Below, piece by piece: positions 1 through 64,000 of a stretch of DNA of 64,000 nucleotides. The stretch comes from a virus. Within the stretch, counting starts at the first letter, position 1, and every line of letters begins with the position of its first letter. The stretch spans positions 1 to 64,000 of the IMG/VR virus record IMGVR_UViG_3300020056_002227; one strand, written 5' to 3'. Both the position numbers and the translations under genes were made by a program. Below the pieces are notes generated by a model that saw only the letters and a program-made list of their open reading frames with translations, searched no databases and was not told where the DNA came from.

Positions 1-358
1 TGATTGATTGCTGCCTTCCAATCTGTCGCTCCAAGTTAGTGATTTGTAATTCATTATTACCTCCAACCTTCACGGATTGCTCAATGTGAGCTTTTGACAA
101 ATAACCAAAAATACCCATGCTCGTAATGAACATGAGTACGAAAATAGTAAAGCTAAAATAAGTACGGACGAGATAATTGACACGATCCCATTCGTAATGT
201 AACCAGGCAGCAGATACGAGTTTACCAACCTCTAGAATACCAGCCATGATTACAACCGACAGGAATGCGCCGGAGAAAATTGTTGCAAGGCCTACAATAG
301 AGAAATAAGCTGCAACCGTTGCGATAGAAATCGCTGTTAAGAGTGTTAAGTATTTCAA
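1..358 (-). CDS. Small membrane protein with coiled-coil tail, partial
   Basis: The reading frame is open to the left edge, so the C-terminus is missing; 119 codons are visible. The start is TTG at 358 (L-K-Y-L-T-L-L), chosen because an AGAGGA ribosome site lies about 8 nt upstream and no ATG gives the full frame. Three hydrophobic stretches are visible (about residues 3-25, 28-45 and 65-85), then a polar region with N-L-E-R-Q-I-G-R-Q-Q that looks like the beginning of a coiled coil. This suggests an inner-membrane protein. I do not recognise a named family. Confidence 0.7.
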   Translation of the reverse strand, partial: MKYLTLLTAISIATVAAYFSIVGLATIFSGAFLSVVIMAGILEVGKLVSAAWLHYEWDRVNYLVRTYFSFTIFVLMFITSMGIFGYLSKAHIEQSVKVGGNNELQITNLERQIGRQQSI

Positions 359-375
359 GACAAGTTCCTCTTGAC

Positions 376-822
376 TTAACGCCTCATTGCGGCATGATCT
401 TTTGCTTCTTGTTCGTCAATGATAGGAACGGCATTCGACTTATGAAGAGTCGAAATGCCTTTCACTAGAGTGCCTGTGTATTTTTGCGGCTCTCTTCGGG
501 GCGTTGGGTTTGTTGTTGATTGAGACGCATTGCTTCTCGACGTCGTGCAGTCTGCCGAAGGGTAGTTTGGTGTATTGCGCGTATACGCCTTGTTCGCTGT
601 CTCATAAGTTTTAAATTCCTTCTTAAGTTTGACTTTCCCGTAGGCATAGTCTATATATTCGTCGAGAGTTTTATACTGGCAGTCATGTAGATGATTCTGA
701 CGGCAGGCCTTATTGTAAGAACGCCATTCAGATTCAAGTTGAGCCATTTTGGTCTTTGTGAATTTAGGTTTGGGCTTTTTCGTATTAAGTGACGAATAAC
801 CCTTCAGTAAGTGCATTGTCAT
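376..822 (-). CDS. Conserved hypothetical protein, basic
   Basis: 148 residues, rich in Lys, Asn, Thr and Tyr. The central part (D-E-Y-I-D-Y-A-Y-G-K-V) looks folded, and the region from about residue 85 to 115 is Ser/Thr/Asn/Pro-rich and probably disordered. No membrane segment or signal peptide. The start could be codon 1 or codon 3 (both ATG) and the ribosome site is weak. It lies between tRNA-Tyr and the membrane protein at the left edge in the same transcription direction. Function not recognised. Confidence 0.7.
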   Translation of the reverse strand: MTMHLLKGYSSLNTKKPKPKFTKTKMAQLESEWRSYNKACRQNHLHDCQYKTLDEYIDYAYGKVKLKKEFKTYETANKAYTRNTPNYPSADCTTSRSNASQSTTNPTPRREPQKYTGTLVKGISTLHKSNAVPIIDEQEAKDHAAMRR

Positions 823-837
823 AACAAATTACCTAAG

Positions 838-921
838 TGGTGGAGAGGGGTGGATTCGAACCACCGAAGCTTTCGCGTCAGATTTACAGTCTGATGGGTT
901 TAACCACTCCCCAACCTCTCC
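838..921 (-). tRNA. tRNA-Tyr (GTA)
   Basis: The minus strand folds as a class II tRNA: acceptor GGAGAGG/CCTCTCC, a D arm, an anticodon stem TCAGA/TCTGA around loop CTGTAAA (anticodon GTA), a long variable arm, a T arm with GGTTCGAATCC, discriminator A and an encoded CCA. The long variable arm is what bacterial tRNA-Tyr has. It lies downstream of the 52-residue gene and a 63-nt stem structure, so it is probably processed from the same early transcript. Confidence 0.95.
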
Positions 922-925
922 AAAA

Positions 926-988
926 AGAACCCCAGCGCAGTGATGCCCCCTCATCCGTCGATGGGCAGGTCAACAGTGATAGGGTTCT
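926..988 (-). other. 63-nt stem-closed RNA element between a small gene and tRNA-Tyr
   Basis: On the minus strand a perfect 7-bp stem AGAACCC/GGGTTCT closes a 63-nt element; inside it is a second hairpin TGCC-CATC-GACG-GATG-(AGG)-GGCA. The closing stem is followed by TTTT and then directly by the first base of tRNA-Tyr. It could be a transcription terminator with a short U-tract, a processing signal for the tRNA, or a small stable RNA like those in the T4 tRNA cluster. It is not a tRNA: no T arm and no anticodon arm can be drawn. Confidence 0.4.
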
Positions 989-1145
989 AAACTAGAGAAA
1001 TCCTCTTTTCTAAGATTTCAATTTCTTTATCTTTTCGCTTCTGCCACGCTTCTTGAGTGCGACCATTTTTCTCAAAGAACTTAGACTCTTTGAGACGAGC
1101 CAATGCACCTTCACGGCGCGTTCGAATTGCAAATTTACCTCTCAT
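987..1145 (-). CDS. Small basic conserved phage protein (52 aa)
   Basis: Starts with ATG at 1145 behind a strong AAGGAG site 5 nt away and reads M-R-G-K-F-A-I-R-T-R-R. The rest is a charged helix (A-L-A-R-L-K-E-S-K-F-F-E-K, then Q-E-A-W-Q-K-R-K-D-K-E-I-E-I-L). No membrane segment. It is the first gene after promoter 1248..1276 and is preceded by a structured leader. Small proteins of this kind are common in marine T4-like phages. Function unknown. Confidence 0.75.
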   Translation of the reverse strand: MRGKFAIRTRREGALARLKESKFFEKNGRTQEAWQKRKDKEIEILEKRISLV

Positions 1146-1164
1146 AATTGCTCCTTATTGAGGT

Positions 1165-1227
1165 GAGTGACACGGGATCCATATTCCATTTTGGGGGGTT
1201 ACAGGCAGGTTCACCTCCGTGTCACTC
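1165..1227 (-). promoter_or_regulatory. Structured 5' leader with 11-bp perfect stem
   Basis: The 11-bp inverted repeat GAGTGACACGG/CCGTGTCACTC closes a 63-nt element lying between the -10 box at 1248..1253 and the ATG of the 52-residue gene, so it falls in that gene's 5' untranslated RNA. Just before the stem the RNA has a run of five G, and the loop has a run of six C, which would allow an H-type pseudoknot. No known riboswitch class was recognised. Confidence 0.45.
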
Positions 1228-1247
1228 GTCCCCCTATTCAAAAAAGA

Positions 1248-1276
1248 ATTATAATACAAATGAATGAAAATGTCAA
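1248..1276 (-). promoter_or_regulatory. Sigma70-type early promoter
   Basis: Minus strand TTGACA (1276..1271), 17-bp spacer, TATAAT (1253..1248): full consensus. It reads leftward into the structured leader, the 52-residue gene and tRNA-Tyr. The -35 box overlaps the last codons of the upstream gene. Confidence 0.85.
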
Positions 1277-1554
1277 GAAAAATATTCGTTATTTTTCTTA
1301 AGGTTCCATCTTTCAAGGATGGGGCCATTTTCGTCCTCGTCCGTGATAATGTAGGCCACGGTCTTTTTGACATTGGCATAACGGTATCCTCGCATGCCGC
1401 AAACACCCTCACCACCTACCCAAACAAGATGAGGATAATATTCACGGTTTCCGTCAAACTCCTCACAATTGTTTTCAGAATACTCGAAGTAGTTTCCAGT
1501 ATCCTTTTCTACAAAGCACCCGATAGGATCCTTAGTGTAGGTGTGGTATGCCAT
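1273..1554 (-). CDS. Hypothetical protein (93 aa)
   Basis: ATG at 1554 lies 1 nt after the stop of the upstream 47-residue gene, with AAGGAG positioned inside that gene's last codons, so the two are translationally coupled. The protein is rich in Tyr, Asn and Glu and contains V-W-V-G-G-E-G-V-C-G-M-R-G-Y, with two Cys in total besides one near residue 30. No transmembrane segment. The fold suggests a small soluble early protein; family not recognised. Confidence 0.7.
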   Translation of the reverse strand: MAYHTYTKDPIGCFVEKDTGNYFEYSENNCEEFDGNREYYPHLVWVGGEGVCGMRGYRYANVKKTVAYIITDEDENGPILERWNLKKNNEYFS

Positions 1555-1555
1555 A

Positions 1556-1699
1556 TTATTTCATCTCCTTAAGACGAGCCATGATGACGTCGACGTTACA
1601 AGCGTCGCAACATTCACCTTCTTCAGCTAGGGGGTAAGGGTTGTTACCCCACCCTTCGATCTCTTTGTCACACAAAACACACAACTCAGAATTTTCCAT
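1556..1699 (-). CDS. Small zinc-ribbon-like protein (47 aa)
   Basis: Starts ATG 1699 behind GGAGG. The sequence has C-V-L-C near the N-terminus (residues 7-10) and C-C-D-A-C at residues 30-34, with the conserved stretch E-G-W-G-N-N-P-Y-P-L between, a four-Cys arrangement expected to bind one zinc. Tiny proteins with this pattern recur in T4-like phages and their bacterial relatives; their role is not known to me. First gene behind promoter 1729..1757. Confidence 0.8.
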   Translation of the reverse strand: MENSELCVLCDKEIEGWGNNPYPLAEEGECCDACNVDVIMARLKEMK

Positions 1700-1728
1700 A
1701 AAAGTGCCTCCATCTCAATTACAAGGTA

Positions 1729-1757
1729 ATTATCTCATGGCTAACGCTATGTGTCAA
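1729..1757 (-). promoter_or_regulatory. Sigma70-type early promoter
   Basis: Minus strand TTGACA (1757..1752), 17 bp, GATAAT (1734..1729), with TG one base before the -10 (extended -10). It drives the 47- and 93-residue genes. A 23-bp sequence shared with the promoter at 47423..47451 lies 3 bp upstream of the -35 box. Confidence 0.85.
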
Positions 1758-1760
1758 CAC

Positions 1761-1783
1761 TTTTCTTAGAATATTTTGGAATA
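1761..1783. repeat. 23-bp repeat upstream of an early promoter, copy 1
   Basis: The 23-bp A/T-rich word starting TTTTCTTAGAATATTTTGG on the plus strand occurs exactly at 1761..1783 and 47465..47487. Both copies are intergenic and both lie just upstream of the -35 box of a minus-strand early promoter, in the same orientation. They may act as UP elements or as a binding site for a regulator. Confidence 0.7.
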
Positions 1784-1786
1784 ATA

Positions 1787-2743
1787 TCAAATAATTTCGG
1801 GTTGGTATGGTAATAAGAAGTCTCTAATCGTTTCGTCTTCAAAGATTAGGTCTGGTAGTTGGTCGTGCGGATATGATTTAAGGAAATGGTTGGGCTCACC
1901 ACTAGGAGCAGGTTTACCAACGGCAGGCTCTGAATTCTCTAGCCAATCTTGGTATGACTTATCTCCGTAAGTCCTGCCGTTCCACTCACCGTGGGCATGA
2001 CAAAAAGATCTTGCCTTCAATCTCCTGGTTTTTCCATCACCCATCCAAGAAAAGTGCCATCCCATATCGGGTATAGGCTTTCCGTGTGAATGGGGTGCCT
2101 GGGATACCATCCCAGAATGTCCTGCTCGAATTTTAGTAAAACCAAATGTGGCTACTTTTCTTTTCGTTGCAAGGTAAGCCGAAGATGCCCATGGGTACCA
2201 ATCTCCCTTTTCACCTCGGCTAACATCCCATACTCTTAGATCTGCCCGTCCCTGTAAATATACTAGAGGTACCTTTATAAGAACATTGGGTGCACTAGAA
2301 TCTAAGCGTTTTGTAGTCTCTGCTACCCACCTTATGTGTATCGGGTTTATTATTTCATCAGCATCGCTGTTAATGAACACAGTATCGTCATCAAACATAT
2401 ACAATGCCTGCATGAGAGCGTCTCTGTGTGTTCTTTCACGGATTACAGCTAAAAGAGTTTTTTCATCTTCTGCGTTTCCACCAGAATTGTGGAAATCCAT
2501 CGGTACTGGCTTAAGCCATTTGGAATCATTAATGTGCAATGGTATGTAAATGATCTTATCCATAGGTAGATCAAATTCTTCAGCACACTCTAGGAATTGA
2601 AATGGTACAGGTTGACCGCTATGGGTCTTATTTGCCTCTACGATAACAAATTTATCGACGATATCTTTATACAGATTAATTCTTAGTTTTAAGAGTTCTT
2701 TATTGTAAGGAGCAAAGAACGGAAAGGTATCCACGATCTGCAT
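1787..2743 (-). CDS. Glycosyltransferase, GT17 family
   Basis: 318 residues with the GT17 (beta-1,4-N-acetylglucosaminyltransferase-like) order of motifs: D-T-F-P-F-F near the N-terminus, L-R-I-N-L-Y-K and F-V-I-V-E-A-N-K-T-H-S-G at 19-42, R-E-R-T-H-R-D near 102-108, the nucleotide-sugar/metal motif S-D-A-D-E-I-I-N-P at 126-134, and a C-terminal G-W-H-F-S-W-M-G-D and S-F-C-H-A-H-G-E. Members transfer sugars from nucleotide-sugar donors; in phages they probably alter host surface glycans or virion parts. It follows a small membrane protein behind promoter 2940..2968. Confidence 0.85.
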   Translation of the reverse strand: MQIVDTFPFFAPYNKELLKLRINLYKDIVDKFVIVEANKTHSGQPVPFQFLECAEEFDLPMDKIIYIPLHINDSKWLKPVPMDFHNSGGNAEDEKTLLAVIRERTHRDALMQALYMFDDDTVFINSDADEIINPIHIRWVAETTKRLDSSAPNVLIKVPLVYLQGRADLRVWDVSRGEKGDWYPWASSAYLATKRKVATFGFTKIRAGHSGMVSQAPHSHGKPIPDMGWHFSWMGDGKTRRLKARSFCHAHGEWNGRTYGDKSYQDWLENSEPAVGKPAPSGEPNHFLKSYPHDQLPDLIFEDETIRDFLLPYQPEII

Positions 2744-2752
2744 GTTATGTTT

Positions 2753-2908
2753 TTAATTCCTTTCTTTATCGATAGGATTATCATAGTAATCTGTAAGGCC
2801 TTTGCGCTGTCGTTGTTTCTTTTCTTCTATCATCAAACAAGATTCATAGCAAACACGTAGACCTATTGCAAAAACAACCACTGTTATAATTAATTCTAAT
2901 ACTATCAT
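2753..2908 (-). CDS. Small single-pass membrane protein (51 aa)
   Basis: ATG at 2908 behind GGGGA. The first 19 residues are hydrophobic (V-L-E-L-I-I-T-V-V-V-F-A-I-G-L), followed by a charged tail with K-K-Q-R-Q-R-K-G-L-T-D-Y-Y-D. Probably an inner-membrane peptide with its C-terminus in the cytoplasm. First gene after promoter 2940..2968. Function unknown. Confidence 0.65.
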   Translation of the reverse strand: MIVLELIITVVVFAIGLRVCYESCLMIEEKKQRQRKGLTDYYDNPIDKERN

Positions 2909-2939
2909 AATAAAAAATCCCCGTGATAAAACATATTAT

Positions 2940-2968
2940 ATTCTATCACAGGGTGAGAGGCTTGTCAA
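2940..2968 (-). promoter_or_regulatory. Sigma70-type early promoter
   Basis: Minus strand TTGACA (2968..2963), 17 bp, TAGAAT (2945..2940), extended -10 TG. It shares the 13-nt string TGTGATAGAATAT with the DNA polymerase promoter at 58247..58275. Drives the 51-residue protein and the GT17 gene. Confidence 0.85.
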
Positions 2969-3457
2969 CTATTTTTTTCTCTTTTCCATTAGTAACATAG
3001 CCTTGTCGTAATCTGCCTGATCAACAATACCCTCCCGAAGGAGCTTATCACGATTGACCAAATGTTTGGCTTGAATTTCTTCTTTACTTCCCCCAAAGTA
3101 AGCAACACAGTGACCTTCTTCAATCATCACATCTGTTACAGGCCTCCAAGCATCATTTTTGGCATCATACACATCAAAGTCACCAAGGATTCGACCGAAT
3201 TTACCTTTCATGTCTTCCCCATCTTTGGCAACTTGAGTTTTCAATACACAAGTCTTGCCGAGCAAAGCCTTAAGTCTATTCTTGGCTGCAATACCAAATA
3301 ATTTTTCGACCTTATCACTTGTCCGTGATTCGGGCGTGTCGATACCCATGATTCGAACCCTTTCGTCAGATAAGACGATACCGAATCCCAATTCAATGTC
3401 TACATCAACTGTATCACCATCAACAACACGATTAATCTTTGCTCTGTACTCGTACAT
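2969..3457 (-). CDS. Thermonuclease-like (SNase) nuclease
   Basis: 162 residues matching the staphylococcal nuclease fold: V-V-D-G-D-T at 11-16 (calcium-binding Asp), R-I-M-G-I-D-T-P-E at 35-43, and a later basic segment M-K-G-K-F-G-R-I-L-G-D around 84-94 that carries the catalytic Arg. No signal peptide, so it acts in the cytoplasm, probably in host DNA breakdown or as a structure-independent nuclease. Its ATG overlaps the stop of the 45-residue gene by one base, and it closes the operon that starts at 7108. Confidence 0.85.
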   Translation of the reverse strand: MYEYRAKINRVVDGDTVDVDIELGFGIVLSDERVRIMGIDTPESRTSDKVEKLFGIAAKNRLKALLGKTCVLKTQVAKDGEDMKGKFGRILGDFDVYDAKNDAWRPVTDVMIEEGHCVAYFGGSKEEIQAKHLVNRDKLLREGIVDQADYDKAMLLMEKRKK

Positions 3458-3594
3458 TATTTTCCTTGTCCCCTGTATTTCTTTTTAGTTGAATTTTTTT
3501 TATTACAACGAGATCGCGGAGAATTACCAATCGAGGTCTTTTTCTTGACTCGACTTTGCTCAATCATTTTACTGATAATAGATTTCCCTGCCAT
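3457..3594 (-). CDS. Small Lys/Arg-rich conserved phage protein (45 aa)
   Basis: ATG 3594 behind AGAGGA. Sequence runs M-A-G-K-S-I-I-S-K-M-I-E-Q-S-R-V and ends K-K-Y-R-G-Q-G-K, strongly basic throughout. Proteins with this N-terminus and this Y-R-G-Q-G ending recur in marine T4-like phages. Likely nucleic-acid binding by charge alone; no function is established. Coupled to the nuclease gene by a stop/start overlap. Confidence 0.75.
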   Translation of the reverse strand: MAGKSIISKMIEQSRVKKKTSIGNSPRSRCNKKNSTKKKYRGQGK

Positions 3595-3599
3595 ATTAT

Positions 3600-3905
3600 T
3601 TATTCCTCTGGAAAGCCTTCTTGTACAAATACCCCAATCGTACCGATTTGACCATCAGTAAGATTCATGGCTTGTGGCCACATCATTTGAGATTGGGGGC
3701 CTACTATCTCACCGTTCTTATAGAGTGTGAGCTTGTTGATTATTTCATCAGCGGATTTATCGTAGAGTGTCGGACCAATTCCACCCTGTCCACGATCACC
3801 GTGACATGCAGAACATGCAACCCATGGTTGCCGAATATCATAGAATCTATCTGCGCTAGCCGGAAACGCAAAGAGAACGGATGCTAAAACAATTAAATAT
3901 TTCAT
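3600..3905 (-). CDS. Periplasmic c-type cytochrome (cytochrome c553-like)
   Basis: From ATG 3905 the protein is 101 residues: signal peptide M-K-Y-L-I-V-L-A-S-V-L-F-A-F-P ending A-S-A at residue 18, then heme site C-S-A-C-H at 31-35, G-P-T-L-Y near 45-50, and two candidate axial Met in S-Q-M-M-W-P-Q-A-M around 70-78. A single-heme class I cytochrome, exported and matured in the periplasm by the host. An alternative upstream ATG at 3920 overlaps the previous stop (ATGA) and would add five residues. It lies two genes from SHMT in the same early operon. It would carry electrons to a host oxidase; the partner is unknown. Confidence 0.88.
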   Translation of the reverse strand: MKYLIVLASVLFAFPASADRFYDIRQPWVACSACHGDRGQGGIGPTLYDKSADEIINKLTLYKNGEIVGPQSQMMWPQAMNLTDGQIGTIGVFVQEGFPEE

Positions 3906-3916
3906 AGGGGATAACC

Positions 3917-4072
3917 TCATTTTGTGTCATAATAAATGCATGTATATGTATGACGACCTTCGGTCTCACTACATACCATGCAGCGCTTCTTTGGATCTTT
4001 GTAATCAAACTGTTTATGGTGTTTTTCTTCCCATACAGTTCGATCAGTTAATTTCTTTTCATCTTTAGTCAC
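3917..4072 (-). CDS. Small protein with two Cys pairs (51 aa), GTG start
   Basis: The frame starts at GTG 4072, overlapping the last 8 nt of SHMT, and ends with a TGA that overlaps the upstream ATG candidate of the cytochrome gene, so the three are tightly packed. The protein is charged and has C-M-V-C at residues 31-34 and a single Cys ten residues later (H-T-Y-T-C-I-Y-Y), suggesting partial metal binding. No Shine-Dalgarno is evident, as expected for a coupled start. Function not recognised. Confidence 0.55.
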   Translation of the reverse strand: MTKDEKKLTDRTVWEEKHHKQFDYKDPKKRCMVCSETEGRHTYTCIYYDTK

Positions 4073-5210
4073 TTAAATACTGCACGATCTTTTTGGCCAA
4101 ATGTGCAAACCAAATCTCATCGTGCCCTCTAGTTGTCTCTGCGGCAGTGCCGATTCTTATACCAGATGTTTCCATGAATGGTCGTGGATCATTTGGTACA
4201 CCGTTCTTATTTACAGTAATTCCTCTGCTCTCGAGCTTATCTGCTGCCTCTCTACCAGAATATTTACTCTTACTCAAATCAAGCAATAGTATATGACTAT
4301 CGGTGCCATCAGTTAAAAGGTTAAATCCCCCATCTCTGAATACACCAGCCATTGCCTGGGCATTCTTAATAACTTGGGCTCCGTATTTTTCGAAGTCAAG
4401 GGTGGACGCCTCTACAAATGCTTGTGCTTTTGCAGCAATGATATTCATCAAAGGACCACCTTGTGTGCCAGGGAATACAGCACTATTGATTTTCTTTGTA
4501 TAATTCGAATCATTCCACAGGATGATTCCACCACGAGGTCCCCGCAGCGTTTTGTGTGTTGTCGAGGTCACAACATCAGCCCATTCAATTGGATTGTCGT
4601 AAACACCCGCTGCAATCAGACCAGAATAATGTGCCATATCTACCATCAATAGAGCACCTACTTGATCAGCAATGAATCTAAATGTCTCCCAATCAATCTG
4701 ACGAGGATAAGCAGAAGCACCGGCAATAATTAATCTTGGCCTATAGTTATATGCCAATTTCATGACTTCATCGTAATCAATATATCCGTTATGATCGACA
4801 CCATACGTTACAGCATCATAAATCTTACCAGACATATTGACCGGTGCACCATGGGAAAGGTGTCCACCAGACGCAAGGTCCATTCCTAGAATTCTGTCAC
4901 CAGGTCTCAGAAATGCTTGAAAGACAGCTGCATTTGCATTTGCACCAGAGTGAGGTTGAACATTGGCGTATTGACACCCATAAAGAGATTTGAGCTGTTC
5001 AATTGCGAAGGTCTCAATCTCATCCATATGATCACAGCCATTATAATAGCGACGACCAGGATATCCTTCTGCATATTTGTTTGTAAAGACAGAACCACAC
5101 AATGCCATTACTTCGTCACTTGCAAAATTCTCGCTTGCAATCAATTCTACTGTTGTCTGTTGGCGTTTCAGTTCTCTTTGCCAGATGCGGTCAATTTCAG
5201 GGTGCAACAA
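4065..5210 (-). CDS. glyA: Serine hydroxymethyltransferase
   Basis: 381 residues, near family length (about 410-430, shortened at the C-terminus). Interconverts serine + THF and glycine + 5,10-methylene-THF using PLP. Visible motifs: E-L-I-A-S-E-N at 22-28, Y-A-E-G-Y-P-G-R-R-Y-Y at 46-56, V-D-M-A-H-Y-S-G at 190-197 and the PLP lysine in T-S-T-T-H-K-T-L-R-G-P-R at about K220. The start is TTG at 5210, placed 8 nt after AGGAG; no ATG fits. It lies between ligase and the cytochrome gene. It would recharge THF for ThyX (13196) and also make glycine, the substrate of the ALAS at 8086. Confidence 0.95.
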   Translation of the reverse strand: MLHPEIDRIWQRELKRQQTTVELIASENFASDEVMALCGSVFTNKYAEGYPGRRYYNGCDHMDEIETFAIEQLKSLYGCQYANVQPHSGANANAAVFQAFLRPGDRILGMDLASGGHLSHGAPVNMSGKIYDAVTYGVDHNGYIDYDEVMKLAYNYRPRLIIAGASAYPRQIDWETFRFIADQVGALLMVDMAHYSGLIAAGVYDNPIEWADVVTSTTHKTLRGPRGGIILWNDSNYTKKINSAVFPGTQGGPLMNIIAAKAQAFVEASTLDFEKYGAQVIKNAQAMAGVFRDGGFNLLTDGTDSHILLLDLSKSKYSGREAADKLESRGITVNKNGVPNDPRPFMETSGIRIGTAAETTRGHDEIWFAHLAKKIVQYLSD

Positions 5211-5224
5211 AATATTTTCTCCTA

Positions 5225-6523
5225 TTAGATTTTTTCGCCTGCTTCGAAGCCTCTAAATGTCTTGAATCTTGGAAACCGCAAAGAATACCCACCGTCTTGG
5301 TTTTGAGTAATCGCGTCACCTCTAACCTCTACCATATGACCAATAATAGAATCACGATTCTCCCAAAAATCATCCCTTTCGGCATCACTGAATCCACTGC
5401 CCACATTCACGCAGACCTGTCTACCGTCATCGATACCTTCACAGACGAGAGCACCAAGTCTCCCTTCATTTCTGCCAGTACCTTCCTCAACTTCTTTAAT
5501 TTCTAATGTGACCTCGATGAATGGCTTTGCCTTCAACCAAGCACGACCACGACTACATTCATAGGGTGCGTCAATATCTTTAATCATAACACCTTCATAG
5601 CCACCTTCTACTGCTGCTTTATTCAGAGCAACAAATCGATCTTGACCTTCGGTGGTATCTAAGTCCACAACTTCGTAGTCTAATGCTTCTACGTGTTTCA
5701 ATACATCTTTATTTTCATTTACCAATTTTTGTACGATGTCACTACGGAACGATTGGGGTTTATCCCAACCACCGGCCTGAAAATCTTCTAATGGTAGAAT
5801 ATCAAAAAGATGCAACACAGCATCGTCACTTTCTACGTTTTCTTTACGGTGTACCTGTTTCATTAAGTCTTGAAAATTTGCACTCATCACCTCGCCGTCC
5901 AAAACAAGAGGGTGGGGTGGTGGTTCATGTTTCCAAGCCTCACGAAGTTCATCACAAATGTGTTCAAAATTGTGAAATTGCTTACCGTTACGGCTAAACA
6001 TTTCGATCTTATCATCCTGAACAATTGTTATAACACGAACACCGTCAAGTTTGACTTCTATCTGCTTGACTCCAACCATTCGTTTTTCGTTCTTTGCACT
6101 ATCACTTGCAAGTGCACAGGTAAATCTTGGAACGGTTCCAGGTGCAACTTTATTTACAGTCTTTTCGCTTGCACCACATCGTAGATCCTTAATCAGAATT
6201 CGACGATACCAATCATTCCATTGTTCTTGTGTACTCTGTGCCATTGCAACAAGAATTGCATCTCGAGCCGCATGTCCGGTGAGAGACCTATCACTCAAAG
6301 AATTAGCCAAAGATAAGAAATCTTCCCAATCGAGGCCTTCGCCCGTAGGGTCTTTCTTTATCGGTACTTGCTTTACACCGAATGTAACCAAAGGATCTAG
6401 TGCCATTCTCAGGCCATCAAAAAACTCTGGATGACCTTCTTCATAAGCGGTACGAATAATATCCTCTTTATATAGACGGCTGTTGTCTAATTCCAATTGA
6501 CGAATGATGTGATCAGGTTGCAT
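5225..6523 (-). CDS. 30: ATP-dependent DNA ligase
   Basis: About 432 residues. The adenylated-lysine motif I is E-V-K-L-D-G-V-R, followed by F-S-R-N-G-K-Q (motif Ia/III region), L-V-L-D-G-E-V-M, Y-E-G-V-M-I-K and a C-terminal OB domain. Same class as T4 gp30; seals nicks during lagging-strand synthesis and recombination. The ATG at 6523 overlaps the end of the glutaredoxin gene by 11 nt; in-frame TTG codons just upstream, closer to AAGGAG, are possible alternatives. Neighbour of SHMT in the operon driven from 7134..7162. Confidence 0.93.
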   Translation of the reverse strand: MQPDHIIRQLELDNSRLYKEDIIRTAYEEGHPEFFDGLRMALDPLVTFGVKQVPIKKDPTGEGLDWEDFLSLANSLSDRSLTGHAARDAILVAMAQSTQEQWNDWYRRILIKDLRCGASEKTVNKVAPGTVPRFTCALASDSAKNEKRMVGVKQIEVKLDGVRVITIVQDDKIEMFSRNGKQFHNFEHICDELREAWKHEPPPHPLVLDGEVMSANFQDLMKQVHRKENVESDDAVLHLFDILPLEDFQAGGWDKPQSFRSDIVQKLVNENKDVLKHVEALDYEVVDLDTTEGQDRFVALNKAAVEGGYEGVMIKDIDAPYECSRGRAWLKAKPFIEVTLEIKEVEEGTGRNEGRLGALVCEGIDDGRQVCVNVGSGFSDAERDDFWENRDSIIGHMVEVRGDAITQNQDGGYSLRFPRFKTFRGFEAGEKI

Positions 6524-6773
6524 CAGCAAAACCAAACTCCTTCATAATATAATGACTTTGAACTTCTTTAAAAAAATCACGGTAATCACCGATATATTTA
6601 TCGTCCCACCAGATGTGTGGGATCTTTTGCATATCGACGTTTTCTGAACGAAGAAGACGATAGTTTTTCGAATATGTGATATCACGATATTCGTATTTTA
6701 AACCATACTTCTTAGCAAGGGCAACAGAGTCGTGGCAGAAACCACATTGAGGTGTACCATAAATTACTATCAT
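6513..6773 (-). CDS. Glutaredoxin
   Basis: 86 residues with the redox site C-G-F-C at 10-13 (T-P-Q-C-G-F-C-H), the cis-Pro segment K-I-P-H-I-W-W at about 51-57 and Y-I-G-D-Y-R-D, all in thioredoxin-fold order. It would reduce ribonucleotide reductase or other disulfides in the cytoplasm. Its ATG overlaps the previous stop (ATGA). A second glutaredoxin domain is fused to NrdB in this window, so this one may serve other clients. Confidence 0.9.
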   Translation of the reverse strand: MIVIYGTPQCGFCHDSVALAKKYGLKYEYRDITYSKNYRLLRSENVDMQKIPHIWWDDKYIGDYRDFFKEVQSHYIMKEFGFADAT

Positions 6774-7108
6774 GGCTTCTTAGTTGAATCTTCCCATTCT
6801 CGTGCAAATTTGATTTTCTGCTCTTCCGACCATTCGACCAAATAATTATTATCTTCATCAAATGTCTCTAGCATCTGAGGCTCATCAATAATTGCTACAT
6901 CGATGATAGTTTCACCTAACCATTTTTGAGAGAACTCTTTGACCTCTTCGCAGGTTACAGAATCTTCCATCCACTGTTTTGCCAGTGTTTCATCAAGTTC
7001 TTTTTCTTCGTTCATGGCCTGTAAGGCCTCTGCGGGAATGAGATAGCGCTGTCTGAAAGAAGATACACAGGTTGCCAGTACGTATTTACCTTCAAGCTCT
7101 TTTTTCAT
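6770..7108 (-). CDS. Conserved hypothetical acidic protein (112 aa)
   Basis: First gene after promoter 7134..7162. Soluble, acidic, with an N-terminal beta-rich segment (G-K-Y-V-L-A-T-C-V-S-S-F-R-Q-R-Y) and a helical middle (E-E-V-K-E-F-S-Q-K-W-L). The N-terminal motif is seen in small T4-like phage proteins of unknown role. No catalytic motif visible. Overlaps glutaredoxin by 4 nt. Confidence 0.75.
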   Translation of the reverse strand: MKKELEGKYVLATCVSSFRQRYLIPAEALQAMNEEKELDETLAKQWMEDSVTCEEVKEFSQKWLGETIIDVAIIDEPQMLETFDEDNNYLVEWSEEQKIKFAREWEDSTKKP

Positions 7109-7133
7109 AATATAGCTCCATGGTTAAAAAATC

Positions 7134-7162
7134 ATTATATCAGATAAAAAGTGTGTTGTCAA
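7134..7162 (-). promoter_or_regulatory. Sigma70-type early promoter
   Basis: Minus strand TTGACA (7162..7157), 17 bp, TATAAT (7139..7134) with extended -10 TG: full consensus. Drives the 112-residue gene, glutaredoxin, ligase, SHMT, cytochrome c and SNase. Confidence 0.88.
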
Positions 7163-7169
7163 CACAAAT

Positions 7170-7307
7170 TTATAAAAACATTAATCCTATACAGAAACCA
7201 ATGTTTAAGCCTATAGAACACACCAGTACGAAATCTTTGGTAAAACTGGGTGGTTCAAACGTTATTATTTCCGGTTCTACTATTCTGTAGTCGCGTTTCC
7301 TTTTCAT
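7170..7307 (-). CDS. Possible small membrane protein (45 aa)
   Basis: Frame M-K-R-K-R-D-Y-R-I-V-E-P-E-I-I then a hydrophobic C-terminal segment F-V-L-V-C-S-I-G-L-N-I-G-F-C-I-G-L. It overlaps the 53-residue gene by about 50 nt in another frame and has no clear ribosome site; an ATG at 7358 would make it 62 residues. Kept because the C-terminal helix is convincing and the stretch would otherwise be non-coding. Confidence 0.45.
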   Translation of the reverse strand: MKRKRDYRIVEPEIITFEPPSFTKDFVLVCSIGLNIGFCIGLMFL

Positions 7308-7416
7308 TTGATTTAATAAGCACTCGTGTTCGTGGATCTGATCCAAAGTCTCGAGCATAGACGGTTTTACCTTTATCTGGGCTCTCGTAAATCTTTGGTA
7401 CGTTGTTGCCTTTCAT
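7255..7416 (-). CDS. Hypothetical protein (53 aa)
   Basis: ATG 7416 was chosen because GAGGAG lies 7 nt upstream; the frame is open further upstream but those starts lack a ribosome site. Sequence contains I-Y-E-S-P-D-K-G-K-T-V-Y-A-R and D-P-R-T-R-V-L-I-K-S, a short beta-rich soluble protein. Such peptides with E-S-P-D-x-G-x-T-V-Y occur in marine T4-like phages. Function unknown. Confidence 0.65.
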   Translation of the reverse strand: MKGNNVPKIYESPDKGKTVYARDFGSDPRTRVLIKSNEKETRLQNSRTGNNNV

Positions 7417-7429
7417 ATCAAACTCCTCA

Positions 7430-7672
7430 TCAAGTGTTTTTTGCATTATCAAGAATTTTACCCCATATGTATTCGGCCTCTGGAAATTCGACCATCTCAT
7501 CGACTTGCATATCAATATAGTCTAATTCGTCTAATGCAGCTGTCGTGACTTCGAGTTTCCACATATCATGGATTGCTCTTACAAATGCAGCATTATTGAA
7601 TGCCTGAGGCCCGAACTCTTTGAGAAAGTCCTCAAGCCGACTATATTCTTGTCTATCCTTTTTCTGGGGCAT
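7430..7672 (-). CDS. Conserved hypothetical protein (80 aa)
   Basis: ATG 7672 behind GGAGA, overlapping the end of the DUF454 gene by 20 nt. Acidic: contains F-G-P-Q-A-F-N-N-A-A-F-V-R-A-I-H and L-D-Y-I-D-M-Q-V-D-E-M-V-E-F-P-E. Helical, soluble, no motif recognised. Part of the primase-to-DUF454 operon. Confidence 0.7.
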   Translation of the reverse strand: MPQKKDRQEYSRLEDFLKEFGPQAFNNAAFVRAIHDMWKLEVTTAALDELDYIDMQVDEMVEFPEAEYIWGKILDNAKNT

Positions 7673-8099
7673 TTTTTATTTCTCCTTTCAACCAACCGAT
7701 ACGCTTACCGAGGTGTACTCGTCTGTCATATTCTTCTATAGAGCCTGGGTATCTCCAAGCCCAAACTAGCCAGAAGAGCATGAATAAACCAATGCTAACG
7801 GTAGCAATGGGTTTCAATTGGAGATAGAGAATCCAAACAAAACTAATCGTACAACATACAAGCATAACATACTTTGCTTTTGTTGGATAGACCCTCTTAT
7901 TCGTCCAATTCTGCACATATGGTCCAAAGGTTGGGTGTTCCCACACCCACTTTTCTAATCTAGGTGAACTCTTACTGAAACACCACAATGCTAGAAGAAG
8001 GAATGATGTTGTAGGAATGCCAGGTACAATTGCTCCGATGTAAGCCATACCTACTGATGCCAATCCCCCTGCTCTCCACAAATTTCTACGAATGTTCAT
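7653..8099 (-). CDS. DUF454 (YbaN-like) inner-membrane protein
   Basis: 148 residues. Matches the DUF454 pattern: R-A-G-G-L-A-S-V-G near the start, [16 protein letters not shown] at 22-37, [10 protein letters not shown] and [10 protein letters not shown], and further membrane helices around 75-115. The family is widespread in Proteobacteria with no established biochemical function. ATG 8099 overlaps the end of ALAS by 14 nt, with GAGG upstream, so the two are coupled. That placement suggests, but does not show, a role linked to tetrapyrroles. Confidence 0.85.
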
Positions 8100-9285
8100 C
8101 AAATACTTTCCTCAATGCTGTTACCAAATCATGCATCATACCGTCATCATGTAATGGTGTTGGTGTTATTCTTAATCGTTCTGTACCCACATCTACCGTG
8201 GGATAATTAATTGGTTGAATGTATAAACTATATTTATCTAGTAGTTCATCGCTTATGACCTTACATTTTTTAGCATCACCGACCATGACTGGTACAATGT
8301 GAGTACAGGCTGCATCATGTACCATGAGACCAGCGTCAAGTATCATCTGCTTGAGTGTGGTTGCTCGCTCTTGATGTTTCTCCCTTAACTCATTATGATC
8401 TTTTAAGTAGCGTATTGATGCGATGGCTCCTGCACACACGACAGGTGATGTTGATGTGGTGAAGATGAAGCCGGATGCGATTGATCGAATTGCATCAAGA
8501 ACAATACTATCACCAGCAATGTAACCACCGTGACAACCAAACGCTTTTCCAAGTGTTCCATTGATTATATCTACCCTCTTTTCTCCTATTTTCTCACAGT
8601 ATCCTGCCCCGGTATTACCGTACAGTCCTACTGCGTGTACCTCATCGATATATGTAATTGCACCATATTTTTCTGCAAGATCACATATTTCTTTAATTGG
8701 GGCTACATCCCCGTCCATACTATAAACACTTTCAAATACAATACAAGGTGTTTGGCCATCCAGTTGAGATGTTTGTAGTGCCAATTCTAGTTCTGCCATA
8801 TCATTGTGTTGCCAAATCTGCTTCGAAGCACCACTGTGTCGAATGCCTTGAATCATACTAGCATGATTCTTCGAATCACTGAGATATATCAAATTTGGTA
8901 TGATTTGGGCTAGAGCTACCAGAGACCATTCATTTGCAACATATGCAGAAGTGAATAGAACAGCGCTCTCTTTCTGGTGTAAAAGCGCCAGCTCTTTCTC
9001 TAGTGTTACGTGGAAATGAGATGTGCCACCAATGTTTCGTGTACCACCCGATCCAGCACCTGTCTTATCAAGGGCTGTGTGCATCGCATCAATTACAAAT
9101 TGATTTTGACCCATATTGAGGTAATCATTCGAACACCAATTTACTATATTCTTAGGTGCGTATTTTCCGTACCATGTGGCTCTTGGAAATTCACCTCGTG
9201 TTCTTACGATGTCGTTGAAAATTCTATATTTACCTTGATCCTTTAGATCGGTAATTACCTTCTCAAACGCCGTCTTGTTTATCAT
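8086..9285 (-). CDS. hemA: 5-aminolevulinate synthase (C4 pathway)
   Basis: 399 residues, the length of alphaproteobacterial ALAS. Condenses glycine and succinyl-CoA to 5-aminolevulinate, the first step of heme synthesis. Seen: R21, [11 protein letters not shown] at 49-59, [13 protein letters not shown] at 76-88, D-S-K-N-H-A-S-M with H141, Y-I-D-E-V-H-A-V-G with D214 and H217, G-T-L-G-K-A-F-G with the PLP lysine K247, and R-L-R-I-T-P-T-P. These positions match the R. capsulatus enzyme almost one to one, and separate it from KBL/BioF relatives. ATG 9285 was chosen over an earlier frame start because it gives the normal N-terminus; it overlaps the previous gene by 23 nt. Apparently intact. Confidence 0.95.
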
Positions 9286-9643
9286 CAACCTTGTCCCAAA
9301 TATTATCGGCTGTGAACCGATATGCTCCAATACATTTGTATCGAGTCCAGTTGTCAATTAAACTCAAAAGATACTCGTTTTCTGTCTCATACAAATAATA
9401 TATATGGCCAACCTTTGGTACAAAATTATACCGAGCACGATAAACCATCTCAGTTTGTTGGGCCAACTCTACCAACTCTTCGTATTCACGATTTAGTTGA
9501 TTCAGTCTCTCTTCGAAATATTTACTAGCATTTAGACCACGTTCACTTCGAAAGAGGTCAGTGTCCGGTAATTGAATGGCCGGAGCACTGACATTCGACC
9601 CATAAGGTAAAAGACCTGGAGCACTAGGCAGCGTATGCTTCAT
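9263..9643 (-). CDS. DUF2452-like protein
   Basis: About 126 residues. Matches the DUF2452 layout: an N-terminal [13 protein letters not shown], a long coiled helix ([14 protein letters not shown]), then [21 protein letters not shown] and [12 protein letters not shown]. Family function unknown; members occur in bacteria and phages. Start ambiguous: ATG 9643 overlaps the end of nrdB by 20 nt, a further ATG at 9673 is possible. Lies between nrdB and ALAS. Confidence 0.75.
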
Positions 9644-10826
9644 CCCAGCTACCCGACAGACCTGCCACTTCATATTCAGTTACACGATTCTCAAAGAAGT
9701 TGGTATGGTCTGCTCCATTCAGAACCCATTCCAACCAGGGAAGTGGATTGTCTTTGACTCGGAAATTTGGTTTCATACCAAGTTGAATCAAACGACGGTC
9801 GGTAATATATCGAATATACTGCTTGACTTCTGATTTCTCGAGCCCCTCAATCTCACCCATCTTATATGCAAGATCGATGAACTTGTCTTCAAGCTTTACG
9901 ATCTGACGAGACATTTCATAAATCTCTGCCTTGAATTCATCGTCTACAATACGAGGATGTTCTTGGCAGAACACCTTAAACAGTTTGGAATTGCCTTCTA
10001 CATGCATGCTCTCATCACGAATCGACCATTCTACAACCTTACCCATGCCTTTCATCTTACCGAACCGTTGGAAATTCAACAGCATCACGAAAGATGCAAA
10101 GAGGGCAACACCTTCATTGAATACAGATTTGGCAAGTGCCTGACCGAGTCCTCTCATTGTATTTACGTCCGACTCCATCATGTATTCAATCTTGTCGGCC
10201 ATCTCTTTGTATTCAAGGAATGCGTGATATTCTTCAGCAGACAGACCAAGGGTCTCATTCAGTAGAGCATATGCACGTTGGTGAATACCTTCTCGTGCAG
10301 CAAAGGAAGATAGCATGTTACGGACTTCGTTGTTCTTAAACTTAGGAATGAACTGATCAAAATAATTCTGTCCTACAGCAACATCTGACTGAGTAAACAG
10401 TCTCAGGATATTCGTGATATATTCTTTTTCTACCGGAGTAATCTTGCCACCTTTCCAATCGGACACATCTTCAGATAGATCGAGCTCATCTTCAATCCAG
10501 TGTGCCTTCTCATGTCTAGTTGTGATATCGATTGCCCATGGATAATGAAAAGGCTTATAAGTTTCAGAGAATTCGAGTAGACCACCAGAAGACTTTTTAA
10601 TCAAGGTATCTGCGATTGCCATTAGATCATTATAGGTACCAATGTGCTTATCATCGATAAAGATTTGAGGTACGGATCTTACGTTTGGATACTTTTGGTA
10701 AAACGACATGCGTTGCTCTTCATCATCGAGTTTGATCTCGGTAAATGTATAATCATGCTGCCGGAACCATGCCTTTGCTTTTTCACAAAAAGGGCAGAAA
10801 GACTTAGAGTAAATTACTACTTGCAT
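9624..10826 (-). CDS. nrdB: Ribonucleotide reductase small subunit with N-terminal glutaredoxin
   Basis: 400 residues. Residues 1-78 are a glutaredoxin (S-K-S-F-C-P-F-C with C11/C14, S-V-P-Q-I-F-I-D-D at 51-59). From about 85 on is a class Ia-type R2: L-S-E-D-V-S-D-W (first Asp ligand), R-E-G-I-H-Q-R-A-Y (Glu, His and the Tyr expected to carry the radical), F-N-E-G-V-A-L-F (Glu), I-R-D-E-S-M-H (Glu, His), and a C-terminus rich in acidic and aromatic residues that binds R1. So the metal and radical residues are intact. The fusion places the reductant on the enzyme itself. Between AOX and DUF2452 in the operon. Confidence 0.95.
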   Translation of the reverse strand: MQVVIYSKSFCPFCEKAKAWFRQHDYTFTEIKLDDEEQRMSFYQKYPNVRSVPQIFIDDKHIGTYNDLMAIADTLIKKSSGGLLEFSETYKPFHYPWAIDITTRHEKAHWIEDELDLSEDVSDWKGGKITPVEKEYITNILRLFTQSDVAVGQNYFDQFIPKFKNNEVRNMLSSFAAREGIHQRAYALLNETLGLSAEEYHAFLEYKEMADKIEYMMESDVNTMRGLGQALAKSVFNEGVALFASFVMLLNFQRFGKMKGMGKVVEWSIRDESMHVEGNSKLFKVFCQEHPRIVDDEFKAEIYEMSRQIVKLEDKFIDLAYKMGEIEGLEKSEVKQYIRYITDRRLIQLGMKPNFRVKDNPLPWLEWVLNGADHTNFFENRVTEYEVAGLSGSWDEAYAA

Positions 10827-10841
10827 TGGGGGATTTCCTCT

Positions 10842-11414
10842 TTATTGAGATAATTTAAAATTTGTTTGCGAATGGTGCTTTTCGTCCTGCTGGACTCTAT
10901 ACACCATGTCGTATAGTCTTGCATCGGGTTTCAGGTCATAATAATCAATTGCAAGTTTCGGTGCGGGTGTATTATCTATCTCGCCATGAGATATCATTTT
11001 CAAATAGCTCTCATAACTACGTACTGCTTCTTCTTCGAAATAATGTACCATGAGATGTGCCGTCTTAGGGAAGAAGATATAAAACACAAGATAATAATGC
11101 CAGAATATAAACTGAGCAACGAGAATCAATGCTCTTTCAAACCAATTCGGCTGTGCGATCTCAATGAAGAACATGAGATGCATTCTTTCGTTCTCGGCCT
11201 CTGCCAAGAGTTCTCGTATTTGTGGACCATATCCAGTCTTTAATTTTCTAAGACTGCGCAGATGAATCCACATGCCGGCAACCATACCAGGTACTCCGGC
11301 AATTGTTTCTAATACTACTGCTCTGTGACCATACCTCTTTGCGAAGAATGTATCAGCAAAGAATCGAAACATCTTTGTCTGACCATAGGCAAAGAAATGG
11401 CTTATCCTTGACAT
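10842..11414 (-). CDS. aox: Alternative oxidase (di-iron ubiquinol oxidase)
   Basis: 190 residues from ATG 11414 (GTG 11423 possible). The AOX signature is complete: V-L-E-T-I-A-G-V-P-G-M-V at about 35-46 (first Glu), A-E-N-E-R-M-H-L around 74-80 (Glu and His), Y-F-E-E-E-A-V around 126-131, and Q-D-E-K-H-H around 177-181 (Glu, His). Two hydrophobic amphipathic helices anchor it to the inner membrane. It would oxidise ubiquinol and reduce O2 to water without heme or proton pumping. Shorter N-terminus than mitochondrial AOX. It overlaps the 3' end of nrdA by 13 nt and precedes nrdB. Cyanophages carry the related PTOX; this copy looks closer to AOX. Confidence 0.92.
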   Translation of the reverse strand: MSRISHFFAYGQTKMFRFFADTFFAKRYGHRAVVLETIAGVPGMVAGMWIHLRSLRKLKTGYGPQIRELLAEAENERMHLMFFIEIAQPNWFERALILVAQFIFWHYYLVFYIFFPKTAHLMVHYFEEEAVRSYESYLKMISHGEIDNTPAPKLAIDYYDLKPDARLYDMVYRVQQDEKHHSQTNFKLSQ

Positions 11415-13186
11415 GCAACGCACTCGTCTTGATTCTCTTCTTTACCGTTGGTAAAATTGACGGGTGCAACCAAAGAATCAAGTTTCTCTCTTTCCACCTT
11501 GGCAGATACGTTCTCAGCCTTATTAGATGTTTCGGTGCGAAGATAGTAGAGACCCTTACAACCCTGTTTCCAAGCCTCGAAATGAACCTTGTGTAGATAT
11601 GATTTAGGAGCACCAGCTGGAAAGAAAACATTCAGAGATTGACCTTGACACAGATGAGTCTGACGATCACCAGCAAGTTTAACCAACCACAACTGGTCGA
11701 GTTCAATTGCTGTCTTAAATACTTCTTTTACATGGTCAGAAAGAAAATCAAGATGTTGGACCGAACCACCAGATGTAATGATCGAAGACCAAATTTCATC
11801 TGTGTTCTTACCGAGACGTTCTAGTTCTTTCTCTAGGTAGGGGTTCTTATTCAGGTGAGATCCAACACGAGTACGAGAGGTGAACGCATTTGCTTTCCAA
11901 GGTTCGATGCTGGGAGATGTATCTACGATCATAGAAGAATTAGCATTGGGTGCAATTGCTAGCATGTGAGCATTCCGGCGACCAGTACCTTTCATATCTG
12001 GTGCTTCACCCTTCTTCTTACCCATATCCAGCGTGGCCTTAACGGCTCTTTCCTTTATCAAAGAGAAAATTTCTTCATTCTTTTCTATTGCTGCATCACT
12101 GCCAAAAGGAATCATGTGTTTTTGGAAATAAGAGTGCAGGCCCATTGCTCCAAGACCGAGAGATCTTTCACGTTCTGCACTATATCGAGCACGAGAAATT
12201 TCGTCTCCAGCATGATCGATAAAGAACTGTAATACATTATCGAGGTAGATAATTAGATCTTCAATCATGGTGGTATCTTTCCAGTCATCGTATTTTTCTA
12301 CATTCACGGATGACAGACAGCATACAGCAGTACGTTCTTCGTTGGTGACAAGATGAATTTCATTACACAAATTCGAACCACGAATTTTCAGGCCCATATC
12401 TTGTTGTGTTTGAGGAAGAGCACGATTTGCTGTATCAATGAAATTCAGATAAGGTTCACCTGTTCGATATCGAGTCTCCAATAGATGTTCCCACAATTTA
12501 CGAGCCTTCATGGTATCTCTTACTGTACCGTCATCTGGATCAATTAGATCCCAATCCGCACCAGACTGAACTGCCTCCATAAACTTATCGGTGATATTTA
12601 CGGCGTGATGTAGGTTCAAATTTTTACGATTTACATCTCCAGTAGGAATCCGCATATTCACGAACTCGATGATATCTGGATGATCACAGTCAATATACGC
12701 CGCATAAGAGCCCTTTCTTGTGCGTCCCTGGCGGTACGCTACCATATCCGCATCAACGGTATGTAAGAACGGCATCGGACCAGGAGCCTTTTTGGATACT
12801 GCTCTTACGTCAGACCAGTGGCCACCAACACCCCCACCTTTAACCGACAACCATCTCAGCTCTGCACTATGGTCGATCAACCCTTCTAGGGAATCGGGAA
12901 CATATGTCAAGAAACACGAGATAGGTAATGCCTTTACTGGTTCACCCTTAACAGGTGCATTAGAAAGGACTGGAGAGGCAAACATGAACCAACCCTTAGA
13001 AACATAATCATAGATTCGTTGCGCTAACTTCAAATCACCATAAGAATATGCCACTGCAGCCCTTGCAAATGCTTGCTGGGGACTCTTCTCATCTTCACGA
13101 CAATAATAATCCTTTAACAGTTTCGATGATTGCTCTGACAGTAACTTGTTTCTCTTGTTATCGATTTGGATTCCAAGGTGATCCAT
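11402..13186 (-). CDS. nrdA: Ribonucleotide reductase large subunit, class I
   Basis: 594 residues, short for NrdA because the N-terminal ATP-cone is absent, so dATP overall-activity control is probably missing. Active-site features: L-P-I-S-C-F-L near 88-94, G-G-G-V-G-G-H-W, N-L-C-N-E-I (radical Cys region), A-V-C-C-L-S-S-V-N, P-N-A-N-S-S-M-I and the C-terminal redox pair C-V-A-C-Q-G. It reduces ribonucleotides with NrdB (9624). ThyX lies directly upstream. The 3' end overlaps AOX. Confidence 0.95.
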   Translation of the reverse strand: MDHLGIQIDNKRNKLLSEQSSKLLKDYYCREDEKSPQQAFARAAVAYSYGDLKLAQRIYDYVSKGWFMFASPVLSNAPVKGEPVKALPISCFLTYVPDSLEGLIDHSAELRWLSVKGGGVGGHWSDVRAVSKKAPGPMPFLHTVDADMVAYRQGRTRKGSYAAYIDCDHPDIIEFVNMRIPTGDVNRKNLNLHHAVNITDKFMEAVQSGADWDLIDPDDGTVRDTMKARKLWEHLLETRYRTGEPYLNFIDTANRALPQTQQDMGLKIRGSNLCNEIHLVTNEERTAVCCLSSVNVEKYDDWKDTTMIEDLIIYLDNVLQFFIDHAGDEISRARYSAERERSLGLGAMGLHSYFQKHMIPFGSDAAIEKNEEIFSLIKERAVKATLDMGKKKGEAPDMKGTGRRNAHMLAIAPNANSSMIVDTSPSIEPWKANAFTSRTRVGSHLNKNPYLEKELERLGKNTDEIWSSIITSGGSVQHLDFLSDHVKEVFKTAIELDQLWLVKLAGDRQTHLCQGQSLNVFFPAGAPKSYLHKVHFEAWKQGCKGLYYLRTETSNKAENVSAKVEREKLDSLVAPVNFTNGKEENQDECVACQG

Positions 13187-13195
13187 GATTGCTCC

Positions 13196-13864
13196 TTATT
13201 CGGTTACGTAATCTTTCGCAAGAGGAAAGATATGGTGAATTGCCGCGGCACAAGCACGCGCAAGTTCCATGTGTTCTTTTTGAGTACCATTTGCACTTCG
13301 GAGTTCAATATAGTGAATCCAAGAGCGAATGGTTCCATTGACATAAAGACGAGAGACAGTCAGTCCTTCAGGTAATACTGCCCGGGCTTGTTCTTTAGCG
13401 ATACCATTATCGATAGCCCATTTATATAGTTCTTTAACCTTGTGAATGAGTTCCATCTGTCTCATGTTCCATTTTTCATACAGTCGAGGATCATTAGTAG
13501 CAATAGAATTCTGTCGATTCTTGGGGTCTTGTAATCTTGCCTCTCTAGTTACAAATTCCAAATCTTCAGTGGGGTCTGCATAACGTTGACTGAATTCTTG
13601 GAAACTAAAACTACGATGCCTTATTAGCTGTCTTGCAATATCTCTTGTAGTTTCTACCTCGAGACACGCACTAGCCATTTCAAATGGCGACCAGTGTTTG
13701 TGTTTTGCAAGATACTTTAAAAGCTTTTCACTTGTTTCAGTATTGTATTGATTTGCAGGGTTACTGACTCGAGCACAGAAAGCAATCAAGTCTTGTATAT
13801 CGGATATCCCTTCAGAATCCATTAATCTAGTTGGTTGACTGTAACTAATCAACTTCACATTCAT
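13196..13864 (-). CDS. thyX: Flavin-dependent thymidylate synthase
   Basis: 222 residues with the ThyX motif R-H-R-S-F-S-F-Q-E-F-S-Q-R-Y at 82-95. It methylates dUMP using FAD, NADPH and methylene-THF and releases THF rather than dihydrofolate, so it needs SHMT (4065) but no dihydrofolate reductase; none was seen here. Active as a tetramer in the cytoplasm. Placed between primase and nrdA, 3 nt from the primase stop. Confidence 0.95.
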   Translation of the reverse strand: MNVKLISYSQPTRLMDSEGISDIQDLIAFCARVSNPANQYNTETSEKLLKYLAKHKHWSPFEMASACLEVETTRDIARQLIRHRSFSFQEFSQRYADPTEDLEFVTREARLQDPKNRQNSIATNDPRLYEKWNMRQMELIHKVKELYKWAIDNGIAKEQARAVLPEGLTVSRLYVNGTIRSWIHYIELRSANGTQKEHMELARACAAAIHHIFPLAKDYVTE

Positions 13865-13867
13865 TAT

Positions 13868-14887
13868 CTAAGTCCTTTTCCATTGTTGTAGTTTGAGTTT
13901 TGCCTCAAGGCCAGAGTATATATTCGACCTAATAATACTTCCAACATCCGTGCATCCATTGAGTATCATTTCATTAATATCCTTGCCTGGTACATCATGT
14001 GGCCAAATACAAATTTTATATCCCTGTTCAATGACCTTTTCCATGCGTTTGTGGATTTCTTTATTACGAGGTTCTGCATCGAATACAAATACGGCTTTCT
14101 CTTTCGCATTTTTTAGAGCTGAAGTGTTTCCGTCCGCTCCGGCCATAGCCACGGCGTTACGTAAGAAAAAGCTATCGATAGCACCTTCAACCACGTAGTA
14201 CTGTCTACTAAAATCAACTGTGTCTAGGCCAAAGATCTTAGGTCGTTCATCAAACATAATTGTAAGATATCGGACCCCATTGGGATCAAAGCCTCGGGCA
14301 GATACACCGAAGACATTTTTGTCTTCATCGAAAAATGGTATCACCAATCGTGGTTCGTCTCTATCTACGTTTTCGAATTTATTTGGGATGATTGAGTTAA
14401 TCCATCCTTTGAACTTGTTTACGTAATAGAGTCTGTAGTGCTGATTCGGAGGAATCTGCCTCTGGTTTATATATCTTTTGACTGGATGATTCCATTGGAG
14501 TTGACTGATTTTTTTGATGGTTTTTAGTGGATTATTTTTCTTGTTGAATTTTGGCTTTGCAGTCTTGAATTTATCATCTGGAGTAGTCGAGATTGAGTTG
14601 TTAGCTTTCTTGATGAACTTCTCAGCCACATAATCGTTATACATCATAGGGTCTTGGCCCTTAAGGAAGAACGAGAATGATTGACTTGCACCACAATTGT
14701 GGCAGTAATAAAGAAGGCTGTTATCTTTCTCTAGAAGCCAACCTCGGGCCTTAGACCGAGATTTTTGAGAGTCGCCGCAGATAGGGCAACGGAAATTGAT
14801 CTTATAGGGATTGGTAGATCGAATCTTAAAGTTTTCCAACCGACCCGACAATAGTTGGGCGTATTGGATATCAACGAAATCAAGCAT
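13868..14887 (-). CDS. 61: DNA primase, gp61-like
   Basis: 339 residues. N-terminal zinc site C-P-I-C-G-D and C-H-N-C-G-A-S around residues 34-62, a linker, then a TOPRIM region with Y-V-V-E-G-A-I-D-S-F-F near 213-223 and V-F-V-F-D-A-E-P. Synthesises RNA primers with the gp41 helicase (32000). First gene of the operon behind promoter 14923..14951. Confidence 0.9.
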   Translation of the reverse strand: MLDFVDIQYAQLLSGRLENFKIRSTNPYKINFRCPICGDSQKSRSKARGWLLEKDNSLLYYCHNCGASQSFSFFLKGQDPMMYNDYVAEKFIKKANNSISTTPDDKFKTAKPKFNKKNNPLKTIKKISQLQWNHPVKRYINQRQIPPNQHYRLYYVNKFKGWINSIIPNKFENVDRDEPRLVIPFFDEDKNVFGVSARGFDPNGVRYLTIMFDERPKIFGLDTVDFSRQYYVVEGAIDSFFLRNAVAMAGADGNTSALKNAKEKAVFVFDAEPRNKEIHKRMEKVIEQGYKICIWPHDVPGKDINEMILNGCTDVGSIIRSNIYSGLEAKLKLQQWKRT

Positions 14888-14922
14888 AATAAAGGGCCTA
14901 ATAGGGTTTAGTCTATAAGGTT

Positions 14923-14951
14923 ATTTTATCATGTTTGTTGGGGAATGTCAA
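14923..14951 (-). promoter_or_regulatory. Sigma70-type early promoter
   Basis: Minus strand TTGACA (14951..14946), 17 bp, TAAAAT (14928..14923), extended -10 TG. Heads the primase-thyX-nrdA-AOX-nrdB-DUF2452-ALAS-DUF454 operon; no later promoter was seen before 7162, so this is the likely source of ALAS and AOX transcripts. Confidence 0.85.
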
Positions 14952-15433
14952 CCTATAATTGAAACAAAATGTTCAAGACCCAAAAATGCAACGGCACCAC
15001 CCAAACCCATGAGGTAATACTTCCAATGCTCAAGTGATCGGAGCCGAGAACCGTGATCATCTAGTTTAGAAGAGAGCTCTATGGATAGTGCCTCTACCTT
15101 TTCTAAGATAGCTTCATCGTGCTTGAGTCTTTGCTTTGCATTATGTTCTGCAAGCTGTTTGTGGTCTCTACGAGAGGATTCTCTATACTCTTCTAGCTTC
15201 TTAGACATTTCTACGACACGGGCTTCATCTTCTTTACGATGTGTCTCAATTCTTTCTTCGAGGTCGTCGAGCTTCTCGGTTGCAATCTTAAGGACCTCTT
15301 CCTGTACAGCAGTCATTTTGGAAACGTCAATTAGTTTCTCCATGCTGCCTTCTACTTTGGAAAAGAAATTCTCAATTTGCTTGATATCTTTCTTAATAAG
15401 GGCAATATCAGTTTTTAAGTCTGATTCAGCCAC
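14948..15433 (-). CDS. Coiled-coil protein with C-terminal membrane anchor
   Basis: 161 residues: an almost continuous heptad-like charged helix from about 8 to 135 (V-E-G-S-M-E-K-L-I-D-V, then K-L-D-D-L-E-E-R-I-E-T), ending in Y-Y-L-M-G-L-G-G-A-V-A-F-L-G-L and V-S-I-I-G, a single transmembrane segment. Tail-anchored topology. Similar proteins are common in marine T4-like phages with no assigned role. Confidence 0.75.
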   Translation of the reverse strand: MAESDLKTDIALIKKDIKQIENFFSKVEGSMEKLIDVSKMTAVQEEVLKIATEKLDDLEERIETHRKEDEARVVEMSKKLEEYRESSRRDHKQLAEHNAKQRLKHDEAILEKVEALSIELSSKLDDHGSRLRSLEHWKYYLMGLGGAVAFLGLEHFVSIIG

Positions 15434-15512
15434 CTTAAACTCCTCTTAGTTCAGTACCAAAATCATTTTGGTAACCTAGCTATTTATTTTGGAGTAAAAC
15501 TGAATATTCTTA

Positions 15513-15541
15513 ATTATAATACATTTAAGAGAAAATGTCAA
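15513..15541 (-). promoter_or_regulatory. Sigma70-type early promoter
   Basis: Minus strand TTGACA (15541..15536), 17 bp, TATAAT (15518..15513): full consensus. It lies just after the stop of the FkbM gene and drives the coiled-coil membrane protein. Confidence 0.87.
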
Positions 15542-15549
15542 CAATTTTT

Positions 15550-16293
15550 CTAACCGTGTGCACTGGGTCGATTAGCAAAGTATATCATGAATTCTCTGGG
15601 AAGTGGGTTACCATATTGCTTGTTTATGATAAGATCGTCATTCCAGATAGACTGTTTGATGTGATGATTTTGAAATCTGACCTTACCTTCATCCCAATAA
15701 GGTTTGAAAAACTCATTACGGAACTTCATAAAATCTTCAGCACCAGTATCTGAGTGAGCACGATGAATCTCTAGTGCTATGAAGCTCACATTTTTCTGTA
15801 TCCACTCAAGATTTTCTTTTGTCAGTATGTCGTATTCTCCACCTTCGCAGTCAATCTTCAGAAAATCGATGTGTTCAATTTCATAATACTCAATGAATTC
15901 TTTGAATGTGAGTTTCTGAAAGTCTTCAGCATCTTGGGGTTGATAAATGTGATTTATGTGTTCTTTATTGTTCATGATAGCAGCATGAACAGGAACGACA
16001 GGTGATTGCTTTGCATTGATCACGTAATCGTCGACGTTTTTCATTGCCGTTCGTAACAGTGAACGATTGGGTTCAATCGAATAAACCTTGCTTGCACCAA
16101 GATCAAGAGCGTGCGCAGTAAACATTCCTATACAAGCTCCAACATCAACTACAACATCACCCGGCCGAACTTTATCCCACCAGTCGTAGTCCATAGAGTG
16201 AAAAAATTCATGGCGCATATTTGAAATATGATCCAGGCCAATATTACCTGTATCCATATTCTTATTGAGTGCCTTTCGATTTACGTGGGTCAT
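15550..16293 (-). CDS. FkbM-family methyltransferase
   Basis: 247 residues. SAM-binding motif V-V-V-D-V-G-A-C-I-G-M-F-T at about 48-60, I-E-P-N-R-S-L-L-R at 74-82 and the FkbM core D-F-L-K-I-D-C-E-G-G-E-Y-D-I-L. These enzymes O-methylate sugars or similar small hydroxyl groups. The gene at 57498 is a clear paralogue with the same M-Y/D-Y-D-W and I-D-C-E-G-G-E-Y-D-I-L-T-K-E-N-L segments. Probable role: modification of surface glycan. Confidence 0.88.
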   Translation of the reverse strand: MTHVNRKALNKNMDTGNIGLDHISNMRHEFFHSMDYDWWDKVRPGDVVVDVGACIGMFTAHALDLGASKVYSIEPNRSLLRTAMKNVDDYVINAKQSPVVPVHAAIMNNKEHINHIYQPQDAEDFQKLTFKEFIEYYEIEHIDFLKIDCEGGEYDILTKENLEWIQKNVSFIALEIHRAHSDTGAEDFMKFRNEFFKPYWDEGKVRFQNHHIKQSIWNDDLIINKQYGNPLPREFMIYFANRPSAHG

Positions 16294-16311
16294 AATAAAA
16301 AGTTTCCTATA

Positions 16312-16467
16312 TTATTCTTTCTTTTCTTCATCAGGGGGAGGCGGGAGACATATTTCACCTCTAGCATTGCCCCAACCATCAGTGGGTAATCTACCACTTA
16401 TATTCACATCAAAACAGGGGGTGGACGCGCATCCAGTGAGGAATACGAGAAGAATACAATATTTCAT
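16312..16467 (-). CDS. Very small lipoprotein (51 aa)
   Basis: ATG 16467 overlaps the stop of the upstream lipoprotein gene (ATGA). Signal peptide M-K-Y-C-I-L-L-V-F with lipobox L-T-G-C-A at 10-14, then a mature peptide of about 39 residues with two more Cys and P-P-P-P-D-E-E-K-K-E at the end. Size, lipobox and Pro content resemble o-spanins (Rz1), so it is a candidate lysis protein alongside 16464..17039; alternatively it is an unrelated envelope lipoprotein. Confidence 0.7.
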   Translation of the reverse strand: MKYCILLVFLTGCASTPCFDVNISGRLPTDGWGNARGEICLPPPPDEEKKE

Positions 16468-17039
16468 TTCTCTTCTTTGGCCGCAGCCTCTTCCTCTTTC
16501 GGCTTCTTGGTAGTCACCTCTTTATAATAGACAATGACTTCTCCCAATTCACGAATATATCGTCTGAGTTCTTGCACATTACCAGACATTAATTCATAAT
16601 CTTTTACCGTAGAGGCTACAAAAAGAATATCACCACCAGTGGCGACCTTGATATCATCGATGAATTTATCTAGGTAGGTGTATCCTTCTGGCTGATTTGG
16701 ATTTTCTTTCTCTTCCTGAGAGCAGGCCTTCGGTCTTCTCAGTTGAGGTTCACCATCATCCTTGAGCAGAGGCTCTCCGTTATCATCCAGACGAGGAACC
16801 TGTTTACAAGGGTTGGGGACAAACGCCTCAGAAACGACGTACCACGTTGGGCTTTGGAGGTTGATGGGTCGGGGCATCGTGGGTTGGATGATTTCAATCT
16901 CCACTGGTTTGCTTACAACTTGTATTACCTTTTCTGGTTCAGCACCAAAACCCCATTTACCAAGTATCGAACAACCACTAATTAGACTGGCTGTCGTTAA
17001 GAGCAGCAATACCCTTGCTATCATTCTCAATCTCCTCAA
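16464..17039 (-). CDS. Lipoprotein, candidate outer-membrane spanin
   Basis: 191 residues, lipobox L-I-S-G-C at about 19-23 after a hydrophobic signal (V-L-L-L-L-T-T-A-S). The mature part has V-V-S-K-P-V-E-I-E-I-I-Q-P and a helical segment ending in a Lys/Glu-rich tail. Its 5' end overlaps the i-spanin-like gene by 62 nt in another frame, the overlap typical of Rz/Rz1 pairs, though it is longer than usual o-spanins. Confidence 0.7.
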   Translation of the reverse strand: MRRLRMIARVLLLLTTASLISGCSILGKWGFGAEPEKVIQVVSKPVEIEIIQPTMPRPINLQSPTWYVVSEAFVPNPCKQVPRLDDNGEPLLKDDGEPQLRRPKACSQEEKENPNQPEGYTYLDKFIDDIKVATGGDILFVASTVKDYELMSGNVQELRRYIRELGEVIVYYKEVTTKKPKEEEAAAKEEK

Positions 17040-17379
17040 AAATCTTCTTAGTGCCGTTATTCATACGATTCGCAACCAATCCAGGTTTCATCAATGCCAG
17101 TTTATCAAGATTATGGCGTTGAAAGATAGCCATATAACGGTCTTTCTCTGCATTGATTTCTGAATTACGTTGCTGTAGATTGGTAAGGGCAGCTGCCTGT
17201 TGCTCGAAAGATTCTTTCATTGCAGTCATTGCAGCCTGCTGTTCTTCTATTGCCCCTTCGAGTTTCGATACATTGCCTTTTAGAATGGCGTTATTTGCTT
17301 CTAGGATTTGGTTCTGTTGATAAAACCAACCAGCGGCTCCACCCAAAGCAATTATAATTACAAAGAAAATTTGATACAT
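16978..17379 (-). CDS. Candidate inner-membrane spanin (Rz-like)
   Basis: 133 residues: N-terminal transmembrane helix (I-F-F-V-I-I-I-A-L-G-G-A-A-G-W), then a long coiled coil (L-E-A-N-N-A-I-L-K-G-N-V-S-K-L-E) and a C-terminal K-P-G-L-V-A-N-R-M-N-N-G segment also seen in T4-like phage homologues. N-in, C-out topology fits an i-spanin that bridges to an outer-membrane lipoprotein at lysis. Lysozyme is 600 bp upstream in the same direction. Confidence 0.7.
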   Translation of the reverse strand: MYQIFFVIIIALGGAAGWFYQQNQILEANNAILKGNVSKLEGAIEEQQAAMTAMKESFEQQAAALTNLQQRNSEINAEKDRYMAIFQRHNLDKLALMKPGLVANRMNNGTKKIFEEIENDSKGIAALNDSQSN

Positions 17380-17681
17380 TATTCTTCCTCAATACGGTAA
17401 TTCAGGCCAGCATTTGCCTTAAAATTAACAGCCTTTTTGTCAGCCGTGATAAAATTAAGTTCTTTCCATGTTTGTTTGGTGATTACTGGAACATTCTCAT
17501 ACACGACATCATCTGAATTGCCAAATTTAGAATCATAAGATACAGTGATCTTATAGGTGGGCTTAGTTGTCCACCACTTCCAAACCCAGCCAATCGCTTT
17601 GAACGGGGCAGTAACGATAGTTACAAACCCCGTCCAAATGGCCTTAAAGGCCTGTATTACCTTTTGCTTCAAATTAGACAT
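17379..17681 (-). CDS. Conserved hypothetical protein with amphipathic N-terminus (100 aa)
   Basis: N-terminal 40 residues carry a hydrophobic, Trp-rich stretch (A-I-W-T-G-F-V-T-I-V-T-A-P-F-K-A-I-G-W) that could lie on or in the membrane; the rest is a beta-rich soluble domain with I-T-V-S-Y-D-S-K-F-G. Stop/start overlap with the i-spanin candidate. Function unknown; by position possibly lysis-related. Confidence 0.7.
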   Translation of the reverse strand: MSNLKQKVIQAFKAIWTGFVTIVTAPFKAIGWVWKWWTTKPTYKITVSYDSKFGNSDDVVYENVPVITKQTWKELNFITADKKAVNFKANAGLNYRIEEE

Positions 17682-17695
17682 AACGATAAGATGAA

Positions 17696-17944
17696 TTACT
17701 TCTTAGACTTTTTAGACTCTTCTTTCTCGTCTTCGTCTTCGTCGTCATCAGACTCGTCTTCGGCTTCAGCCTCTTCCTCGTCCTCATCTTCCTCTTCTTC
17801 ATCTTCCATTTCTTTCTTCATCTTCGCCTTGTACTTCTCTTCAAGAGCAGCAGCAATACGAGTAGCAACTTCCTCTTCGAAAGCCTCTTTCATTTGAACT
17901 GGATTCTCATTGAGAGCCTCAGAAACAATCTTCTTAACTGACAT
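17696..17944 (-). CDS. Acidic protein resembling prohead core gp67
   Basis: 82 residues: helical N-terminal half (I-V-S-E-A-L-N-E-N-P-V-Q-M-K-E-A) followed by a run of Glu/Asp from about 46 to 74 and a Lys/Ser tail. T4 gp67, a prohead core protein cleaved during head maturation, has the same two-part build. A late promoter word lies 32 bp upstream of the ATG. The identification rests on composition and length, so another acidic virion protein is possible. Confidence 0.55.
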   Translation of the reverse strand: MSVKKIVSEALNENPVQMKEAFEEEVATRIAAALEEKYKAKMKKEMEDEEEEDEDEEEAEAEDESDDDEDEDEKEESKKSKK

Positions 17945-17975
17945 GATTTTCTCCTTTAAATTAAATTTAGTTTAT

Positions 17976-17983
17976 TATTTATA
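17976..17983 (-). promoter_or_regulatory. T4-type late promoter
   Basis: TATAAATA on the minus strand, the word recognised by gp55-RNA polymerase. It overlaps the end of the lysozyme gene and reads into the acidic protein and spanin-like genes. Confidence 0.7.
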
Positions 17984-18422
17984 ACGCTTCTAATCTTGCC
18001 ATCAGACGCTCGGCTCTGTTGCCGACCTGACGATACCAAATGCTGTCTCGACCTTCAGGTGCGGCACCTTTCCAATCATGCTCTCGCAGTTTGGTGTTGA
18101 AATTATTAAACTTGCTCAAACGTGGTCGTCCAAGATTGAACAACATGTTGACCAAGACCTCTTGTACTTCGCCGGGGAATCCTTCCCAGTCATCTCCGTA
18201 TAGAGTAACACATTCATCAATTGCGGTGTCAAGGTCACGTTCAAAGCACTCTCGTACTCTTTCTTCAGAGACAGGAGTTCCAACTTCTTGTCCATGTTCT
18301 GGGTCGGACTCGAGTACCAAGTGGCCCACTCCGAAAGTAGCATATCCAAGGTGATCTTCGTAGATTTCATATACTACGCCCTCGTCAATCTTTAATTGTT
18401 CGAATACTGCTTCTCTATTCAT
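17979..18422 (-). CDS. T4-type lysozyme (GH24 endolysin)
   Basis: 147 residues. The catalytic triad keeps the exact T4 lysozyme spacing: E14 (I-D-E-G), D23 (Y-E-D-H) and T29 (Y-A-T-F-G-V-G-H). Later F-N-L-G-R-P-R-L and W-Y-R-Q-V-G-N-R-A-E-R close the fold. It cuts the glycan strand of peptidoglycan between NAM and NAG. No signal peptide, so it needs a holin. ATG overlaps the previous stop (ATGA). Confidence 0.92.
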   Translation of the reverse strand: MNREAVFEQLKIDEGVVYEIYEDHLGYATFGVGHLVLESDPEHGQEVGTPVSEERVRECFERDLDTAIDECVTLYGDDWEGFPGEVQEVLVNMLFNLGRPRLSKFNNFNTKLREHDWKGAAPEGRDSIWYRQVGNRAERLMARLEAL

Positions 18423-19018
18423 TTATCTTCCTCTGAAAATTTCTTAAAGGACTGCATTGCCTTTTTCTTGTATTTTTTCTGAGCAGATTTGGACATATGA
18501 GTGCCGTCCATACCTGCAATTGATCCACCACCTACATTATTTGCAGGTGCATCTTCAGTTTTAGGTACGCAATTAGGAACCTCTTTACCGTTCTTCTTTT
18601 TCATACCTACTTGTTTGTGTGTGTCCCAGCACGGATCGCTATCATTTTCTTTGATATAATCATTATACCAAACAATGAATTCTTCCGAAGCCTCTTCTAG
18701 TTTCTCGTCAGAATAACTCTCATTCAACATATTTTCGTTTGAAAATGATTTATATTCTTTGATTAACCAGAGAGCAGCTGCATAAGTTCCAAGACGCGAA
18801 GATCCACCTGGCACCTTGGCCAAGAGCTTCTTAATGTTCAGGATCATCTGATCAAATACTCCGAACGCCTGTCGTTGGGCCTTCTTTGTAAATTTCTTTC
18901 TTTTGATCAGCACATTTCCTTTGTCGTCGATAATTCCTTGTTCGAAAGCTGGCCACTTATCGAAAGGAGTTACCAGTTTTCGAATGAATTGAAAGACTAG
19001 AAATAAATCTACGACCAT
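18419..19018 (-). CDS. Conserved hypothetical late protein (199 aa)
   Basis: N-terminal hydrophobic segment (V-D-L-F-L-V-F-Q-F-I), a middle region with S-R-L-G-T-Y-A-A-A-L-W-L-I-K, then a Lys-rich tail with C-W-D-T-H-K-Q-V-G-M and S-A-Q-K-K-Y-K-K-K-A-M-Q. The C-terminal part looks like a separate, probably disordered or zinc-binding extension (C-W-D...P-N-C). Similar proteins are found in marine T4-like phages in late blocks; no function assigned. Confidence 0.7.
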   Translation of the reverse strand: MVVDLFLVFQFIRKLVTPFDKWPAFEQGIIDDKGNVLIKRKKFTKKAQRQAFGVFDQMILNIKKLLAKVPGGSSRLGTYAAALWLIKEYKSFSNENMLNESYSDEKLEEASEEFIVWYNDYIKENDSDPCWDTHKQVGMKKKNGKEVPNCVPKTEDAPANNVGGGSIAGMDGTHMSKSAQKKYKKKAMQSFKKFSEEDK

Positions 19019-19019
19019 C

Positions 19020-19394
19020 TTAGATCCTTATCAATGTATCCAGTATACCTTGGTCGGATACAATGCTGTCTGTGTGTATTTGTAAATCTTCATACATCAC
19101 GATACTCGGCATATAATTCAGGTAGACCACGAATGGCTTTAAATACTCATGAAATTCTTGGAGCTTCATGAAAAGCATATTCGTGGCACTAGAACCAAAA
19201 ACATTGTATAAGACAATTAAATGATTCAGAATCAACCTTTCCTTTAATTCATTTTCGTATCTATATCGGCCAAAAAGTTTTCTGAGGTATTGAAATCGTT
19301 TCAAATCCTCTTCAAACTCTGACATCTCAGTACACTGAGGATTGTCATAGTGCTTCATAGCATACAGCAGAAAGGTTGATTCTGTCAAATTCAT
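19020..19394 (-). CDS. Conserved helical phage protein (124 aa)
   Basis: All-helical, with Y-A-M-K-H-Y-D-N-P-Q-C near the N-terminus, F-G-R-Y-R-Y-E-N-E-L-K-E-R-L-I-L-N-H-L and V-F-G-S-S-A-T-N-M-L-F. This pattern is conserved in T4-like marine phages (a DUF7207-like family, from memory). Role unknown. 18 nt after the next gene upstream, in the late block. Confidence 0.7.
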   Translation of the reverse strand: MNLTESTFLLYAMKHYDNPQCTEMSEFEEDLKRFQYLRKLFGRYRYENELKERLILNHLIVLYNVFGSSATNMLFMKLQEFHEYLKPFVVYLNYMPSIVMYEDLQIHTDSIVSDQGILDTLIRI

Positions 19395-19412
19395 AATGAA
19401 GAAAAATTAGGT

Positions 19413-19721
19413 TTAATCAGCAACAACAGCGTCGTCAGTGATTCCTGTCACACCAAGGTCACCAGCTTCAGCAGGAGTAACTTTGAATACACAAAGTGGC
19501 TCTGCCTTGTGGCGAACGTTGTTGTTCTGGTCTGTATAAGTGTGATACAGATTCCATCCTGGTGTTCCGAGTCCTTTTGCACGGTTAGATGCAACTCGGG
19601 CTTCGTCTACGTCGACCAACACTGCATTATCAATGTCATTGGACTTATTAGTATTATTGGCATCATCTTCCAGCCACTTTGGAGCACCTGCAAGATTATC
19701 CGTTTTTGCCCATAGTGCCAT
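19413..19721 (-). CDS. Small virion-type protein (102 aa)
   Basis: Begins M-A-L-W-A-K-T-D-N and contains A-K-G-L-G-T-P-G-W-N-L-Y and N-N-V-R-H-K-A-E, a pattern I associate with small late structural proteins of marine T4-like phages. Soluble, beta-rich, acidic. AGGAG site upstream. The structural role is inferred from pattern and position. Confidence 0.65.
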   Translation of the reverse strand: MALWAKTDNLAGAPKWLEDDANNTNKSNDIDNAVLVDVDEARVASNRAKGLGTPGWNLYHTYTDQNNNVRHKAEPLCVFKVTPAEAGDLGVTGITDDAVVAD

Positions 19722-19762
19722 TGTTATTCTCCTTTATGTACTTGGGTTTGGTTTACTACTTA

Positions 19763-19981
19763 TTATTCTTTTGCCGCAGCCTTAGGCTTACGACCACCCG
19801 TTGCTGCCTTTTTCTTTGGAGCCGCAGGCTTCTTCTTCGGTGCAGCCTTTTTCTTTGGTGCAGCCTTCTTCTTCGGTGCCGGAGCAGGCTCAGGTGCAGG
19901 CTCTGGCTCGGGGGTCTCTACCTTCATTGGTTGTTCACCAGAAGTAAGTTCCCACCATGTTTTCAACCACTTAAAAATCAT
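19763..19981 (-). CDS. Lys/Ala/Pro-repeat basic protein (72 aa)
   Basis: Short hydrophobic N-terminus (F-K-W-L-K-T-W-W-E-L), a Pro/Glu hinge (P-E-P-E-P-A-P-E-P-A-P-A-P), then four near-identical units of the type A-A-P-K-K-K and a basic end (G-G-R-K-P-K-A-A-A-K). The tail resembles histone H1 C-termini and would bind DNA non-specifically. Possibly a virion-packaged DNA-binding protein. The DNA itself is a short tandem repeat. Confidence 0.65.
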   Translation of the reverse strand: MIFKWLKTWWELTSGEQPMKVETPEPEPAPEPAPAPKKKAAPKKKAAPKKKPAAPKKKAATGGRKPKAAAKE

Positions 19982-19992
19982 AATATAACTCC

Positions 19993-20763
19993 TTAATACT
20001 TTTTACTTGCTCTCAGGTTTTTGCCCATTTTCTTGAGCTTACTAGCGCTCATTGGTTCACGATCATCGTCACCACAAGAGCTCTCTTCCAAATCAACGTC
20101 TTCGACATTGTATTCTTTACCAGCAAACATGAATTTTGCATCGCCCTTTTCTTTTGCTTTCTTGGCAGCATACATGAATTGCTTTTTATCTTCTTTCTTT
20201 ATGGCCTTAGAGATCGCAGCTCTGCGCTTCTTCAGATATTTATCTGAATCATCCACATCACCATCATTATCGACGTCGTCGTCTTCCTTGCCAACAGCAT
20301 CCAGCTTTGCTTCGTCCATCTCATGGTAGCCTTTGTCATCACAATGCCCACAGCCTTCACCATCACATTTAGGACACTTTACCTTTTCTTCATTAACTTC
20401 CATAGCTTCTAAAATTTTACTGGAATCAGATCCTAACAATTTTTTCAAATCAAATCTTAAATCTGCAATAGGGTCATCACCATAAGTACGATTAGTTGCA
20501 GTCTTTTTACTATAAGACGCCCTATCTTCGTCGTCCATGTCATCCCAATCATCTACAGTATGAAAAAGAGAATTTAAGACCTCATAGTAGTCTTTTTCCT
20601 TTTTAGTACCCTTAAATTGTTTTTCCATTTTTTTTAATTCATCATGGGCCTTTTTCCATGAACCTTTACTCTTAATAGAGCTTTTATTAATAATGGCCTC
20701 ATCCAAATCGACATCCTCAAGAATGTTTTTGACCATAACATCAATTTTATCTTTGAAAGACAT
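19993..20763 (-). CDS. Acidic/basic protein with zinc-knuckle and EF-hand-like loop
   Basis: 256 residues. A CxxC...CxxC cluster C-P-K-C-D-G-E-G-C-G-H-C (about 133-144) resembles half a DnaJ zinc centre. After it D-V-D-N-D-G-D-V-D-D-S-D-K-Y (about 165-178) has the Asp spacing of an EF-hand/dockerin calcium loop, then K-K-R-R-A-A-I-S-K-A-I-K-K. Many marine T4-like late proteins carry this loop. Likely a head-associated protein; no enzymatic motif. Confidence 0.65.
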   Translation of the reverse strand: MSFKDKIDVMVKNILEDVDLDEAIINKSSIKSKGSWKKAHDELKKMEKQFKGTKKEKDYYEVLNSLFHTVDDWDDMDDEDRASYSKKTATNRTYGDDPIADLRFDLKKLLGSDSSKILEAMEVNEEKVKCPKCDGEGCGHCDDKGYHEMDEAKLDAVGKEDDDVDNDGDVDDSDKYLKKRRAAISKAIKKEDKKQFMYAAKKAKEKGDAKFMFAGKEYNVEDVDLEESSCGDDDREPMSASKLKKMGKNLRASKKY

Positions 20764-20794
20764 TTTAACTATCTCCGTAATATATTATTTTGTT

Positions 20795-21067
20795 TTATTT
20801 ATCTCGTGATGTGATTCGAACAACCAGATTATCAGCACCTTTTAAGAGTCGATGGTATTCATTTGCCTTAATAAAAATTTGCATACCCGGTACTATTAGC
20901 CAAGGTAAACAATTTTCCCATTGGAATTGCCAGCCACCACCACTCAATACTTCTACATAACGGTCTTCATCATCTCTGTGCCATACATATTGAGAATCAT
21001 CTTCAGCGACGCTAAATGTTCTAACGTCTCCTTCGTCAACATATGGGTTACCACCAGTAATTTCCAC
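20795..21067 (-). CDS. Small cupin-like protein (90 aa)
   Basis: Beta-rich, with Y-V-W-H-R-D-D-E-D-R, G-G-W-Q-F-Q-W-E-N-C-L-P and a repeated I-F-I-K-A-N-E-Y-H-R-L segment, a layout like a minimal cupin with two His. Metal binding is possible but not shown. Overlaps the previous gene by 20 nt. Late block; function unknown. Confidence 0.65.
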   Translation of the reverse strand: MEITGGNPYVDEGDVRTFSVAEDDSQYVWHRDDEDRYVEVLSGGGWQFQWENCLPWLIVPGMQIFIKANEYHRLLKGADNLVVRITSRDK

Positions 21068-21431
21068 CGCCCTTTAGCCCCAATTCTTTTGCATATTTTG
21101 GAAGTCTACATGCCCAATACCCAGAAGACATTTTATCTGTTTTCTGGTCACAATTGTGTCGAGCAGCAAATGATGCCGCGGCACCTCTATCGTTAATCTT
21201 TGAAGTCAGACCACCCTTTTCGTCACCAAATTCTATTCTTTTTATGTTACCGGTATCTGGGTTCTTTACATAAACCACATATTTCTTTTTACCGTCACTG
21301 CGCTTTGGTGAATTCAACTCGGGTTCTTTCTCTTCCTGAAACTCGATCATAGGACGCTCAAGAGGAACCGTGACACCTTCATAGATGCCAAATTCTGTCT
21401 TCAGTCCAGAATGTTGACCGAATGATTTCAT
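21048..21431 (-). CDS. Late protein with DUF5872-like domain
   Basis: 127 residues starting M-K-S-F-G-Q-H-S-G. The C-terminal 80 residues (K-K-Y-V-V-Y-V-K-N-P, G-L-T-S-K-I-N-D-R-G-A-A-A-S-F and S-S-G-Y-W-A-C-R-L-P-K) match a domain I know as DUF5872, often found fused to larger phage proteins. N-terminus related to the two following proteins. Function unknown. Confidence 0.7.
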   Translation of the reverse strand: MKSFGQHSGLKTEFGIYEGVTVPLERPMIEFQEEKEPELNSPKRSDGKKKYVVYVKNPDTGNIKRIEFGDEKGGLTSKINDRGAAASFAARHNCDQKTDKMSSGYWACRLPKYAKELGLKGGGNYWW

Positions 21432-21622
21432 CTAAATTTCTTTGCCAGTTGGCCTACAGAAATAGTTTCAAAATCACCGAATTCGTTGGTGATCTTAAAC
21501 TCAATGCTTCTATTAGACGGTATCATTTCAATCTTGTAGTTCTTACCGTCCTTACCTTGGACCATGCCTTTCTTACCAATACTTGGTGCTTTTGCCTCGG
21601 TAAATTCTCCAAAACTTTTCAT
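21428..21622 (-). CDS. Small protein with T4 internal-protein-like N-terminus (64 aa)
   Basis: Starts M-K-S-F-G-E-F-T-E-A, closely like the capsid-targeting signal of T4 internal proteins (M-K-T-Y-Q-E-F-I-A-E-A), which gp21 protease cleaves after the Glu. The rest is a small beta domain (Y-K-I-E-M-I-P-S-N-R-S-I-E-F). May be a packaged internal head protein; inference. Start/stop overlaps with both neighbours. Confidence 0.65.
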   Translation of the reverse strand: MKSFGEFTEAKAPSIGKKGMVQGKDGKNYKIEMIPSNRSIEFKITNEFGDFETISVGQLAKKFR

Positions 21623-22995
21623 GTTTCCTTCCTATTCTTTTTCTGTTTAGCCAATATCTTCTTTTTGGTAGGTTCGTGTAGCATCATTGCTGGTTGAAAA
21701 CCCCGACCATCTTTCAGATCTTTGAATTCTTTAAATTTCTTTACTTTGCTATGCGGTGTATCTTTCTTGAGCTTTTCAGTTGCTTCAGGTGTACCTTCGA
21801 AGCCGGCACCATATTCTTCTTTTGCAAAACCTCGATAATTCAAAAGGTGTTTGGGCATTTTACCGGCTCTAACCATATCTTTGAATACCTTATCAAGTAC
21901 CCTTACATCAAGACCGTGAATCTTTGCTGTCTTTACCAGATTTCTCTCGGCATTGTGAGGGTCTTTCTTGCGAAGGTCTAAGAATGTTCGGACTGCCCTT
22001 TTGTAAATTGGCTTATTGACAGTTCTATCAAGCCACCGAAAAAGATCTGGCATCATAGATTTTAATATAGAGTCATCATCACCGAAAACTCTTTCATCTA
22101 ATTTACCACCAGCATCTACAAATGCTGCAACGGCCATTTGTTGTCTTTTCTTCTCGTCTTTACCTTTGAACTGAGGAGCATCTGATTTTTTGAAATCATC
22201 AATCCATGCACCTAGACCATCGGACACTTTTAACTTTTCTTCTAAAAAATCTTGGCCATTTTCTGTTACTGGGTTTTCATCGGCAAGTAGAGGATCTTGC
22301 TCTTCTTTGATGCCACGAGCCTGTTTTTCACTAGAGATCCATTTCTGTGCAGTTGCATTGTCAACAGCCTTATCGGTAAATTTTCTAGCATCTCTATAAG
22401 CACGAACAGTTTCTTTCTCGTAATCTTTACCCACGGAATTATCTACAACCAAGAAATTGGGTTTACCAAACATGGATTGGAATGCGCCAATATTCTGTTG
22501 TACTGCTTTCCAATAAGCAATAACCTCTTTGTCTGGCAGTGATCGAGGTCTTTGTCTGTTTCTTTCTAGGGCAGTCTCCATGTCTGTATTCACAAAGATC
22601 ATAGCGACATCATAACCCAGACTCTTCAATTTTTTGGATTGATTTAAAATTTTCTGAGGATCTTTACCAGTACCGTCAATTACCAGACCAAGACGACCTT
22701 TGATATATCGCTCTTGTTTCTTTGCAGTCAGGGCTTTTGCTTTGCCACGAATCTCTTGGCCCTTTGTGGAGAAAATTGTCTCTGGGTCCATAACAAGGCC
22801 TGCTTTTTGCATTGCAGACTCGAAAGCGTCATCCGAGTTTACAACCTTATAGCCCATAGAGGTGAGGCCAGTTTTTCCTACGATAAAGGATTTACCAGAA
22901 CCGGGGCCACCTGCTAAGAAAATGGCCTTAAAGATTGCTGGATCGTTAATACCTTCGTCAAGCGGAGATTCTAAGAATTGGGAAAAGTTTTTCAT
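21619..22995 (-). CDS. P-loop kinase-like protein with possible capsid-targeting N-terminus
   Basis: 458 residues. N-terminus M-K-N-F-S-Q-F-L-E-S resembles a T4 capsid-targeting signal. Walker A L-A-G-G-P-G-S-G-K-S-F at 28-37, S-D-D-A-F-E near 55, G-R-L-G-L-V-I-D-G-T-G near 103-113 and a lid R-N-R-Q-R-P-R-S-L: the pattern of zeta-toxin/nucleoside-kinase-like P-loop enzymes. The second half (about 250-460) has helical repeats and R-G-F-A-K-E-E-Y. Substrate unknown. Late gene by position. Confidence 0.75.
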   Translation of the reverse strand: MKNFSQFLESPLDEGINDPAIFKAIFLAGGPGSGKSFIVGKTGLTSMGYKVVNSDDAFESAMQKAGLVMDPETIFSTKGQEIRGKAKALTAKKQERYIKGRLGLVIDGTGKDPQKILNQSKKLKSLGYDVAMIFVNTDMETALERNRQRPRSLPDKEVIAYWKAVQQNIGAFQSMFGKPNFLVVDNSVGKDYEKETVRAYRDARKFTDKAVDNATAQKWISSEKQARGIKEEQDPLLADENPVTENGQDFLEEKLKVSDGLGAWIDDFKKSDAPQFKGKDEKKRQQMAVAAFVDAGGKLDERVFGDDDSILKSMMPDLFRWLDRTVNKPIYKRAVRTFLDLRKKDPHNAERNLVKTAKIHGLDVRVLDKVFKDMVRAGKMPKHLLNYRGFAKEEYGAGFEGTPEATEKLKKDTPHSKVKKFKEFKDLKDGRGFQPAMMLHEPTKKKILAKQKKNRKET

Positions 22996-24999
22996 TTACT
23001 TACCTGAATGATCTGCCCATAGATCAGCATCTGCTGTTGTTCGAGTCTTACCACCTGTGGCAAAACTATTAACTCTTGCAAGACCCCATTGAACTGGAGT
23101 GGTACCAGGTCTGTGCCCTGTTCTCCAAGCTGCAACACCACGGTCGAATACCTTTTTCAGAATATCGTATGCAATGCCGGTCTTTGCAGCCTTGTCCTTG
23201 AGAGATTTTTCTGGGTTACTCTCAAAGATAAATTCTACATCTTCTGCGAGGTTCATAATCTCATCCATGATATCCATTTCGGACTCATTGACGACCTTAC
23301 CGAATTCAGCTGCTTGTTTGGCCCACTTTTCTTTCCAAGCCTTATAGACCTTAAAACGGTTGTCGAATTTAACGCCACCTTTCGCAGCCATTAACATATG
23401 AGGTCTTTTACGAACCTTTTGATCTCCACGACTTGCTTCGAGTAAATCACCTATACTATTTTCAGCGCTTACAACCCATACTCTACCACCATTTTGTTCG
23501 GCAACAGAAAGCATATCATCTTTCTCACCAAGTGCAATGATCTTACGATCTACTACATGTGCGTATGTTGTAGCATCTGCACCGACCGAAGATTCACCCA
23601 CCTTAATTGTTTTGGCTTCACCATACATTTGCTTGAATCTTTTAGTATATTTGGATGGCTTAGTTTTCGCCTCTTTGTCGCCAGGCGCCGGCGTATATGC
23701 TTTTGGGTTGTCGTCATCCATCTTTGCTTTACGAGCAAAATGTGCCTCGCGATCATCTTTCTTATTTTTAGCTACACCTGTGTAATATTTGGAAGACTCC
23801 TCAACATCGATCTTCTTCGACATTCTTTCTTTCTCTGCCTTTTTAACATCGGGCAACTTTTTCTTCACCATATTCTTAATTTTGGTAGCAGAGATTTTCT
23901 TAATCTTCTTTTCGATTGCTTGTTTCTGCGACATAGAAAGGTCGGCGTAGTTCTTACCCTTTGCAAACTTATCTTTTAGAGCATTCTTTACTTGTTTTTC
24001 TGCCCGACCTATGAGCTTTTCTTTAGACGCCTTTTTCTTCATTGATCTTGCTCGGGCCCGTGCAATCTTCTTAGCATGCTTCTTCATTACGATTGCGCGC
24101 TTTCTACGTTGAGCCATATCCATGACCTCATCCAAGGTCATTTCTTCGGAATCTAAGTTTTCCATAACATAAATGTCCTTTGTCTTAAAGTGTTTCTGTG
24201 CTTGCTTGGCAATATCAGATAATTTACCATTACCCGAAAATACTTCATCATCGGAAGGTTCACCCATAGCTTTAGTGGTAAAGAACCAACCACCACTACC
24301 AGAAGCCTTCTTGCCATGAGATCTCATATAGCGATCGTGTTTTACACCTTCGTTAATATCTTCGTCGATACCCATACCGTCCCTCACTGCATCGAATACC
24401 TGTTTTGCTTTTGATTGTAATTTTTTGGGAAGACCCTTTTTAAATGTATTGAGATCATTATCTGCCGCTAGTGCTCTCATCTTAGAGGCTGACATACCAG
24501 ATACGTCATCAGCATCTGGATCTCTTTCACCAGCAGACACGACCTCAATCGAATTAAATTTGTAATCTCGACCGTTATACTTATTCAATAAGGAATTGAA
24601 TTCACTCACACGATCAGATCCAACTACAAGAACCATATTCTTAAATTGCTTTGATAATTGAGCCGCAACTTGAATGATTGTCTTTGCTGTAGATTTTATA
24701 ACGATCTTGCCAAATGCTGCTTGAGCAAATTTGACTTTATCATCGTATGAAAGAGGATTTTTCTTCGGATCTGAAGAGTGGGATAAAAAGATCATGGGTG
24801 TTGCACCACGTTCTTTTGCAACCGAAGCAACCTTCTGGGCAAGTTTTTCATGGCCAGAGGTGACTGGATTCATTCTACCCCAAGACACGACGACCGTATC
24901 TTTCACGGCCTCGTCCAATACTGGCTTAGTGTTAATGAACTTTGAGGCATTAACGCCTTTTTCTTTGGAAACTTTCTTTTTCTTAGTCTTCGGTTCCAT
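22996..24999 (-). CDS. Cytidylyltransferase-like fusion protein with DUF5824-like end
   Basis: 667 residues. Residues 35-200 are a nucleotidyltransferase: V-V-V-S-W-G-R-M-N-P-V-T-S-G-H-E-K-L (HxGH variant, second His kept, first replaced by Asn), V-V-G-S-D-R-V and S-G-M-S-A-S-K-M-R (ISSTxxR-like). A strongly basic helical section follows (about 280-400), then an acidic/basic linker, and a C-terminal A-A-W-R-T-G-H-R-P-G-T-T-P domain of the DUF5824 type. The reaction is unknown; the family usually transfers CMP or AMP. Late promoter 40 bp upstream. Confidence 0.75.
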   Translation of the reverse strand: MEPKTKKKKVSKEKGVNASKFINTKPVLDEAVKDTVVVSWGRMNPVTSGHEKLAQKVASVAKERGATPMIFLSHSSDPKKNPLSYDDKVKFAQAAFGKIVIKSTAKTIIQVAAQLSKQFKNMVLVVGSDRVSEFNSLLNKYNGRDYKFNSIEVVSAGERDPDADDVSGMSASKMRALAADNDLNTFKKGLPKKLQSKAKQVFDAVRDGMGIDEDINEGVKHDRYMRSHGKKASGSGGWFFTTKAMGEPSDDEVFSGNGKLSDIAKQAQKHFKTKDIYVMENLDSEEMTLDEVMDMAQRRKRAIVMKKHAKKIARARARSMKKKASKEKLIGRAEKQVKNALKDKFAKGKNYADLSMSQKQAIEKKIKKISATKIKNMVKKKLPDVKKAEKERMSKKIDVEESSKYYTGVAKNKKDDREAHFARKAKMDDDNPKAYTPAPGDKEAKTKPSKYTKRFKQMYGEAKTIKVGESSVGADATTYAHVVDRKIIALGEKDDMLSVAEQNGGRVWVVSAENSIGDLLEASRGDQKVRKRPHMLMAAKGGVKFDNRFKVYKAWKEKWAKQAAEFGKVVNESEMDIMDEIMNLAEDVEFIFESNPEKSLKDKAAKTGIAYDILKKVFDRGVAAWRTGHRPGTTPVQWGLARVNSFATGGKTRTTADADLWADHSGK

Positions 25000-25039
25000 T
25001 CTTTCCCTAGACCTTATTAATAAAGTGATTTGACTCTAC

Positions 25040-25047
25040 TATTTATA
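25040..25047 (-). promoter_or_regulatory. T4-type late promoter
   Basis: TATAAATA on the minus strand, 41 bp before the ATG of the nucleotidyltransferase fusion. It is the likely late start for the block from 24999 down to about 18 kb. Confidence 0.75.
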
Positions 25048-25054
25048 ATAAAAC

Positions 25055-25798
25055 TCATTTTCGGGAAGAATTGACTACTGGGTGGTGTCTAGCACCATCC
25101 CCAGTATAGTAATCACCGAAAGATGCAATCCAATTATAATTCATTACGGAGGAATTTTCCCATATGGTAGAATCACGAACCCAACCTATTGCGGGTAGTG
25201 GATCCATAATTGCCATCGGAACCTCTGTAAAATGTTTTCTACTGCCGAGGAAATACATATTGTCGATAGCAGACCTGACACCATATTTTTCAATTTCATT
25301 TAACATATCTTCTGCCGTATGCCAGGTTATTGCATATGCGTGAGCACCTTCATGACAATGAATTCTTCGTAGATATCTTGGTTTACCAGCGGCAACATGA
25401 TCGAATTTATCTGGATCTGGTGCCTTATAACCAAGAACAATAATCTCACCATTTCTGATAGGTACAGGTCTGGGGTCATGTAACATTAATGCATCGTGTT
25501 CAAGGATAACAGCACATTCTTTATTGTCGCGAATCTTTTTCCAAATCTTAGCATGACCAGCAGTACAATTCTGAGCTGCCTGTACGAAATTGGTTCGATT
25601 AATGTGTCTCTTTAAACCAATCGAATTCCATGCTGCATTTGGATCTACCTGATAGAATCCTTCAAAGTATTCCCACGGCAATCCTACTTCATCACAAGAA
25701 TCTGCGGCAGTCTTCGCATACGCATAAGATGTCTCAGTTGGAATTCTGAGAATATATGCTTTTTCAATTATACTGGTACCTCTATCTACTTCGCTCAT
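25055..25798 (-). CDS. Glycosyltransferase, GT25-like
   Basis: 247 residues: A-Y-I-L-R-I-P at the N-terminus, N-C-T-A-G-H-A-K-I-W-K near 78-88 and C-A-V-I-L-E-H-D-A-L-M near 94-104, the arrangement of GT25 (LPS beta-1,4-galactosyltransferase type) enzymes, with Glu-x-Asp at the sugar-nucleotide site. H-A-Y-A-I-T-W near 150 also fits. Start overlaps the stop of the sulfotransferase gene. First of six consecutive glycan-modifying genes. Confidence 0.82.
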   Translation of the reverse strand: MSEVDRGTSIIEKAYILRIPTETSYAYAKTAADSCDEVGLPWEYFEGFYQVDPNAAWNSIGLKRHINRTNFVQAAQNCTAGHAKIWKKIRDNKECAVILEHDALMLHDPRPVPIRNGEIIVLGYKAPDPDKFDHVAAGKPRYLRRIHCHEGAHAYAITWHTAEDMLNEIEKYGVRSAIDNMYFLGSRKHFTEVPMAIMDPLPAIGWVRDSTIWENSSVMNYNWIASFGDYYTGDGARHHPVVNSSRK

Positions 25799-26463
25799 GA
25801 TAATTCCAACCCTGTTTCCAATTCAATAATTTTTTCGAAATCTTTTTCGTAGTATTTTCTTACAGCATCTAGTGTTTTCTGGTCATACCATTTATCAATC
25901 AAATTTACTTGTTGTGGTGTAAAACCAGATTTAAATTTTTGTAATGAATTCTGTGGTATCACATTATTCTGTTTTGCGAATGAATCAACATATCTATCTA
26001 ATTTATTATAGAGCCAATATTCACCGTAATCGTATCCATATACTCGTGGGTATTCTGTCTGAAGAATTTTATTTGATGGATCTGAAGCGTGGTACCCATT
26101 TTTAAATATAGACCTAAATTCTTCTATGCTGGGTGTTTCAACTCTCTTCAAAAAGAAGTACAGGCTCAATTGTCTCATTAACGGATCACGAATAACTGTT
26201 ATGATTCGCTTGCGTTCCAAATCCGTGGGTGGTAACATTCGATTCTGAACTAATTCTTCAAGAGTTAGGTGAATATACCGATACTTATCTGCGTATTTGT
26301 ATACGAGTTCTCTTGGTATGTTATTCATAGGCAGACCACAATCATTCACATCTGTCCATTTATCGCCCATATCACAAAAATTTCGTACAAAAAATTCTGC
26401 AAGGCTAGAGCTTGCGTTCTTAGGGACTCTCAAAAATACGAAATTATATTTTTCACATATTAC
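25795..26463 (-). CDS. Sulfotransferase family 2-like
   Basis: 222 residues from ATG 26463, chosen because GAGGTGATA places a ribosome site 6 nt upstream. 5'-phosphosulfate loop F-L-R-V-P-K-N-A-S-S-S near the start and 3'-phosphate motif V-I-R-D-P-L-M-R-Q-L near 108-117. Uses PAPS to sulfate a carbohydrate hydroxyl. In a phage it probably modifies surface polysaccharide. Embedded in the glycosyltransferase island. Confidence 0.85.
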   Translation of the reverse strand, partial: VICEKYNFVFLRVPKNASSSLAEFFVRNFCDMGDKWTDVNDCGLPMNNIPRELVYKYADKYRYIHLTLEELVQNRMLPPTDLERKRIITVIRDPLMRQLSLYFFLKRVETPSIEEFRSIFKNGYHASDPSNKILQTEYPRVYGYDYGEYWLYNKLDRYVDSFAKQNNVIPQNSLQKFKSGFTPQQVNLIDKWYDQKTLDAVRKYYEKDFEKIIELETGLELS

Positions 26464-26468
26464 CATTA

Positions 26469-27020
26469 TCACCTCATCTTCGTCATAGAGGGCGACTGTA
26501 TGGCCCTCGTCATGCACGAATCACTATCAAATCGGACCTCACCAAAGAGATAGGTCTGCAATCCATTAATCTTATCAGTATTTTTATTTATCATGTCATT
26601 AAATGACAGCGTATATGTATCAGGCTGAATGGTCCATTTCAAAATTTCATCTAATTCTAATCTAGGCATTTTTCTGCCAGTGTGCTCATTCCAGCGATTA
26701 AAAGATTCCCGAATCTCAGCGGGATTTCTGATCAAAATAATCTTTTTAAATCCTTCTAATAAGGTATGACGATGTGTATTATAACCAACATGAGACACAG
26801 CAAAATGACCGTCTTTTACATAACCAATGGAATCTTTAAATTTAATCTTTCGTGTAAAAAGGCCGGGGTCTTTCTTTGCCTCTTCGATTCTGTTTGCACG
26901 ATATTTCTGAAAACTATTCGCATTTAAATGCATGTAACTCTGGACGATACCAAGTTCGACCAGAAGATTACTGCACAGATATGTTCCTGCCTTGGGCATG
27001 CTAATAATTATAGTCTTCAT
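26469..27020 (-). CDS. Sulfotransferase-like protein
   Basis: 183 residues: I-I-I-S-M-P-K-A-G-T-Y-L-C-S-N at 4-18 (PAPS 5' loop) and I-I-L-I-R-N-P-A-E-I-R-E-S-F-N (3' loop) near 95-108. Shorter than full-length enzymes, with a low-complexity end. A strong promoter sits only 9 bp upstream of the ATG, implying a leaderless transcript. Likely acts on the same glycan as its neighbour. Confidence 0.8.
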   Translation of the reverse strand: MKTIIISMPKAGTYLCSNLLVELGIVQSYMHLNANSFQKYRANRIEEAKKDPGLFTRKIKFKDSIGYVKDGHFAVSHVGYNTHRHTLLEGFKKIILIRNPAEIRESFNRWNEHTGRKMPRLELDEILKWTIQPDTYTLSFNDMINKNTDKINGLQTYLFGEVRFDSDSCMTRAIQSPSMTKMR

Positions 27021-27504
27021 GGTGTTCTATTATAATCCATTTATTCTGTATTGTCAACTCAGAATTCATCGGTGCGTGAATTGTTGTTGGTGTATCGATC
27101 AGTTGATTCCAGTATACCAACCACTCGTCATTAAGTTTTGCTTGTCGTGCTTGCTGAACCCAACCAGATTTATTAAAGACCCTATCAGTAGTTGAATCCC
27201 ATACATCCGAGAATAATAGGTCGAATCCGTACATATGGAACTCTGTATAACCAGAATTTCTCAAATGGTGATAAGCATTATGTCCGGTATTCCATGCGAC
27301 ATTGATGCCGTTCTTTTGAGACATGAATGGCTTTTCTAATATATGAAGTTTGGGATTACCTTGCAAGCGATTGATTACTTTCTTATCACTGGCAAAGATA
27401 ACATCAACGTCAAAATCTGTAATATTAAATCCAGCCTTGAACCCTTCAATATCTTCCGTATAGAATCGATTCGATGGTCCATTGCCTAATAGTATTGCCT
27501 TCAT
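27001..27504 (-). CDS. Rossmann-like protein of glycan island (DUF115-like)
   Basis: 167 residues beginning M-K-A-I-L-L-G-N-G-P-S-N-R, with F-N-I-T-D-F-D-V-D-V-I-F-A-S-D-K and F-H-M-Y-G-F-D-L-L-F. The N-G-P-S and A-S-D elements resemble DUF115/Maf-type and sialyltransferase-like proteins that handle nucleotide sugars. Exact reaction not assignable. Overlaps both neighbours by a few bases. Confidence 0.65.
   Translation of the reverse strand: MKAILLGNGPSNRFYTEDIEGFKAGFNITDFDVDVIFASDKKVINRLQGNPKLHILEKPFMSQKNGINVAWNTGHNAYHHLRNSGYTEFHMYGFDLLFSDVWDSTTDRVFNKSGWVQQARQAKLNDEWLVYWNQLIDTPTTIHAPMNSELTIQNKWIIIEHHEDYNY
27029..27057 (-). promoter_or_regulatory. Sigma70-type promoter inside a gene, leaderless configuration
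   Basis: Minus strand TTGACA (27057..27052), 17 bp, TATAAT (27034..27029): full consensus. It lies inside the 3' end of the 27001..27504 gene, and the ATG of the next gene is at 27020, so the transcript would start within about 2-3 nt of the start codon. Confidence 0.75.
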
Positions 27505-28034
27505 ACCAATAGATCATAGCCCGTTTTACGAATGCCCCGTCCAGTTGTTTTTACTACAGTCGGAATATTACCCCTGCGAGCATCGATAATTTTCACCCAT
27601 TCATCATGGTCTTTAAGAGTACAGTGAGCGTTTTCTCCATTGGGAAGAATTGCTTTTGCTGGTGCCGTTGCAATACTAAAATAGACCAATTTCTCTGCGT
27701 AACTAAAAATTTCATCGATGACACCATACACAAATTCTTCGGGTATGTGTTCTAATACATCGGTGTTGATAACGCAATCAAATTTACCAATCGGCTTTTT
27801 ATTCCATTCGTTTACACCCGGGTCATATTTCCAGAGTTGCTCAAGATTCCAGTATTGGTGAAGAAGGTGAGGAGCCTGATATTGGGTTCCATGACCGCAA
27901 CCATAATCAAGTAATGATCGACACTCAAATTTTTCTAGCATCTCTTTGATGTCATCCTTGCATCTTATTACCGGATCATTATTTTCATAACCGCCGTTGT
28001 CGTAAAATTGTCTATATTGGTCTAGGTATTTCAT
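27501..28034 (-). CDS. Class I SAM-dependent methyltransferase
   Basis: 177 residues: motif I L-L-D-Y-G-C-G-H-G-T near 40-49, D-C-V-I-N-T-D-V-L-E-H-I at about 86-97 and K-L-V-Y-F-S-I. The N-terminus Y-D-N-G-G-Y-E-N-N-D-P-V resembles phage small-molecule or sugar methyltransferases. Target unknown. ATGA overlaps on both sides show it is one operon with the glycosyltransferases. Confidence 0.82.
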   Translation of the reverse strand: MKYLDQYRQFYDNGGYENNDPVIRCKDDIKEMLEKFECRSLLDYGCGHGTQYQAPHLLHQYWNLEQLWKYDPGVNEWNKKPIGKFDCVINTDVLEHIPEEFVYGVIDEIFSYAEKLVYFSIATAPAKAILPNGENAHCTLKDHDEWVKIIDARRGNIPTVVKTTGRGIRKTGYDLLV

Positions 28035-28744
28035 TTTAATATCCTTTCATCTTCAAAATCGTCTTTCATTTTGGCTTTGTGATCCCTGTGGTAATGAATC
28101 AGACTTGCATCGAAACGTTTTTCAGTTGGGTTCAACCCCAAATGATAGTTAAATTTGACTGGGAGGGGTGAGTGTTTACCTTCGTGCATAATAAATGTGT
28201 TCAAAATACCTTGATCGAAACCACCCATTTGATTTTCAAGTGCAGTTCTTTTCTTATCTCTTTCTTCTATTGTTTTTGTGAATTCAAACATCTTTCTATA
28301 CATTGACCGTGGAAATACTACAACACCAGAATTAATATGACCATATTCGGCAAACCAATTTAGACCAGGTTTATTTTTCCATCGATTTGTCGACATCATC
28401 CACCAGGCAGATATTGCATATGGATTGCAATGTGGGAATAGATTTTCTGCGGTCGTAGTAGCCATAATATCACTATCGATGAAACAAAGATAGTCAAAAT
28501 TATGAAACCATTTGTGAGTGCCTTCATCCATGAATGGTAGAAAGATACCATAGAACGGAGGAATATCATTGGGTAATTTAGAATCGAAAAATTCGTATTC
28601 AGCACCTATTCTCTTTGCATATGCTGAGATGGAAGTGCGAGACATATTATGATACCCAGTACCGGTCTTTACATAAGCACCAGGTCTGGTTTTTCGTAGG
28701 ACTTCTTGCGAGGGATCTCTGTAATATTGATAAATTAAATTCAT
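28031..28744 (-). CDS. Glycosyltransferase, GT8-like
   Basis: 237 residues: Y-L-C-F-I-D-S-D-I-M-A near 85-95 (DxD metal motif), Y-G-H-I-N-S-G-V-V-V-F-P near 133-144 and G-G-F-D-Q-G-I-L-N-T near 175-184, the GT8 order. Transfers a hexose from a nucleotide-sugar donor. No ribosome site before the ATG; a 17-codon ORF with a strong site lies just upstream. Confidence 0.78.
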   Translation of the reverse strand: MNLIYQYYRDPSQEVLRKTRPGAYVKTGTGYHNMSRTSISAYAKRIGAEYEFFDSKLPNDIPPFYGIFLPFMDEGTHKWFHNFDYLCFIDSDIMATTTAENLFPHCNPYAISAWWMMSTNRWKNKPGLNWFAEYGHINSGVVVFPRSMYRKMFEFTKTIEERDKKRTALENQMGGFDQGILNTFIMHEGKHSPLPVKFNYHLGLNPTEKRFDASLIHYHRDHKAKMKDDFEDERILK

Positions 28745-28764
28745 AATAAAAAAATTTTGTTAGA

Positions 28765-28818
28765 CTAGCAAATCATTATCCACCAACAATAAATCAAAGG
28801 CAGCTGTGATAAATCCAT
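28765..28818 (-). CDS. Possible 17-residue leader peptide
   Basis: ATG 28818 follows TTGGAGAAC by 6 nt, a better ribosome site than the one of the gene below, and encodes M-D-L-S-Q-L-P-L-I-Y-C-W-W-I-M-I-C then stop, 20 nt before the GT8-like ATG. It may allow ribosome re-initiation or be an unused chance ORF. Confidence 0.3.
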   Translation of the reverse strand: MDLSQLPLIYCWWIMIC

Positions 28819-28856
28819 AATATAGTTCTCCAATTATTTCATATATTGTAATCTAT

Positions 28857-29708
28857 TTATGCAGGATTATCTACTAGTATAATATCAAAAGAAGATGAAA
28901 TAACTGAACCAGTATCACCAGTTCCTCTCACTTCAATATCAGTTTTTTCCGGAAAACGTAAGGGAATTGAATAATTCTGAGTAGTATATCCACCTACGAT
29001 ATCAACAATATCCTTTGTTCTAAATGGTGAACCACCATCTAGTTCTCTTGCTTTTAAAGTAACTGTGACAGCATTATTCATTGGTGCTACACCGATGTTC
29101 CAAGTAGTGAGATAACCAGTTTTTCCAGCTGGTATTGTATAAAGTGCAAGTTGAGTTTGACCCAAACCAGTAGTTGTCCCGCTACCAATAACGCCAATAT
29201 CAGCAAGAACTGTACCACCTCCAGACGCTGCGGTGGATATAAGAACATTACCATCATTTGCCGCTAACACCCCAGCGGTTGCAACAAATGCTCTATAAAC
29301 TCTTAGGAATGAAGCAGTAGAAGCTGCACCATTTACAGTAATCGTTTCTTCAATTTCATTAAAATCATTATCTAAACCTAGAACAGTAACCGTGTGAGCA
29401 CCATCGTTGCCAGGGCCATCGTCACTGCTTGCGCTATATGCATAAATTGTACTATCAGAACCAACATCAAGATATTGATAAAGTCCTCCGTGCATCCAAA
29501 TAGTTTCTGGTATATTTCCTACATTTGGATTTCTACCAAACTTATGTATTGCACTATACCCATCAACGAGTCCAGCTGCAATAGGAATATTCGATGCAAC
29601 ACCAAACGAATTGATAAGATTACCATCTTTATCTGCCAGCAAAAATGCTTCAAATAAAGTTTTATTATCTTGTAGATAAGCTTGGTTGTTTTTATTCCAA
29701 ATAGCCAT
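28857..29708 (-). CDS. Virion structural protein (beta-rich, 283 aa)
   Basis: Starts M-A-I-W-N-K-N-N-Q-A and has the segments L-L-A-D-K-D-G-N-L-I-N-S-F-G, I-H-K-F-G-R-N-P-N-V-G and E-T-I-W-M-H-G-G-L, repeated in many marine phage structural proteins. The rest is Gly/Thr/Val-rich beta structure with no Cys. Probably a capsid-surface or tail-associated protein. Follows two enzymes under the late promoter at 31986..31993. Confidence 0.72.
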   Translation of the reverse strand: MAIWNKNNQAYLQDNKTLFEAFLLADKDGNLINSFGVASNIPIAAGLVDGYSAIHKFGRNPNVGNIPETIWMHGGLYQYLDVGSDSTIYAYSASSDDGPGNDGAHTVTVLGLDNDFNEIEETITVNGAASTASFLRVYRAFVATAGVLAANDGNVLISTAASGGGTVLADIGVIGSGTTTGLGQTQLALYTIPAGKTGYLTTWNIGVAPMNNAVTVTLKARELDGGSPFRTKDIVDIVGGYTTQNYSIPLRFPEKTDIEVRGTGDTGSVISSSFDIILVDNPA

Positions 29709-30944
29709 TTACTTTTGCCAGCCTTTAATGTATTCTGTTGAGAAATTGGCCTTACTGAATTCGAGTCGATCAACCAATTTGAGAGAACCTTTACCCAAAT
29801 GATCGATTGCAACAAACCCTTCTTGACCAGTTGCTACAAATCCTGTTTTGGTTTTAAGTAAAGTGGTTAGACCTTCAACGGTATTAAGTTTATTGATTAC
29901 CATGTGCTTTGCATCGACCATTAGATTATATAGGGTGAACACTTTTTCAAGTTCTTTCAGATTGCGCTTGGTAAAAATGGAAAGCGCTGCATCTCGTGCT
30001 TTAATTTGTGTATCTTTCCCTCGCTGTGATTTTTTACTGTCGATTTGAGCTTGATAGTAATCTTCAAGTTCTCGTTGAAGTTCGATGACAAATCCTGCGG
30101 CATCCCCGATGCGGGTTCCCTCGCGGACTTTCTTATTAATAAAGACATTCAATCTCGCATTTAGTGGATCAACACTCAAACTGTTCAACACTTTGGCATT
30201 AATCGTTCTAAACAATCTACCTGCCTGAGAGAGAAGTTCTGTCAATTCTGCTGTTTCTTGTTTTGTAAATGTAGCTGTACCAGCACGATCTTCGAAAGTA
30301 GCATCTACTGCCCAGACGGAGGATGTTGCTTTGAGACCTGGGACAATCTTCTTTCCAAAACTTGCTTGCATTGATTCAAAGTCTGCTCCTCGGTATGTTG
30401 TGTGCCAAACCACACCGATTTTGGATCTTTTGATTTGACGAGCAAGTTCGCTTTTTGCTGGTATCGCGTAAACAATCGTATTAGGATGGAAAGTAATATA
30501 CGATTCTCCATCAATAGTTTCCGTTTGTAAATCTTCTGACGTATAGAGGAAATCACCTTGTATTACTCCTTCACTAATTCCGAGTTTCGAAAACTCAGCA
30601 AGGGCGACCTTGAATTTAGCATTCAGATCACCCGACAAATCATTATCAATCTCTGCGTCTGTCTTATAAATTTTTGGATTTTTATTGAACACACCTTTCT
30701 TTGCAACAAAGAATTTCCCATCAGTAGGATCAATTCCAGCAAAGATAGCCGGAGCTCCATCCCATTTGACGGTAACCGTTACAGGTGCAGAAGCATTACC
30801 TGACAGCATATCGCGTAATGCACGTAAATGGTTAATGACGTTTCGAGTTCCCTTTACTCCGCCATCAATAACTGAGTCTTCAAGGTGCGTCATATGCAGG
30901 TTCTTGCCTGCAGCTTCTTCTAGGTATTTTTTAAATCGTATCAT
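29709..30944 (-). CDS. Nucleotidyltransferase/ligase-like protein (DUF6267-type)
   Basis: 411 residues. N-terminus M-I-R-F-K-K-Y-L-E-E-A-A resembles a capsid-targeting signal. Then T-H-L-E-D-S-V-I-D-G-G-V at 19-30 and V-K-W-D-G-A-P-A-I-F at 59-68, which looks like the K-x-D-G motif I of the ligase/adenylyltransferase superfamily, followed by F-F-V-A-K-K-G-V-F, V-I-Q-G-D-F-L-Y and V-V-W-H-T-T-Y. Family role unknown. Late gene by position, so perhaps packaged in the head. Confidence 0.7.
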   Translation of the reverse strand: MIRFKKYLEEAAGKNLHMTHLEDSVIDGGVKGTRNVINHLRALRDMLSGNASAPVTVTVKWDGAPAIFAGIDPTDGKFFVAKKGVFNKNPKIYKTDAEIDNDLSGDLNAKFKVALAEFSKLGISEGVIQGDFLYTSEDLQTETIDGESYITFHPNTIVYAIPAKSELARQIKRSKIGVVWHTTYRGADFESMQASFGKKIVPGLKATSSVWAVDATFEDRAGTATFTKQETAELTELLSQAGRLFRTINAKVLNSLSVDPLNARLNVFINKKVREGTRIGDAAGFVIELQRELEDYYQAQIDSKKSQRGKDTQIKARDAALSIFTKRNLKELEKVFTLYNLMVDAKHMVINKLNTVEGLTTLLKTKTGFVATGQEGFVAIDHLGKGSLKLVDRLEFSKANFSTEYIKGWQK

Positions 30945-31948
30945 ATCTTTTTACTTGTACGAGAAAGTTTTGCCTTAGGGAATATACCTACTCTAGCATT
31001 CTTTACAACCTGTCCTGCGGCTCTTGCATCACCGCGTCGAGCTTGATATCGAATAAAGAAATAAGCCTCGAATTCACCCTTGGGGAAATCACCATTGGTT
31101 CCCTTGTGGGTAGAAGTAATCTTATAAGGTCCAGCACCGGTTCCAACGAGAGACATATTACCTAGATGAAATTCATCTACATTACTAATACTTGGTGCAC
31201 CACCATATTCGGGGCCATAAATTGCTTCAAAAACAAGTTGCTTATCTTTAATCTTGCGGTAGAAAGAGTCACCCGATTGAAGACCATTTGGTCTGACTGC
31301 AGCCACATCTTTCATAAAGCTCTCGACGTCTCTATTTCTTGCATATCTCTTAGATGAAAGACCACCGTACTGTTGGTAATCTTTTGCAGTTCTTCCAGCC
31401 TTGTGTGAGATATATGCCTGTGGGTCACCTTGAACATTGACAAGGGTAAAATCTGATTTAGGTTCTTTACGTTCGAATTTACCAGTGGTACTTGCCAGAT
31501 GAGCAGCATCCACGATACGACCATTGATTTCGATTTGAATGGAAGGTAGATTCTCTTTTGCAAGAATGGATGCTAGTTTCTCGTTGAAATCTGCTCTGGC
31601 CAATTCTTCTGCACTAGTACCAGATCCAACACCTTTACCACCAAATGATGGGGTCTTTAAAAAGTCCTTTGGTATAACCAGAGGACCTCGGTTGGTATTG
31701 ACAGTAAGACTAGATTTATTGGCAGGAAATTTGCCGTCATCCTTTGTCATGAAGTCTGTCACATCTTGAAGTTCTGTGACATCAATAATGACCTCTCCAT
31801 TATTCACCGTAGCAAAAGGTGACGCAGTAGCTACCTTTTTGATAAAATTTTTAGGACGATTTTCATCTTTTCTCAGGTCAGGTATGGTCAATTTACGGTA
31901 TGGTATTGCCGATTCTATGAGCTGAGAAAACCTTTTGAAGCCGAACAT
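30941..31948 (-). CDS. Possible nuclease with capsid-targeting-like N-terminus
   Basis: 335 residues beginning M-F-G-F-K-R-F-S-Q-L-I-E-S-A-I. In the middle, P-K-S-D-F-T-L-V-N-V followed by A-Y-I-S-H-K-A-G-R-T and D-Y-Q-Q-Y-G-G-L-S resembles phage proteins of the PD-(D/E)xK nuclease fold, with Asp and Lys at the right spacing but the usual acidic residue not clear. The identification is tentative. Late promoter 38 bp upstream. Confidence 0.6.
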   Translation of the reverse strand: MFGFKRFSQLIESAIPYRKLTIPDLRKDENRPKNFIKKVATASPFATVNNGEVIIDVTELQDVTDFMTKDDGKFPANKSSLTVNTNRGPLVIPKDFLKTPSFGGKGVGSGTSAEELARADFNEKLASILAKENLPSIQIEINGRIVDAAHLASTTGKFERKEPKSDFTLVNVQGDPQAYISHKAGRTAKDYQQYGGLSSKRYARNRDVESFMKDVAAVRPNGLQSGDSFYRKIKDKQLVFEAIYGPEYGGAPSISNVDEFHLGNMSLVGTGAGPYKITSTHKGTNGDFPKGEFEAYFFIRYQARRGDARAAGQVVKNARVGIFPKAKLSRTSKKI

Positions 31949-31985
31949 CAGATAATCCTATTATTGTATAGATGGGAGTCTCATC

Positions 31986-31993
31986 TATTTATA
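31986..31993 (-). promoter_or_regulatory. T4-type late promoter
   Basis: TATAAATA on the minus strand in the gap between the gp41 gene and the 335-residue protein; reads into that gene, the DUF6267-type gene and the structural gene. Confidence 0.75.
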
Positions 31994-31999
31994 ATCATT

Positions 32000-33442
32000 T
32001 TATCTCAATTGAACGGAATCGTCAAATACACTGCGGCGCTTTTTACCTCTCAAGGTCGAACCAATATCAGTCTTATCGAATACGGGAGTATCATCATCTC
32101 GTCGACTTGATCCACCCGACTGACCACCACCATTACCATCAATGTTGATATTCTGTTGCGCGCTTTCTTCTAGGTCATAAATTTTCATTTTAGAACGATC
32201 AATACCAACAAGGAATCTGCGATAATAACTCAAATCACCCCATCGATTCTTGAGTTGTTTTAGCATCACCTGACCGAGCTCATCAAGGTGCTCAGAAGTT
32301 ATGATTCCAAGAATGCAATCAGCAGTGTGAGTGATACCCATAGACTCAGAGGTATTGGTGAGATCCACATCAGAGTTGCCGTAGCCGTCACGATTAAACT
32401 GAGAACTAGTAACAACGGCACAATTAAATTCCATAGCGAGACCACGTATTTCCTCCGCAATTGATTTGACAAGTGTGTATGAATTGGCAGCTGCAGCGCC
32501 ACGGACACGAGAGGATGCACAGATGTTGAGGTAATCAACAAACACCACGTCAGGTACAAAGCCCTTCTTCATTCGTAATTCATTTAGAAGATGCCGAAAA
32601 TGACCAGCATGTGCCGATCCAGTCGGATATTCCTTAATCACCAGTTTACCCGGTGTCTTGGTCTTATATCGACCCATTCTTTTTTCATAAACGTCTCGTG
32701 GACACTCACCAAGTTCATCTAGTGTGATATCCATGATATTGGCATCAATACGTCTACCAATTTCTTCTTCAGCCATTTCCATGGTGATATACAACACATT
32801 CTTGCCATACATCAAATGGTTGGCTGCAAAGTGACATTTCAAAAGAGATTTACCACCACCAGTAGTGGCAAGTAGTACAGTCATTGATTTCCGAGGTAGC
32901 CCACCCTTGGTGATCTTGTTCAAAATATCGATATCAAACGGAATTCTTTCTTCCTTTCGATGATAGTATTCATATCGATCTTCAAACTCTTCAAGGAAGT
33001 CGTGACCAACACTAGAATCAAAGTTGATTCCTAGCGAATCAGATAAGATTTTTGGTATCGATCCCTTATCGTTTTCTTTATCTTGGCCATCAAGAATCAG
33101 AATCGCCTTACGGATTGAATTGTATAGGTCTTTATCTTGGCAAAATTTCTCTGTTTCAGCAATCAAAAATTCATTGCTGGTATCCTTGTCGACCTCTAAT
33201 TGATCGACAGCTTGCATTACATTCGTATAAGTGTCTTCGTTTAAATCTTTTCTTTTATCGATGCTGAGTTTAAGAGCCTCCACTGAGGGAGGCTCCTTGT
33301 ATTGCTCAACATAATCAACAAACGTTGAAAAGATTTTTTGAAGAGAGATTTCGTCGAAATAATCTTCCTTAATATAGGGATATACCTTACGGTAGTAGTC
33401 CCCATTAAGAATCAAATTCGACAGTATCGTCTTCTCTAACAT
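32000..33442 (-). CDS. 41: Replicative DNA helicase, gp41
   Basis: 480 residues. RecA/DnaB fold: Walker A A-T-T-G-G-G-K-S-L near 190-198, Walker B D-V-V-F-V-D-Y-L-N, then V-V-T-S-S-Q-F-N-R and the arginine-finger region L-K-N-R-W-G. Unwinds the fork as a hexamer with primase gp61. ATG 33442 is preferred because GAGG lies 6 nt upstream. Overlaps the 3' end of uvsX. Confidence 0.94.
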   Translation of the reverse strand: MLEKTILSNLILNGDYYRKVYPYIKEDYFDEISLQKIFSTFVDYVEQYKEPPSVEALKLSIDKRKDLNEDTYTNVMQAVDQLEVDKDTSNEFLIAETEKFCQDKDLYNSIRKAILILDGQDKENDKGSIPKILSDSLGINFDSSVGHDFLEEFEDRYEYYHRKEERIPFDIDILNKITKGGLPRKSMTVLLATTGGGKSLLKCHFAANHLMYGKNVLYITMEMAEEEIGRRIDANIMDITLDELGECPRDVYEKRMGRYKTKTPGKLVIKEYPTGSAHAGHFRHLLNELRMKKGFVPDVVFVDYLNICASSRVRGAAAANSYTLVKSIAEEIRGLAMEFNCAVVTSSQFNRDGYGNSDVDLTNTSESMGITHTADCILGIITSEHLDELGQVMLKQLKNRWGDLSYYRRFLVGIDRSKMKIYDLEESAQQNINIDGNGGGQSGGSSRRDDDTPVFDKTDIGSTLRGKKRRSVFDDSVQLR

Positions 33443-34469
33443 CCTCAACCTCGTCAGCCATTAGTAGTTTAAATTTACGTTCAACGAATTCATTGAATCG
33501 GGGATCCGCAACCAGACCTTCGAAAAATTCATCATCAGTCTCAATGTCTTTAGCGCGTTTCTTAGGTTCAATGATTTCACCAGTATCCATATCTACCTTA
33601 TTATACCATCCTTGATTGGCCTTTGTCAAGTGCCCAGATTCAAGTGCGAGATCAAAAAGGGAAGACCATTTCTGAATGCCGGTATCGTATAGTACCTTGA
33701 ATGGAAGTTTTGATTTCTCTTTTACATAGCGAGATTTTTCAATGTTGATCGTAAATTTAAATCCAGCAAGGTCGGTACCATCTTTCTCTTGTGCCTTTGA
33801 GATAATAAAAATCTGATTGGCAGAATAGTAGATGCCCGTACCACCGGATACGATATTTTTCGGGAACAAGCCAATCTCTTTATAGGTATGATTGATTGCA
33901 ACCAATGGAATGTCTTTTCCGGTAAGTTTGGGTGTGACGATGCGGAAGAGTGATTTCAATTGTTTTGCCCGAGACATATCGGCAACTGATTTCTCATTTT
34001 CAGCATCTTCGACCTCTTTACGAGAAGCAAGGTTACCGACAGAGTCGATCATAATAAAAACTTTATCACCCTTATCAATCTCGTTCAATCGCTTAGTCAA
34101 ATCAAATTTGAGTTGTTCAACGTCTTCGATTGGGATGTGTAGAACACGATTTGTATCGATGCCGATTCCTTCTAGGTATTCAGGTGTAATACCATATTCA
34201 GAATCATACAGCATCGCAATGCCGTCATCGTATTTCTTTAGATATGCTTTCATGCAATAGAGTGACAAAAGAGTTTTGAAACTCTTTGATTCACCAGCAA
34301 TCACGGTCAAACCAGGGATCAGACCACCCTTGAGTGAACCACTGAAAGCAATATTCACAATTGGCAACTCTGTCTGGATAGGATCTTTCTCATTGAAGAA
34401 TGTGCTCTTCGACAAGATAGATGAACCCTTGACAGAACCTGCCTTGAGCATTTTATCAAGCAGACTCAT
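33405..34469 (-). CDS. uvsX: RecA-like recombinase UvsX
   Basis: 354 residues. Walker A G-E-S-K-S-F-K-T at 59-66, Walker B V-F-I-M-I-D-S-V-G-N, and S-G-G-T-G-I-Y-Y in the loop 2 region. Forms the presynaptic filament for recombination-dependent replication with UvsY (51986) and gp32 (34804). Confidence 0.95.
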   Translation of the reverse strand: MSLLDKMLKAGSVKGSSILSKSTFFNEKDPIQTELPIVNIAFSGSLKGGLIPGLTVIAGESKSFKTLLSLYCMKAYLKKYDDGIAMLYDSEYGITPEYLEGIGIDTNRVLHIPIEDVEQLKFDLTKRLNEIDKGDKVFIMIDSVGNLASRKEVEDAENEKSVADMSRAKQLKSLFRIVTPKLTGKDIPLVAINHTYKEIGLFPKNIVSGGTGIYYSANQIFIISKAQEKDGTDLAGFKFTINIEKSRYVKEKSKLPFKVLYDTGIQKWSSLFDLALESGHLTKANQGWYNKVDMDTGEIIEPKKRAKDIETDDEFFEGLVADPRFNEFVERKFKLLMADEVEDVREDDTVEFDS

Positions 34470-34470
34470 A

Positions 34471-34749
34471 TTATTCTCCCTTCAGAATTTGATATAGCTT
34501 ATCTGCAAAGGCATCAAGTTTATCATAACGGTCAGGCCAATAGATATAATCTTTCTCGGGATTAGCCTTAAGATTATTCAGCAGAGGCATGACGGCATCA
34601 TAGATAAGTTGAGCTTTGGCTGCATTCGATTCAGCAGATGCACTGGTTGATTCAGCGACTGCTTTTGCCTCACGAACTACATCGAGTTCATCAGCATCGA
34701 CTGCGGTAAAGCCAAAATCAAAATCAAGTATAGTTTCTTGTTTATCCAT
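34471..34749 (-). CDS. Conserved hypothetical protein (92 aa)
   Basis: One nt from uvsX. Starts M-D-K-Q-E-T-I-L-D-F-D-F-G-F-T-A-V-D and has a helical middle (A-K-A-V-A-E-S-T-S-A-S-A-E-S-N-A-A-K) and L-K-A-N-P-E-K-D-Y-I-Y-W-P-D-R. The same small protein is found beside uvsX in marine T4-like phages. Role unknown; probably accessory to recombination. Confidence 0.75.
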   Translation of the reverse strand: MDKQETILDFDFGFTAVDADELDVVREAKAVAESTSASAESNAAKAQLIYDAVMPLLNNLKANPEKDYIYWPDRYDKLDAFADKLYQILKGE

Positions 34750-34770
34750 ACGGATCTCCGTTATTGATGT

Positions 34771-34788
34771 GGGGGCCCGAAGACCCCC
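34771..34788 (-). terminator. GC-rich hairpin with UUCG-type loop downstream of gene 32
   Basis: On the minus strand GGGGGTC-TTCG-GGCCCCC-type sequence forms a 5-7 bp hairpin between the gp32 stop and the next gene. There is no T-tract after it, so it may stabilise the gp32 mRNA end or pause polymerase rather than terminate fully. Confidence 0.5.
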
Positions 34789-34803
34789 GACGAATTAGTT
34801 ATC

Positions 34804-35733
34804 TTATCCTCGTGCAAGTTCTTTAAAGATAGACAGGTCGTCGTCATCATCAGTAACAGAGTTATCTTCAGAAACAGCAGGAGCTTCTGCAAAGGTAGGC
34901 TCTGGAGCCACTTGAGCAAAAGATTTGCCTAGATCAAGATCATCTGATTCTTCCATGGGTGAAGCCGCAACCGGTTCATCTGCGGTGAGATCAAGTACTC
35001 GGTAGAGCTTGGTCTTCAATTCAGCATATGATTTGAAGTTCTTAGGATCAATCACTTCATTAAGAGAGTGCTCTTGAGTCCATACGCTTTCCATTTCAGA
35101 GTCGTCATCAAAGAGAGGTGCCGGAGCATCAAACTCAGATTTGTCATAGTTGGGGTAACCTTCGAACTGTCGAATCTTCAGTCGGAAGTTTGCACCCTCC
35201 CATAGATCAAAAGGATTTACGGGATCTTCATCTTCGAAGCTAGGATTCATCAAATCATTCAGCTTGTCGAAAATCTTCTTGCCGAACTGATAAAGGAATA
35301 CCTTGCCTTCGTTTTCGGGATTCGCAGAATCCTTTACAACGTAGATGTTGGAGATATACTTGAGTCGACGCTTCTGCTTACGAGCCTGTTCTTTGTCAGC
35401 CTCGACACCAGAATTCCAGAGTTTAGAGTTGAACTCAGATACTGGATCATCTTGGTTGAGAGTGGTCAGAGAGTTTTCGATATACCAAAGACCAGTGGGG
35501 CCTTGGAAACCGTGATCCCAAATTCGCACGAACGGCATTTCTTCACCGGAAGGTGCGGGCAGGAAACGAATGATTGCGAAACCATTGCCAGCCTTGTCCT
35601 TCGTAGGCTTCCAAAATTTGCCTTCGTTTGGATCGGAGTAAGTCTTAGATGAGATTTTTTCAAGCTGCTGATTGAGCTTGTCGAGTGATTTACTGCGGTT
35701 CTTTTTGAGCGCTGCAAAATCTGTAGGTGCCAT
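34804..35733 (-). CDS. 32: Single-stranded DNA-binding protein gp32
   Basis: 309 residues from ATG 35733, which has AAGGAG 7 nt upstream. N-terminal basic helix (L-K-K-N-R-S-K-S-L-D-K-L), an OB-fold core (R-F-L-P-A-P, W-Y-I-E-N-S-L-T-T) and an acidic C-terminal tail (V-T-D-D-D-D-D-L-S-I-F-K) that binds partner proteins. No obvious zinc Cys triad, unlike T4 gp32. Coats ssDNA at the fork. Reached by promoter 35860..35887 inside gene 59. Confidence 0.92.
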   Translation of the reverse strand: MAPTDFAALKKNRSKSLDKLNQQLEKISSKTYSDPNEGKFWKPTKDKAGNGFAIIRFLPAPSGEEMPFVRIWDHGFQGPTGLWYIENSLTTLNQDDPVSEFNSKLWNSGVEADKEQARKQKRRLKYISNIYVVKDSANPENEGKVFLYQFGKKIFDKLNDLMNPSFEDEDPVNPFDLWEGANFRLKIRQFEGYPNYDKSEFDAPAPLFDDDSEMESVWTQEHSLNEVIDPKNFKSYAELKTKLYRVLDLTADEPVAASPMEESDDLDLGKSFAQVAPEPTFAEAPAVSEDNSVTDDDDDLSIFKELARG

Positions 35734-35777
35734 ATTAGTTTCTCCTTGTATAGCGTTATATGTGCGATGTATTATCA

Positions 35778-36380
35778 TCAACCAAAATGTTCGCGGACAA
35801 TGTCTTTGAACTTCTTTTCATCAATTACTAGAAAGGGTCTGTACTTTCTAGCAGTTCTTATTATATCACGCGAGACTATTTTGTCAACCAATTTTTTATC
35901 CCAATAATCAAAAATATTTGCAAAGTGAACCAGAAGAGTAAAAGTCTCTAATGAGATCTGCTTTCGCAAATATGTAGTCATCACAATTGGATGTTGGCCA
36001 TCGTGTGATACAAAGTTTGCCTGATAACTATCATCAAGCAATTTTAGATCGGATTTGAACGTATAGGAAAGTGATTCCTGCTTCTTTTTCCAATCTGTAT
36101 ACACCCGTTCACCTTCGTGTTCGAGTATATCTTTCACCCAAATGTTAGGTTTGACTAACATATTGGATAGAATTCTATTTATATAGTCTTCTTTCTGTGC
36201 TAATTTCGCAAAGAAAAATGCATCATTTCGGGCTCTAAAGGAATCCATAGATGCTCTGACCTTACCGTTATACTTATGGTAGTCATACCCATCTGTGGTA
36301 AAATGTTTCTTTAAAGCAAGATATTTTACATACGCCTCAAATGAGGTCTCATTCACATAAGTCGGTGATGTTGGGCTCAT
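35778..36380 (-). CDS. 59: Helicase loader gp59
   Basis: 200 residues, all-helical, with F-E-A-Y-V-K-Y-L-A-L-K-K-H-F, Y-D-Y-H-K-Y-N-G-K-V-R-A and F-F-F-A-K-L-A-Q-K, the T4 gp59 pattern. It loads gp41 onto gp32-covered forks. Its start overlaps gene 33 by 32 nt. Two possible promoters for gene 32 lie within it. Confidence 0.85.
   Translation of the reverse strand: MSPTSPTYVNETSFEAYVKYLALKKHFTTDGYDYHKYNGKVRASMDSFRARNDAFFFAKLAQKEDYINRILSNMLVKPNIWVKDILEHEGERVYTDWKKKQESLSYTFKSDLKLLDDSYQANFVSHDGQHPIVMTTYLRKQISLETFTLLVHFANIFDYWDKKLVDKIVSRDIIRTARKYRPFLVIDEKKFKDIVREHFG
35860..35887 (-). promoter_or_regulatory. Sigma70-type promoter for gene 32, inside gene 59
   Basis: Minus strand TTGACA (35887..35882), 16 bp, TATAAT (35865..35860), extended -10 TG. 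About 120 nt before the gp32 ATG. T4 gene 32 likewise has its own promoters within gene 59. Confidence 0.75.
36176..36183 (-). promoter_or_regulatory. Possible late promoter inside gene 59
   Basis: TATAAATA on the minus strand. T4 gene 32 is also transcribed late, so a late start here would make sense, but a single 8-base word inside coding sequence can be chance. Confidence 0.4.
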
Positions 36381-36588
36381 CTCGTTTCACCATTTTCAAA
36401 TCTACTGCTTCAGTTCGTACTTTCTCTTTTAAGATAGAGGATTTCTTAACGATATCTGCGATTGACTCAATCTCTAGGTTGTTCTTTTCTGCGTAATGAA
36501 CTAGTGCATCAATGTAAGGTACACCATCAGCAATCATCTTAGATATTTCGTGGTGAATTTTTTCGGGCGTCATTTTCACGACAGACAT
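36349..36588 (-). CDS. 33: Late transcription coactivator gp33-like
   Basis: 79 residues. Contains M-T-P-E-K-I-H-H-E-I-S-K-M-I, P-Y-I-D-A-L-V-H-Y-A-E-K-N and I-A-D-I-V-K-K-S-S, the pattern of the gp33 homologues of marine T4-like phages. gp33 bridges gp55-RNA polymerase and the sliding clamp at late promoters. ATG 36588 sits behind AGGAGG. Two promoters and a terminator lie just upstream. Confidence 0.8.
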   Translation of the reverse strand: MSVVKMTPEKIHHEISKMIADGVPYIDALVHYAEKNNLEIESIADIVKKSSILKEKVRTEAVDLKMVKRDEPNITDLCE

Positions 36589-36616
36589 CAAAACCTCCTA
36601 TAGTAAATGAATGATT

Positions 36617-36645
36617 ATTATATCAGGTTTTATGGCATTTGTCAA
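36617..36645 (-). promoter_or_regulatory. Sigma70-type early promoter for 33-59-32
   Basis: Minus strand TTGACA (36645..36640), 17 bp, TATAAT (36622..36617), extended -10 TG: full consensus, lying just after the terminator. Confidence 0.87.
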
Positions 36646-36649
36646 CCAT

Positions 36650-36681
36650 AAAAAACGGCCTGACCAAACGATCAGACCGTT
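36650..36681 (-). terminator. Rho-independent terminator
   Basis: Minus-strand RNA AACGGUCUGAUC-GUUU-GGUCAGGCCGUU, a 12-bp stem with two G-U pairs and a 4-nt loop, followed by six U. The two wobble pairs are only pairs on the minus RNA (on the plus RNA they are C-A mismatches), which fixes the direction. It should stop readthrough from the 36.7-39.2 kb genes into 33-59-32. Confidence 0.85.
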
Positions 36682-36682
36682 C

Positions 36683-36711
36683 ATTATAATACATTACCCG
36701 TATTATGTCAA
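36683..36711 (-). promoter_or_regulatory. Sigma70-type promoter whose start site lies inside a terminator stem
   Basis: Minus strand TTGACA (36711..36706), 17 bp, TATAAT (36688..36683): full consensus. The expected start (about 7 nt past the -10) is near 36676, inside the 5' arm of the terminator at 36650..36681. Confidence 0.8.
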
Positions 36712-36717
36712 CCTATA

Positions 36718-36966
36718 TTATACAGTAGAAGTGTCTGTACACAGATCCACAATAATAGGTCGATCAACGTCGATGATCTTGTGTCTACCTACAACAGGCT
36801 CACAAATCTCGACATTGTGTTGCACCATAGGGATGGCATGCAAGCCTGGCATCAACTTACTGTAGTATGATGGATTCATAAGTGGGATTACAAGACCTGC
36901 AAAAGAGGCTATAATCATCACAGCAATAATGAAGGCAGTAACTCTCTCTTCAGTTTTGCTTGTCAT
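36718..36966 (-). CDS. Small membrane protein (82 aa)
   Basis: Transmembrane helix A-F-I-I-A-V-M-I-I-A-S-F-A-G-L-V-I at about 11-27, then an exported or cytoplasmic 55-residue domain with two Cys (I-C-E-P-V-V-G, L-C-T-D-T). Spacing of 3 nt to the next gene. Function unknown; part of the group downstream of the bilin reductase. Confidence 0.65.
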   Translation of the reverse strand: MTSKTEERVTAFIIAVMIIASFAGLVIPLMNPSYYSKLMPGLHAIPMVQHNVEICEPVVGRHKIIDVDRPIIVDLCTDTSTV

Positions 36967-36969
36967 TTT

Positions 36970-37194
36970 TTAGATCTCCACCTTCTCGCCCGTACTGGGG
37001 TCAGTAACAGTGTAACCAGCTTCGGCCCACTCTTGGAGGGTTCGACACTTACGTGTCATCAAAGATCCAGTACCGATTTGGATCTTAACTTTGGCGCAAT
37101 ATTCACCTTCTTCATTGATTGTCGCACGATAATCGTCAACAGCAAACGCAGAAGGAGCAATAAGCACACAGCACAATGCAATAAACCTTTTCAT
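36970..37194 (-). CDS. Small exported protein with Cys pair (74 aa)
   Basis: Signal peptide M-K-R-F-I-A-L-C-C-V-L-I-A-P-S-A-F-A, cleaved after residue 18, then a mature domain with two Cys (E-Y-C-A-K-V and R-K-C-R-T-L-Q-E-W) that could form a disulfide in the periplasm. A-E-A-G-Y-T-V-T-D-P-S-T-G at the end. Behind AAGGAG. Not recognised. Confidence 0.7.
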   Translation of the reverse strand: MKRFIALCCVLIAPSAFAVDDYRATINEEGEYCAKVKIQIGTGSLMTRKCRTLQEWAEAGYTVTDPSTGEKVEI

Positions 37195-37254
37195 GGTTTC
37201 GGCTCCTTAAAATATATTTTGGGGGACTTGAGTGTGAAGAAAAGTAACATTTTA

Positions 37255-37292
37255 CCTCTTTTCACGGTAATATATATACCCGTTCTAAGAGG
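37255..37292 (-). promoter_or_regulatory. Leader hairpin before the 74-residue exported protein
   Basis: Minus RNA CCUCUU...AAGAGG (6 bp) with inner ACGG/CCGU (4 bp) and an A/U-rich loop, 60 nt before the ATG. It belongs to the 180-nt untranslated stretch between the two exported proteins; no promoter is clear there, so this may be an mRNA-processing or stabilising structure. Confidence 0.35.
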
Positions 37293-37348
37293 TTAGTTCA
37301 TATTTTTTTCATTTATTTTTCTCATATAATATATTCCCAGTAGGAATA

Positions 37349-37369
37349 ATGGGGGCATTGCACCCCCAT
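37349..37369 (-). terminator. GC hairpin after the 136-residue exported protein
   Basis: Minus RNA AUGGGGG-UGCAAUG-CCCCCAU region, 7-bp stem, starting 4 nt after the stop. Followed by UUAUUCC, so only a weak U-tract; probably partial termination or 3'-end protection of the heme oxygenase/bilin reductase transcript. Confidence 0.5.
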
Positions 37370-37373
37370 GAGT

Positions 37374-37784
37374 TTAGCTAGATGGGCATGCAGCTCCATC
37401 TGATGAGGCATCGTATTTCTCGTCACCACAACCATACTTGTTATCGTTGTTAGTATCGCATCCTCGTTGCCAATATTGCATTGTGAAAGTATAACCTTCG
37501 CTCCACGGTGTGTATGCTTTACACCACTCGTGAGTACCGAACGCTTCACCGTCAGTGCCATTATCTGGTGGCACGTAATCTACTTTTTCGGTTGGTACGA
37601 TTTTTTCATATCGCATCGTTTTACCGTTATTGTAGACTGAACGTCTCCACAACTCAGATCGCTTCGAAACGAAAACATATTCGTCTTCAGCAACCGTATA
37701 TACATCACCATTATCGTATGTAATGGTATGCGCCAATGCACTCGTCGAAACAAGTGCCATGATAACTAGCAAAAATTGCTTCAT
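37374..37784 (-). CDS. Exported Cys-rich protein (136 aa)
   Basis: ATG 37784 behind AAGGAG begins a signal peptide M-K-Q-F-L-L-V-I-M-A-L-V-S-T-S-A-L-A. Mature part: Y-D-N-G-D-V-Y-T-V-A-E-D-E, W-C-K-A-Y, G-C-D-T-N-N-D-N-K-Y-G-C-G-D-E and A-A-C-P at the end, so five Cys and a calcium-loop-like Asp/Asn stretch. A small periplasmic or outer-surface protein; not recognised. It follows the bilin reductase by 69 bp. Confidence 0.7.
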   Translation of the reverse strand: MKQFLLVIMALVSTSALAHTITYDNGDVYTVAEDEYVFVSKRSELWRRSVYNNGKTMRYEKIVPTEKVDYVPPDNGTDGEAFGTHEWCKAYTPWSEGYTFTMQYWQRGCDTNNDNKYGCGDEKYDASSDGAACPSS

Positions 37785-37816
37785 TTTAGATCTCCTTAAG
37801 TTAGTAGCTGCTACGG

Positions 37817-37839
37817 CATGCACCCCCTCGGGATGCATG
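37817..37839 (-). other. Hairpin between bilin reductase and exported protein
   Basis: CATGCA/TGCATG arms with extra CCC/GGG inside, 23 nt, in the 69-bp gap. No T-tract. It may mark a processing point between the two genes. Confidence 0.35.
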
Positions 37840-37853
37840 AATAGAAACTTCAT

Positions 37854-38597
37854 TTAAGGATTGGGATTGTAAAAAGTGCCTTGATCAACTGGATATAGCT
37901 TTACCTCTTCGAATAAAACGTCTTCTACATACTGCTTAATTTCTTCTTCACCCAATTTCATGGCCTTCAAAGAATTCCAGAGCTGTTGGTTCTTCTTTTG
38001 ATTGATACAGTATCTATTGTGACTTTCCATACGATCCTCGCCCAACCAAAATTGTTGGTGTTCAATCTGTTCAAGATAATAATGGATCAATCTTATTGCA
38101 GTATCACAAAACTGCTCTGTCTCTTCACCCTCACGAACGTTTCCTGCTGCAACCATATGTGGAGAGAAAATTTCTTTTGCCCATTCAGGCAATTCCCTTT
38201 CTGTTTTCCACTCCAAGTCTCTGGTCGCAAGACCAAATGTAGTAATGATGGGGTGTGTTTCGTCGGATACTGGAGAGAAATCGAAAAATGAACCGCTGAT
38301 CTTATTAGGTCCGGCCACAACATCCAATCCCAAGATCGGATAATGGAATGATGTGCCGGGAAAGATATTAATGTGCATCAACCAAAGTTTTGGTTTACCC
38401 TCAATAGGCTCAATGATTTTCAAGTGTGCCTTACGAACGGGGCCAGATTGCCAAAACAGATCTGTCCAACCTTCGAATTCGTGTATGTGTTTTTCATTAT
38501 CAAAGCGCTCCATGTGCTTATCAAATATCTCAATGATATCAGTAGACAGTTTGCGCAAACGATTCAGTAGGGGTGTGTCCATAATATATTCAGCCAT
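37854..38597 (-). CDS. pcyX: Ferredoxin-dependent bilin reductase, PcyX/PebS type
   Basis: 247 residues. Family features: F-W-Q-S-G-P-V-R-K-A-H-L at 48-59, H-I-N-I-F-P-G at 75-81, Y-P-I-L-G-L-D-V-V-A-G at 86-96, F-F-D-F-S-P-V-S at 104-111 with D106 where the family's essential proton-donating Asp lies, L-P-E-W-A near 140, and C-I-N-Q-K-K-N then Y-V-E-D-V-L-F toward the end. It reduces biliverdin with electrons from ferredoxin, probably to phycoerythrobilin by analogy with PcyX from uncultured oceanic phages; the product cannot be read from sequence alone. It starts 3 nt after heme oxygenase. Confidence 0.85.
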   Translation of the reverse strand: MAEYIMDTPLLNRLRKLSTDIIEIFDKHMERFDNEKHIHEFEGWTDLFWQSGPVRKAHLKIIEPIEGKPKLWLMHINIFPGTSFHYPILGLDVVAGPNKISGSFFDFSPVSDETHPIITTFGLATRDLEWKTERELPEWAKEIFSPHMVAAGNVREGEETEQFCDTAIRLIHYYLEQIEHQQFWLGEDRMESHNRYCINQKKNQQLWNSLKAMKLGEEEIKQYVEDVLFEEVKLYPVDQGTFYNPNP

Positions 38598-38600
38598 TAA

Positions 38601-39146
38601 TTACTCGTTATTAAATAGTGTGTCCAATTCTTCAAACAGTTTTGTTGCGTATTGAAAACAAATAATTGCTTCATCTACCATACCATCATAAAGCAATTCA
38701 CGAATGCCAGAGATTAACTCTCTCCTGTTTTCAAATTCGTACATGGTACCAGAACCAGGTACCCTCTTCTTAATTATCTGGCCACCGTGCATATCACCGA
38801 AGTGTCGTACATAAAGGTGTGCTAGGAGGTCGTCATTGTCCTCTAGTGAAAGGATATGGTCGATATATTCATCTACGGATCTGAGGTTTTCAGTGATCCA
38901 TGGTAGATTATACTCTTCTTCTAGTTCACATAAATCTGATAATATCTTATCTGCACGGAATACACCACGAAGATCCTGTGCCAGGTGAACTCTTTCTTCA
39001 AGGGTTTGATATATCTCATACTGCGACTTTAAATAGTATTGATACTCGACCGGAGAGATATCACCACTTATTAGTTTGCCAGCAAATTTGGATTGCTCTG
39101 CCATATCGTGGTGTTTTTGAGTTAATTCTTTTAGACTAGATGCCAT
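38601..39146 (-). CDS. ho: Heme oxygenase
   Basis: 181 residues from ATG 39146 (GAGGAG 4 nt upstream). Proximal heme ligand in K-H-H-D-M-A-E, probably H13; Y-L-K-S-Q-Y-E-I-Y at 38-46; distal-helix signature H-F-G-D-M-H-G-G-Q at 115-123. Cleaves heme to biliverdin, CO and Fe2+ with electrons from ferredoxin. Shorter than cyanobacterial HO1 (about 240) but complete in the conserved core. Directly coupled to the bilin reductase. The only promoter signal seen upstream is a late one. Confidence 0.92.
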   Translation of the reverse strand: MASSLKELTQKHHDMAEQSKFAGKLISGDISPVEYQYYLKSQYEIYQTLEERVHLAQDLRGVFRADKILSDLCELEEEYNLPWITENLRSVDEYIDHILSLEDNDDLLAHLYVRHFGDMHGGQIIKKRVPGSGTMYEFENRRELISGIRELLYDGMVDEAIICFQYATKLFEELDTLFNNE

Positions 39147-39233
39147 ACGACTCCTCATAATAAGTTGGTGCCCCTGTTCGGTAGCAGGGCTGGGGCCACA
39201 CCCTGTCAAGGCTGCGACTGCCTTGAGTGAATT
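39147..39233 (-). promoter_or_regulatory. Structured leader of heme oxygenase mRNA
   Basis: About 85 nt between the late promoter and the ATG. The minus RNA starts with hairpin AAGGC-agucgca-GCCUU, then contains CAGGG, CCCUG and a second CAGGG in that order, so the middle CCCUG can pair with either flank: two mutually exclusive hairpins. The second one ends about 25 nt before the start codon. This is the layout of a regulated leader, but no known riboswitch class was recognised. Confidence 0.35.
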
Positions 39234-39241
39234 TATTTATA
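39234..39241 (-). promoter_or_regulatory. T4-type late promoter for heme oxygenase/bilin reductase
   Basis: TATAAATA on the minus strand, sharing two bases with the plus-strand late promoter at 39240..39247. No TTGACA/TATAAT pair was found before the heme oxygenase gene. Confidence 0.65.
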
Positions 39242-39247
39242 TAAATA
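39240..39247 (+). promoter_or_regulatory. T4-type late promoter for the lipase block
   Basis: TATAAATA on the plus strand, 29 bp before the lipase ATG. Head-to-head with the minus-strand copy. Confidence 0.7.
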
Positions 39248-39276
39248 TTCATTATTACTTTAGTGGAGTTTTTTAA

Positions 39277-40074
39277 ATGATGCTCAATGAGCTAGCCAAA
39301 CAAGATAGAGAGCGATCTCAGGTGTTGGAATCTGGGAAGATACACGCAGTATTGGCCGCAACGGCATATGAAGATCCTACACTAGCAAAACCAATTTATA
39401 AGTCTATGGGTTTCACCGGACTCAAGTTCTTTGAGCATGATGGTGCCCAGGCTTATGCAGTTTGGAACAAAGAACATATTGTTCTTTGCTTTCGAGGCAC
39501 GGAGCCAACTGAGATCAGTGATCTAAAAGCTGATCTTAATGCTTGGCCGGATCGTGGAGAAGTTGGGGGACTTGTTCACAATGGCTTCCAAAACGAGGTA
39601 GAGAAAATCTGGAAGGATGTTCTCAAGACGATTGATTCTAAATCTCATGCCTCAAAAAAGCTGACCATGTGTGGCCATTCGCTCGGAGGGGCAATGGCTA
39701 CCGTGGCAGCGTCCAGACAAAAAGATAGAGTTCATTCTCTCTATACATTTGGTTCACCCCGTGTTGGTAATAAAGAATTTGTCAACGCATTTAGTGATGT
39801 TAAACATTATAGGTTCGTGAATAACAACGACATCGTTCCTACAGTTCCGTTCGCATGGATGGGTTATCGACATCATGGTGAATGCATGTATTTCAATTAT
39901 AAGGGTTACCTGAAAAAATTTACTTACTGGGAAGACTTCATTGACGGTTGGAAAGGTAAGTGGAGAGCCTTACAGAAAGGTCAGGTATTTGACGGATTGT
40001 ATGATCACGGTGCTAACTACTACTGTTTATATACAGCGAGCAACTATGATCAAGAGAAAGATACAAAAGGCTAG
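39277..40074 (+). CDS. Class 3 lipase-like hydrolase
   Basis: 265 residues. Nucleophile elbow C-G-H-S-L-G-G-A at about 129-136, preceding Asp in N-N-N-D-I-V-P-T near 185 and His in the C-terminal third (Y-D-H-G-A-N-Y-Y near 250), plus L-C-F-R-G-T-E-P near 70-77 for the oxyanion side: the fungal-type lipase fold. No signal peptide. It would hydrolyse membrane phospholipid or other esters. Late-expressed first gene of a plus-strand cluster of small membrane proteins, so a lysis or envelope role is plausible. Confidence 0.85.
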   Translation: MMLNELAKQDRERSQVLESGKIHAVLAATAYEDPTLAKPIYKSMGFTGLKFFEHDGAQAYAVWNKEHIVLCFRGTEPTEISDLKADLNAWPDRGEVGGLVHNGFQNEVEKIWKDVLKTIDSKSHASKKLTMCGHSLGGAMATVAASRQKDRVHSLYTFGSPRVGNKEFVNAFSDVKHYRFVNNNDIVPTVPFAWMGYRHHGECMYFNYKGYLKKFTYWEDFIDGWKGKWRALQKGQVFDGLYDHGANYYCLYTASNYDQEKDTKG

Positions 40075-40267
40075 AGATTTAATATTTGAAATTGTTGATC
40101 CATTTTGGGACTGGCGCATAGGTACGCCAAATGTTATTGAAAGATTAGAGCGACTAGAAAAAGATAGTCATCCACCAAAAGATCTCTGTGAGTTTGAACA
40201 GTGGGAATCTTTAGATAAACGTCTCAAACAAATAGAGCAAAAAATAAGAAAGTTGGAGAAGCAATAA
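40046..40267 (+). CDS. Small coiled-coil protein (73 aa)
   Basis: ATG 40046 lies inside the end of the lipase gene in another frame (overlap 29 nt). N-terminal M-I-K-R-K-I-Q-K-A-R-D-L-I-F, a short W-D-W-R-I-G-T-P-N, then two charged helices ending K-Q-I-E-Q-K-I-R-K-L-E-K. Soluble. No motif recognised; earlier in-frame starts overlap the lipase further and are less likely. Confidence 0.6.
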   Translation: MIKRKIQKARDLIFEIVDPFWDWRIGTPNVIERLERLEKDSHPPKDLCEFEQWESLDKRLKQIEQKIRKLEKQ

Positions 40268-40461
40268 TGGCTGATAACGATACTCAACGTGAGCTTATGA
40301 ATCATTACAGTAATTATTTAATGGAAGAAGCTAAGTTTGAAAGCAAAGGAGTAAAGGCTGCTGCTGCGAGGGCCAGAAAACATTTAAGTGAAATCGGTAA
40401 ACTGGCAAAGATACGCAGGGCCGAGATTCAACAAAAGAAAAACGAGATGGAGGAAAAGTAA
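40267..40461 (+). CDS. Small basic histone-like phage protein (64 aa)
   Basis: Contains K-F-E-S-K-G-V-K-A-A-A-A-R-A-R-K-H and I-G-K-L-A-K-I-R-R-A-E-I-Q, a pattern seen in small phage proteins often labelled histone H1-like. Two basic helices that could bind nucleic acid. Stop and start overlap by one base with the neighbours on both sides. Function unproven. Confidence 0.7.
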   Translation: MADNDTQRELMNHYSNYLMEEAKFESKGVKAAAARARKHLSEIGKLAKIRRAEIQQKKNEMEEK

Positions 40462-40622
40462 TGGATTGGTTAAAAGATCGTTTGGAAGAGCGCACTACTT
40501 GGGACGGAGCTGTTCTGATTGGTGCTGGTGTTGCATTTCTAATCTTCAAACCTATTGCAGGTTTGATTGCGTACGGTGCAATTGCTTACGGTGCATGGAC
40601 AATCTATACTAAAGAAGATTAA
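40461..40622 (+). CDS. Small membrane protein (53 aa)
   Basis: ATG behind GGAGGAAAAG. Charged N-terminus (W-L-K-D-R-L-E-E-R-T) and two short hydrophobic spans, V-L-I-G-A-G-V-A-F-L-I-F and I-A-G-L-I-A-Y-G-A-I-A-Y-G-A. Size and topology fit a pinholin or antiholin, but nothing proves it. Confidence 0.65.
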   Translation: MDWLKDRLEERTTWDGAVLIGAGVAFLIFKPIAGLIAYGAIAYGAWTIYTKED

Positions 40623-40832
40623 ATGAAATGGAAATTCTGGGAGGGCGACAGTCCTCCCACACCACCTCAGTCCATTGATGTGATGAAGGACGATACTGAT
40701 CCTTCAGAGGTTAATATTGAAAACGCATATAAGACTAGGTGGATATGGTATCATACCATTTTGGCATTGGAAATTTTGATGACGAATATATTATTGATCG
40801 CTATACTCATTGTTCTATCAATAAAATTATAA
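40623..40832 (+). CDS. Small single-pass membrane protein (69 aa)
   Basis: Starts right after the previous stop (TAAATG). Acidic N-terminal half (S-P-P-T-P-P-Q-S-I-D-V) and a C-terminal helix I-L-A-L-E-I-L-M-T-N-I-L-L-I-A-I-L-I-V-L. Tail-anchored topology. Second candidate for holin-type function in this cluster. Confidence 0.65.
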   Translation: MKWKFWEGDSPPTPPQSIDVMKDDTDPSEVNIENAYKTRWIWYHTILALEILMTNILLIAILIVLSIKL

Positions 40833-40843
40833 GGAATTATTCA

Positions 40844-41167
40844 ATGGCAGAAGAAGAAAACAAGACATATCACCCAGCCGATACTAATGGTGACGGTAAG
40901 GTAAGTGCAGAAGAAGAGCGTATGTATCTTGAGTTTAAGAGAAAGGAACTTGAAGATGCGGATGCAATGCGAGATGCTCAACGAAGTATGACATGGTTCG
41001 CACTATTTGGATTGCTTCTTTATCCCTTTGCAGTTGTACTTGCAGACTGGATTGGTCTTGACAGTGCATCTAAAATCTTAGGTGATATGGCTGCTACCTA
41101 TTTCGTGTCTGTTGCAGCTATTGTGGCAGCATTTTTTGGTGGTCAAGCATACTCTGCTAAGAAGTAA
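40844..41167 (+). CDS. Membrane protein with an EF-hand loop (107 aa)
   Basis: ATG 40844 behind AAGGA. Residues 9-20 are D-T-N-G-D-G-K-V-S-A-E-E, a canonical EF-hand calcium loop, followed by a charged helix (E-R-M-Y-L-E-F-K-R-K-E-L) and two transmembrane helices (F-A-L-F-G-L-L-L-Y-P-F-A-V-V-L and F-V-S-V-A-A-I-V-A-A-F-F-G-G). Cytoplasmic calcium loop on a two-pass protein fits a holin or ion-sensing membrane protein. Last gene of the block before a terminator. Confidence 0.75.
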   Translation: MAEEENKTYHPADTNGDGKVSAEEERMYLEFKRKELEDADAMRDAQRSMTWFALFGLLLYPFAVVLADWIGLDSASKILGDMAATYFVSVAAIVAAFFGGQAYSAKK

Positions 41168-41172
41168 ACTAG

Positions 41173-41193
41173 GTGTCGGGCATTGCCCGACAC
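41173..41193. terminator. Bidirectional terminator between convergent genes
   Basis: GTGTCGGGC-ATT-GCCCGACAC, a perfect 9-bp stem with a 3-nt loop, 5 bp after the plus-strand block and 8 bp before the end of the minus-strand FkbM gene. Short U-tracts either way, but the position between converging transcripts supports termination. Confidence 0.75.
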
Positions 41194-41200
41194 TTCCCCA

Positions 41201-42007
41201 TCACTCATTATAATCCAAAGATTCCACCGTAAAGAATTCTTTTATGAGTTCGATGTGCTCTGGCATCTTTTTAGATACCCAGACAAAATGTTTGTCACTC
41301 ATCATTCCGGCCAAATGATAGTCGTGTTCTTCTAAAATGTCTTTGGTCTCGACCACATTATAGTCTTCGATTACGATAATTGGTTTGTATTTGTGTATCG
41401 TTCTGCGTGCACCTAAAAGAGCACTTCTTTCATGACCCTCTACATCTAACTGCATCAATACGATATTTTCAAAATCGAACATATCTACTGTATATGAATT
41501 GGTACGAGCACCATCAGTTGCAAGTTGTAGACCACCACTTATATTTCCCTCTGAATCAACATCTTGCTGTGAGAGATCTGTATTCACTAGAATAGATCCA
41601 ACCTCATCTCGTAATGCACCATGAAATAGCACCACATTAGATAGGTCGTTTTCTTGAGTAGAAAGGTTTGATAGGTAGTAATTTTCCATCACGGGTTCAA
41701 AAGCAAAAATTTTGCCTTCTGGGTTTGCCTTTGAAAAAGATGGTAGCATATCACCAAAATAAGCCCCTGCATGAAGTACATCTTTGCCGGGAATTTTCGT
41801 GCATATATGATTGACTAGTTTATGTGTGAGTTCTTCGAATAAGAACCCTCTCATAATACACCGAGAAGCAGGATTATAAAGTGTAGTCTCAGGTACGTAG
41901 AACAGATCTGGCTTTGGATCCCATAGAGTCCACCATTCAACTTTTTTATATTCTATAGGGATCCTTTTATCCCTAATCAAAACTCTAAGAAAATTTGGTT
42001 GTGTCAT
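41201..42007 (-). CDS. FkbM-family methyltransferase, divergent
   Basis: 268 residues. Motif I is D-V-L-H-A-G-A-Y-F-G-D-M-L at about 76-88, then F-A-F-E-P-V-M-E-N-Y, and the FkbM core L-M-Q-L-D-V-E-G-H-E-R. It differs from the paralogue pair at 15550 and 57498 and looks like an independent acquisition. Target probably a sugar. Next gene is tRNA-Thr. Confidence 0.8.
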   Translation of the reverse strand: MTQPNFLRVLIRDKRIPIEYKKVEWWTLWDPKPDLFYVPETTLYNPASRCIMRGFLFEELTHKLVNHICTKIPGKDVLHAGAYFGDMLPSFSKANPEGKIFAFEPVMENYYLSNLSTQENDLSNVVLFHGALRDEVGSILVNTDLSQQDVDSEGNISGGLQLATDGARTNSYTVDMFDFENIVLMQLDVEGHERSALLGARRTIHKYKPIIVIEDYNVVETKDILEEHDYHLAGMMSDKHFVWVSKKMPEHIELIKEFFTVESLDYNE

Positions 42008-42033
42008 TTAATTCCCATCTCAAATACTAAAAT

Positions 42034-42109
42034 TGGTGCCGGATGCAAGAATCGAACTCGCGACCTTCTCATTACAAGTGAGCTGCTCTGCCTGCTGAGC
42101 TAATCCGGC
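42034..42109 (-). tRNA. tRNA-Thr (TGT)
   Basis: 76 nt including encoded CCA. Acceptor GCCGGAT/ATCCGGC, D arm, anticodon loop CTTGTAA with anticodon TGT, T arm with GAGTTCGATTC. The outermost anticodon-stem pair looks mismatched (G-A), but the rest folds well. Confidence 0.93.
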
Positions 42110-42125
42110 TTGGTGATTTATTTAT

Positions 42126-42698
42126 TTAATCCCATAAATTCTCATAATACTTGCCAAAGAGTCTGAATCCATTTGAGATACGTTTTTGTTCTGCGCGCAT
42201 TCCTTTCATATCATCTGCATCAAAACGCATGAATACATCATCTTTATTTGCTTTACAGTCAAAAGCATAGATCATCTCATCGAGTACCCAATCCCAGCGA
42301 GCAAAAAAGAATTCGTCAGTGTCCCATTCGTTTTCTTTGGGTGGTGCACTTGTACTGCGTAGATTTTTAGGCACATCTTTATCGTCTACATTAGGGCCAC
42401 CGTGTTTGGTTTCTTTGAATTGAATCAGCATGGGAAGAATAATAGGAGCAAGCGTATGGTCCATGCTCCAAGTGTCCCAACGATCAATGTGCACTTTTAT
42501 TTTTTGTTGTCGTCTATCAAACCACAACCAGTTAAACACATTGTAAAAATCTTGGATACGATCATCCAACCAATTTAAACAGCGTTCGAATAGTGTGTAG
42601 TTTCTGGGCCAAGTCACATAACCATACTTTTTAACCATATAGTTATTGAATAGATTACACATCAGTCTGTTCGGGTAATTACCGATTTTGATTTTCAT
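42126..42698 (-). CDS. Conserved T4-like hypothetical protein (190 aa)
   Basis: Very rich in Trp, Tyr and Asp: R-W-D-T-W-S-M-D-H-T-L-A-P-I-I-L-P-M-L near 71-89, E-T-K-H-G-G-P-N-V-D-D-K-D-V-P and F-F-F-A-R-W-D-W-V-L-D-E-M-I. This pattern is conserved in marine T4-like phages. Soluble, no catalytic motif known. ATG overlaps the stop of the 33-residue gene. Confidence 0.75.
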   Translation of the reverse strand: MKIKIGNYPNRLMCNLFNNYMVKKYGYVTWPRNYTLFERCLNWLDDRIQDFYNVFNWLWFDRRQQKIKVHIDRWDTWSMDHTLAPIILPMLIQFKETKHGGPNVDDKDVPKNLRSTSAPPKENEWDTDEFFFARWDWVLDEMIYAFDCKANKDDVFMRFDADDMKGMRAEQKRISNGFRLFGKYYENLWD

Positions 42699-42799
42699 TA
42701 TTTTTTACCATCGAAATAATCAGTCATCCATACAGCTGCATACCATGCTGCGACAGGAATGACAAATAAAAGGATTACCGAAAAATGCCAGTATGTCAC
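42698..42799 (-). CDS. Very small membrane protein (33 aa), GTG start
   Basis: GTG 42799 overlaps the TGA of the 60-residue gene (GTGA) and has AAGGA 7 nt upstream. Encodes Y-W-H-F-S-V-I-L-L-F-V-I-P-V-A-A-W-Y-A-A and a short D-Y-F-D-G-K-K tail: one membrane helix. Accepted because of the tight coupling on both ends. Confidence 0.55.
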   Translation of the reverse strand: MTYWHFSVILLFVIPVAAWYAAVWMTDYFDGKK

Positions 42800-42978
42800 T
42801 CACTCTTCCTTAAAGTGTAGCCAGGATATTCTCCGGTGTCTTCACATATTAAAGTTTCTTCCCAAACTAATTCATCACCCTCACTCCAACCTACTTCAGC
42901 TAACAGTTCATCGGGGATGGGTAGAATCAGTTCTCCGGTCTCTGGATCTTCTTGAACTTTTACCGTATACTTACTCAT
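42796..42978 (-). CDS. AbrB/MazE-like small protein (60 aa)
   Basis: Residues P-E-T-G-E-L-I-L-P-I-P-D-E-L-L and V-G-W-S-E-G-D-E-L-V-W-E-E match the swapped-hairpin AbrB pattern of small phage proteins. ATG 42978 is 5 nt behind GGAGG (a second ATG is one codon upstream). Could be a DNA-binding regulator or an antitoxin-like relic; no toxin partner is visible. Confidence 0.7.
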   Translation of the reverse strand: MSKYTVKVQEDPETGELILPIPDELLAEVGWSEGDELVWEETLICEDTGEYPGYTLRKSE

Positions 42979-42991
42979 CATTTCCTCCGTT

Positions 42992-43067
42992 TGGTAGGAC
43001 TGGATGGGATTGAACCATCGACCTCCCGCTTATAAGACGGATGCTCTAACCTCTGAGCTACAGTCCT
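42992..43067 (-). tRNA. tRNA-Ile (TAT)
   Basis: 76 nt including CCA. Acceptor AGGACTG/CAGTCCT, D arm GCTC/GAGC, anticodon loop CTTATAA with anticodon TAT, T arm GGTTCAATCC. It reads AUA directly, without the lysidine modification that host CAU-type tRNA-Ile2 needs. Confidence 0.93.
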
Positions 43068-43071
43068 AAAT

Positions 43072-43148
43072 TGGTCCGAGATGAGGGATTTGAACCCCCG
43101 ACCCCCTGCTCCCAAAGCAGGTGCACTACCAAGCTGTGCTAATCTCGG
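43072..43148 (-). tRNA. tRNA-Pro (TGG)
   Basis: 77 nt including CCA. Acceptor CCGAGAT/ATCTCGG, anticodon stem CCTGC/GCAGG around TTTGGGA (anticodon TGG), T arm GGGTTCAAATCC. Four bases from tRNA-Ile. Confidence 0.94.
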
Positions 43149-43154
43149 GTTATC

Positions 43155-43862
43155 TTAAGAATAAAAATCATCGATGAATTGCAGCGCCACTTCCATGGTC
43201 ATACCTTCATCGTCGATAGAATAGATTTCCCTGTTACCACTCTTCTGAATCTTATCTTCGGAAATACCGAAAGATTCACAAAACTTACGAAGCTGTTTGT
43301 GCCTCATGTTTAGTACGTCATCTTTCTTTGCCCAGACTGCAACTTTAAGAGAAACAGAGTCCTCAGTAGAAACATCTAAGAAACATTGCATGTGTTGTCT
43401 CGTTGCAAGTTCCATAGAATGGTTTCCAGAGGTGATCGACATTCTATTGATTCGATTCAAAAAGACAGAATAGTTTTCGGTAAACCAATCTGGCAACGAT
43501 TCGAAATTATCGTGTTGATCTTTCTGGAACTCTTCAAAAAGTTCTGAGAATTTAGCCATTACAAAGCACTCCTTATGGTGTCCGGCTACGGAATTATCAC
43601 GTGGATCATATAATGAAATCAAGTAAGATTCAAGTATGAATGATTGCAAGTCGTCCTTATCGTCTCTAAACGATTCAAGATTTCTAGCAATGATGTATAA
43701 ATTATCTGTACTGTAATCCTTGGATTTCACATGGGAGATGGCACGATTTCTATTACCTTTCCCAATGTACACAAATTTATCATCTTCTCTGTATCCGTAT
43801 ACGTATTGACCAAGGGTTTCCCAAAAGGCCATAGGTATGGATTCAAATTCATTCTCAAACAT
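43155..43862 (-). CDS. GIY-YIG nuclease-like protein
   Basis: 235 residues. N-terminal Y-V-Y-G-Y-R-E near 18-24 and K-F-V-Y-I-G-K-G-N-R-N-R-A near 29-41 are the GIY and YIG elements; the catalytic Arg and, further on, L-E-S-Y-L-I-S-L-Y-D-P with Glu follow. The C-terminal part (M-R-H-K-Q-L-R-K-F-C-E-S-F-G-I-S) looks like a small DNA-binding helix-turn-helix. Its place beside two tRNA genes and its own promoter suggest a free-standing homing-type or Seg-like endonuclease. Confidence 0.75.
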   Translation of the reverse strand: MFENEFESIPMAFWETLGQYVYGYREDDKFVYIGKGNRNRAISHVKSKDYSTDNLYIIARNLESFRDDKDDLQSFILESYLISLYDPRDNSVAGHHKECFVMAKFSELFEEFQKDQHDNFESLPDWFTENYSVFLNRINRMSITSGNHSMELATRQHMQCFLDVSTEDSVSLKVAVWAKKDDVLNMRHKQLRKFCESFGISEDKIQKSGNREIYSIDDEGMTMEVALQFIDDFYS

Positions 43863-43887
43863 AAATGTCTTCCCGATTTATGTTTTC

Positions 43888-43916
43888 ATTATAATAGGAT
43901 TAAGAGTGCTTGTCAA
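43888..43916 (-). promoter_or_regulatory. Sigma70-type promoter for the GIY-YIG gene and tRNAs
   Basis: Minus strand TTGACA (43916..43911), 17 bp, TATAAT (43893..43888): full consensus. Overlaps the end of the sulfotransferase-like gene and reads into the nuclease and the Pro/Ile tRNAs. Confidence 0.87.
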
Positions 43917-44655
43917 TAAAAATATAGTCTTTTTTATAATAATTTTTTAACCATTCTTCTTGGTGTGGAGTTATCATTTCTCGTGTGATTTTGTAGTTGG
44001 TTCTATTCATCACCTCTTCGGTCTGGAAGAATTTACCGATATCTTTTTTCCACACAAACTGAAACTCTTGGAAGTTCTTGGTATCAACAAACGAACACTG
44101 ATCGTGGAAATGATGCACTTGATGAATATCACGAATTACATCCATATTCTCAAAGAATAAGTGCCATCGGGTCTCATAGTCGAAAGTTGCAAGGTTTGTG
44201 CCATTCAGGTGATGCAAGAATGCATGATTGCCATAACTCCAATATCGCTCGGTCTCAACTAAATAAGCATTGACTGTAGAGAGAAACCTTTCGATGGGAT
44301 CAGTAAATATAACGATAGGCTTTGCAGTCCTTACAATCTCGGGATATCGCGGATCTGATCTCTTTATTGCATGACCTCTATCCCCTCGGCCGTGCTTTCC
44401 GTTGAACAATTCCTTAATGGTAACGGAACCACTTCTTGGTATCTCAAACCAATAGTTCTCTTCGTGTTCCGATAGTTTGTATAAGAGAGGCCACTTATTC
44501 TGATCGCAGTGCCAACATCTACAAAGAGTCTGTAGCGTCTTGGGTAATTGTAAGATATTAGGCCCCTGCTGTAAGTGATCAGCATTTTCGATTTTTACTG
44601 GTTGGGGGTGGCCTACTTGATTAAATTCTTTCAATAACTCATTACGATTTAACAT
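43900..44655 (-). CDS. Sulfotransferase-like protein
   Basis: 251 residues. W-F-E-I-P-R-S-G-S-V-T-I-K-E-L near 69-83 (PAPS 5' loop) and P-I-V-I-F-T-D-P-I-E-R-F-L-S near 112-125 (3' loop), the family 2 sulfotransferase order, with Cys and His-rich segment (C-R-C-W-H-C-D) before. Third such gene in the window. Substrate unknown. Confidence 0.72.
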   Translation of the reverse strand: MLNRNELLKEFNQVGHPQPVKIENADHLQQGPNILQLPKTLQTLCRCWHCDQNKWPLLYKLSEHEENYWFEIPRSGSVTIKELFNGKHGRGDRGHAIKRSDPRYPEIVRTAKPIVIFTDPIERFLSTVNAYLVETERYWSYGNHAFLHHLNGTNLATFDYETRWHLFFENMDVIRDIHQVHHFHDQCSFVDTKNFQEFQFVWKKDIGKFFQTEEVMNRTNYKITREMITPHQEEWLKNYYKKDYIFIDKHS

Positions 44656-44658
44656 TTT

Positions 44659-44841
44659 CTAGCTCAATTCAAAAATTTCATTTACCTTATCTTTTGGAAT
44701 ATCAATGATCATACCATCGTGTCGCTTCAGAATCCACTGATCGCTTCCTTCATTGTTCAGTTCATCCGGCAATTCACCTGCTTGTTCAAGCTCCACACCC
44801 TCTTTCAATGGGTGTTGATATAAGATTCTTACCTTTCTCAT
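44659..44841 (-). CDS. Hypothetical protein (60 aa)
   Basis: Short beta-rich sequence with V-R-I-L-Y-Q-H-P-L-K-E-G and H-D-G-M-I-I-D-I-P-K-D-K. Overlaps the previous gene by one base. Soluble; nothing recognised. Confidence 0.6.
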   Translation of the reverse strand: MRKVRILYQHPLKEGVELEQAGELPDELNNEGSDQWILKRHDGMIIDIPKDKVNEIFELS

Positions 44842-45065
44842 TACACCAGTACCCTATCGAATACTTGACTGGTAGAATAAGTATATTCTTTACCATTAGC
44901 ATCGTACATGGTAAATGAGTAGTTCACCTCGCGGATATGATAATCGCCACTAGCAGATTTATAAGTGGTCATCACACTCTTGTCTTGATACGATACATCA
45001 GTCTTTACAGCTGGGTTTACTCGGTAGACATCTCTAATGTCCACGACGTTGTTATTTACTTCCAT
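44841..45065 (-). CDS. Hypothetical protein (74 aa)
   Basis: Beta-rich: V-D-I-R-D-V-Y-R-V-N-P-A-V, I-R-E-V-N-Y-S-F-T-M-Y-D-A-N-G-K-E-Y-T-Y. Overlaps the previous gene by 14 nt. No motif recognised. Confidence 0.6.
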   Translation of the reverse strand: MEVNNNVVDIRDVYRVNPAVKTDVSYQDKSVMTTYKSASGDYHIREVNYSFTMYDANGKEYTYSTSQVFDRVLV

Positions 45066-45276
45066 ACTTCTCTAACTCCGGTTTGTCTGCTTTATTGAAA
45101 ACGTAATTCGAATAGTCTTCAAATAATCTGAGCAACATGCCGTTCTCTTGCACCATTGCCTGGATTTGCTTTCTCTCGTTCGAACCTTTCACGTAGTACC
45201 TGTGGTCGTCGCTGTACACATAATACCAATCATGTGCTTCTAGTAGATCCCACAACTTTTGTACTTCGTTATCCAT
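45052..45276 (-). CDS. Hypothetical protein (74 aa)
   Basis: Helical start (K-L-W-D-L-L-E-A-H-D-W-Y-Y-V-Y-S-D-D) and M-L-L-R-L-F-E-D-Y-S-N-Y-V-F. Overlaps the previous gene by 8 nt. Typical small T4-like early protein; role unknown. Confidence 0.6.
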   Translation of the reverse strand: MDNEVQKLWDLLEAHDWYYVYSDDHRYYVKGSNERKQIQAMVQENGMLLRLFEDYSNYVFNKADKPELEKYGSK

Positions 45277-45460
45277 TCAGCACCTGTATCAAACCCCTAT
45301 CCCAATTTTCTGATACGTCTTGTGCGTAATAGAAATTGTTATCTGGTAGTTCTCTGGTTTGGATTAACTTGCCGTCTTCCCACAAATCAACCACATACAT
45401 TTCACCCGACTCTGTACTGGGTGAGGGTACCTTTCGAATCTCGCTGTGTCTAATTGTCAT
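45269..45460 (-). CDS. Hypothetical protein (63 aa)
   Basis: ATG 45460 behind GGGAGA. Contains M-Y-V-V-D-L-W-E-D-G-K-L-I-Q-T-R-E-L-P and Y-Y-A-Q-D-V-S-E-N-W, a two-strand, one-helix pattern of small phage proteins. Overlaps the dCMP deaminase end by 11 nt. Function unknown. Confidence 0.6.
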   Translation of the reverse strand: MTIRHSEIRKVPSPSTESGEMYVVDLWEDGKLIQTRELPDNNFYYAQDVSENWDRGLIQVLNG

Positions 45461-45917
45461 GTTTTTCTCCCATGTTGATGAAAGAGTATAGCATTCCAGC
45501 CTCATCAAACATTTGTTTTGAGTGCTGAAACTCTTTTTTCCATTTGTCTGGGTATTTATTGCTTTCTGGCATCACGACTCTCATGATACCACTACTGATT
45601 ACACCCTTTGCACACTCAGAGCAAACTGGCAATCCCCAAATATAGAGAGTAGATCTGTGTAAAGAGACACCATTACCAGCAGCATTATAAATTGCGTTCA
45701 TTTCTGCATGGACAGTATAACGGTACTTCTGCTCTTTATCTAATAAACGTTCGGTGAGATCAGCAACCTTACGAGGAAATCCATTGTACCCAGTCGCTAG
45801 AACTCTACGATTCTCATTAATGATTACAGCCCCTACCTGAGTGCTAGGATCTTTACTCCAGGTTGCAACCTCGCGAGCAAGGCGAAGAAACCTAATGTCC
45901 CAGTGATCATCGATCAT
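45450..45917 (-). CDS. cd: dCMP deaminase
   Basis: 155 residues from ATG 45917. Zinc site H-A-E-M-N-A near 76-81 and P-V-C-S-E-C-A near 101-107, with D-P-S-T-Q-V-G-A-V-I near 24-33. Converts dCMP to dUMP, feeding ThyX. Normal length for the T4 family after allowing for a shorter insert. Overlaps the 42-residue gene by 11 nt. Confidence 0.93.
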   Translation of the reverse strand: MIDDHWDIRFLRLAREVATWSKDPSTQVGAVIINENRRVLATGYNGFPRKVADLTERLLDKEQKYRYTVHAEMNAIYNAAGNGVSLHRSTLYIWGLPVCSECAKGVISSGIMRVVMPESNKYPDKWKKEFQHSKQMFDEAGMLYSFINMGEKHDN

Positions 45918-46035
45918 TGGAATAACCACCCTTATGCTTGCGATAACCCTTTGACGCAGCTTTCTTGCGATCAGTAAACGTGGCAGGTCGATTGAACTTT
46001 TCCATGTTCTTGGCCACGGGGTTACCTTTAATCAT
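45907..46035 (-). CDS. Small conserved phage protein (42 aa)
   Basis: ATG 46035 overlaps the previous stop. N-P-V-A-K-N-M-E-K-F-N-R-P-A-T-F and R-K-K-A-A-S-K-G-Y-R-K-H-K-G-G, a strongly basic pattern conserved in T4-like phages (DUF7230-like, from memory). Likely nucleic-acid-binding by charge; function unknown. Confidence 0.75.
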   Translation of the reverse strand: MIKGNPVAKNMEKFNRPATFTDRKKAASKGYRKHKGGYSNDR

Positions 46036-46267
46036 TCTCGGTTTCATCTTTCTTTATGTCCAGTACCTTACCGTCTTTAAAGGGTTGTACCTCGACAACC
46101 GTTTCGTTTTCAATCATTCGAATACACGTGAGTGTGATCTTAAGATCTTGTTCAAGGAAAGCAATTTTACGTTGAAGCTCTTGCAGATGTTCGTAGTATT
46201 GCTCGAGCTCTTTTTCTTTGCGTATCTTACTCTCAATGATATCCGTTAATGTGATGATCTCACTCAC
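46028..46267 (-). CDS. Small coiled-coil protein (79 aa)
   Basis: A continuous heptad helix from about 12 to 55 (E-K-E-L-E-Q-Y-Y-E-H-L-Q-E-L-Q-R-K-I) with a short beta end (V-V-E-V-Q-P-F-K-D-G-K-V). Soluble. No function recognised. Confidence 0.65.
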   Translation of the reverse strand: MSEIITLTDIIESKIRKEKELEQYYEHLQELQRKIAFLEQDLKITLTCIRMIENETVVEVQPFKDGKVLDIKKDETEND

Positions 46268-46275
46268 GAATCACC

Positions 46276-46485
46276 TCAAAGGCAGGCTGCAACTATTTCT
46301 CGTTGCTCCTTATGATCTCGTACAACACGGGCAAGGTGAGATTTCAGCATGGTAATTGCCAGATCTTTATCATCCGTGCCATACTCATTGAGGTATTTAT
46401 CAGCTAGGGCATCTACAAGGGCGTTAGACTCCTTATAGGTTAAGCCGGAACTAAATTTGAATGTGTCGATGTTATAACTACTCAT
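46276..46485 (-). CDS. Small helical protein (69 aa)
   Basis: Contains L-T-Y-K-E-S-N-A-L-V-D-A-L-A-D-K-Y-L and L-K-S-H-L-A-R-V-V-R-D-H-K. All-helical, soluble, no motif. First gene of its run, 8 bp from the next. Confidence 0.65.
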   Translation of the reverse strand: MSSYNIDTFKFSSGLTYKESNALVDALADKYLNEYGTDDKDLAITMLKSHLARVVRDHKEQREIVAACL

Positions 46486-46516
46486 AATATATCCTTACAT
46501 TGGTTTCAAATCAAAT

Positions 46517-46593
46517 TGGCACGCCCGAGAGGATTCGAACCTCTGACCGATGGCTTAGAAGGCCATTGCTCTATCCAGCTGAGCTACGAGCGC
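46517..46593 (-). tRNA. tRNA-Arg (TCT)
   Basis: 77 nt including CCA. Acceptor GCGCTCG with CGGGCGT (one G-U and one U-G pair), D arm GCTC/GAGC, anticodon loop CTTCTAA (anticodon TCT), T arm GGTTCGAATCC. Two bases from the end of the metalloprotease gene. Confidence 0.94.
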
Positions 46594-46594
46594 A

Positions 46595-47026
46595 TTAGAG
46601 TCCATTCTCAAAGCCTTCGACCAGTTTCAACTGCAATCGTCGGGCTTCTTTTTCCCAAGGTTGATCCCAGTACTCTGCATTGGAGAAGTTGCGTTTCTTC
46701 CAATGGGTCAGTTGTGGGTTCAATTCACCACGGGCAAACTGCTTAATGTGTACAAATTCATGAGCAAGAATGCTCATCCAGTTGGAATACAGAGCAACAT
46801 CGATGATGAATGCCCGGGTACTCAGGGGTTCACAAAGACCCTCTGTGGTCGTTCCTCGTTCAACGACAATGTTATTATGAACACGAATCTGAATGGTCGT
46901 TTTGAGACGGCTGATTCCTAGTTGCCTTGCAAAGCTTTCGCAAGCAAGGGTCACCATACCTTGTAGAGATTTGGGTAGTTCACCTTCTTTGGGTCCGCAA
47001 ATCCATAAATCCATAAATCGACTCAC
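46595..47026 (-). CDS. Zinc metalloprotease-like protein, GTG start
   Basis: 143 residues. H-E-F-V-H at about 89-93 with a following E-K-E-A near 124-127 gives a zincin-type metal site. GTG 47026 overlaps the previous stop; an ATG four codons on is an alternative. Similar small HExxH proteins of marine T4-like phages are of unknown substrate. SprT-like is possible. Confidence 0.65.
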   Translation of the reverse strand: MSRFMDLWICGPKEGELPKSLQGMVTLACESFARQLGISRLKTTIQIRVHNNIVVERGTTTEGLCEPLSTRAFIIDVALYSNWMSILAHEFVHIKQFARGELNPQLTHWKKRNFSNAEYWDQPWEKEARRLQLKLVEGFENGL

Positions 47027-47178
47027 ATTATTAAAAGAAAGAAAAGGAACAGCACAACCAGGAGAATCGCATTATTGAATGCGAATTCCGCGACCTTGGC
47101 AACCAATCCCAATGCAACGGCGAATACAAATACAAACACCATAATGCAAAAGAGAAAGGTCATGATCACGGGATCCAT
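47023..47178 (-). CDS. Small two-pass membrane protein (51 aa)
   Basis: Almost wholly hydrophobic: I-M-T-F-L-F-C-I-M-V-F-V-F-V-F-A-V-A and N-A-I-L-L-V-V-L-F-L-F-F-L-L-I separated by L-V-A-K-V-A-E-F. Likely two transmembrane helices. Coupled to the metalloprotease by overlapping TGA/GTG. No strong ribosome site. Confidence 0.6.
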   Translation of the reverse strand: MDPVIMTFLFCIMVFVFVFAVALGLVAKVAEFAFNNAILLVVLFLFFLLIM

Positions 47179-47185
47179 AATTGTC

Positions 47186-47392
47186 TTAATACTCTGCTTC
47201 ACGGTAGGCTAGATCCTCTCGACCGATTTCGCTCAAATCGAAATCTTCAGCCCTGTCTATATAAAGAACAAATTCAGAATTTGACTTGGTGAGATTCTTG
47301 AGAGCCTTTGCATTTTTGCGCTTCTCTCGTCGATCGGCCAACTCCAATTCTCGCATTGCAAGTTCAACATCATCTAGGTCATTGTGGTACAT
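47186..47392 (-). CDS. Small charged protein (68 aa)
   Basis: First gene after the divergent promoter region. Helix M-Y-H-N-D-L-D-D-V-E-L-A-M-R-E-L-E and R-R-E-K-R-K-N-A-K-A-L, then acidic end. Possibly an early regulator or host-interaction protein; unknown. Confidence 0.65.
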   Translation of the reverse strand: MYHNDLDDVELAMRELELADRREKRKNAKALKNLTKSNSEFVLYIDRAEDFDLSEIGREDLAYREAEY

Positions 47393-47422
47393 AATATATA
47401 TCTCTTCTCAATTGATGATATG

Positions 47423-47451
47423 ATTCTATCAAGCCCTAGGGCCCCTGTCAA
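47423..47451 (-). promoter_or_regulatory. Sigma70-type early promoter, leftward
   Basis: Minus strand TTGACA (47451..47446), 17 bp, TAGAAT (47428..47423), extended -10 TG. The 23-bp repeat copy 2 lies 13 bp upstream of the -35. Confidence 0.85.
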
Positions 47452-47464
47452 CATCTTTTTTCGG

Positions 47465-47487
47465 TTTTCTTAGAATATTTTGGAATA
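47465..47487. repeat. 23-bp repeat upstream of an early promoter, copy 2
   Basis: Exact match to 1761..1783, same orientation and same side of a minus-strand early promoter. Confidence 0.7.
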
Positions 47488-47542
47488 TCGATATAACCAT
47501 TTGAGATGCACTTAGGAATAGATTCATTGTCTGATGGTAGAC

Positions 47543-47571
47543 ATTATATAGGGTAGCCGACCTACTGTCAA
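47543..47571 (-). promoter_or_regulatory. Sigma70-type early promoter, leftward
   Basis: Minus strand TTGACA (47571..47566), 17 bp, TATAAT (47548..47543). Upstream on its template side is a long A/T tract that could act as an UP element. Confidence 0.83.
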
Positions 47572-47581
47572 CCCTTTTTTG

Positions 47582-47668
47582 CAATTTTTTTCAAAAAAAT
47601 TATGAACCGTAAGAAAATCAAATACTTAGCGGATTGACCCAAAAAATATCAATTTTTTTCAAAAAAAT
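47582..47668. repeat. Two 19-bp A/T direct repeats between divergent promoters
   Basis: CAATTTTTTTCAAAAAAAT occurs at 47582..47600 and 47650..47668. Each copy is itself near-palindromic (seven T, C, seven A). The pair lies between the leftward promoter at 47543..47571 and the rightward promoter at 47671..47699, each copy next to one -35 box. Candidate UP elements, regulator sites or part of a replication origin. Apart from these and the promoters I see no gene in 47393-47725. Confidence 0.75.
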
Positions 47669-47670
47669 GG

Positions 47671-47699
47671 TTGACAGCCGTGGTCAATCCTGATACTAT
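47671..47699 (+). promoter_or_regulatory. Sigma70-type early promoter, rightward
   Basis: TTGACA (47671..47676), 17 bp, TACTAT (47694..47699), extended -10 TG. Drives gp39 and gp52. Confidence 0.83.
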
Positions 47700-47725
47700 A
47701 TGATAGTTGAAATGGAGTGGTGTGA

Positions 47726-49555
47726 ATGAAACAGACCGAAGAGTTCCGAATTCTAACAGCGAGACAACACGTCCGTGAACGGATCGGTATGTATATGGGT
47801 TCATCTTCTAAAGAGGAGATCGAACGTTTCGTGCTGGGACAGTGGAAGAAAGCCACGTACGTTCCTGCACTATCGAAGATGGTAGATGAGATCCTCGACA
47901 ATGCGATCGATGAAGCGATTCGAACCAATTTCAAATTCGCCAATAAGATTAATGTATCTATAGATGGCAACAAGGTGATCGTTACTGACAACGGTCGAGG
48001 CATTCCCCAAGATGAGGTGTATGATGAGACGTCGGGTCAAAAGATCCTGCGGCCCGTTGCAGCGTGGACCAAGGTCAATGCAGGTACTTCATTTGATGAT
48101 GAAAGGGTAACGATCGGCACAAACGGTGTCGGGTCTGCTGCCACCAATTTCCTATCGGCCCAGTTTATCGGCCGCACCTGGCAGAACGGCAACCTCATCG
48201 AGGTCAAATGTAAGGGTGGTGCTGAACATACCGATGTAAAAGAGAAACAGCGAGATGGGTCAGGTACGGAGGTGACCTTTGTTGCTGATTTTGACCTTTT
48301 CGAGGTTGACAGTCTTGATGAGCTAGATACGGTCGCTCTGATTGAGGATCGATTGATCAGCCTTCAAATGGCCTTTCCTGAGATTGCATTCTCTTTCAAT
48401 AAGCGCCGAGTAAAGGTATCAGACCTCAAGAGATATGCAGCTCTGTACAGTGAATCATGCGTGATTGAGAAATCGAATAACCTGTCATTCTTCTTTGCAC
48501 CGTCTGAAGATGGTTTTCGAACCAACAGCTATGTAAATGGTGTGAATACTCGACAGGGTGGAACCTACGTCGACTACATCGTTAATGGTGTGATTGAAGA
48601 ATTAGTGTCGATGATCAAACGGAAGCACAAGGTTGAGGTAGCAAAGACTACGATCAAAGGTGGTCTCACCTTCATCAAATTCAGCCGTAATTTCATCAAC
48701 CCCAAATTCGACAGTCAGACGAAAGAACGGTTGACCAATCCCATGTCAAATGTACGAGATCATTTCGAAGCAGCTGGGGTTAAAGATTTCCAGGCCCTTG
48801 CTCGAAAGATTATGGGTACTCCCGATATCATTGACCCGATTATCGAGGCCCAACTAGCCAAGAAGATTGCAGCTGATAAACGTGCTGCAACACTTGCTCA
48901 GAAAAAGCTTCGAAAGGCCAAAGTGGCAAAACACATATCTGCTAACAGTGAAGATGCCACCCTTAAGATTGTCGAGGGTGATTCGGCCATGGGGTTCCTA
49001 TTGAAGGTTCGGGATCCCAATAAGGTCGGGGCTTACCCTCTTCGTGGTGTCATTATGAACACCTGGGATATGGCTCCGGCCAATGTATTGAAGAACAAGG
49101 AATTGAGTGAATTGGTAGCCGTGTTGGGGTTAGATATCAACGACCCAGATAGTGTCGATAATATGACCTATCGAAACGTTGCAACTCTAACCGATGCTGA
49201 CCATGACGGTATTGGTCATATCAGCCCTCTACTGATTGCCTTCTTCTACAAATTCTGGCCTCGACTGCTCAGCGAGAAGAGAGTCAAGATAACCAGAACA
49301 CCTATAATGATCTCTACAAAGGGCACGGATGTTAAGTGGTTCTATACCTATGAAGAGGCTAATTCATTCAAGGCGGAGAACACCAGCTGGAAACATAGAT
49401 ATATCAAAGGCTTGGGATCTCTCCGTGAAGATGAATACAACAGTATTATTAATGATCCGGTCTACGATACCGTGACAGTTGATGATGCTTCAATTTTCCA
49501 AATGATGTTTGGTTCTGATGCTCAATTACGAAAGGAGTTCATGTTCAATGGTTGA
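47726..49555 (+). CDS. 39: Type II topoisomerase ATPase/TOPRIM subunit, gp39
   Basis: 609 residues. GHKL ATPase: D-E-I-L-D-N-A-I-D-E near 53-62, D-N-G-R-G-I-P near 89-95, G-T-N-G-V-G-S near 130-136. TOPRIM: E-G-D-S-A-M-G near 418-424 and D-A-D-H-D-G-I-G-H near 490-498. The TOPRIM part is fused here, whereas T4 splits it between gp39 and gp60. It relieves supercoils at the fork with gp52. Confidence 0.95.
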   Translation: MKQTEEFRILTARQHVRERIGMYMGSSSKEEIERFVLGQWKKATYVPALSKMVDEILDNAIDEAIRTNFKFANKINVSIDGNKVIVTDNGRGIPQDEVYDETSGQKILRPVAAWTKVNAGTSFDDERVTIGTNGVGSAATNFLSAQFIGRTWQNGNLIEVKCKGGAEHTDVKEKQRDGSGTEVTFVADFDLFEVDSLDELDTVALIEDRLISLQMAFPEIAFSFNKRRVKVSDLKRYAALYSESCVIEKSNNLSFFFAPSEDGFRTNSYVNGVNTRQGGTYVDYIVNGVIEELVSMIKRKHKVEVAKTTIKGGLTFIKFSRNFINPKFDSQTKERLTNPMSNVRDHFEAAGVKDFQALARKIMGTPDIIDPIIEAQLAKKIAADKRAATLAQKKLRKAKVAKHISANSEDATLKIVEGDSAMGFLLKVRDPNKVGAYPLRGVIMNTWDMAPANVLKNKELSELVAVLGLDINDPDSVDNMTYRNVATLTDADHDGIGHISPLLIAFFYKFWPRLLSEKRVKITRTPIMISTKGTDVKWFYTYEEANSFKAENTSWKHRYIKGLGSLREDEYNSIINDPVYDTVTVDDASIFQMMFGSDAQLRKEFMFNG

Positions 49556-50912
49556 TATCACCGCGTTTGCTGAAGAGGTCAACAATACAAACGACTACCC
49601 AATCTCGGCTGTTGCCAAGAATGAGTGGTTGTCTTTTGCCAAATACACCGTAGAGGCTCGAGCAATCCCTAACATGATTGATGGGATGAAACCTGTTCAG
49701 AGGTTCTACCTCTACTCATCGATTATGAATTCCAAGCGAGATTTCAAAAAGGTCTCTGCTGTATCTGGTATCATTTCTGATTATGGATACAATCATGGTG
49801 AATCCTCTGCTGCTGGTGCTGGACAGTTAATGGCTGCAGAATGGAATAACAATATCTGCCTGGTAGAAGGTCGTGGTTCGTTTGGTACACGATTGATTCA
49901 AGAAGCTGGTGCACCTCGATACGTCTACACCCGACTCCACGAAAACTTTGACCGGTACATTAAAGACATTGATTTGTCCCCGAAACACGAAGACCCAGAA
50001 CACGAACCCCCGGCATTCTATCTACCCACAATCCCTCTGGTTTTGGCAAATGGTACGAAGGGTATTGCAACTGGATTTGCAACTAACATCTTACCTCGAT
50101 GCCCGAAAGATTTGCTCAAAAAGTGCGAAGACTACGTTACCTTCGGTAAGATTACACGAAACCCCAAAATCAAGTTTCCCGATTTTACCGGCAAGGTCTT
50201 GGCTGATCCTGAATCACCCAACAAGTGGATTGCATATGGCTCCTACGAGAAGACCTCGAAGACCGTAATGCAGATTACTGAGGTACCCTATGGGTTCGAC
50301 CGAGAATCATATGTAAAGGTCTTGGATAAACTCGAAGAAGATGGTGATATCGTCGGGTACGATGATCTATGTGATAAGAACGGTTTCCGTTTCGAAGTAA
50401 AATTGAAACAGGTCACATCAGCAAAATGGAATGATGCAAAGATCATTTCCAAATTCAAGCTCAGTAAGTCGTTTGTGGAGAACCTTACTGTGATCGACTT
50501 CGATGGCAAACTTCGTGAATATGATGACCCTCGACAACTGATTGCTGACTTCTGCGAATATCGTCTGGGTGTTTTGTCTCAACGAATTGATTTGAAAAAG
50601 AGTGAACTTGAAGAATTGAACCGATGGTTGAATATTAAGATTCAGTTCATTCAAGCAGTACTGGATAACCAAATTGAGTTTAAAAACAAAAAGAAGGCAC
50701 AGGTTGGAAAGCAGATTCTTCAAAACACGGATGCAATGGAAACTGATGTTGATCGTCTGCTCCGTATAAATATTATGAGCCTCACCGATGAGATGGTGAA
50801 AGATCTCAAAAAAGAAATTGCCCAAGCCAAGAAAGACCTGGCCTTTTGGAAAAAAGAAACACCAAAGAACCAGTTTATCTCCGACCTTGACGAATTGCGG
50901 AATCAAAAATGA
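49548..50912 (+). CDS. 52: Type II topoisomerase cleavage subunit, gp52
   Basis: 454 residues from ATG 49548 (AGGAG upstream, 8-nt overlap with gp39). Contains S-A-V-A-K-N-E-W, G-M-K-P-V-Q-R-F near 46-53, and the DNA-cleaving Tyr in A-P-R-Y-V-Y-T-R-L near 122-130, with a long coiled C-terminal half. Forms the topoisomerase with gp39. Confidence 0.94.
   Translation: MVDITAFAEEVNNTNDYPISAVAKNEWLSFAKYTVEARAIPNMIDGMKPVQRFYLYSSIMNSKRDFKKVSAVSGIISDYGYNHGESSAAGAGQLMAAEWNNNICLVEGRGSFGTRLIQEAGAPRYVYTRLHENFDRYIKDIDLSPKHEDPEHEPPAFYLPTIPLVLANGTKGIATGFATNILPRCPKDLLKKCEDYVTFGKITRNPKIKFPDFTGKVLADPESPNKWIAYGSYEKTSKTVMQITEVPYGFDRESYVKVLDKLEEDGDIVGYDDLCDKNGFRFEVKLKQVTSAKWNDAKIISKFKLSKSFVENLTVIDFDGKLREYDDPRQLIADFCEYRLGVLSQRIDLKKSELEELNRWLNIKIQFIQAVLDNQIEFKNKKKAQVGKQILQNTDAMETDVDRLLRINIMSLTDEMVKDLKKEIAQAKKDLAFWKKETPKNQFISDLDELRNQK
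50765..50772 (+). promoter_or_regulatory. Possible late promoter inside gene 52
   Basis: TATAAATA on the plus strand about 135 bp before the structural gene at 50909, which otherwise has no late signal. Placement makes sense; a single word within coding DNA may also be chance. Confidence 0.5.
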
Positions 50913-51400
50913 TTACTAACTACCTATCACCGGCATCATTTACAATCTCAATTGAGAGATTGCCAAACGTAGAGTTCTTCACACAGACTCTTACGATCCC
51001 GGATATCTCTACCTCTCCGGTCGAGGTAGCAAATCCACTAAAGGCACTGTATGCGACCGGTGATCGTGTCACCTATGGTGACCTAGACCTCAGCTTTGTC
51101 GTCGACGAAGATATGAATAACTATCTTGAGATTTTGGGTTGGCTCGAAGGTATTGGTTTCCCCGATGATAGCAATCAGTATAAGGCTCTTGAGAGTAGTA
51201 AAGCTGGTATTGTAAGTGATATTCGGGTGATCATTCAAAACAGCCACAAAAACCCGAACATAGAATTCGTATTCACAAACGCATTCCCCACAAGTATGTC
51301 GAGTGTCGAACTCGATATATCTCAATCTGATATCACATACCCAAAGGCAAATGTCTCATTTCGATATGATGATTTTAAAGTGAACAAAATTAATCGTTGA
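50909..51400 (+). CDS. Tail-tube-superfamily structural protein (gp19/gp54-like)
   Basis: 163 residues. Contains F-T-Q-T-L-T-I-P-D-I, G-D-R-V-T-Y-G-D-L-D-L-S-F-V-V-D-E-D-M-N-N-Y near 52-72, I-L-G-W-L-E-G-I-G-F-P and a C-terminal I-E-F-V-F-T-N-A-F-P-T-S-M. This is the pattern of a marine T4-like virion protein related to the tail tube fold. It is odd among replication genes and overlaps gp52 by 4 nt. Confidence 0.75.
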   Translation: MITNYLSPASFTISIERLPNVEFFTQTLTIPDISTSPVEVANPLKALYATGDRVTYGDLDLSFVVDEDMNNYLEILGWLEGIGFPDDSNQYKALESSKAGIVSDIRVIIQNSHKNPNIEFVFTNAFPTSMSSVELDISQSDITYPKANVSFRYDDFKVNKINR

Positions 51401-51425
51401 CAGCCTGGTTAAAACTTGATATAAT
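51397..51425 (+). promoter_or_regulatory. Sigma70-type promoter, leaderless configuration
   Basis: TTGACA (51397..51402), 17 bp, TATAAT (51420..51425), full consensus with extended -10 TG. The ATG of the dioxygenase is at 51434, 8 nt past the -10 box, so the RNA would begin about 2 nt before the start codon or at it. Confidence 0.82.
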
Positions 51426-51433
51426 GATGAATT

Positions 51434-51976
51434 ATGAAACCAGTAATTCTATACAAGCACTTTGATCAAAAATTTGTCGATGAGATTTTAGCATTCCGAA
51501 CAGGATCGAGTTGGTTCAAAGGTCATATTCAGACCCAACCCAACTGGCCTACGATATATGATCCTATGACTCGACAAGTAGACTGTATCGAAATCAACGA
51601 TCAGTCCGTAAAGGACTTGCTATTCAAAGCAGCCCAAGAATATAACGATGGTATGGATATCACCCATATCGGCGAAGTACATCTTCTACGATATAATACT
51701 GGTGGTAAATTTATATGGCATTCAGATGTTTTAGAGAAAAGAGAACATCAAAGAAAGCTTACAATGGTCGTTCAGCTGTCAGAGCCAGAAAATTATGAAG
51801 GTGGAAAATTACAGGTTGCTGGGTTTGGAATGGAACCGTTTAGACATCTTGGTGATCTAACCATCTTCCCTTCTAATATGAGGCACAGGGTAACACCGGT
51901 TACCAAGGGAGTTCGATATTCCCTTATCACATGGATTTACGGACCTCCCCGACCATTAGATGAGGATTGGCACTAG
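51434..51976 (+). CDS. 2-oxoglutarate/Fe(II)-dependent dioxygenase
   Basis: 180 residues. Iron site H-x-D in F-I-W-H-S-D near 92-97 and a distal His in M-R-H-R-V-T-P near 150-156; R-Y-S-L-I-T-W-I binds 2-oxoglutarate. Prolyl-4-hydroxylase/PiuC-like fold. Phages use such enzymes for hydroxylating proteins or nucleic acid; substrate unknown. Own promoter, no ribosome site, hence probably leaderless. Confidence 0.85.
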   Translation: MKPVILYKHFDQKFVDEILAFRTGSSWFKGHIQTQPNWPTIYDPMTRQVDCIEINDQSVKDLLFKAAQEYNDGMDITHIGEVHLLRYNTGGKFIWHSDVLEKREHQRKLTMVVQLSEPENYEGGKLQVAGFGMEPFRHLGDLTIFPSNMRHRVTPVTKGVRYSLITWIYGPPRPLDEDWH

Positions 51977-51985
51977 GAGTTTATA

Positions 51986-52423
51986 ATGAGTACTGAAGAC
52001 ATAAGTGAAATGTGGTCAAAGGATGCACCGATTGATGAAACCGATCTCGTATCTGAAAGTCGTCGAATACCCAAACTACACAGCAAATACTATAATATGT
52101 ATTTCAAAGAAGTTTTGCGTATTAAGAAATTGAAAGCAGAATACAAGCAATTAGAACACGACAAACGAGAATACTATGATGGGTCTATGGCTGAAGAGGA
52201 TCTGAAAGATCGTGGCTGGAGACCATACCAGAAAAAGGTTTTGCGAAATGAGGTCGACAAATATATCCAGGCAGATAAAGATATCATCCAGCACAGTTTA
52301 AAGATTGACTATCATACTGCTCGAGCATCTTATTTCGAAGACATCATTAAGATGATTCACTCTCGCAATTTCATTATTAAGAATATGCTGGATGTAATGA
52401 AATTCCAGTCCGGCGATTATTGA
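51986..52423 (+). CDS. uvsY: Recombination mediator UvsY
   Basis: 145 residues, all-helical: I-P-K-L-H-S-K-Y-Y-N-M-Y near 29-40, L-E-H-D-K-R-E-Y-Y-D-G near 56-66, D-Y-H-T-A-R-A-S-Y-F-E-D-I-I-K. Loads UvsX onto gp32-coated ssDNA. AGGAG upstream. Confidence 0.9.
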   Translation: MSTEDISEMWSKDAPIDETDLVSESRRIPKLHSKYYNMYFKEVLRIKKLKAEYKQLEHDKREYYDGSMAEEDLKDRGWRPYQKKVLRNEVDKYIQADKDIIQHSLKIDYHTARASYFEDIIKMIHSRNFIIKNMLDVMKFQSGDY

Positions 52424-52647
52424 TGAAAGAGCAAACTAAGCGAATTCACAAAGAGACATTCACTCAGGTAATTACCGGCATTGTAATTAACTATCCGCTA
52501 AATCTTTTGATGCTCTATACCTTCATAGAGGTCTGGAAAATTCTCGACCCAGTGACAATCAGTATCATGACCACAATTGGATTCACTGTTGTGGCTTACG
52601 CTAGAATCTTTCTGCTCCGTTCCTATTTTTCCAAGAGGTATAAATAG
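52423..52647 (+). CDS. Small membrane protein (DUF7220-like, 74 aa)
   Basis: ATG 52423 overlaps the UvsY stop (TGATG). Contains H-K-E-T-F-T-Q-V-I-T-G-I-V-I-N-Y-P-L near 8-25 and a second hydrophobic span (I-S-I-M-T-T-I-G-F-T-V-V-A-Y). Two transmembrane helices. The pattern is widespread in phages; function unknown. Confidence 0.75.
   Translation: MKEQTKRIHKETFTQVITGIVINYPLNLLMLYTFIEVWKILDPVTISIMTTIGFTVVAYARIFLLRSYFSKRYK
52639..52646 (+). promoter_or_regulatory. T4-type late promoter for uvsW
   Basis: TATAAATA overlapping the stop codon of the previous gene, 32 bp before the uvsW ATG. T4 uvsW is also a late gene. Confidence 0.8.
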
Positions 52648-52678
52648 GTAAAACGGCAATGAAAGGTTTATCTAAATC

Positions 52679-54172
52679 ATGGGTGACGTGGTCAACGTCG
52701 AATATATCAATTCAGTTCACATGAAAGTTACTGCTGATCCAGGCATTCGACAAGAAATTTCCGAATACTTTTCGTTCAAACCTGAAGGGTGGCAATTCAA
52801 CCCTAAGGTGAGAGCACGTGTTTGGGATGGCACCATTCGTTTGTATCAACCCATGAGACCAACTCTTTATGTGGGTCTATTACCCAAACTGAGAGAATTT
52901 TGCGAAGCCCGAGACTATCACCTGAATGTACCAGATGAGATCGGCTTAGATGAAAAGATCGACGATGATTACGGTATCGAGTTGGCAAAAGAGATCAACT
53001 GCAAATTCATACCTCGTGATTATCAGAATGATTATGTGGTCAATGCACTCCGCAAGCGACGATCTCTGTCATTAAGCCCCACATCATCGGGTAAATCATT
53101 GATCATTTATTTGATCCAGCAGCATTATTACCAGGCGTTTGGCCATCGCACCCTAATCATTGTACCTACAATATCTCTGGTGCACCAGATGGCCGGGGAT
53201 TTTATGGATTATGGTTGTGACGAGAGTTTGATTTACCGAATCCAAGGTGGTATTGATAAGAATACCAAATCACCTATTGTGATCAGTACGTGGCAGTCGA
53301 TTGTGAAACAACCAAAAGATTGGTTTGCACAATTTAGAGTGGTGTTGGGTGATGAGGCACACACATTCCAAGCCAAATCTCTCACCACAATAATGGAAAA
53401 ATTAGTCGACTGTGAGTACCGACACGGATTTACGGGCACATTAAAATCATCTGAAAGTAAAACTCACCAGATGGTGCTGGAGGGGTGTTTCGGCGAAGTG
53501 AAAAGATATGTTGCAACGAAAGACCTAATGGAAGATGGTACCGTTGCTGATTTTGAAGTCAAGGCGATTGTTCTCTCACACTCTAATGACACGCGCAAGG
53601 TGTTCAAAGATGCACTGCGACAGGTGAAAGATAACAGCAGGAAATACCCGGCTGAAAGAGAGTTCATTGTCAATCACGAGAAACGAAATAACTTCATTAA
53701 GAATCTCGTTCATAGCCTAGAAGGTCAAAATAATTTGATTTTATTTGATCTCGTGGAGAAACATGGCAAGATTCTGGAGCCTCTTCTAAGGAAGGAGGGT
53801 AGAGAGCTACATTTCATTTACGGTGGAACAAAGGGAGAGGAACGTGAAAGAATTAGACACTTGGTTGAAAATGATCCTGATAAGAAACATGACATTCTTG
53901 CCTCTTATGGAGTATTTAGTACTGGGGTTAATTTGCGTCGGCTTGATAATGTAATCTTTGCATCAAGCAGTAAATCAGAAATCAAGGTACTTCAGAGTAT
54001 CGGTAGAACACTACGAAAAGGTAATGGATCAGACAAGGCAACACTCTATGACATTACTGATGACCTCAGTGTAGGGTCATTTCAGAACTACACACTCAAG
54101 CACTTTCGACAGCGCATCGACATCTACTCGAACGAACAGTTCAAATTCAAAATCTATACAATCGATATCTAA
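52679..54172 (+). CDS. uvsW: Helicase UvsW
   Basis: 497 residues. Walker A S-P-T-S-S-G-K-S-L-I near 137-146, DEAH box G-D-E-A-H-T-F near 223-229, G-F-T-G-T-L and the C-terminal I-G-R-T-L-R-K-G-N motif VI. The N-terminal domain (W-D-G-T-I-R-L-Y-Q-P) is typical. Unwinds R-loops and D-loops to switch from origin to recombination-dependent replication. Late promoter upstream. Confidence 0.95.
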   Translation: MGDVVNVEYINSVHMKVTADPGIRQEISEYFSFKPEGWQFNPKVRARVWDGTIRLYQPMRPTLYVGLLPKLREFCEARDYHLNVPDEIGLDEKIDDDYGIELAKEINCKFIPRDYQNDYVVNALRKRRSLSLSPTSSGKSLIIYLIQQHYYQAFGHRTLIIVPTISLVHQMAGDFMDYGCDESLIYRIQGGIDKNTKSPIVISTWQSIVKQPKDWFAQFRVVLGDEAHTFQAKSLTTIMEKLVDCEYRHGFTGTLKSSESKTHQMVLEGCFGEVKRYVATKDLMEDGTVADFEVKAIVLSHSNDTRKVFKDALRQVKDNSRKYPAEREFIVNHEKRNNFIKNLVHSLEGQNNLILFDLVEKHGKILEPLLRKEGRELHFIYGGTKGEERERIRHLVENDPDKKHDILASYGVFSTGVNLRRLDNVIFASSSKSEIKVLQSIGRTLRKGNGSDKATLYDITDDLSVGSFQNYTLKHFRQRIDIYSNEQFKFKIYTIDI

Positions 54173-54180
54173 AATAGTTG

Positions 54181-54209
54181 TTGACTTTTAGCCGAATCTG
54201 GTGTAAAAT
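54181..54209 (+). promoter_or_regulatory. Sigma70-type promoter for gene 55
   Basis: TTGACT (54181..54186), 17 bp, TAAAAT (54204..54209), extended -10 TG. Drives gp55 and probably the 47-46 genes. Confidence 0.8.
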
Positions 54210-54244
54210 GATACCCTAATTTTAATATCGCATTGGAGGTAATA

Positions 54245-54718
54245 ATGGCTAAGAACTATGTAAACAATAAAAGTTTACTGCAAGCCCTCATCGATTACAA
54301 AGCGGCCTGTAAAGAGGCTGAAGATTCTGGTGAACCCAATCCTAAAATTCCAGAATATATCGGGGAGTGTATTTTTCTAATCTCAACCAGACTTGCAACG
54401 AAACCTAACTTCTCTGGCTATTCTTATAAGGATGATATGATCTCTGATGGTATTGAGAACTGCATTCAATATATCCACAATTTTGACCCAGAGAAATCTG
54501 AAAATCCTTTCGCATATTTCACACAGATTATTTGGTTTGCGTTTCTTCGTCGAATCCAAAAAGAAAAGAAGCAAATGTATATCAAGTTCAAGTCCTCTCA
54601 GGCAATGATGACGGAAGCAGCTATCATGGATTCAAGTGACGTTCAGGTGCAACTGAATGAACCACCCGAATACATTGCAGAGTTCATTAAGGAATTTGAG
54701 TCTAAAAACAAAAAATGA
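54245..54718 (+). CDS. 55: Late sigma factor gp55
   Basis: 157 residues from ATG 54245 (GGAGGTAATA upstream). Region 2 of sigma factors is visible around 70-110 (D-D-M-I-S-D-G-I-E-N-C, then N-P-F-A-Y-F-T-Q-I-I-W-F-A-F-L). It directs host RNA polymerase to TATAAATA promoters together with gp33 (36349). Confidence 0.93.
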   Translation: MAKNYVNNKSLLQALIDYKAACKEAEDSGEPNPKIPEYIGECIFLISTRLATKPNFSGYSYKDDMISDGIENCIQYIHNFDPEKSENPFAYFTQIIWFAFLRRIQKEKKQMYIKFKSSQAMMTEAAIMDSSDVQVQLNEPPEYIAEFIKEFESKNKK

Positions 54719-54725
54719 GGTGTGA

Positions 54726-55787
54726 ATGAAAATTGCAATTGTAACAGATATTCATATTGGGGCTCGAGGTGACAGTAGAATCTTTGCTGATTTCCAGCGC
54801 AAGTTTTTCTTAGAGGTATTCTTTCCCTACCTTGACGAGCATGGTATCACCACAGTGTTCGATCTTGGTGACACATTCGACCGTCGAAAGTATGTTAATT
54901 ATTTGAGTTTGAAGCGTGGCCGTGAGTTTCTTTTTGATGAAATTGCTAAGAGAAACATCGACTTTCATGCGTTGATTGGGAATCACGATACCTATTATAC
55001 AAACACCAATGATGTCAACTCGATGAAGCTTCTGCTTCAAGAATACCCATCATTCAAACTCTACGAGGATAAGGCAGAGCACCTACAACTCGGTTCGACC
55101 AAATTTTTAATGCTTCCTTGGATCAGTAAAGAGAATGCAGAATACAACCTCGATATGGTTGCAAACTCTGATGCTAATGTAGTGATGGGTCATTTAGAAA
55201 TGAAAGGCTTCGAAATGATGAAGGGTTCGGTGTGTGCTCACGGCCTTGATTTGAAATTATTTAAGAATTTTGAGAATGTCTATTCTGGCCATTTTCACCA
55301 TCCATCTCGTTACCAAAACCTAGAGTATCTTGGTGCACCTTATGAAATGACTTGGTCTGATTATGGTGGCTCGAGAGGATTCCATGTATTCGATACTGAG
55401 ACTCGTGAGATGATCAAGGTTGAGAACCCGAATCGAATGTTCCATAAAATTGATTATGACGACGAAGATATGACCATTGAAGAGATTGCATCGCTTGATA
55501 CCTCAATGCTCAAAGATACATATATCAAGGTCATTATTAAGAATCGAACAAACGCTTACCTCTATGACCTTTTCATGAGCAAATTAAATGATGAAGGTGC
55601 GGCCGACGTAAAGGCCATAGACGATGCGCTCAATCTTGAGTCTTCTGGTGTCGAAGAAATACTTGACGAGACCAAAGACACGAAAGAAATTCTACACAAT
55701 TATATTGATTCACTTGAAACGTCAATCGATAAAGGCAAAATCAAATCGATGGTTGACGATCTTTATGTAGAGGCACTTAGCTTATAA
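54726..55787 (+). CDS. 47: Recombination nuclease subunit gp47 (Mre11-like)
   Basis: 353 residues. Phosphoesterase motifs D-I-H-I-G near 7-11, L-G-D-T-F-D near 46-51, G-N-H-D-T near 82-86 and G-H-F-H-H near 190-194. Degrades DNA ends with gp46 and makes 3' tails for UvsX. ATG 7 nt after gp55. Confidence 0.94.
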   Translation: MKIAIVTDIHIGARGDSRIFADFQRKFFLEVFFPYLDEHGITTVFDLGDTFDRRKYVNYLSLKRGREFLFDEIAKRNIDFHALIGNHDTYYTNTNDVNSMKLLLQEYPSFKLYEDKAEHLQLGSTKFLMLPWISKENAEYNLDMVANSDANVVMGHLEMKGFEMMKGSVCAHGLDLKLFKNFENVYSGHFHHPSRYQNLEYLGAPYEMTWSDYGGSRGFHVFDTETREMIKVENPNRMFHKIDYDDEDMTIEEIASLDTSMLKDTYIKVIIKNRTNAYLYDLFMSKLNDEGAADVKAIDDALNLESSGVEEILDETKDTKEILHNYIDSLETSIDKGKIKSMVDDLYVEALSL

Positions 55788-55788
55788 T

Positions 55789-57501
55789 ATGAGAATAAAT
55801 TTTAAACGTGTGAGATATAAAAATATCTTATCGACGGGGAATACGTTCACTACAATTGAAATGGATGAGAGTCCCACCACTCTTATCAGTGGTACCAACG
55901 GTAGTGGTAAATCAACATTACTTGATGCAATTGTGTTTGGGCTCTATGGCAAACCATTTCGGAAAATCAATAAACCACAGCTAGTAAATTCAATCAACCA
56001 AAAGGGAATGGTGGTAGAGATTGAATTCACGGTCAGTGGTCATGAGTATTTCATACGCAGAGGAATCAAACCTGCTGTATTTGAGATAATGAAGAACGGT
56101 GAATTGATTGACCAAGATGCAGCCAAACGAGACTACCAGACGTATCTTGAGCAGAACATACTCGGCATCAATTATAAATCTTTCAACCAAATTGTTGTTT
56201 TGGGTAGTGCAACTTATGTACCCTTTATGGAATTGCCTGCTCAAGCCCGCAGAGAAATCATCGAAGATCTACTCGATATTCAGGTGTTCAGTACCATGGG
56301 TATTTTGGCAAAAGAAAGACTCAGCAACAATAAAGATGCTATCAACGAAAACTCTTATCAGGTTGAAATCGTAGAATCCAATATTGCTCTCACCGAAGAC
56401 AATAACGATAAGATCCGTAAGATCCGAGAGACTGAGGTCGAAAAGATCCGTGATAAGATGACTACACATATCAATTCTATCGAAGAAAAGAATGAGTTGA
56501 TTTGTAAGATCAATGATGATATGCAAGAGCTATATGCCACAATCGATGACAAGGTAACTGTAAAAGAAAAATTTACAGAGGCTGGTCGATTGAAACAAGA
56601 CCTCGAGACAAAAAATAAGGCAATCGAAAAGGAATTGAGGTTCTATCACGACAACGATAACTGTCCAACCTGTAAACAGGGAATTGACCATGATTTTAAG
56701 AATAATGTTGTGGAAGAAAAATCAAAGCGGAATTTGGAAATCGAATCTGGCCTACACGATATTGCAGAACAGATCAAAAGGTATCAAGAAAGGCTTGATG
56801 AAATTAGTAAGGTGCAAGACCAAATCCAAGAAAAGAGTTTCGAAACCTCAGAAATTAAGGCCGAAATCAAGTCTTCTAAGAGTGCGCTCAATGCTTTCCG
56901 TGAAGAACTACTCGCCGCAGAGAAAGAGGTTGAAGACGTCGATACATCGACCCTCAAAGGACTACAGGAAAGGTTATCGACGTATCAATCTGAAAGGAAA
57001 GAACTCTTAGATGAGCAGACTACTCTGAATGTGGTATCTACCATTCTGAAAGACGGTGGCATTAAGAGTAGAATCATCGCACAATATATTCCAGTAATGA
57101 ATAAGCTGATCAACAAATACCTCGCCGCATTTGATCTGTTCGTTGATTTCCAGCTGGATGAAAATTTCAATGAGGTAATCAAATCTAGGTTCCGTGACAC
57201 ATTCTCGTATGCTTCATTCTCCGAAGGGGAGAAGCTGAGAATTACCTTATCTATTATGCTTGCCTGGAGATCGGTTGCAAAACTGAGAAACTCAGTATCG
57301 ACCAATCTGCTAATTCTTGACGAGACACTTGATGGTGCACTTGATGGAGTTGGTATTGAGAACCTCATTGAGACTTTACACGGCCTGAACTCTGATGACA
57401 ACATTTTCGTTATCAGCCACAGAGGTGATCAATTCGCAGAGAAGTTTGCCTCTCATGTTAAATTTAAGAAGATAAAGAACTTTAGTGAGGTTGCAGCATG
57501 A
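55789..57501 (+). CDS. 46: Recombination nuclease subunit gp46 (Rad50-like)
   Basis: 570 residues. Walker A G-T-N-G-S-G-K-S-T near 35-43, long coiled coils with a zinc hook N-C-P-T-C-K near 290, signature region near S-F-S-E-G-E-K-L-R and Walker B L-L-I-L-D-E-T-L. SMC-family ATPase that works with gp47. Overlaps FkbM by 4 nt. Confidence 0.94.
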   Translation: MRINFKRVRYKNILSTGNTFTTIEMDESPTTLISGTNGSGKSTLLDAIVFGLYGKPFRKINKPQLVNSINQKGMVVEIEFTVSGHEYFIRRGIKPAVFEIMKNGELIDQDAAKRDYQTYLEQNILGINYKSFNQIVVLGSATYVPFMELPAQARREIIEDLLDIQVFSTMGILAKERLSNNKDAINENSYQVEIVESNIALTEDNNDKIRKIRETEVEKIRDKMTTHINSIEEKNELICKINDDMQELYATIDDKVTVKEKFTEAGRLKQDLETKNKAIEKELRFYHDNDNCPTCKQGIDHDFKNNVVEEKSKRNLEIESGLHDIAEQIKRYQERLDEISKVQDQIQEKSFETSEIKAEIKSSKSALNAFREELLAAEKEVEDVDTSTLKGLQERLSTYQSERKELLDEQTTLNVVSTILKDGGIKSRIIAQYIPVMNKLINKYLAAFDLFVDFQLDENFNEVIKSRFRDTFSYASFSEGEKLRITLSIMLAWRSVAKLRNSVSTNLLILDETLDGALDGVGIENLIETLHGLNSDDNIFVISHRGDQFAEKFASHVKFKKIKNFSEVAA

Positions 57502-58250
57502 AAGGAATTAAAACCCTAAAAACCAAGGGCATGAGTTTCGAAGGATTGGGTGATGATCTGGTAGAACTTCATACTCTCTACATGGAATTCTTCCATAAAA
57601 TGATGTATGATTGGTACTACGAGGTGCAACCGGATGATATTGTGGTTGACATTGGATCGTGTATAGGAATGTTTACGTGTCATGCATTAGACAAAGGTGC
57701 AAAAGAGGTTTATGCAATTGAACCGAACAGAGCACTGCTACGGACTACCCTCTATAATTCTTTCATGCACATATGTAATAATGCCAAATCGCCAGTAATC
57801 CCGATTAACGCATTTGTAGGTACATCAAATGAAAATGGATTTGGTGAATTTGACCCAAACGATGTACCCATGCTAGACTTTAAAGATTTCCTTAAATGGT
57901 ATTATATCGAAAAAATTGATTTTTTGAAAATCGACTGTGAAGGCGGAGAGTACGATATTCTCACCAAAGAAAATCTTCCTTGGATCCAAGAGAACGTAAA
58001 GCATATTGCAGTAGAGGTTCACATGATAAATGAAGAGTCTCGTGAAAAAATCAAGCGGTTCCGTGATGAATTCCTCGTTGGTTTTGAACCTTGGAAAATA
58101 AGGTTCTCGGGAAATGGTATGGCACATAAACTGACAGATAATTTTATTGACAATTATAAGATTGGTGATTGGGGTGGATGCTTCATGGTCTACATCTGTA
58201 ATGAATCTGCGCCACAACTCAAAGACCGACCAGTGGATTTTAAATATTGA
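57498..58250 (+). CDS. FkbM-family methyltransferase, paralogue of 15550..16293
   Basis: 250 residues. V-V-D-I-G-S-C-I-G-M-F-T near 47-58, A-I-E-P-N-R-A-L-L-R near 73-82, F-L-K-I-D-C-E-G-G-E-Y-D-I-L and L-T-K-E-N-L-P-W-I-Q. High similarity to 15550..16293 indicates a duplication within or between related phages. Tightly coupled to gp46; its TGA overlaps the -35 of the polymerase promoter. Confidence 0.88.
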   Translation: MKGIKTLKTKGMSFEGLGDDLVELHTLYMEFFHKMMYDWYYEVQPDDIVVDIGSCIGMFTCHALDKGAKEVYAIEPNRALLRTTLYNSFMHICNNAKSPVIPINAFVGTSNENGFGEFDPNDVPMLDFKDFLKWYYIEKIDFLKIDCEGGEYDILTKENLPWIQENVKHIAVEVHMINEESREKIKRFRDEFLVGFEPWKIRFSGNGMAHKLTDNFIDNYKIGDWGGCFMVYICNESAPQLKDRPVDFKY

Positions 58251-58275
58251 CATTTTGGTCTGCTTGTGATAGAAT
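58247..58275 (+). promoter_or_regulatory. Sigma70-type promoter for DNA polymerase with palindrome at the -10
   Basis: TTGACA (58247..58252), 17 bp, TAGAAT (58270..58275), extended -10 TG. The perfect inverted repeat TGTGATA-GAA-TATCACA (58265..58281) is centred on the -10 box. Confidence 0.83.
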
Positions 58276-58303
58276 ATCACAGTTCATTCAATAAAGGTAT
58301 ATC

Positions 58304-60844
58304 ATGACTTCTTTCTATACATCCGTTGAAAGATTTGGCAACAACATCTTATGGCGCGGATATGAAAATGGCAAGCGCTTTTCGTACCGTGTTCCATTTC
58401 GACCAACTCTCTATCTACACACACCTAAGAAGGGTGGTGATTACAGGTCTCTCGTCGGCAACAAACCTCTGAATCCACACAAGTTTGGAGACATGCGAGA
58501 GGCTAAAGAATTTATCGAAACGTACAAAGATGTTGGTAATATGCAAATCTATGGCACTACCAACTATACTGCTCAATTCATTCAAGAAAACTATCCAGGC
58601 TCAATTGAGTTCGATATTAACCAGATCAATGTTGCATCATTCGATATTGAGGTTGATATTCGTGATGGCTATGCTGATATCGAACAAGCCGATAAAGAGG
58701 TAACATCGATCGCATATCACAGTTCTAGGAGTTCGAAATATACACTCCTTGCTGTAAAAGACTTTGACAAATATGCAACGATTACTGGTATCGATCCAGA
58801 TGATATCGACTTCATCAAATTCGATAACGAACTTCAATTGCTTCGACACTTCGTAGAACTCTGGTCATCTGATTACCCAGATGTTGTCACTGGCTGGAAC
58901 GTGGAATACTTTGATATCCAGTACGTTGTGACCAGAATCATTCGACTGTGTGGTGAAGATTTTGCCAAAAGACTCTCACCTTGGAAACACATTCAAAAGA
59001 AATCACACGAGGTGTTCAACAAAGTTCAATCGACGTATAAGATCTCTGGCATGACTGTCATTGATTACATGGACGCGTTCAAGAAATTCGGTTACAAATA
59101 TGGTACCCAAGAATCTTATAAACTCGACCACATTGCCTATACGGTACTCGGCAAGAAGAAACTTGACTATTCTGAATACGGTAACCTCACGGCTCTCTAC
59201 GATGAGAACCCTCAGCTGTATCTTGACTACAATCTTCGTGATACCCAATTGATCTCTGCTCTTGAAGAAGAAACCAGTCTTCTGGCTTTGGTTATGACCG
59301 TTGCATATGGTGGTGGGGTAGATTATAAAGACGCATTTGGTACCGTGGGTATCTGGGAGACAACGATCTATCGCAGATTGATGTCTGACAAAATCGTGCC
59401 ACCTCTCAAGGGTGGCCCTGGTGATCACTTAGATGGTCTCGTCGGTGGTTATGTAAAAGACCCAGTGCCTGGCATGCACCCATGGGTCGTATCGTTCGAT
59501 TTGAACTCTCTGTATCCACACCTTATGTTACAGTATAATATGTCACCTGAGACATGGGTCAGCGACAGGCGGGAATATGTGACACAAGAAATGGTTCTGA
59601 ATGGAGAATTCCAAAATGATGACCCGTCTGTGTCTGTCTGTGCTAATGGAGTGTGTTTCAGTAATGAAACGGTTGGCATGATCCCCGGTATCATTGATGA
59701 ATACTATAATCGTCGATCTCTGGTCAAGAAACAGATGCTTGCGGTAGAACAGCAACTCGAGGTGGAGACCGATGAGAGAGAAAGAAAGAAACTCAAACGA
59801 GAGGTGAATCAACTCCACAACTCACAAATGTCGATTAAGATTGCCATGAACAGCCTTTATGGTGCTACTGCTAACAGATACTTTCTATACTATATTTCTG
59901 AAATGGCAGAGGCAATCACCACATCTGGTCAGTTGTCTATTCGATATGCTCAGAAATCAGTCAACCAATACATGAATAAGATTCTGGGTACCGAAGACAA
60001 GGACTACATTATCTACATCGACACTGATTCGATCTATGTGAACTTTGCTGATCTGATTCAAGAGGTCTATGGTACCACCGATATCGACCGAAAACAAGGT
60101 GAGGAATTCCTTGATAAGGTGTGCTCCACCAAAATCGAACAGGTGATCGAGCAAGGATACGAGGAACTCAGATCAAAGATGACCGGATATCGTAACGCAA
60201 TGGTGATGAAACGAGAAAAGATTTCAGACCGTGCAATCTTCGTTGCTAAGAAACGGTACATTCTCAATGTGCTCAACTCTGAAGGTGTTCATTACGAGAA
60301 GCCAAAAATCAGTGTGACTGGTCTTGAATCGGTTCGATCTTCTACTCCAGAAATCTGTCGAGAGAAAATGAAACAGACGTTTGATGTGATTATGAATGGT
60401 ACCGAATCTGATACTCAGAAATTCATCAAAGACTTCAAAGATGAATTCCAATCGGCACCCATCGAAGATATTGCAAAGACTTCTGGTACTGACGATATCG
60501 AAAAATACAAAGACCGTACCACCCTATTCCGTAAGGGTACCCCGATTCACGTTCGTGGCTCTATACTATATAATCATCATCTGGCACAGAAAAAACTAAA
60601 TAAGAAGTATGAGTCAATTCAGTCTGGTGATAAGGTAAAACTGATCTATCTCAAGGTCCCCAATCCTATTCAGCAGAATGTGATCAGTTTCCCAGGCGTC
60701 TTGCCGAAGGAAATGGAGTTGACTAAATACATCGACTATGATACTCAATTCGATAAAGTTTTTCTGACACCGATCCAAGGTATCCTAGATGCACTTGGTT
60801 GGTCTGCTGAGAAGATTGATACCCTTGAAGATTTTTTTGGTTGA
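58304..60844 (+). CDS. 43: Family B DNA polymerase gp43
   Basis: 846 residues. Exonuclease motif S-F-D-I-E-V-D-I near 109-116, polymerase A motif F-D-L-N-S-L-Y-P near 395-402, K-x6-YG region N-S-L-Y-G-A-T-A-N-R near 520, and C motif Y-I-D-T-D-S-I-Y near 570. Replicates the phage genome with proofreading. Preceded by its own promoter. Confidence 0.96.
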   Translation: MTSFYTSVERFGNNILWRGYENGKRFSYRVPFRPTLYLHTPKKGGDYRSLVGNKPLNPHKFGDMREAKEFIETYKDVGNMQIYGTTNYTAQFIQENYPGSIEFDINQINVASFDIEVDIRDGYADIEQADKEVTSIAYHSSRSSKYTLLAVKDFDKYATITGIDPDDIDFIKFDNELQLLRHFVELWSSDYPDVVTGWNVEYFDIQYVVTRIIRLCGEDFAKRLSPWKHIQKKSHEVFNKVQSTYKISGMTVIDYMDAFKKFGYKYGTQESYKLDHIAYTVLGKKKLDYSEYGNLTALYDENPQLYLDYNLRDTQLISALEEETSLLALVMTVAYGGGVDYKDAFGTVGIWETTIYRRLMSDKIVPPLKGGPGDHLDGLVGGYVKDPVPGMHPWVVSFDLNSLYPHLMLQYNMSPETWVSDRREYVTQEMVLNGEFQNDDPSVSVCANGVCFSNETVGMIPGIIDEYYNRRSLVKKQMLAVEQQLEVETDERERKKLKREVNQLHNSQMSIKIAMNSLYGATANRYFLYYISEMAEAITTSGQLSIRYAQKSVNQYMNKILGTEDKDYIIYIDTDSIYVNFADLIQEVYGTTDIDRKQGEEFLDKVCSTKIEQVIEQGYEELRSKMTGYRNAMVMKREKISDRAIFVAKKRYILNVLNSEGVHYEKPKISVTGLESVRSSTPEICREKMKQTFDVIMNGTESDTQKFIKDFKDEFQSAPIEDIAKTSGTDDIEKYKDRTTLFRKGTPIHVRGSILYNHHLAQKKLNKKYESIQSGDKVKLIYLKVPNPIQQNVISFPGVLPKEMELTKYIDYDTQFDKVFLTPIQGILDALGWSAEKIDTLEDFFG

Positions 60845-60869
60845 CAATCAAAACATTTTGTGTTATAAT
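60841..60869 (+). promoter_or_regulatory. Sigma70-type early promoter
   Basis: TTGACA (60841..60846), 17 bp, TATAAT (60864..60869): full consensus, overlapping the polymerase stop codon region. Drives the glycosyltransferase/epimerase group. Confidence 0.87.
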
Positions 60870-60894
60870 AGACGAGATATATTAGAGGTACTGC

Positions 60895-61212
60895 ATGAAC
60901 AGTAGTTTAAAAGAATACACCAAAGACACATCGGTCGAGTATGATGACATGCTCGACTATGTCGCAGATGAAAACATCACCGATACACTGTCTGAATTTC
61001 TTGGGGAAGAACAAGAATACAAGCCAACCGTATCACGAGGCAAGGCAGATCCCAATTTTCCAGAATCGTGGCAGACGTTGTATGTGAATTTCGAAACCGA
61101 ACAAGATTATATTGATTTCATGTTGGCAATTGATGAGAAGCCCATGCCCAGATTGAAATCAGTTGTATACAAAGGTGGCCGACAAGATAATGGCATCTTG
61201 GACTTATTTTAG
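60895..61212 (+). CDS. Conserved hypothetical protein (105 aa)
   Basis: Acidic N-terminus, then P-E-S-W-Q-T-L-Y-V-N-F-E-T-E-Q-D-Y-I-D-F near 58-77 and P-R-L-K-S-V-V-Y. The same small module (F-K-T-Q-E-D-R-Q-H-F, Y-V-Y-Y-P-E-K) occurs at the N-terminus of the next gene, so the two are related in part. First gene behind promoter 60841..60869. Confidence 0.7.
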   Translation: MNSSLKEYTKDTSVEYDDMLDYVADENITDTLSEFLGEEQEYKPTVSRGKADPNFPESWQTLYVNFETEQDYIDFMLAIDEKPMPRLKSVVYKGGRQDNGILDLF

Positions 61213-61220
61213 GAGTTATT

Positions 61221-62447
61221 ATGTATCAACCTGCTCAGACACATGAAGAATTGCAACACGAATGGAAAAATCAGTACATACAATGGTATGCTGCTGGGAT
61301 GCCCTCTTTCCAAGCTCCGAAGAAAGAAATTTTCAAACGGCTACCCATTCACTTCAAGACGCAAGAAGATCGTCAACACTTCAGTGATCGGCTGGGATAC
61401 AATCTAACAAAGAAAACCAATTACGTCTATTACCCAGAAAAGGGCCGTGAAGCAAATCGAATGAACCGTTACGAAGAAGAAGATAACGGTCTGCTTCCTC
61501 GGTACCCGATCTATATTATCAGTAAGGGTCGATGGGATACGCGACACACTGCAAAGTCGCTAGAAGAATTGGGTATCCCTTATTTCATTGCGGTAGAACC
61601 TCAAGAGTATGACAAATACGTAGAGGCAACACCACCGGGTCTTGGAACGGTATTGAAATTGCCGTTTTCTAATCATGGTAAGGGATCTGGGCCTGCACGT
61701 AATTGGTGCTGGGAACATTCACAGGCAAACGGTTTTGAAAGACATTGGTTGATGGACGACAATATCGAGCGCTTCATTCGACTACATAATAACAAACGAT
61801 ATCGTGTTGCTAAGGGTGCGGCTATCTTCCGTGCTACCGAAGATTTTGTAGACCGATATGAAAACATCGCACTTGCTTCTTTTCAATACAAGGCGTTTGT
61901 GGTAGAGGGTTGTCCGTATCAACCGTTCATTCTCAATACACGAATGATGTCCTGTATTTTGATTGACAATAACTGTCCTCACAAGTGGAGAGGCAAATTT
62001 AATGAAGACGTTGATCTCAGTATTCGTGTTCTCAAAGAAGGGCTTTGTACTGTTTTGATGTATGCTTTTGTTCAAGGTAAACTCCGAACCGGTACGGTCA
62101 AGGGTGGAAACACGACTGAGGTGTATGAAGACTATCAGGTAGATGATGAAAACGATCCAGCGTATAATAAATCTAGGATGCTAAAAGAAATGCACCCAGA
62201 TTGTGTTACACTGGCAGAAAGATATGGTAGGGTTCATCATCACGTAGATCTTGATGCAATCAAAAACAAAGATGGGTATCCTGCACGACAAAATGCTTTG
62301 ATATTAAAGAAAGATGTACCCATTATTAATAAGGTAGATAACTACGGAATGAGATTGATGCGCAATTGGGGTACTGATGAACAATACCCAGACCCCAGTT
62401 TTGAGATCGATGAATTCCCTGCTGGGAGGCCTTCAGTTCATGGCTAA
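61221..62447 (+). CDS. Glycosyltransferase of TET-associated (TAGT) type
   Basis: 408 residues. N-terminal shared module to about residue 75, then I-Y-I-I-S-K-G-R-W-D-T-R near 97-108, G-I-P-Y-F-I-A-V-E-P-Q-E-Y near 118-130, A-R-N-W-C-W-E-H-S and W-L-M-D-D-N-I-E-R-F near 174-183 with a DD motif. This is the pattern of phage glycosyltransferases associated with TET-type oxidation of modified cytosines. No TET/JBP gene lies in this window. Probable DNA hypermodification enzyme. Confidence 0.75.
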   Translation: MYQPAQTHEELQHEWKNQYIQWYAAGMPSFQAPKKEIFKRLPIHFKTQEDRQHFSDRLGYNLTKKTNYVYYPEKGREANRMNRYEEEDNGLLPRYPIYIISKGRWDTRHTAKSLEELGIPYFIAVEPQEYDKYVEATPPGLGTVLKLPFSNHGKGSGPARNWCWEHSQANGFERHWLMDDNIERFIRLHNNKRYRVAKGAAIFRATEDFVDRYENIALASFQYKAFVVEGCPYQPFILNTRMMSCILIDNNCPHKWRGKFNEDVDLSIRVLKEGLCTVLMYAFVQGKLRTGTVKGGNTTEVYEDYQVDDENDPAYNKSRMLKEMHPDCVTLAERYGRVHHHVDLDAIKNKDGYPARQNALILKKDVPIINKVDNYGMRLMRNWGTDEQYPDPSFEIDEFPAGRPSVHG

Positions 62448-63285
62448 AATATTAATTACTGGTGGTGCTGGCTTTGTCGGTTCACATCTTGCAGAAAGAC
62501 TGGTCGCAGATGGCCATGAAGTTATCTCTTATGATAACTACTTTACCGGATCGAAAGATAATCATGTTGACGGTGTTACCTATATTGAAGGTTGTACGAC
62601 ACTACTGACACCGAATCATTTCTTTGATCTGGATCTTGTATATCATCTGGGTGAATACTCTCGTGTAGAGCAATCATTCGAAGATATTGAACGTGTACAC
62701 AAATACAATATCGAAGGTACCACTCGGGTCTTAGAATGTGTTCGTGAATGGGGCTGTAAGATTATTTACTCTGGTTCTTCCACTAAATTTGCTGACCGTA
62801 ATGACAAAGATTATGTGATGAGCCCCTATGCCTGGTCTAAGGCAAAGAATACCGAATTGGTTAAGATGTATGCTGAATGGTTCGGTATCGATTATGCTAT
62901 CACCTATTTTTATAATGTATATGGCCCGAGAGAAATCGCAGACGGCAAGTATGCTACATTAATTGCTAAATACTCTAAATTGATGGAACTTTCTGGTGTA
63001 TTACCGGTTGTATCACCTGGTACTCAACAAAGAAACTTCACACACATCGACGATATTGTAGATGCTCTGGTTCTGATTGGAGAAAATGGTCATGGTGATG
63101 AATATGGTATCGGTCACCCAGAGAGATTTACTGTATTAGATGTTGCAGAAATGTTCGGTGGTGAGATTGATATGTTGCCTCCCCGGCCAGGAAATCGAAT
63201 GGCAGCAGATGTAATCACCGATAATACACGAGCACTTGGCTGGGAACCAAAAAGAAATCTAGTAGATTATATTACTAATATGTAA
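62440..63285 (+). CDS. NAD-dependent epimerase/dehydratase (SDR)
   Basis: 281 residues from ATG 62440, overlapping the previous stop by 8 nt. Rossmann G-G-A-G-F-V-G at about 8-14, catalytic S-S-S-T-K-F near 113 and Y-A-W-S-K near 128-132, V-Y-G-P-R-E. Modifies nucleotide sugars (UDP-glucose-4-epimerase class). Its place between two glycosyltransferases suggests it supplies the sugar they use. Confidence 0.88.
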   Translation: MAKILITGGAGFVGSHLAERLVADGHEVISYDNYFTGSKDNHVDGVTYIEGCTTLLTPNHFFDLDLVYHLGEYSRVEQSFEDIERVHKYNIEGTTRVLECVREWGCKIIYSGSSTKFADRNDKDYVMSPYAWSKAKNTELVKMYAEWFGIDYAITYFYNVYGPREIADGKYATLIAKYSKLMELSGVLPVVSPGTQQRNFTHIDDIVDALVLIGENGHGDEYGIGHPERFTVLDVAEMFGGEIDMLPPRPGNRMAADVITDNTRALGWEPKRNLVDYITNM

Positions 63286-63300
63286 TCAAGGACTAATATT

Positions 63301-64000
63301 ATGATTCAAGTTGAAAACTACATTGAGACCAAACCGTCTTTATTTGCCTTTGTAGAAGATGTTGAACCAGAATCGACGTTCAATGTTGCCGATCTGGTGA
63401 GAGATTTGATTGCTGATTATTCGAATCAAACTGTTCAAAAATATACCGTCTATATTCCATCAAAGGGCAGGTCAGATCAACACACCACTTATGATATCTG
63501 CAAGGAAGAAAATATTCCTTGTAAGGTTGTAGTGGAACCTCAAGATTTTGAGCAATATGCACAGAATATTGAAACAGACGATATTTTGGTTTTAGATAAA
63601 AATGACCAGGGTGTTCAATATGCCCGTACATGGATTAAAAGATATTCGATTCAAGCCAATGAAGAGTATCACTGGCAATTCGATGACGATATGAGATCAT
63701 TTACCATGAGGGTTGATAATAAGAACAAGAAGGTAAGTGTAAGACACGCAATCTCAATCATCGAACAAGTGGCAACCCTTTTCGAAAACTTTGCGGTTGG
63801 TGGTATGACCTCAAGTGCATTTGCTTTTTCTAAGCCAGCACCTGTAAAGACCAATCAACTGGGATACGGTTGTACCTTTATCAATAATGGCTTTGACCAA
63901 GAATGGAGAGATAAGACTGTAGAGGATTGGGATTATACCTTACGTGCATTAGAAGCCGGAATGTGTACCCTGTCATTTTCTCATATCAATTTTCAAACTC
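63301..64000 (+). CDS. Second TAGT-type glycosyltransferase, partial
   Basis: 233 codons visible; runs off the right edge. ATG behind AAGGA. Y-I-P-S-K-G-R-S-D-Q near 50-59, C-K-V-V-V-E-P-Q-D-F near 73-82, and Y-H-W-Q-F-D-D-D-M-R-S-F near 123-134: same scheme as 61221 but without the N-terminal module, and with a different sugar-site region. The two may add successive sugars. Confidence 0.7.
   Translation, partial: MIQVENYIETKPSLFAFVEDVEPESTFNVADLVRDLIADYSNQTVQKYTVYIPSKGRSDQHTTYDICKEENIPCKVVVEPQDFEQYAQNIETDDILVLDKNDQGVQYARTWIKRYSIQANEEYHWQFDDDMRSFTMRVDNKNKKVSVRHAISIIEQVATLFENFAVGGMTSSAFAFSKPAPVKTNQLGYGCTFINNGFDQEWRDKTVEDWDYTLRALEAGMCTLSFSHINFQT

Follow-up and report, generated by a model that had tools for sequence, protein, structure and literature searches.

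The gene layout of a T4-like marine phage leads us to lean, on a modest balance of probability, towards a two-phase handling of tetrapyrroles in which 5-aminolevulinate synthase (ALAS) would act early and heme oxygenase (HO) with a ferredoxin-dependent bilin reductase (FDBR) would act late. The original prediction that haem is made early and broken down late is thus supported at the level of sequence, with HO-FDBR behind a late promoter motif and ALAS in a nucleotide-metabolism unit without one. The source record comprises 169,742 bp, of which bases 1-64000 form the window, the whole 64,000-nucleotide stretch analysed here (G+C 40.6%), and the phage was assigned as T4-like because of its gp32, gp59, uvsX, gp41, gp33, tail sheath, neck, prohead protease and scaffold genes. 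The six genes that had been predicted, encoding serine hydroxymethyltransferase (SHMT), ALAS, HO, FDBR, cytochrome c and an alternative oxidase (AOX), were all present where they had been placed, all on the minus strand (Table 1). Pairwise comparison with relatives gave dN/dS values of 0.02-0.15 where synonymous sites were not saturated, and pN/pS for HO was 0.11; the genes are therefore under purifying selection, and the pseudogene-like substitution that had been named as a sign against the prediction was not seen.

The minus-strand order in the window lineage runs primase-thyX-nrdA-AOX-nrdB-ALAS-DUF454, and further on glutaredoxin-ligase-SHMT-cytochrome c-nuclease. The position of AOX between nrdA and nrdB had been overlooked. 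In relatives AOX is missing or placed after ALAS and SHMT sometimes lies elsewhere, so both appear to be mobile within the locus. Elsewhere in the window, a TET-associated glycosyltransferase (PF20691; 61221-62447, plus strand) suggests DNA base hypermodification, and the product of 21619-22995 (minus strand), in which a zeta-toxin-like/AAA kinase domain was recognised (PF06414, 42 bits), is likely a phage kinase.

Table 1. Positions of the genes and the promoter motif discussed in the text, in window coordinates.
Feature	Coordinates	Strand	Evidence or remark
Cytochrome c, small, periplasmic-type	3600..3920	-	PF00034 22.5 bits (cut-off 21.3)
SHMT (serine hydroxymethyltransferase)	4065..5210	-	PF00464 485 bits; NF000586 559 bits
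DUF454/YbaN membrane protein	7653..8102	-	PF04304 111 bits
ALAS (5-aminolevulinate synthase)	8086..9357	-	TIGR01821 566 bits; PDB ALAS matches and alignment
Glutaredoxin-NrdB fusion (RNR small subunit)	9624..10826	-	NF009398 681 bits (cut-off 649)
AOX, alternative oxidase (di-iron quinol oxidase)	10842..11423	-	PF01786 215 bits; PDB TAO 3vv9
NrdA (RNR large subunit)	11402..13186	-	NF006577 794 bits
ThyX	13196..13864	-	TIGR02170 158 bits
uvsX; gp32	33405..34469; 34804..35781 (within 33405..36591)	-	PHROGs; downstream of HO-FDBR
gp59; gp33 late coactivator	35778..36380; 36349..36591	-	PHROGs; PF16805; downstream of HO-FDBR
FDBR, ferredoxin-dependent bilin reductase, lysine type	37854..38597	-	PF05996 67 bits; 5owg alignment
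HO (heme oxygenase)	38601..39209	-	PF01126 70 bits; PDB HO alignments
Palindromic TATTTATATAAATA, T4-type late promoter motif	39234..39247	both	Faces HO (-) and esterase/lipase gene (+)
Esterase/lipase, divergent from HO	39277..40074	+	phrog_21992

Late promoter motifs and the haem genes

T4 and KVP40 use TATAAATA as their late promoter (PMC2984593). In the phage genome this motif occurred 20 times over both strands, with 16 of the 20 copies no more than 100 nt upstream of a same-strand gene (4.8% expected by chance, P about 4e-18), and the genes behind it included those for a UvsW-like helicase, baseplate tube cap, baseplate wedge, tail-fibre assembly, neck, tail sheath, head protease and scaffold. 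A gene for the gp33 late coactivator (PF16805) is also present. Among relatives, exact TATAAATA was found in 35 of 40 distinct regions upstream of HO, where a Markov model expects 2%, and it was conserved across 50-100% HO identity, with the esterase/lipase side of the motif present in 13 of 14 relatives. Within 250 nt upstream of ALAS it was found in 0 of 63 (Fisher test of HO versus ALAS counts, P about 2e-22), and within 160 nt upstream of the neighbouring genes in 0/56 for AOX, 0/45 for FDBR, 0/43 for gp59, 0/38 for nrdB and 1/37 for nrdA; upstream of thyX the count was 0/36. Because IMG/VR relatives are non-independent samples, counts by protein clusters at 90% identity were used, and these gave the motif for 20 of 25 HO, 0 of 49 ALAS and 0 of 24 AOX clusters. 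From its sequence and placement, TATAAATA before HO is predicted to be a T4-type late promoter, such matches not being proof of transcription.

The genes that follow HO-FDBR count against a late reading, as gp33-gp59-gp32 are replication genes, and gp59 and gp32 lay downstream of the pair in 73 of 74 relatives. Early expression of HO-FDBR, as read from its place ahead of gp33-gp59-gp32-uvsX, was overturned by the promoter scan. That the late promoter is merely ancestral to gp33-gp59-gp32 was also considered and rejected, since no TATAAATA was found around these genes in six cyanophages without HO. HO may nevertheless be transcribed earlier from another promoter despite the late motif, and read-through into ALAS may come from late promoters farther up its strand block (17983, 25047, 31993). 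The HO-FDBR pair of pelagiphage Mosig, immediately ahead of neck and terminase genes, likewise fits late expression.

In four of the five HO upstream regions without the motif, HO is immediately preceded by a permuted tmRNA; two of these four (L115, L155) have the late motif just ahead of the tmRNA. These permuted (two-piece type) tmRNAs (L115:3314-3689, L155:4869-5206, L157:3083-3452, L168:4899-5222) carry tags such as ANDDVYDMEYALAA*. The HO leader of the window (39150-39232, minus strand) keeps GTGGCCCCAGCCCTGCTACCGAACAGGGGCAC, which resembles the 3' end of those tmRNAs and is possibly a relic; as an RNA element the leader gave no Rfam match and a fold z-score of 0.02.

In a second group of phages (L394, L396-L398, L401) an Hsp20-like gene is followed by ClpS and then by HO with a PcyX-type (Asp55) FDBR, the ClpS being confirmed by Pfam in L397. 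The motif was present within 200 nt of HO in 0 of these 5, so the split is not universal and the claim is for the clade of the window.

The enzymes and the DUF454 partner of ALAS

The phage ALAS, which has a probable start at ATG 9285, passes the TIGR01821 equivalog model (cut-off 339 bits; Table 1), and its scores of 309 bits against the bioF model and 306 bits against the KBL-type model are both under the cut-offs of those models. ALAS was likewise preferred over KBL, BioF and SPT in a PDB search (ALAS structures 454-355 bits, KBL 206 bits), and the PLP lysine Lys271 is invariant in the alignment (GTLGKAFG). The family model and the kept PLP-lysine identify the gene as a 5-aminolevulinate synthase, with production of 5-ALA predicted. 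RcALAS His342 is replaced by Lys (GDPVH aligns to GDAKK) and the C-terminal Cys (Cys400) is absent, so the haem-feedback residues are missing, as in many vAlaS. One 15-kb contig (G008, the L010 record) holds two different ALAS copies, 73% and 70% identical to that of the window and about 12 kb apart.

A DUF454 gene, missed in the original prediction, overlaps the 3' end of ALAS. It lies downstream of ALAS on the same strand, often overlapping, at 72 of 80 viral ALAS loci, and the pair also occurs on a contig (L014/L146) that otherwise has almost nothing in common with the phage of the window. In bacterial assemblies DUF454 was beside ALAS at only 5 of 69 ALAS loci, and three of these five (L299, L304, L358; Rhodobacteraceae bacterium Water_Bin34) also have phage-like genes (primase, thyX or nrd); because of these T4-like genes, the Water_Bin34 contigs appear to be of phage origin and to have been binned along with a bacterium. 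DUF454 is a conserved partner of phage ALAS. The Rhodobacter-like bin published as an exception among phage ALASs may be Water_Bin34. Structure prediction for DUF454 was moderate (pLDDT 73) and a PDB fold search gave no result. Heme oxygenase and DUF454 are among the domains enriched near T11SS genes in one survey (PMC12282271), and DUF454 is up under iron starvation in Avibacterium (PMC7970244). A general bacterial link between DUF454 and HO was unsupported, because no DUF454 was found in the stretches around HO of 9 gammaproteobacterial genomes.

The functional start of HO is probably ATG 39146, and alignment to solved HOs showed that the proximal His (TQKHHDMAE) and distal GDMHGG motifs are kept. 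FDBR follows HO directly at 99 of 99 loci and belongs to the FDBR superfamily (PF05996 cut-off 31 bits), with PcyX 5owg as best PDB match (142 bits). Intact active-site motifs had been predicted for SHMT, ALAS, HO and FDBR, which held for ALAS and HO and failed in part for FDBR: His75 and Asp92 (PcyA His88 and Asp105) were invariant in 53 of 53 distinct sequences, and Lys60 stands where PcyA has Glu76 and PcyX Asp55. This column held Lys in 51 of 53 distinct relatives and at four further loci, and Asp in 5owg, Mosig, L120 and all five ClpS-linked phages. Assignment as a PEB-forming PcyX was rejected on the lysine in place of Asp55, and as a PCB-forming PcyA on the lysine in place of Glu76 together with a PcyA model score (NF002760) of 95 bits, under the cut-off of 206. 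Glu76 is specific to PcyA and required for 18-vinyl reduction (PMC10151467), and a freshwater FDBR reported without Asp55 makes PCB (PMC11480375). The alignments mark the lysine-type FDBR as a fixed subgroup, whose product cannot be taken to be PCB or PEB. A crude motif scan for a phage ferredoxin as electron donor gave antisense chance matches only.

AOX, SHMT and the association of the genes

The di-iron Glu/His ligand motifs of AOX (LET/NERMH/EEEAV/DEKHH) are kept and were conserved in 18 phage AOXs. AOX matched at least 217 stretches in IMG/VR, and in INPHARED (E≤1e-5) its only match was phage C48C1 (60%), where the protein is annotated 'hypothetical protein'. Cyanophage PTOX (plastoquinol terminal oxidase) is, like AOX, a phage-borne di-iron quinol oxidase. 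Although known (PMC2984593), cyanophage PTOX was not matched by the window AOX in that INPHARED search, and the searchable literature on AOX in phages yielded only unrelated papers or PTOX. Marine T4-like phages commonly carry AOX, mostly without haem genes, and AOX is a widespread marine phage gene that is hardly mentioned in the searchable literature.

The records compared are fragments recruited by similarity to the window, and the co-occurrence figures are therefore tallies, not unbiased rates. Within a first set of 50 records AOX was present in 30, and 21 of these 30 lacked ALAS, HO and SHMT. Across both sets, 13 records of 60 kb or longer carried ALAS; HO was present in 9 of them, SHMT in 5, AOX in 3 and all four genes in 2, these two being the window phage and one close relative (G000 and G003, the latter with nrdA 90% identical); no complete relative among the records examined held the full set. 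AOX, ALAS and HO were together in these two and in G053, 14 records of 60 kb or longer had AOX, 3 of them with HO, and most HO-bearing records lacked AOX. The tallies favour a looser association of ALAS with HO, an incomplete pairing, and speak against a programme joining AOX to HO; of the co-occurrence that the original prediction called for, the ALAS-HO part stood in looser form, and neither the AOX-HO part nor, beyond two records, the set of four did.

These figures bear on the full programme first proposed, in which late HO would strip haem, haem-copper oxidases would lose function and quinol oxidation would pass to AOX. AOX needs no haem, its motifs are intact and three records hold AOX, ALAS and HO, all of which suits that programme; the 11 records of 60 kb or longer that have AOX and neither HO nor ALAS, including the complete 156-kb phage C48C1, and the absence of AOX from most HO-bearing records make it highly improbable, and leave compensation for haem loss by AOX unsupported. 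In the window lineage AOX would instead be a separate redox gene sharing the nrd unit, for quinol oxidation during nucleotide synthesis.

SHMT had been proposed as the glycine source for ALAS, a claim that proved weak. T4-like Aeromonas phages also have SHMT, and the ALAS query gave no ALAS-like match in any Aeromonas phage. ThyX uses methylene-THF and is encoded in the same unit, and SHMT is therefore more likely a folate/dTMP gene feeding ThyX. Cytochrome c is a weak profile match with CxxCH and a signal-like N-terminus, and among the loci compared had full-length matches only in the closest relatives (79-80% in L129 and L006).

The same tallies can be read as independent auxiliary genes gathered in one genome with no shared programme, ALAS serving respiration, HO-FDBR iron recovery or pigment chemistry, AOX redox balance and SHMT thymidylate, and the timing difference being a by-product of insertion sites. 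Many records carry AOX, ALAS, HO or SHMT as the sole member of the four, SHMT is found in Aeromonas phages, and AOX and SHMT shift place within the locus; conservation of the HO promoter over the whole range of HO identity and the 9 of 13 pairing of ALAS with HO argue the other way, and we consider independence somewhat unlikely.

Relation to known systems and proposed sequence of events

The original prediction knew of no report of the whole gene set. Its core of ALAS, HO and FDBR has in fact been published, and AOX and SHMT are not mentioned in that paper (Wegner et al. 2024, PMC11480375), which describes ALAS in phages, either by itself or accompanied by HO and FDBR in complete or broken cassettes, tested freshwater phage enzymes and pointed out the missing haem-feedback residues. 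The vAlaS+vHemO+PcyA/X cassette of marine and freshwater phages has the same three enzymes as the window, mostly in marine T4-like phages, with a similar 'broken cassette' arrangement and ALAS without haem-feedback residues (PMC11480375). It differs in that its assayed FDBR makes PCB and marine FDBRs are placed in PcyX, whereas the window FDBR has Lys; AOX, SHMT and DUF454 are not mentioned there, nor is promoter timing in the sections consulted (PMC11480375). Pelagiphage Mosig EXVC030M resembles the window in having FDBR directly after HO, its pair lying among late structural genes, but differs in its Asp55 (PcyX) type, its 39%/36% identity and its location, and was not found by ALAS or AOX queries of the phage collection. 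Cyanophage ho1/pebS/pcyA are likewise phage-borne haem-to-bilin steps; cyanophage HO differs, being about 29% identical or less, with other neighbours and a phycobilisome context, and TATAAATA was found within 120 nt upstream of HO in none of four cyanophages checked. In cyanophage P-RSM6 (L370:1498-2196) HO lies between nrdA and nrdB, the slot taken by AOX in the window. The searchable literature yielded no paper on the promoter split, DUF454, AOX or SHMT in phages of this kind. The enzyme set is mostly known, and the conserved early/late split between haem making and haem breaking was not found in that literature.

In the two-phase handling that we favour, the feedback-free ALAS would act alongside the nucleotide-synthesis genes before late transcription, keeping haem supply up during nucleotide synthesis while respiration must go on. 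Activation of the late sigma/clamp system would then bring transcription of HO and FDBR, together with the virion genes, from the T4-type late promoter, on a transcript predicted to start just downstream of TATTTATAAATA. HO would convert haem to biliverdin, Fe2+ and CO, and FDBR would convert biliverdin to a reduced bilin; SHMT would most likely feed ThyX, and AOX would stand apart. Expression times and enzyme activities in the window phage are inferred from sequence, and the benefit may be iron release, an antioxidant bilin or a pigment signal. A more specific version, a timed switch from feedback-free 5-ALA synthesis with a dedicated DUF454 partner to late HO and a lysine-type FDBR whose product would be neither PCB nor PEB, is one to which we give rather little credence.

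Late HO could also serve chiefly to supply iron to 2OG-Fe(II) oxygenases or other iron proteins with bilin as a by-product, a purpose compatible with two-phase handling that we regard as unlikely. It would suit Mosig, where several 2OG-Fe(II) oxygenase genes precede HO-FDBR within one strand block, and the window, which has one such gene (51434-51976), yet it leaves unexplained both the FDBR behind HO at every one of the 99 loci and the purifying selection on FDBR. An iron role is mentioned by Wegner et al. (PMC11480375).

The co-occurrence of ALAS with HO/FDBR in phages has been called "still enigmatic" (PMC11480375), the puzzle being why one phage carries a haem-precursor gene together with haem-destroying genes. 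As a late promoter is predicted on the breaking half and none was found on the making half, separation in time would be a concrete, testable answer, and directly testable enzyme questions arise for both the lysine-type bilin reductase and the DUF454 partner.

Follow-up and report, generated by a model that had tools for sequence, protein, structure and literature searches.

The gene alaS, at positions 8086-9285 of the analysed DNA, most probably encodes a working phage 5-aminolevulinate synthase (ALAS) of the valaS kind, acquired long ago from SAR11-like alphaproteobacteria and, as an auxiliary metabolic gene, maintained by selection; judging from its sequence and its relatives, we give this reading a probability of about 85%. 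It is not new in kind and is a further member of the lineage of phage valaS genes, named and found in marine and freshwater myoviruses by Wegner et al. (2024, Nat Commun, PMC11480375). What is added here to the main text of that study is the operon position of the gene behind ribonucleotide reductase genes, the strong promoters of host type and the DUF454 gene that constantly accompanies ALAS. In addition, one long record has the entry enzyme of tetrapyrrole synthesis and heme-opening enzymes carried together by a phage.

An intact ALAS gene in a T4-like phage

The window, i.e. the whole 64-kb stretch that was analysed, is part of a virus record of 169,742 bases in total (169.7 kb) from a T4-like phage. 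The same record carries T4-type portal, terminase large subunit, tail sheath, head maturation protease and baseplate hub genes, together with phage DNA polymerase, gp32 and gp59.

8086-9285, minus strand: alaS, 5-aminolevulinate synthase (ALAS), 399 aa, ATG start, TAG stop; identified by TIGR01821 and tree

The frame is complete, its 399 codons running on the minus strand from the ATG at 9285-9283 to the TAG at 8088-8086, and the plus strand across 8086-9285 is full of stops. A longer ORF, reaching 9357, corresponds to a TTG extension; since full-length relatives begin at the ATG at 9285, the latter is retained as the start. TIGR01821, the NCBIfam model of 5-aminolevulinate synthase (EC 2.3.1.37), matches residues 4-397 of 399 with 566.1 bits for a cut-off of 338.55. 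With an E value of 3.8e-170 and at least 90 related IMG/VR loci, this match is far beyond chance. The nearest solved structures are also ALAS enzymes, R. capsulatus 2BWN included. The initial annotation had proposed an intact ALAS in a phage at this place, and the family score over the cut-off, the open frame and the T4-type phage genes of the record all uphold it.

Residues distinguishing ALAS from related enzymes

Residues were mapped on the numbering of Rhodobacter capsulatus (Rc) ALAS. Among the substrate and cofactor residues checked, none is missing: R21, W50, N53, T82, R83, N84, I85, S136, H141, K155, D214, H217, T244, K247 and R372 of alaS are those of the R. capsulatus enzyme. The PLP lysine and catalytic residues (Rc K248, D214, H217 and H142) correspond to K247, D214, H217 and H141, and the catalytic residues are invariant across the 66 distinct phage ALAS sequences compared.

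The enzyme could nevertheless merely resemble ALAS and use another acyl-CoA, as KBL, BioF (8-amino-7-oxononanoate synthase) or SPT (serine palmitoyltransferase) do. These enzymes belong to the same fold family, their models match the alaS protein at lower scores, and the four residues R21, D214, H217 and K247, by which the initial annotation separated ALAS from them, are present as claimed but are shared with relatives: KBL and BioF both have D214, H217 and K247, and BioF has the arginine of R21 as well. However, the competing models stay under their curated cut-offs (BioF 309.3 bits for 426.45, KBL 258.6 bits for 493, SPT below its own), whereas ALAS is far above. On alignment, the positions telling ALAS from KBL and BioF are W50, T82, N84 and K155, equivalent to the succinyl-CoA specificity positions Rc W51, T83, N85 and K156. 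Here KBL displays F, V, F and R, and BioF F, S, H and L; alaS and all 66 distinct phage homologues compared are of the ALAS type. As the tree also separates alaS from KBL and BioF, we consider another acyl-CoA substrate very improbable.

Phylogeny and selection

The phylogenetic tree suggested as a check by the initial annotation was built with FastTree from 134 sequences and rooted on KBL and BioF. alaS groups with ALAS, far from KBL and BioF, inside a phage lineage whose sister is the ALAS of the alphaproteobacterial Pelagibacteraceae (SAR11), with a support of 0.984 for the joint group. The initial annotation had named grouping with KBL or BioF as the outcome that would speak against ALAS; tree and family model alike exclude it.

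Phage ALAS loci number at least 90 in IMG/VR, some near-duplicates included, with identity down to 59%, and in three of them the protein is identical to the alaS product. Among the phage isolates of INPHARED, no phage ALAS was found: the 19 matches are KBL/BioF-like, with less than 36% identity, and lie mostly on unannotated or bacterial-looking records. alaS evolves under purifying selection, dN/dS being 0.06-0.07 with respect to relatives of 86% protein identity, an approximate value since dS exceeds 1.

Some entries labelled as bacterial fall within the phage lineage, namely three Rhodobacteraceae contigs from one bin and contigs of Neomarinimicrobiota, Flavobacteriales and Neisseriaceae. 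As a DUF454 gene adjoins ALAS on those of the first three groups, these are probably misbinned phages. The contigs of Rhodobacteraceae bacterium Water_Bin34 (L029, L034 and L088) carry ALAS, DUF454 and phage-like neighbours, and their bin holds three bilin reductases; they are probably phage sequences binned with a bacterium and may parallel the Rhodobacter-like bin, the bacterial exception in the tree of Wegner et al. (PMC11480375). The Neomarinimicrobiota contig of 335 kb (L030), with ALAS and DUF454 and with the bilin reductase of the same bin on another contig, is possibly a large misbinned phage. On the Neisseriaceae (betaproteobacterial) contig (L032, 5968-7185), ALAS lies inside the phage lineage with weak support and has bacterial-looking neighbours (patatin, APH-type kinase and efflux genes), a possible case of phage-to-bacterium transfer.

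Gene neighbourhood and promoters

4065-5210, minus strand: serine hydroxymethyltransferase (NF000586, 559 bits, over cut-off)
7653-8099, minus strand: DUF454 (YbaN-like), predicted helical membrane protein of 148 aa (PF04304, E = 3.6e-32)
9263-9673, minus strand: DUF2452 protein (PF10504, E = 2e-7), overlapping the alaS start and the nrdB end
9624-10826, minus strand: nrdB, ribonucleotide reductase small subunit with an N-terminal glutaredoxin domain (NF009398, 680.9 bits, over cut-off)
11402-13186, minus strand: nrdA, ribonucleotide reductase large subunit (PF02867, E = 4e-109)
13196-13864, minus strand: thyX (TIGR02170, 157.7 bits, over cut-off), in a gene block shared with nrdA
14923-14951: sigma-70 site from a one-mismatch scan, upstream of the alaS-DUF454 block
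15513-15541, minus strand: perfect consensus promoter for sigma-70, preceding the block that ends in alaS and DUF454
36617-36645 (minus strand) and 51397-51425 (plus strand): further perfect sigma-70 sites, among the 12 of the window
61221-62447, plus strand: TET-associated glycosyltransferase (PF20691)

alaS belongs to a run of minus-strand genes composed of a primase-like gene, thyX, nrdA, nrdB with its glutaredoxin, DUF2452, alaS and DUF454. Because frames overlap in the pairs nrdB/DUF2452, DUF2452/alaS and alaS/DUF454, co-expression of the four genes from nrdB to DUF454 is likely. The 64-kb window holds 12 perfect TTGACA-N16-18-TATAAT sites for 0.05 expected, which likely are early promoters read by the host sigma-70. 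After the site at 15513-15541, the next perfect promoter lies at 7134-7162, past DUF454. We suppose that ALAS would be co-produced with ribonucleotide reductase, the genes overlapping in a single run that follows strong promoters of host type.

The record being metagenomic and ALAS a normal alphaproteobacterial gene, alaS might come from contaminating bacterial DNA, or from a host gene wrongly assembled into a phage contig. Yet the order nrdB-DUF2452-alaS-DUF454 recurs in many contigs (L001-L005, L011), the alaS frame overlaps both of its neighbours, and gene and window match in GC content (40.6% and 40.4%); an artefact of this sort has a next to negligible probability.

A genuine phage gene could still be a neutral passenger, lodged in a hot spot behind nrdB and playing no role in infection. 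ALAS indeed mostly lies near nrdB and DUF454, and these two also share a neighbourhood in phages without ALAS nearby, as an insertion hot spot predicts. Against this, the frame is intact with an approximate dN/dS of ~0.07, signs of strong purifying selection are seen across many lineages, and ALAS occurs in no fewer than 90 viral loci, its catalytic residues being unchanged in 66 of 66 distinct sequences compared. The passenger explanation is thus improbable, and we favour a gene kept by selection.

Serine hydroxymethyltransferase yields glycine, the substrate of ALAS, and methylene-THF, used by ThyX; several related loci likewise have its gene close to ALAS. It could feed glycine to ALAS, thymidylate synthesis via ThyX being the simpler reason. 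At the other end of the window, the PF20691 glycosyltransferase is a hint that the phage DNA contains glycosylated modified bases.

A constant DUF454 partner

The ATG of DUF454 sits inside the last alaS codons, so that the two genes overlap. The predicted structure of the protein comprises helices only, with moderate confidence (pTM 0.51). Of 90 phage ALAS loci (L001-L017, L098-L170), 81 have DUF454 on the same strand and within 2.6 kb of ALAS, a count inflated by the relatedness of the phages; in the other nine, at most 1.4 kb of contig follows ALAS downstream. Wherever the flanks are long enough, DUF454 is present (81/81). In about half of these 81 the ALAS and DUF454 frames overlap or at least touch, in others genes intervene, and DUF454 is located upstream of ALAS in L162 and L170. 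Each of ten large ALAS records has exactly one DUF454, which adjoins ALAS by comparison. In some more distant phages the two genes are kilobases apart on opposite strands, or farther still. Near bacterial ALAS, DUF454 was found in none of 64 loci.

DUF454 is not exclusive to ALAS: ALAS is missing from the surroundings of most DUF454 phage loci, and nine of 16 larger records lack it altogether. Bacterial neighbours were also considered as a clue to a heme protein and gave no heme signal: among the 74 neighbours of 30 Pseudomonadota DUF454 loci, no family is common to more than two, and no heme family appears among the 25 of 86 families listed. In the literature, two papers (PMC7970244, PMC12282271) link DUF454 loosely with iron starvation and with loci containing heme oxygenase, and both DUF454 and heme oxygenase are among the domains co-occurring with T11SS genes in a survey (PMC12282271).

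A conserved two-gene phage module, in which DUF454 would handle a tetrapyrrole from the phage-driven pathway, is a tentative idea that we hold to be rather unlikely. Export of excess porphyrin or heme, or placement of heme at the membrane, could be examples of such handling. Since DUF454 also occurs in phages without ALAS, a shared function can only be hypothesised. DUF454 has no occurrence in the main text of PMC11480375, and its constant link with ALAS is the one lead here that may be new. If this link is functional, it would provide a testable role for a membrane protein that is widespread but has no known function.

Heme oxygenase and bilin reductase

38601-39209, minus strand: hemO, heme oxygenase (PF01126, 69.7 bits for a cut-off of 23)
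37854-38597, minus strand: ferredoxin-dependent bilin reductase, pcyA/pcyX-like (PF05996, 66.9 bits for a cut-off of 31), directly after hemO

Cassettes hemO-pcyA/X-valaS have been reported as intact, broken and stand-alone (PMC11480375). The three genes are not contiguous in the window, alaS (8086-9285) lying 29 kb from the hemO-bilin reductase pair (37854-39209); this is the ‘broken’ form of that study. A bilin reductase is present in seven of ten ALAS-bearing virus records of at least 60 kb and, where seen, is tens of kb from ALAS. As ferrochelatase was found in none of these ten records, the rest of the heme pathway must be supplied by the host. The role proposed for valaS is the upkeep of tetrapyrrole supply in the infected cell (PMC11480375). 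By analogy with this published model, ALAS is plausible as a control point of tetrapyrrole synthesis for the phage, as the initial annotation had put it. Part of the heme would then be opened to bilins by the phage HemO and bilin reductase.

ALAS can also serve other ends: according to PMC4525017, ALAS paralogues of actinomycetes serve C5N pathways, and alaS might likewise be a cyclizing-type enzyme making the C5N unit of a secondary metabolite instead of tetrapyrroles. The tree, however, puts alaS beside SAR11 ALAS, its annotated neighbours concern nucleotide metabolism, DUF454 and DNA metabolism, with no acyl-CoA ligase or amide synthetase among them, and HemO and bilin reductase are encoded in the same record. 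A tetrapyrrole role is thus retained, and we see hardly any chance for a cyclizing enzyme.

Heme-feedback ligands

In feedback-inhibited ALAS, heme ligands have been shown for Caulobacter (His340 and Cys398, PMC6154995), with His342 and Cys400 as the counterparts in R. capsulatus. It has been proposed in print that phage ALAS, without heme ligands, evades heme feedback. alaS indeed lacks the ligand histidine, having a lysine (K340) at the position of Rc His342, and its C-terminal tail contains no cysteine, the protein stopping before the tail that bears Rc Cys400. Yet the histidine is also absent from both complete SAR11 ALAS and both SAR116 ALAS (2/2 each), and from most of the other ALAS compared, in a set retrieved by motifs typical of phage ALAS and biased toward close relatives. 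This weakens the case for escape from heme feedback as an adaptation of phages. Because SAR11 and SAR116 enzymes also lack it, the loss of this histidine is not specific to phage ALAS, which corrects the earlier idea; from these comparisons, its absence is probably inherited and not a phage trait.

Origin of the gene and host of the phage

The initial annotation also held that ALAS is restricted to Alphaproteobacteria and eukaryotes and so points to the host. This does not stand: proteins above the TIGR01821 cut-off with ALAS residues occur in other bins, by their labels Bacteroidota, Kapaibacterium, Actinomycetota, a Deltaproteobacterium and Betaproteobacteria. Moreover, one valaS phage, cited by Wegner et al., has been assigned to a gammaproteobacterium (PMC11480375). 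For both reasons the ALAS gene alone neither fixes the host nor marks it as alphaproteobacterial. From its place in the tree, alaS would originate in a SAR11-like alphaproteobacterial lineage, and it shows the source of the gene and not the host. Other gene relatives give conflicting answers: the portal is closest to Sinorhizobium phages (55%), hemO and bilin reductase to a SAR11 phage, and nrdB, at the DNA level, to Methylophilales phages (76%).

Comparison with known systems

Phage valaS genes, CB_2 vAlaS among them, are the most similar system. Here as there, ALAS is encoded by an aquatic T4-like myovirus and falls in a phage clade closest to Pelagibacteraceae, as in the placement by Wegner et al. 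(PMC11480375); the active site is kept, Rc His342 is absent, and hemO and bilin reductase reside in the genome as a broken cassette. CB_2 vAlaS, a close relative, complements the ALA auxotroph E. coli ST18, the mutation K250A abolishing it, and yields ALA in lysates (PMC11480375). The checks suggested in the initial annotation, a tree and complementation of an auxotroph, have in this way already turned out positive for a relative. As far as can be told, the present record is a different contig from those of Wegner et al.

The closest cellular relatives are the AlaS of SAR11 (Pelagibacteraceae), a sister group with 59-60% identity, equally devoid of Rc His342. The cellular proteins differ by a longer C-terminal tail (411 versus 399 aa) and have no DUF454 nearby. 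R. capsulatus ALAS (PDB 2BWN) is of the same family, with 53% identity over the aligned part and the same substrate residues, but carries His342 where the phage protein has K340, and the latter ends before the Cys400 tail.

Among isolates, Pelagibacter phage Mosig EXVC030M has the proteins closest to HemO (39%) and to bilin reductase (35.5%), encoded likewise by hemO followed directly by the reductase gene. In contrast, Mosig gave no ALAS match in the search and has an annotated ferrochelatase (L299, 309-1079) near these two genes, whereas the present record encodes ALAS and no ferrochelatase. Phages may differ in the end at which they enter the heme pathway. Finally, the hemO-pcyA-alaS island of Bradyrhizobium sp. 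ORS278 (PMC11480375) unites the same three genes in one genome; there the island is contiguous and includes a phytochrome gene, whereas the phage ALAS stands 29 kb from the other two.
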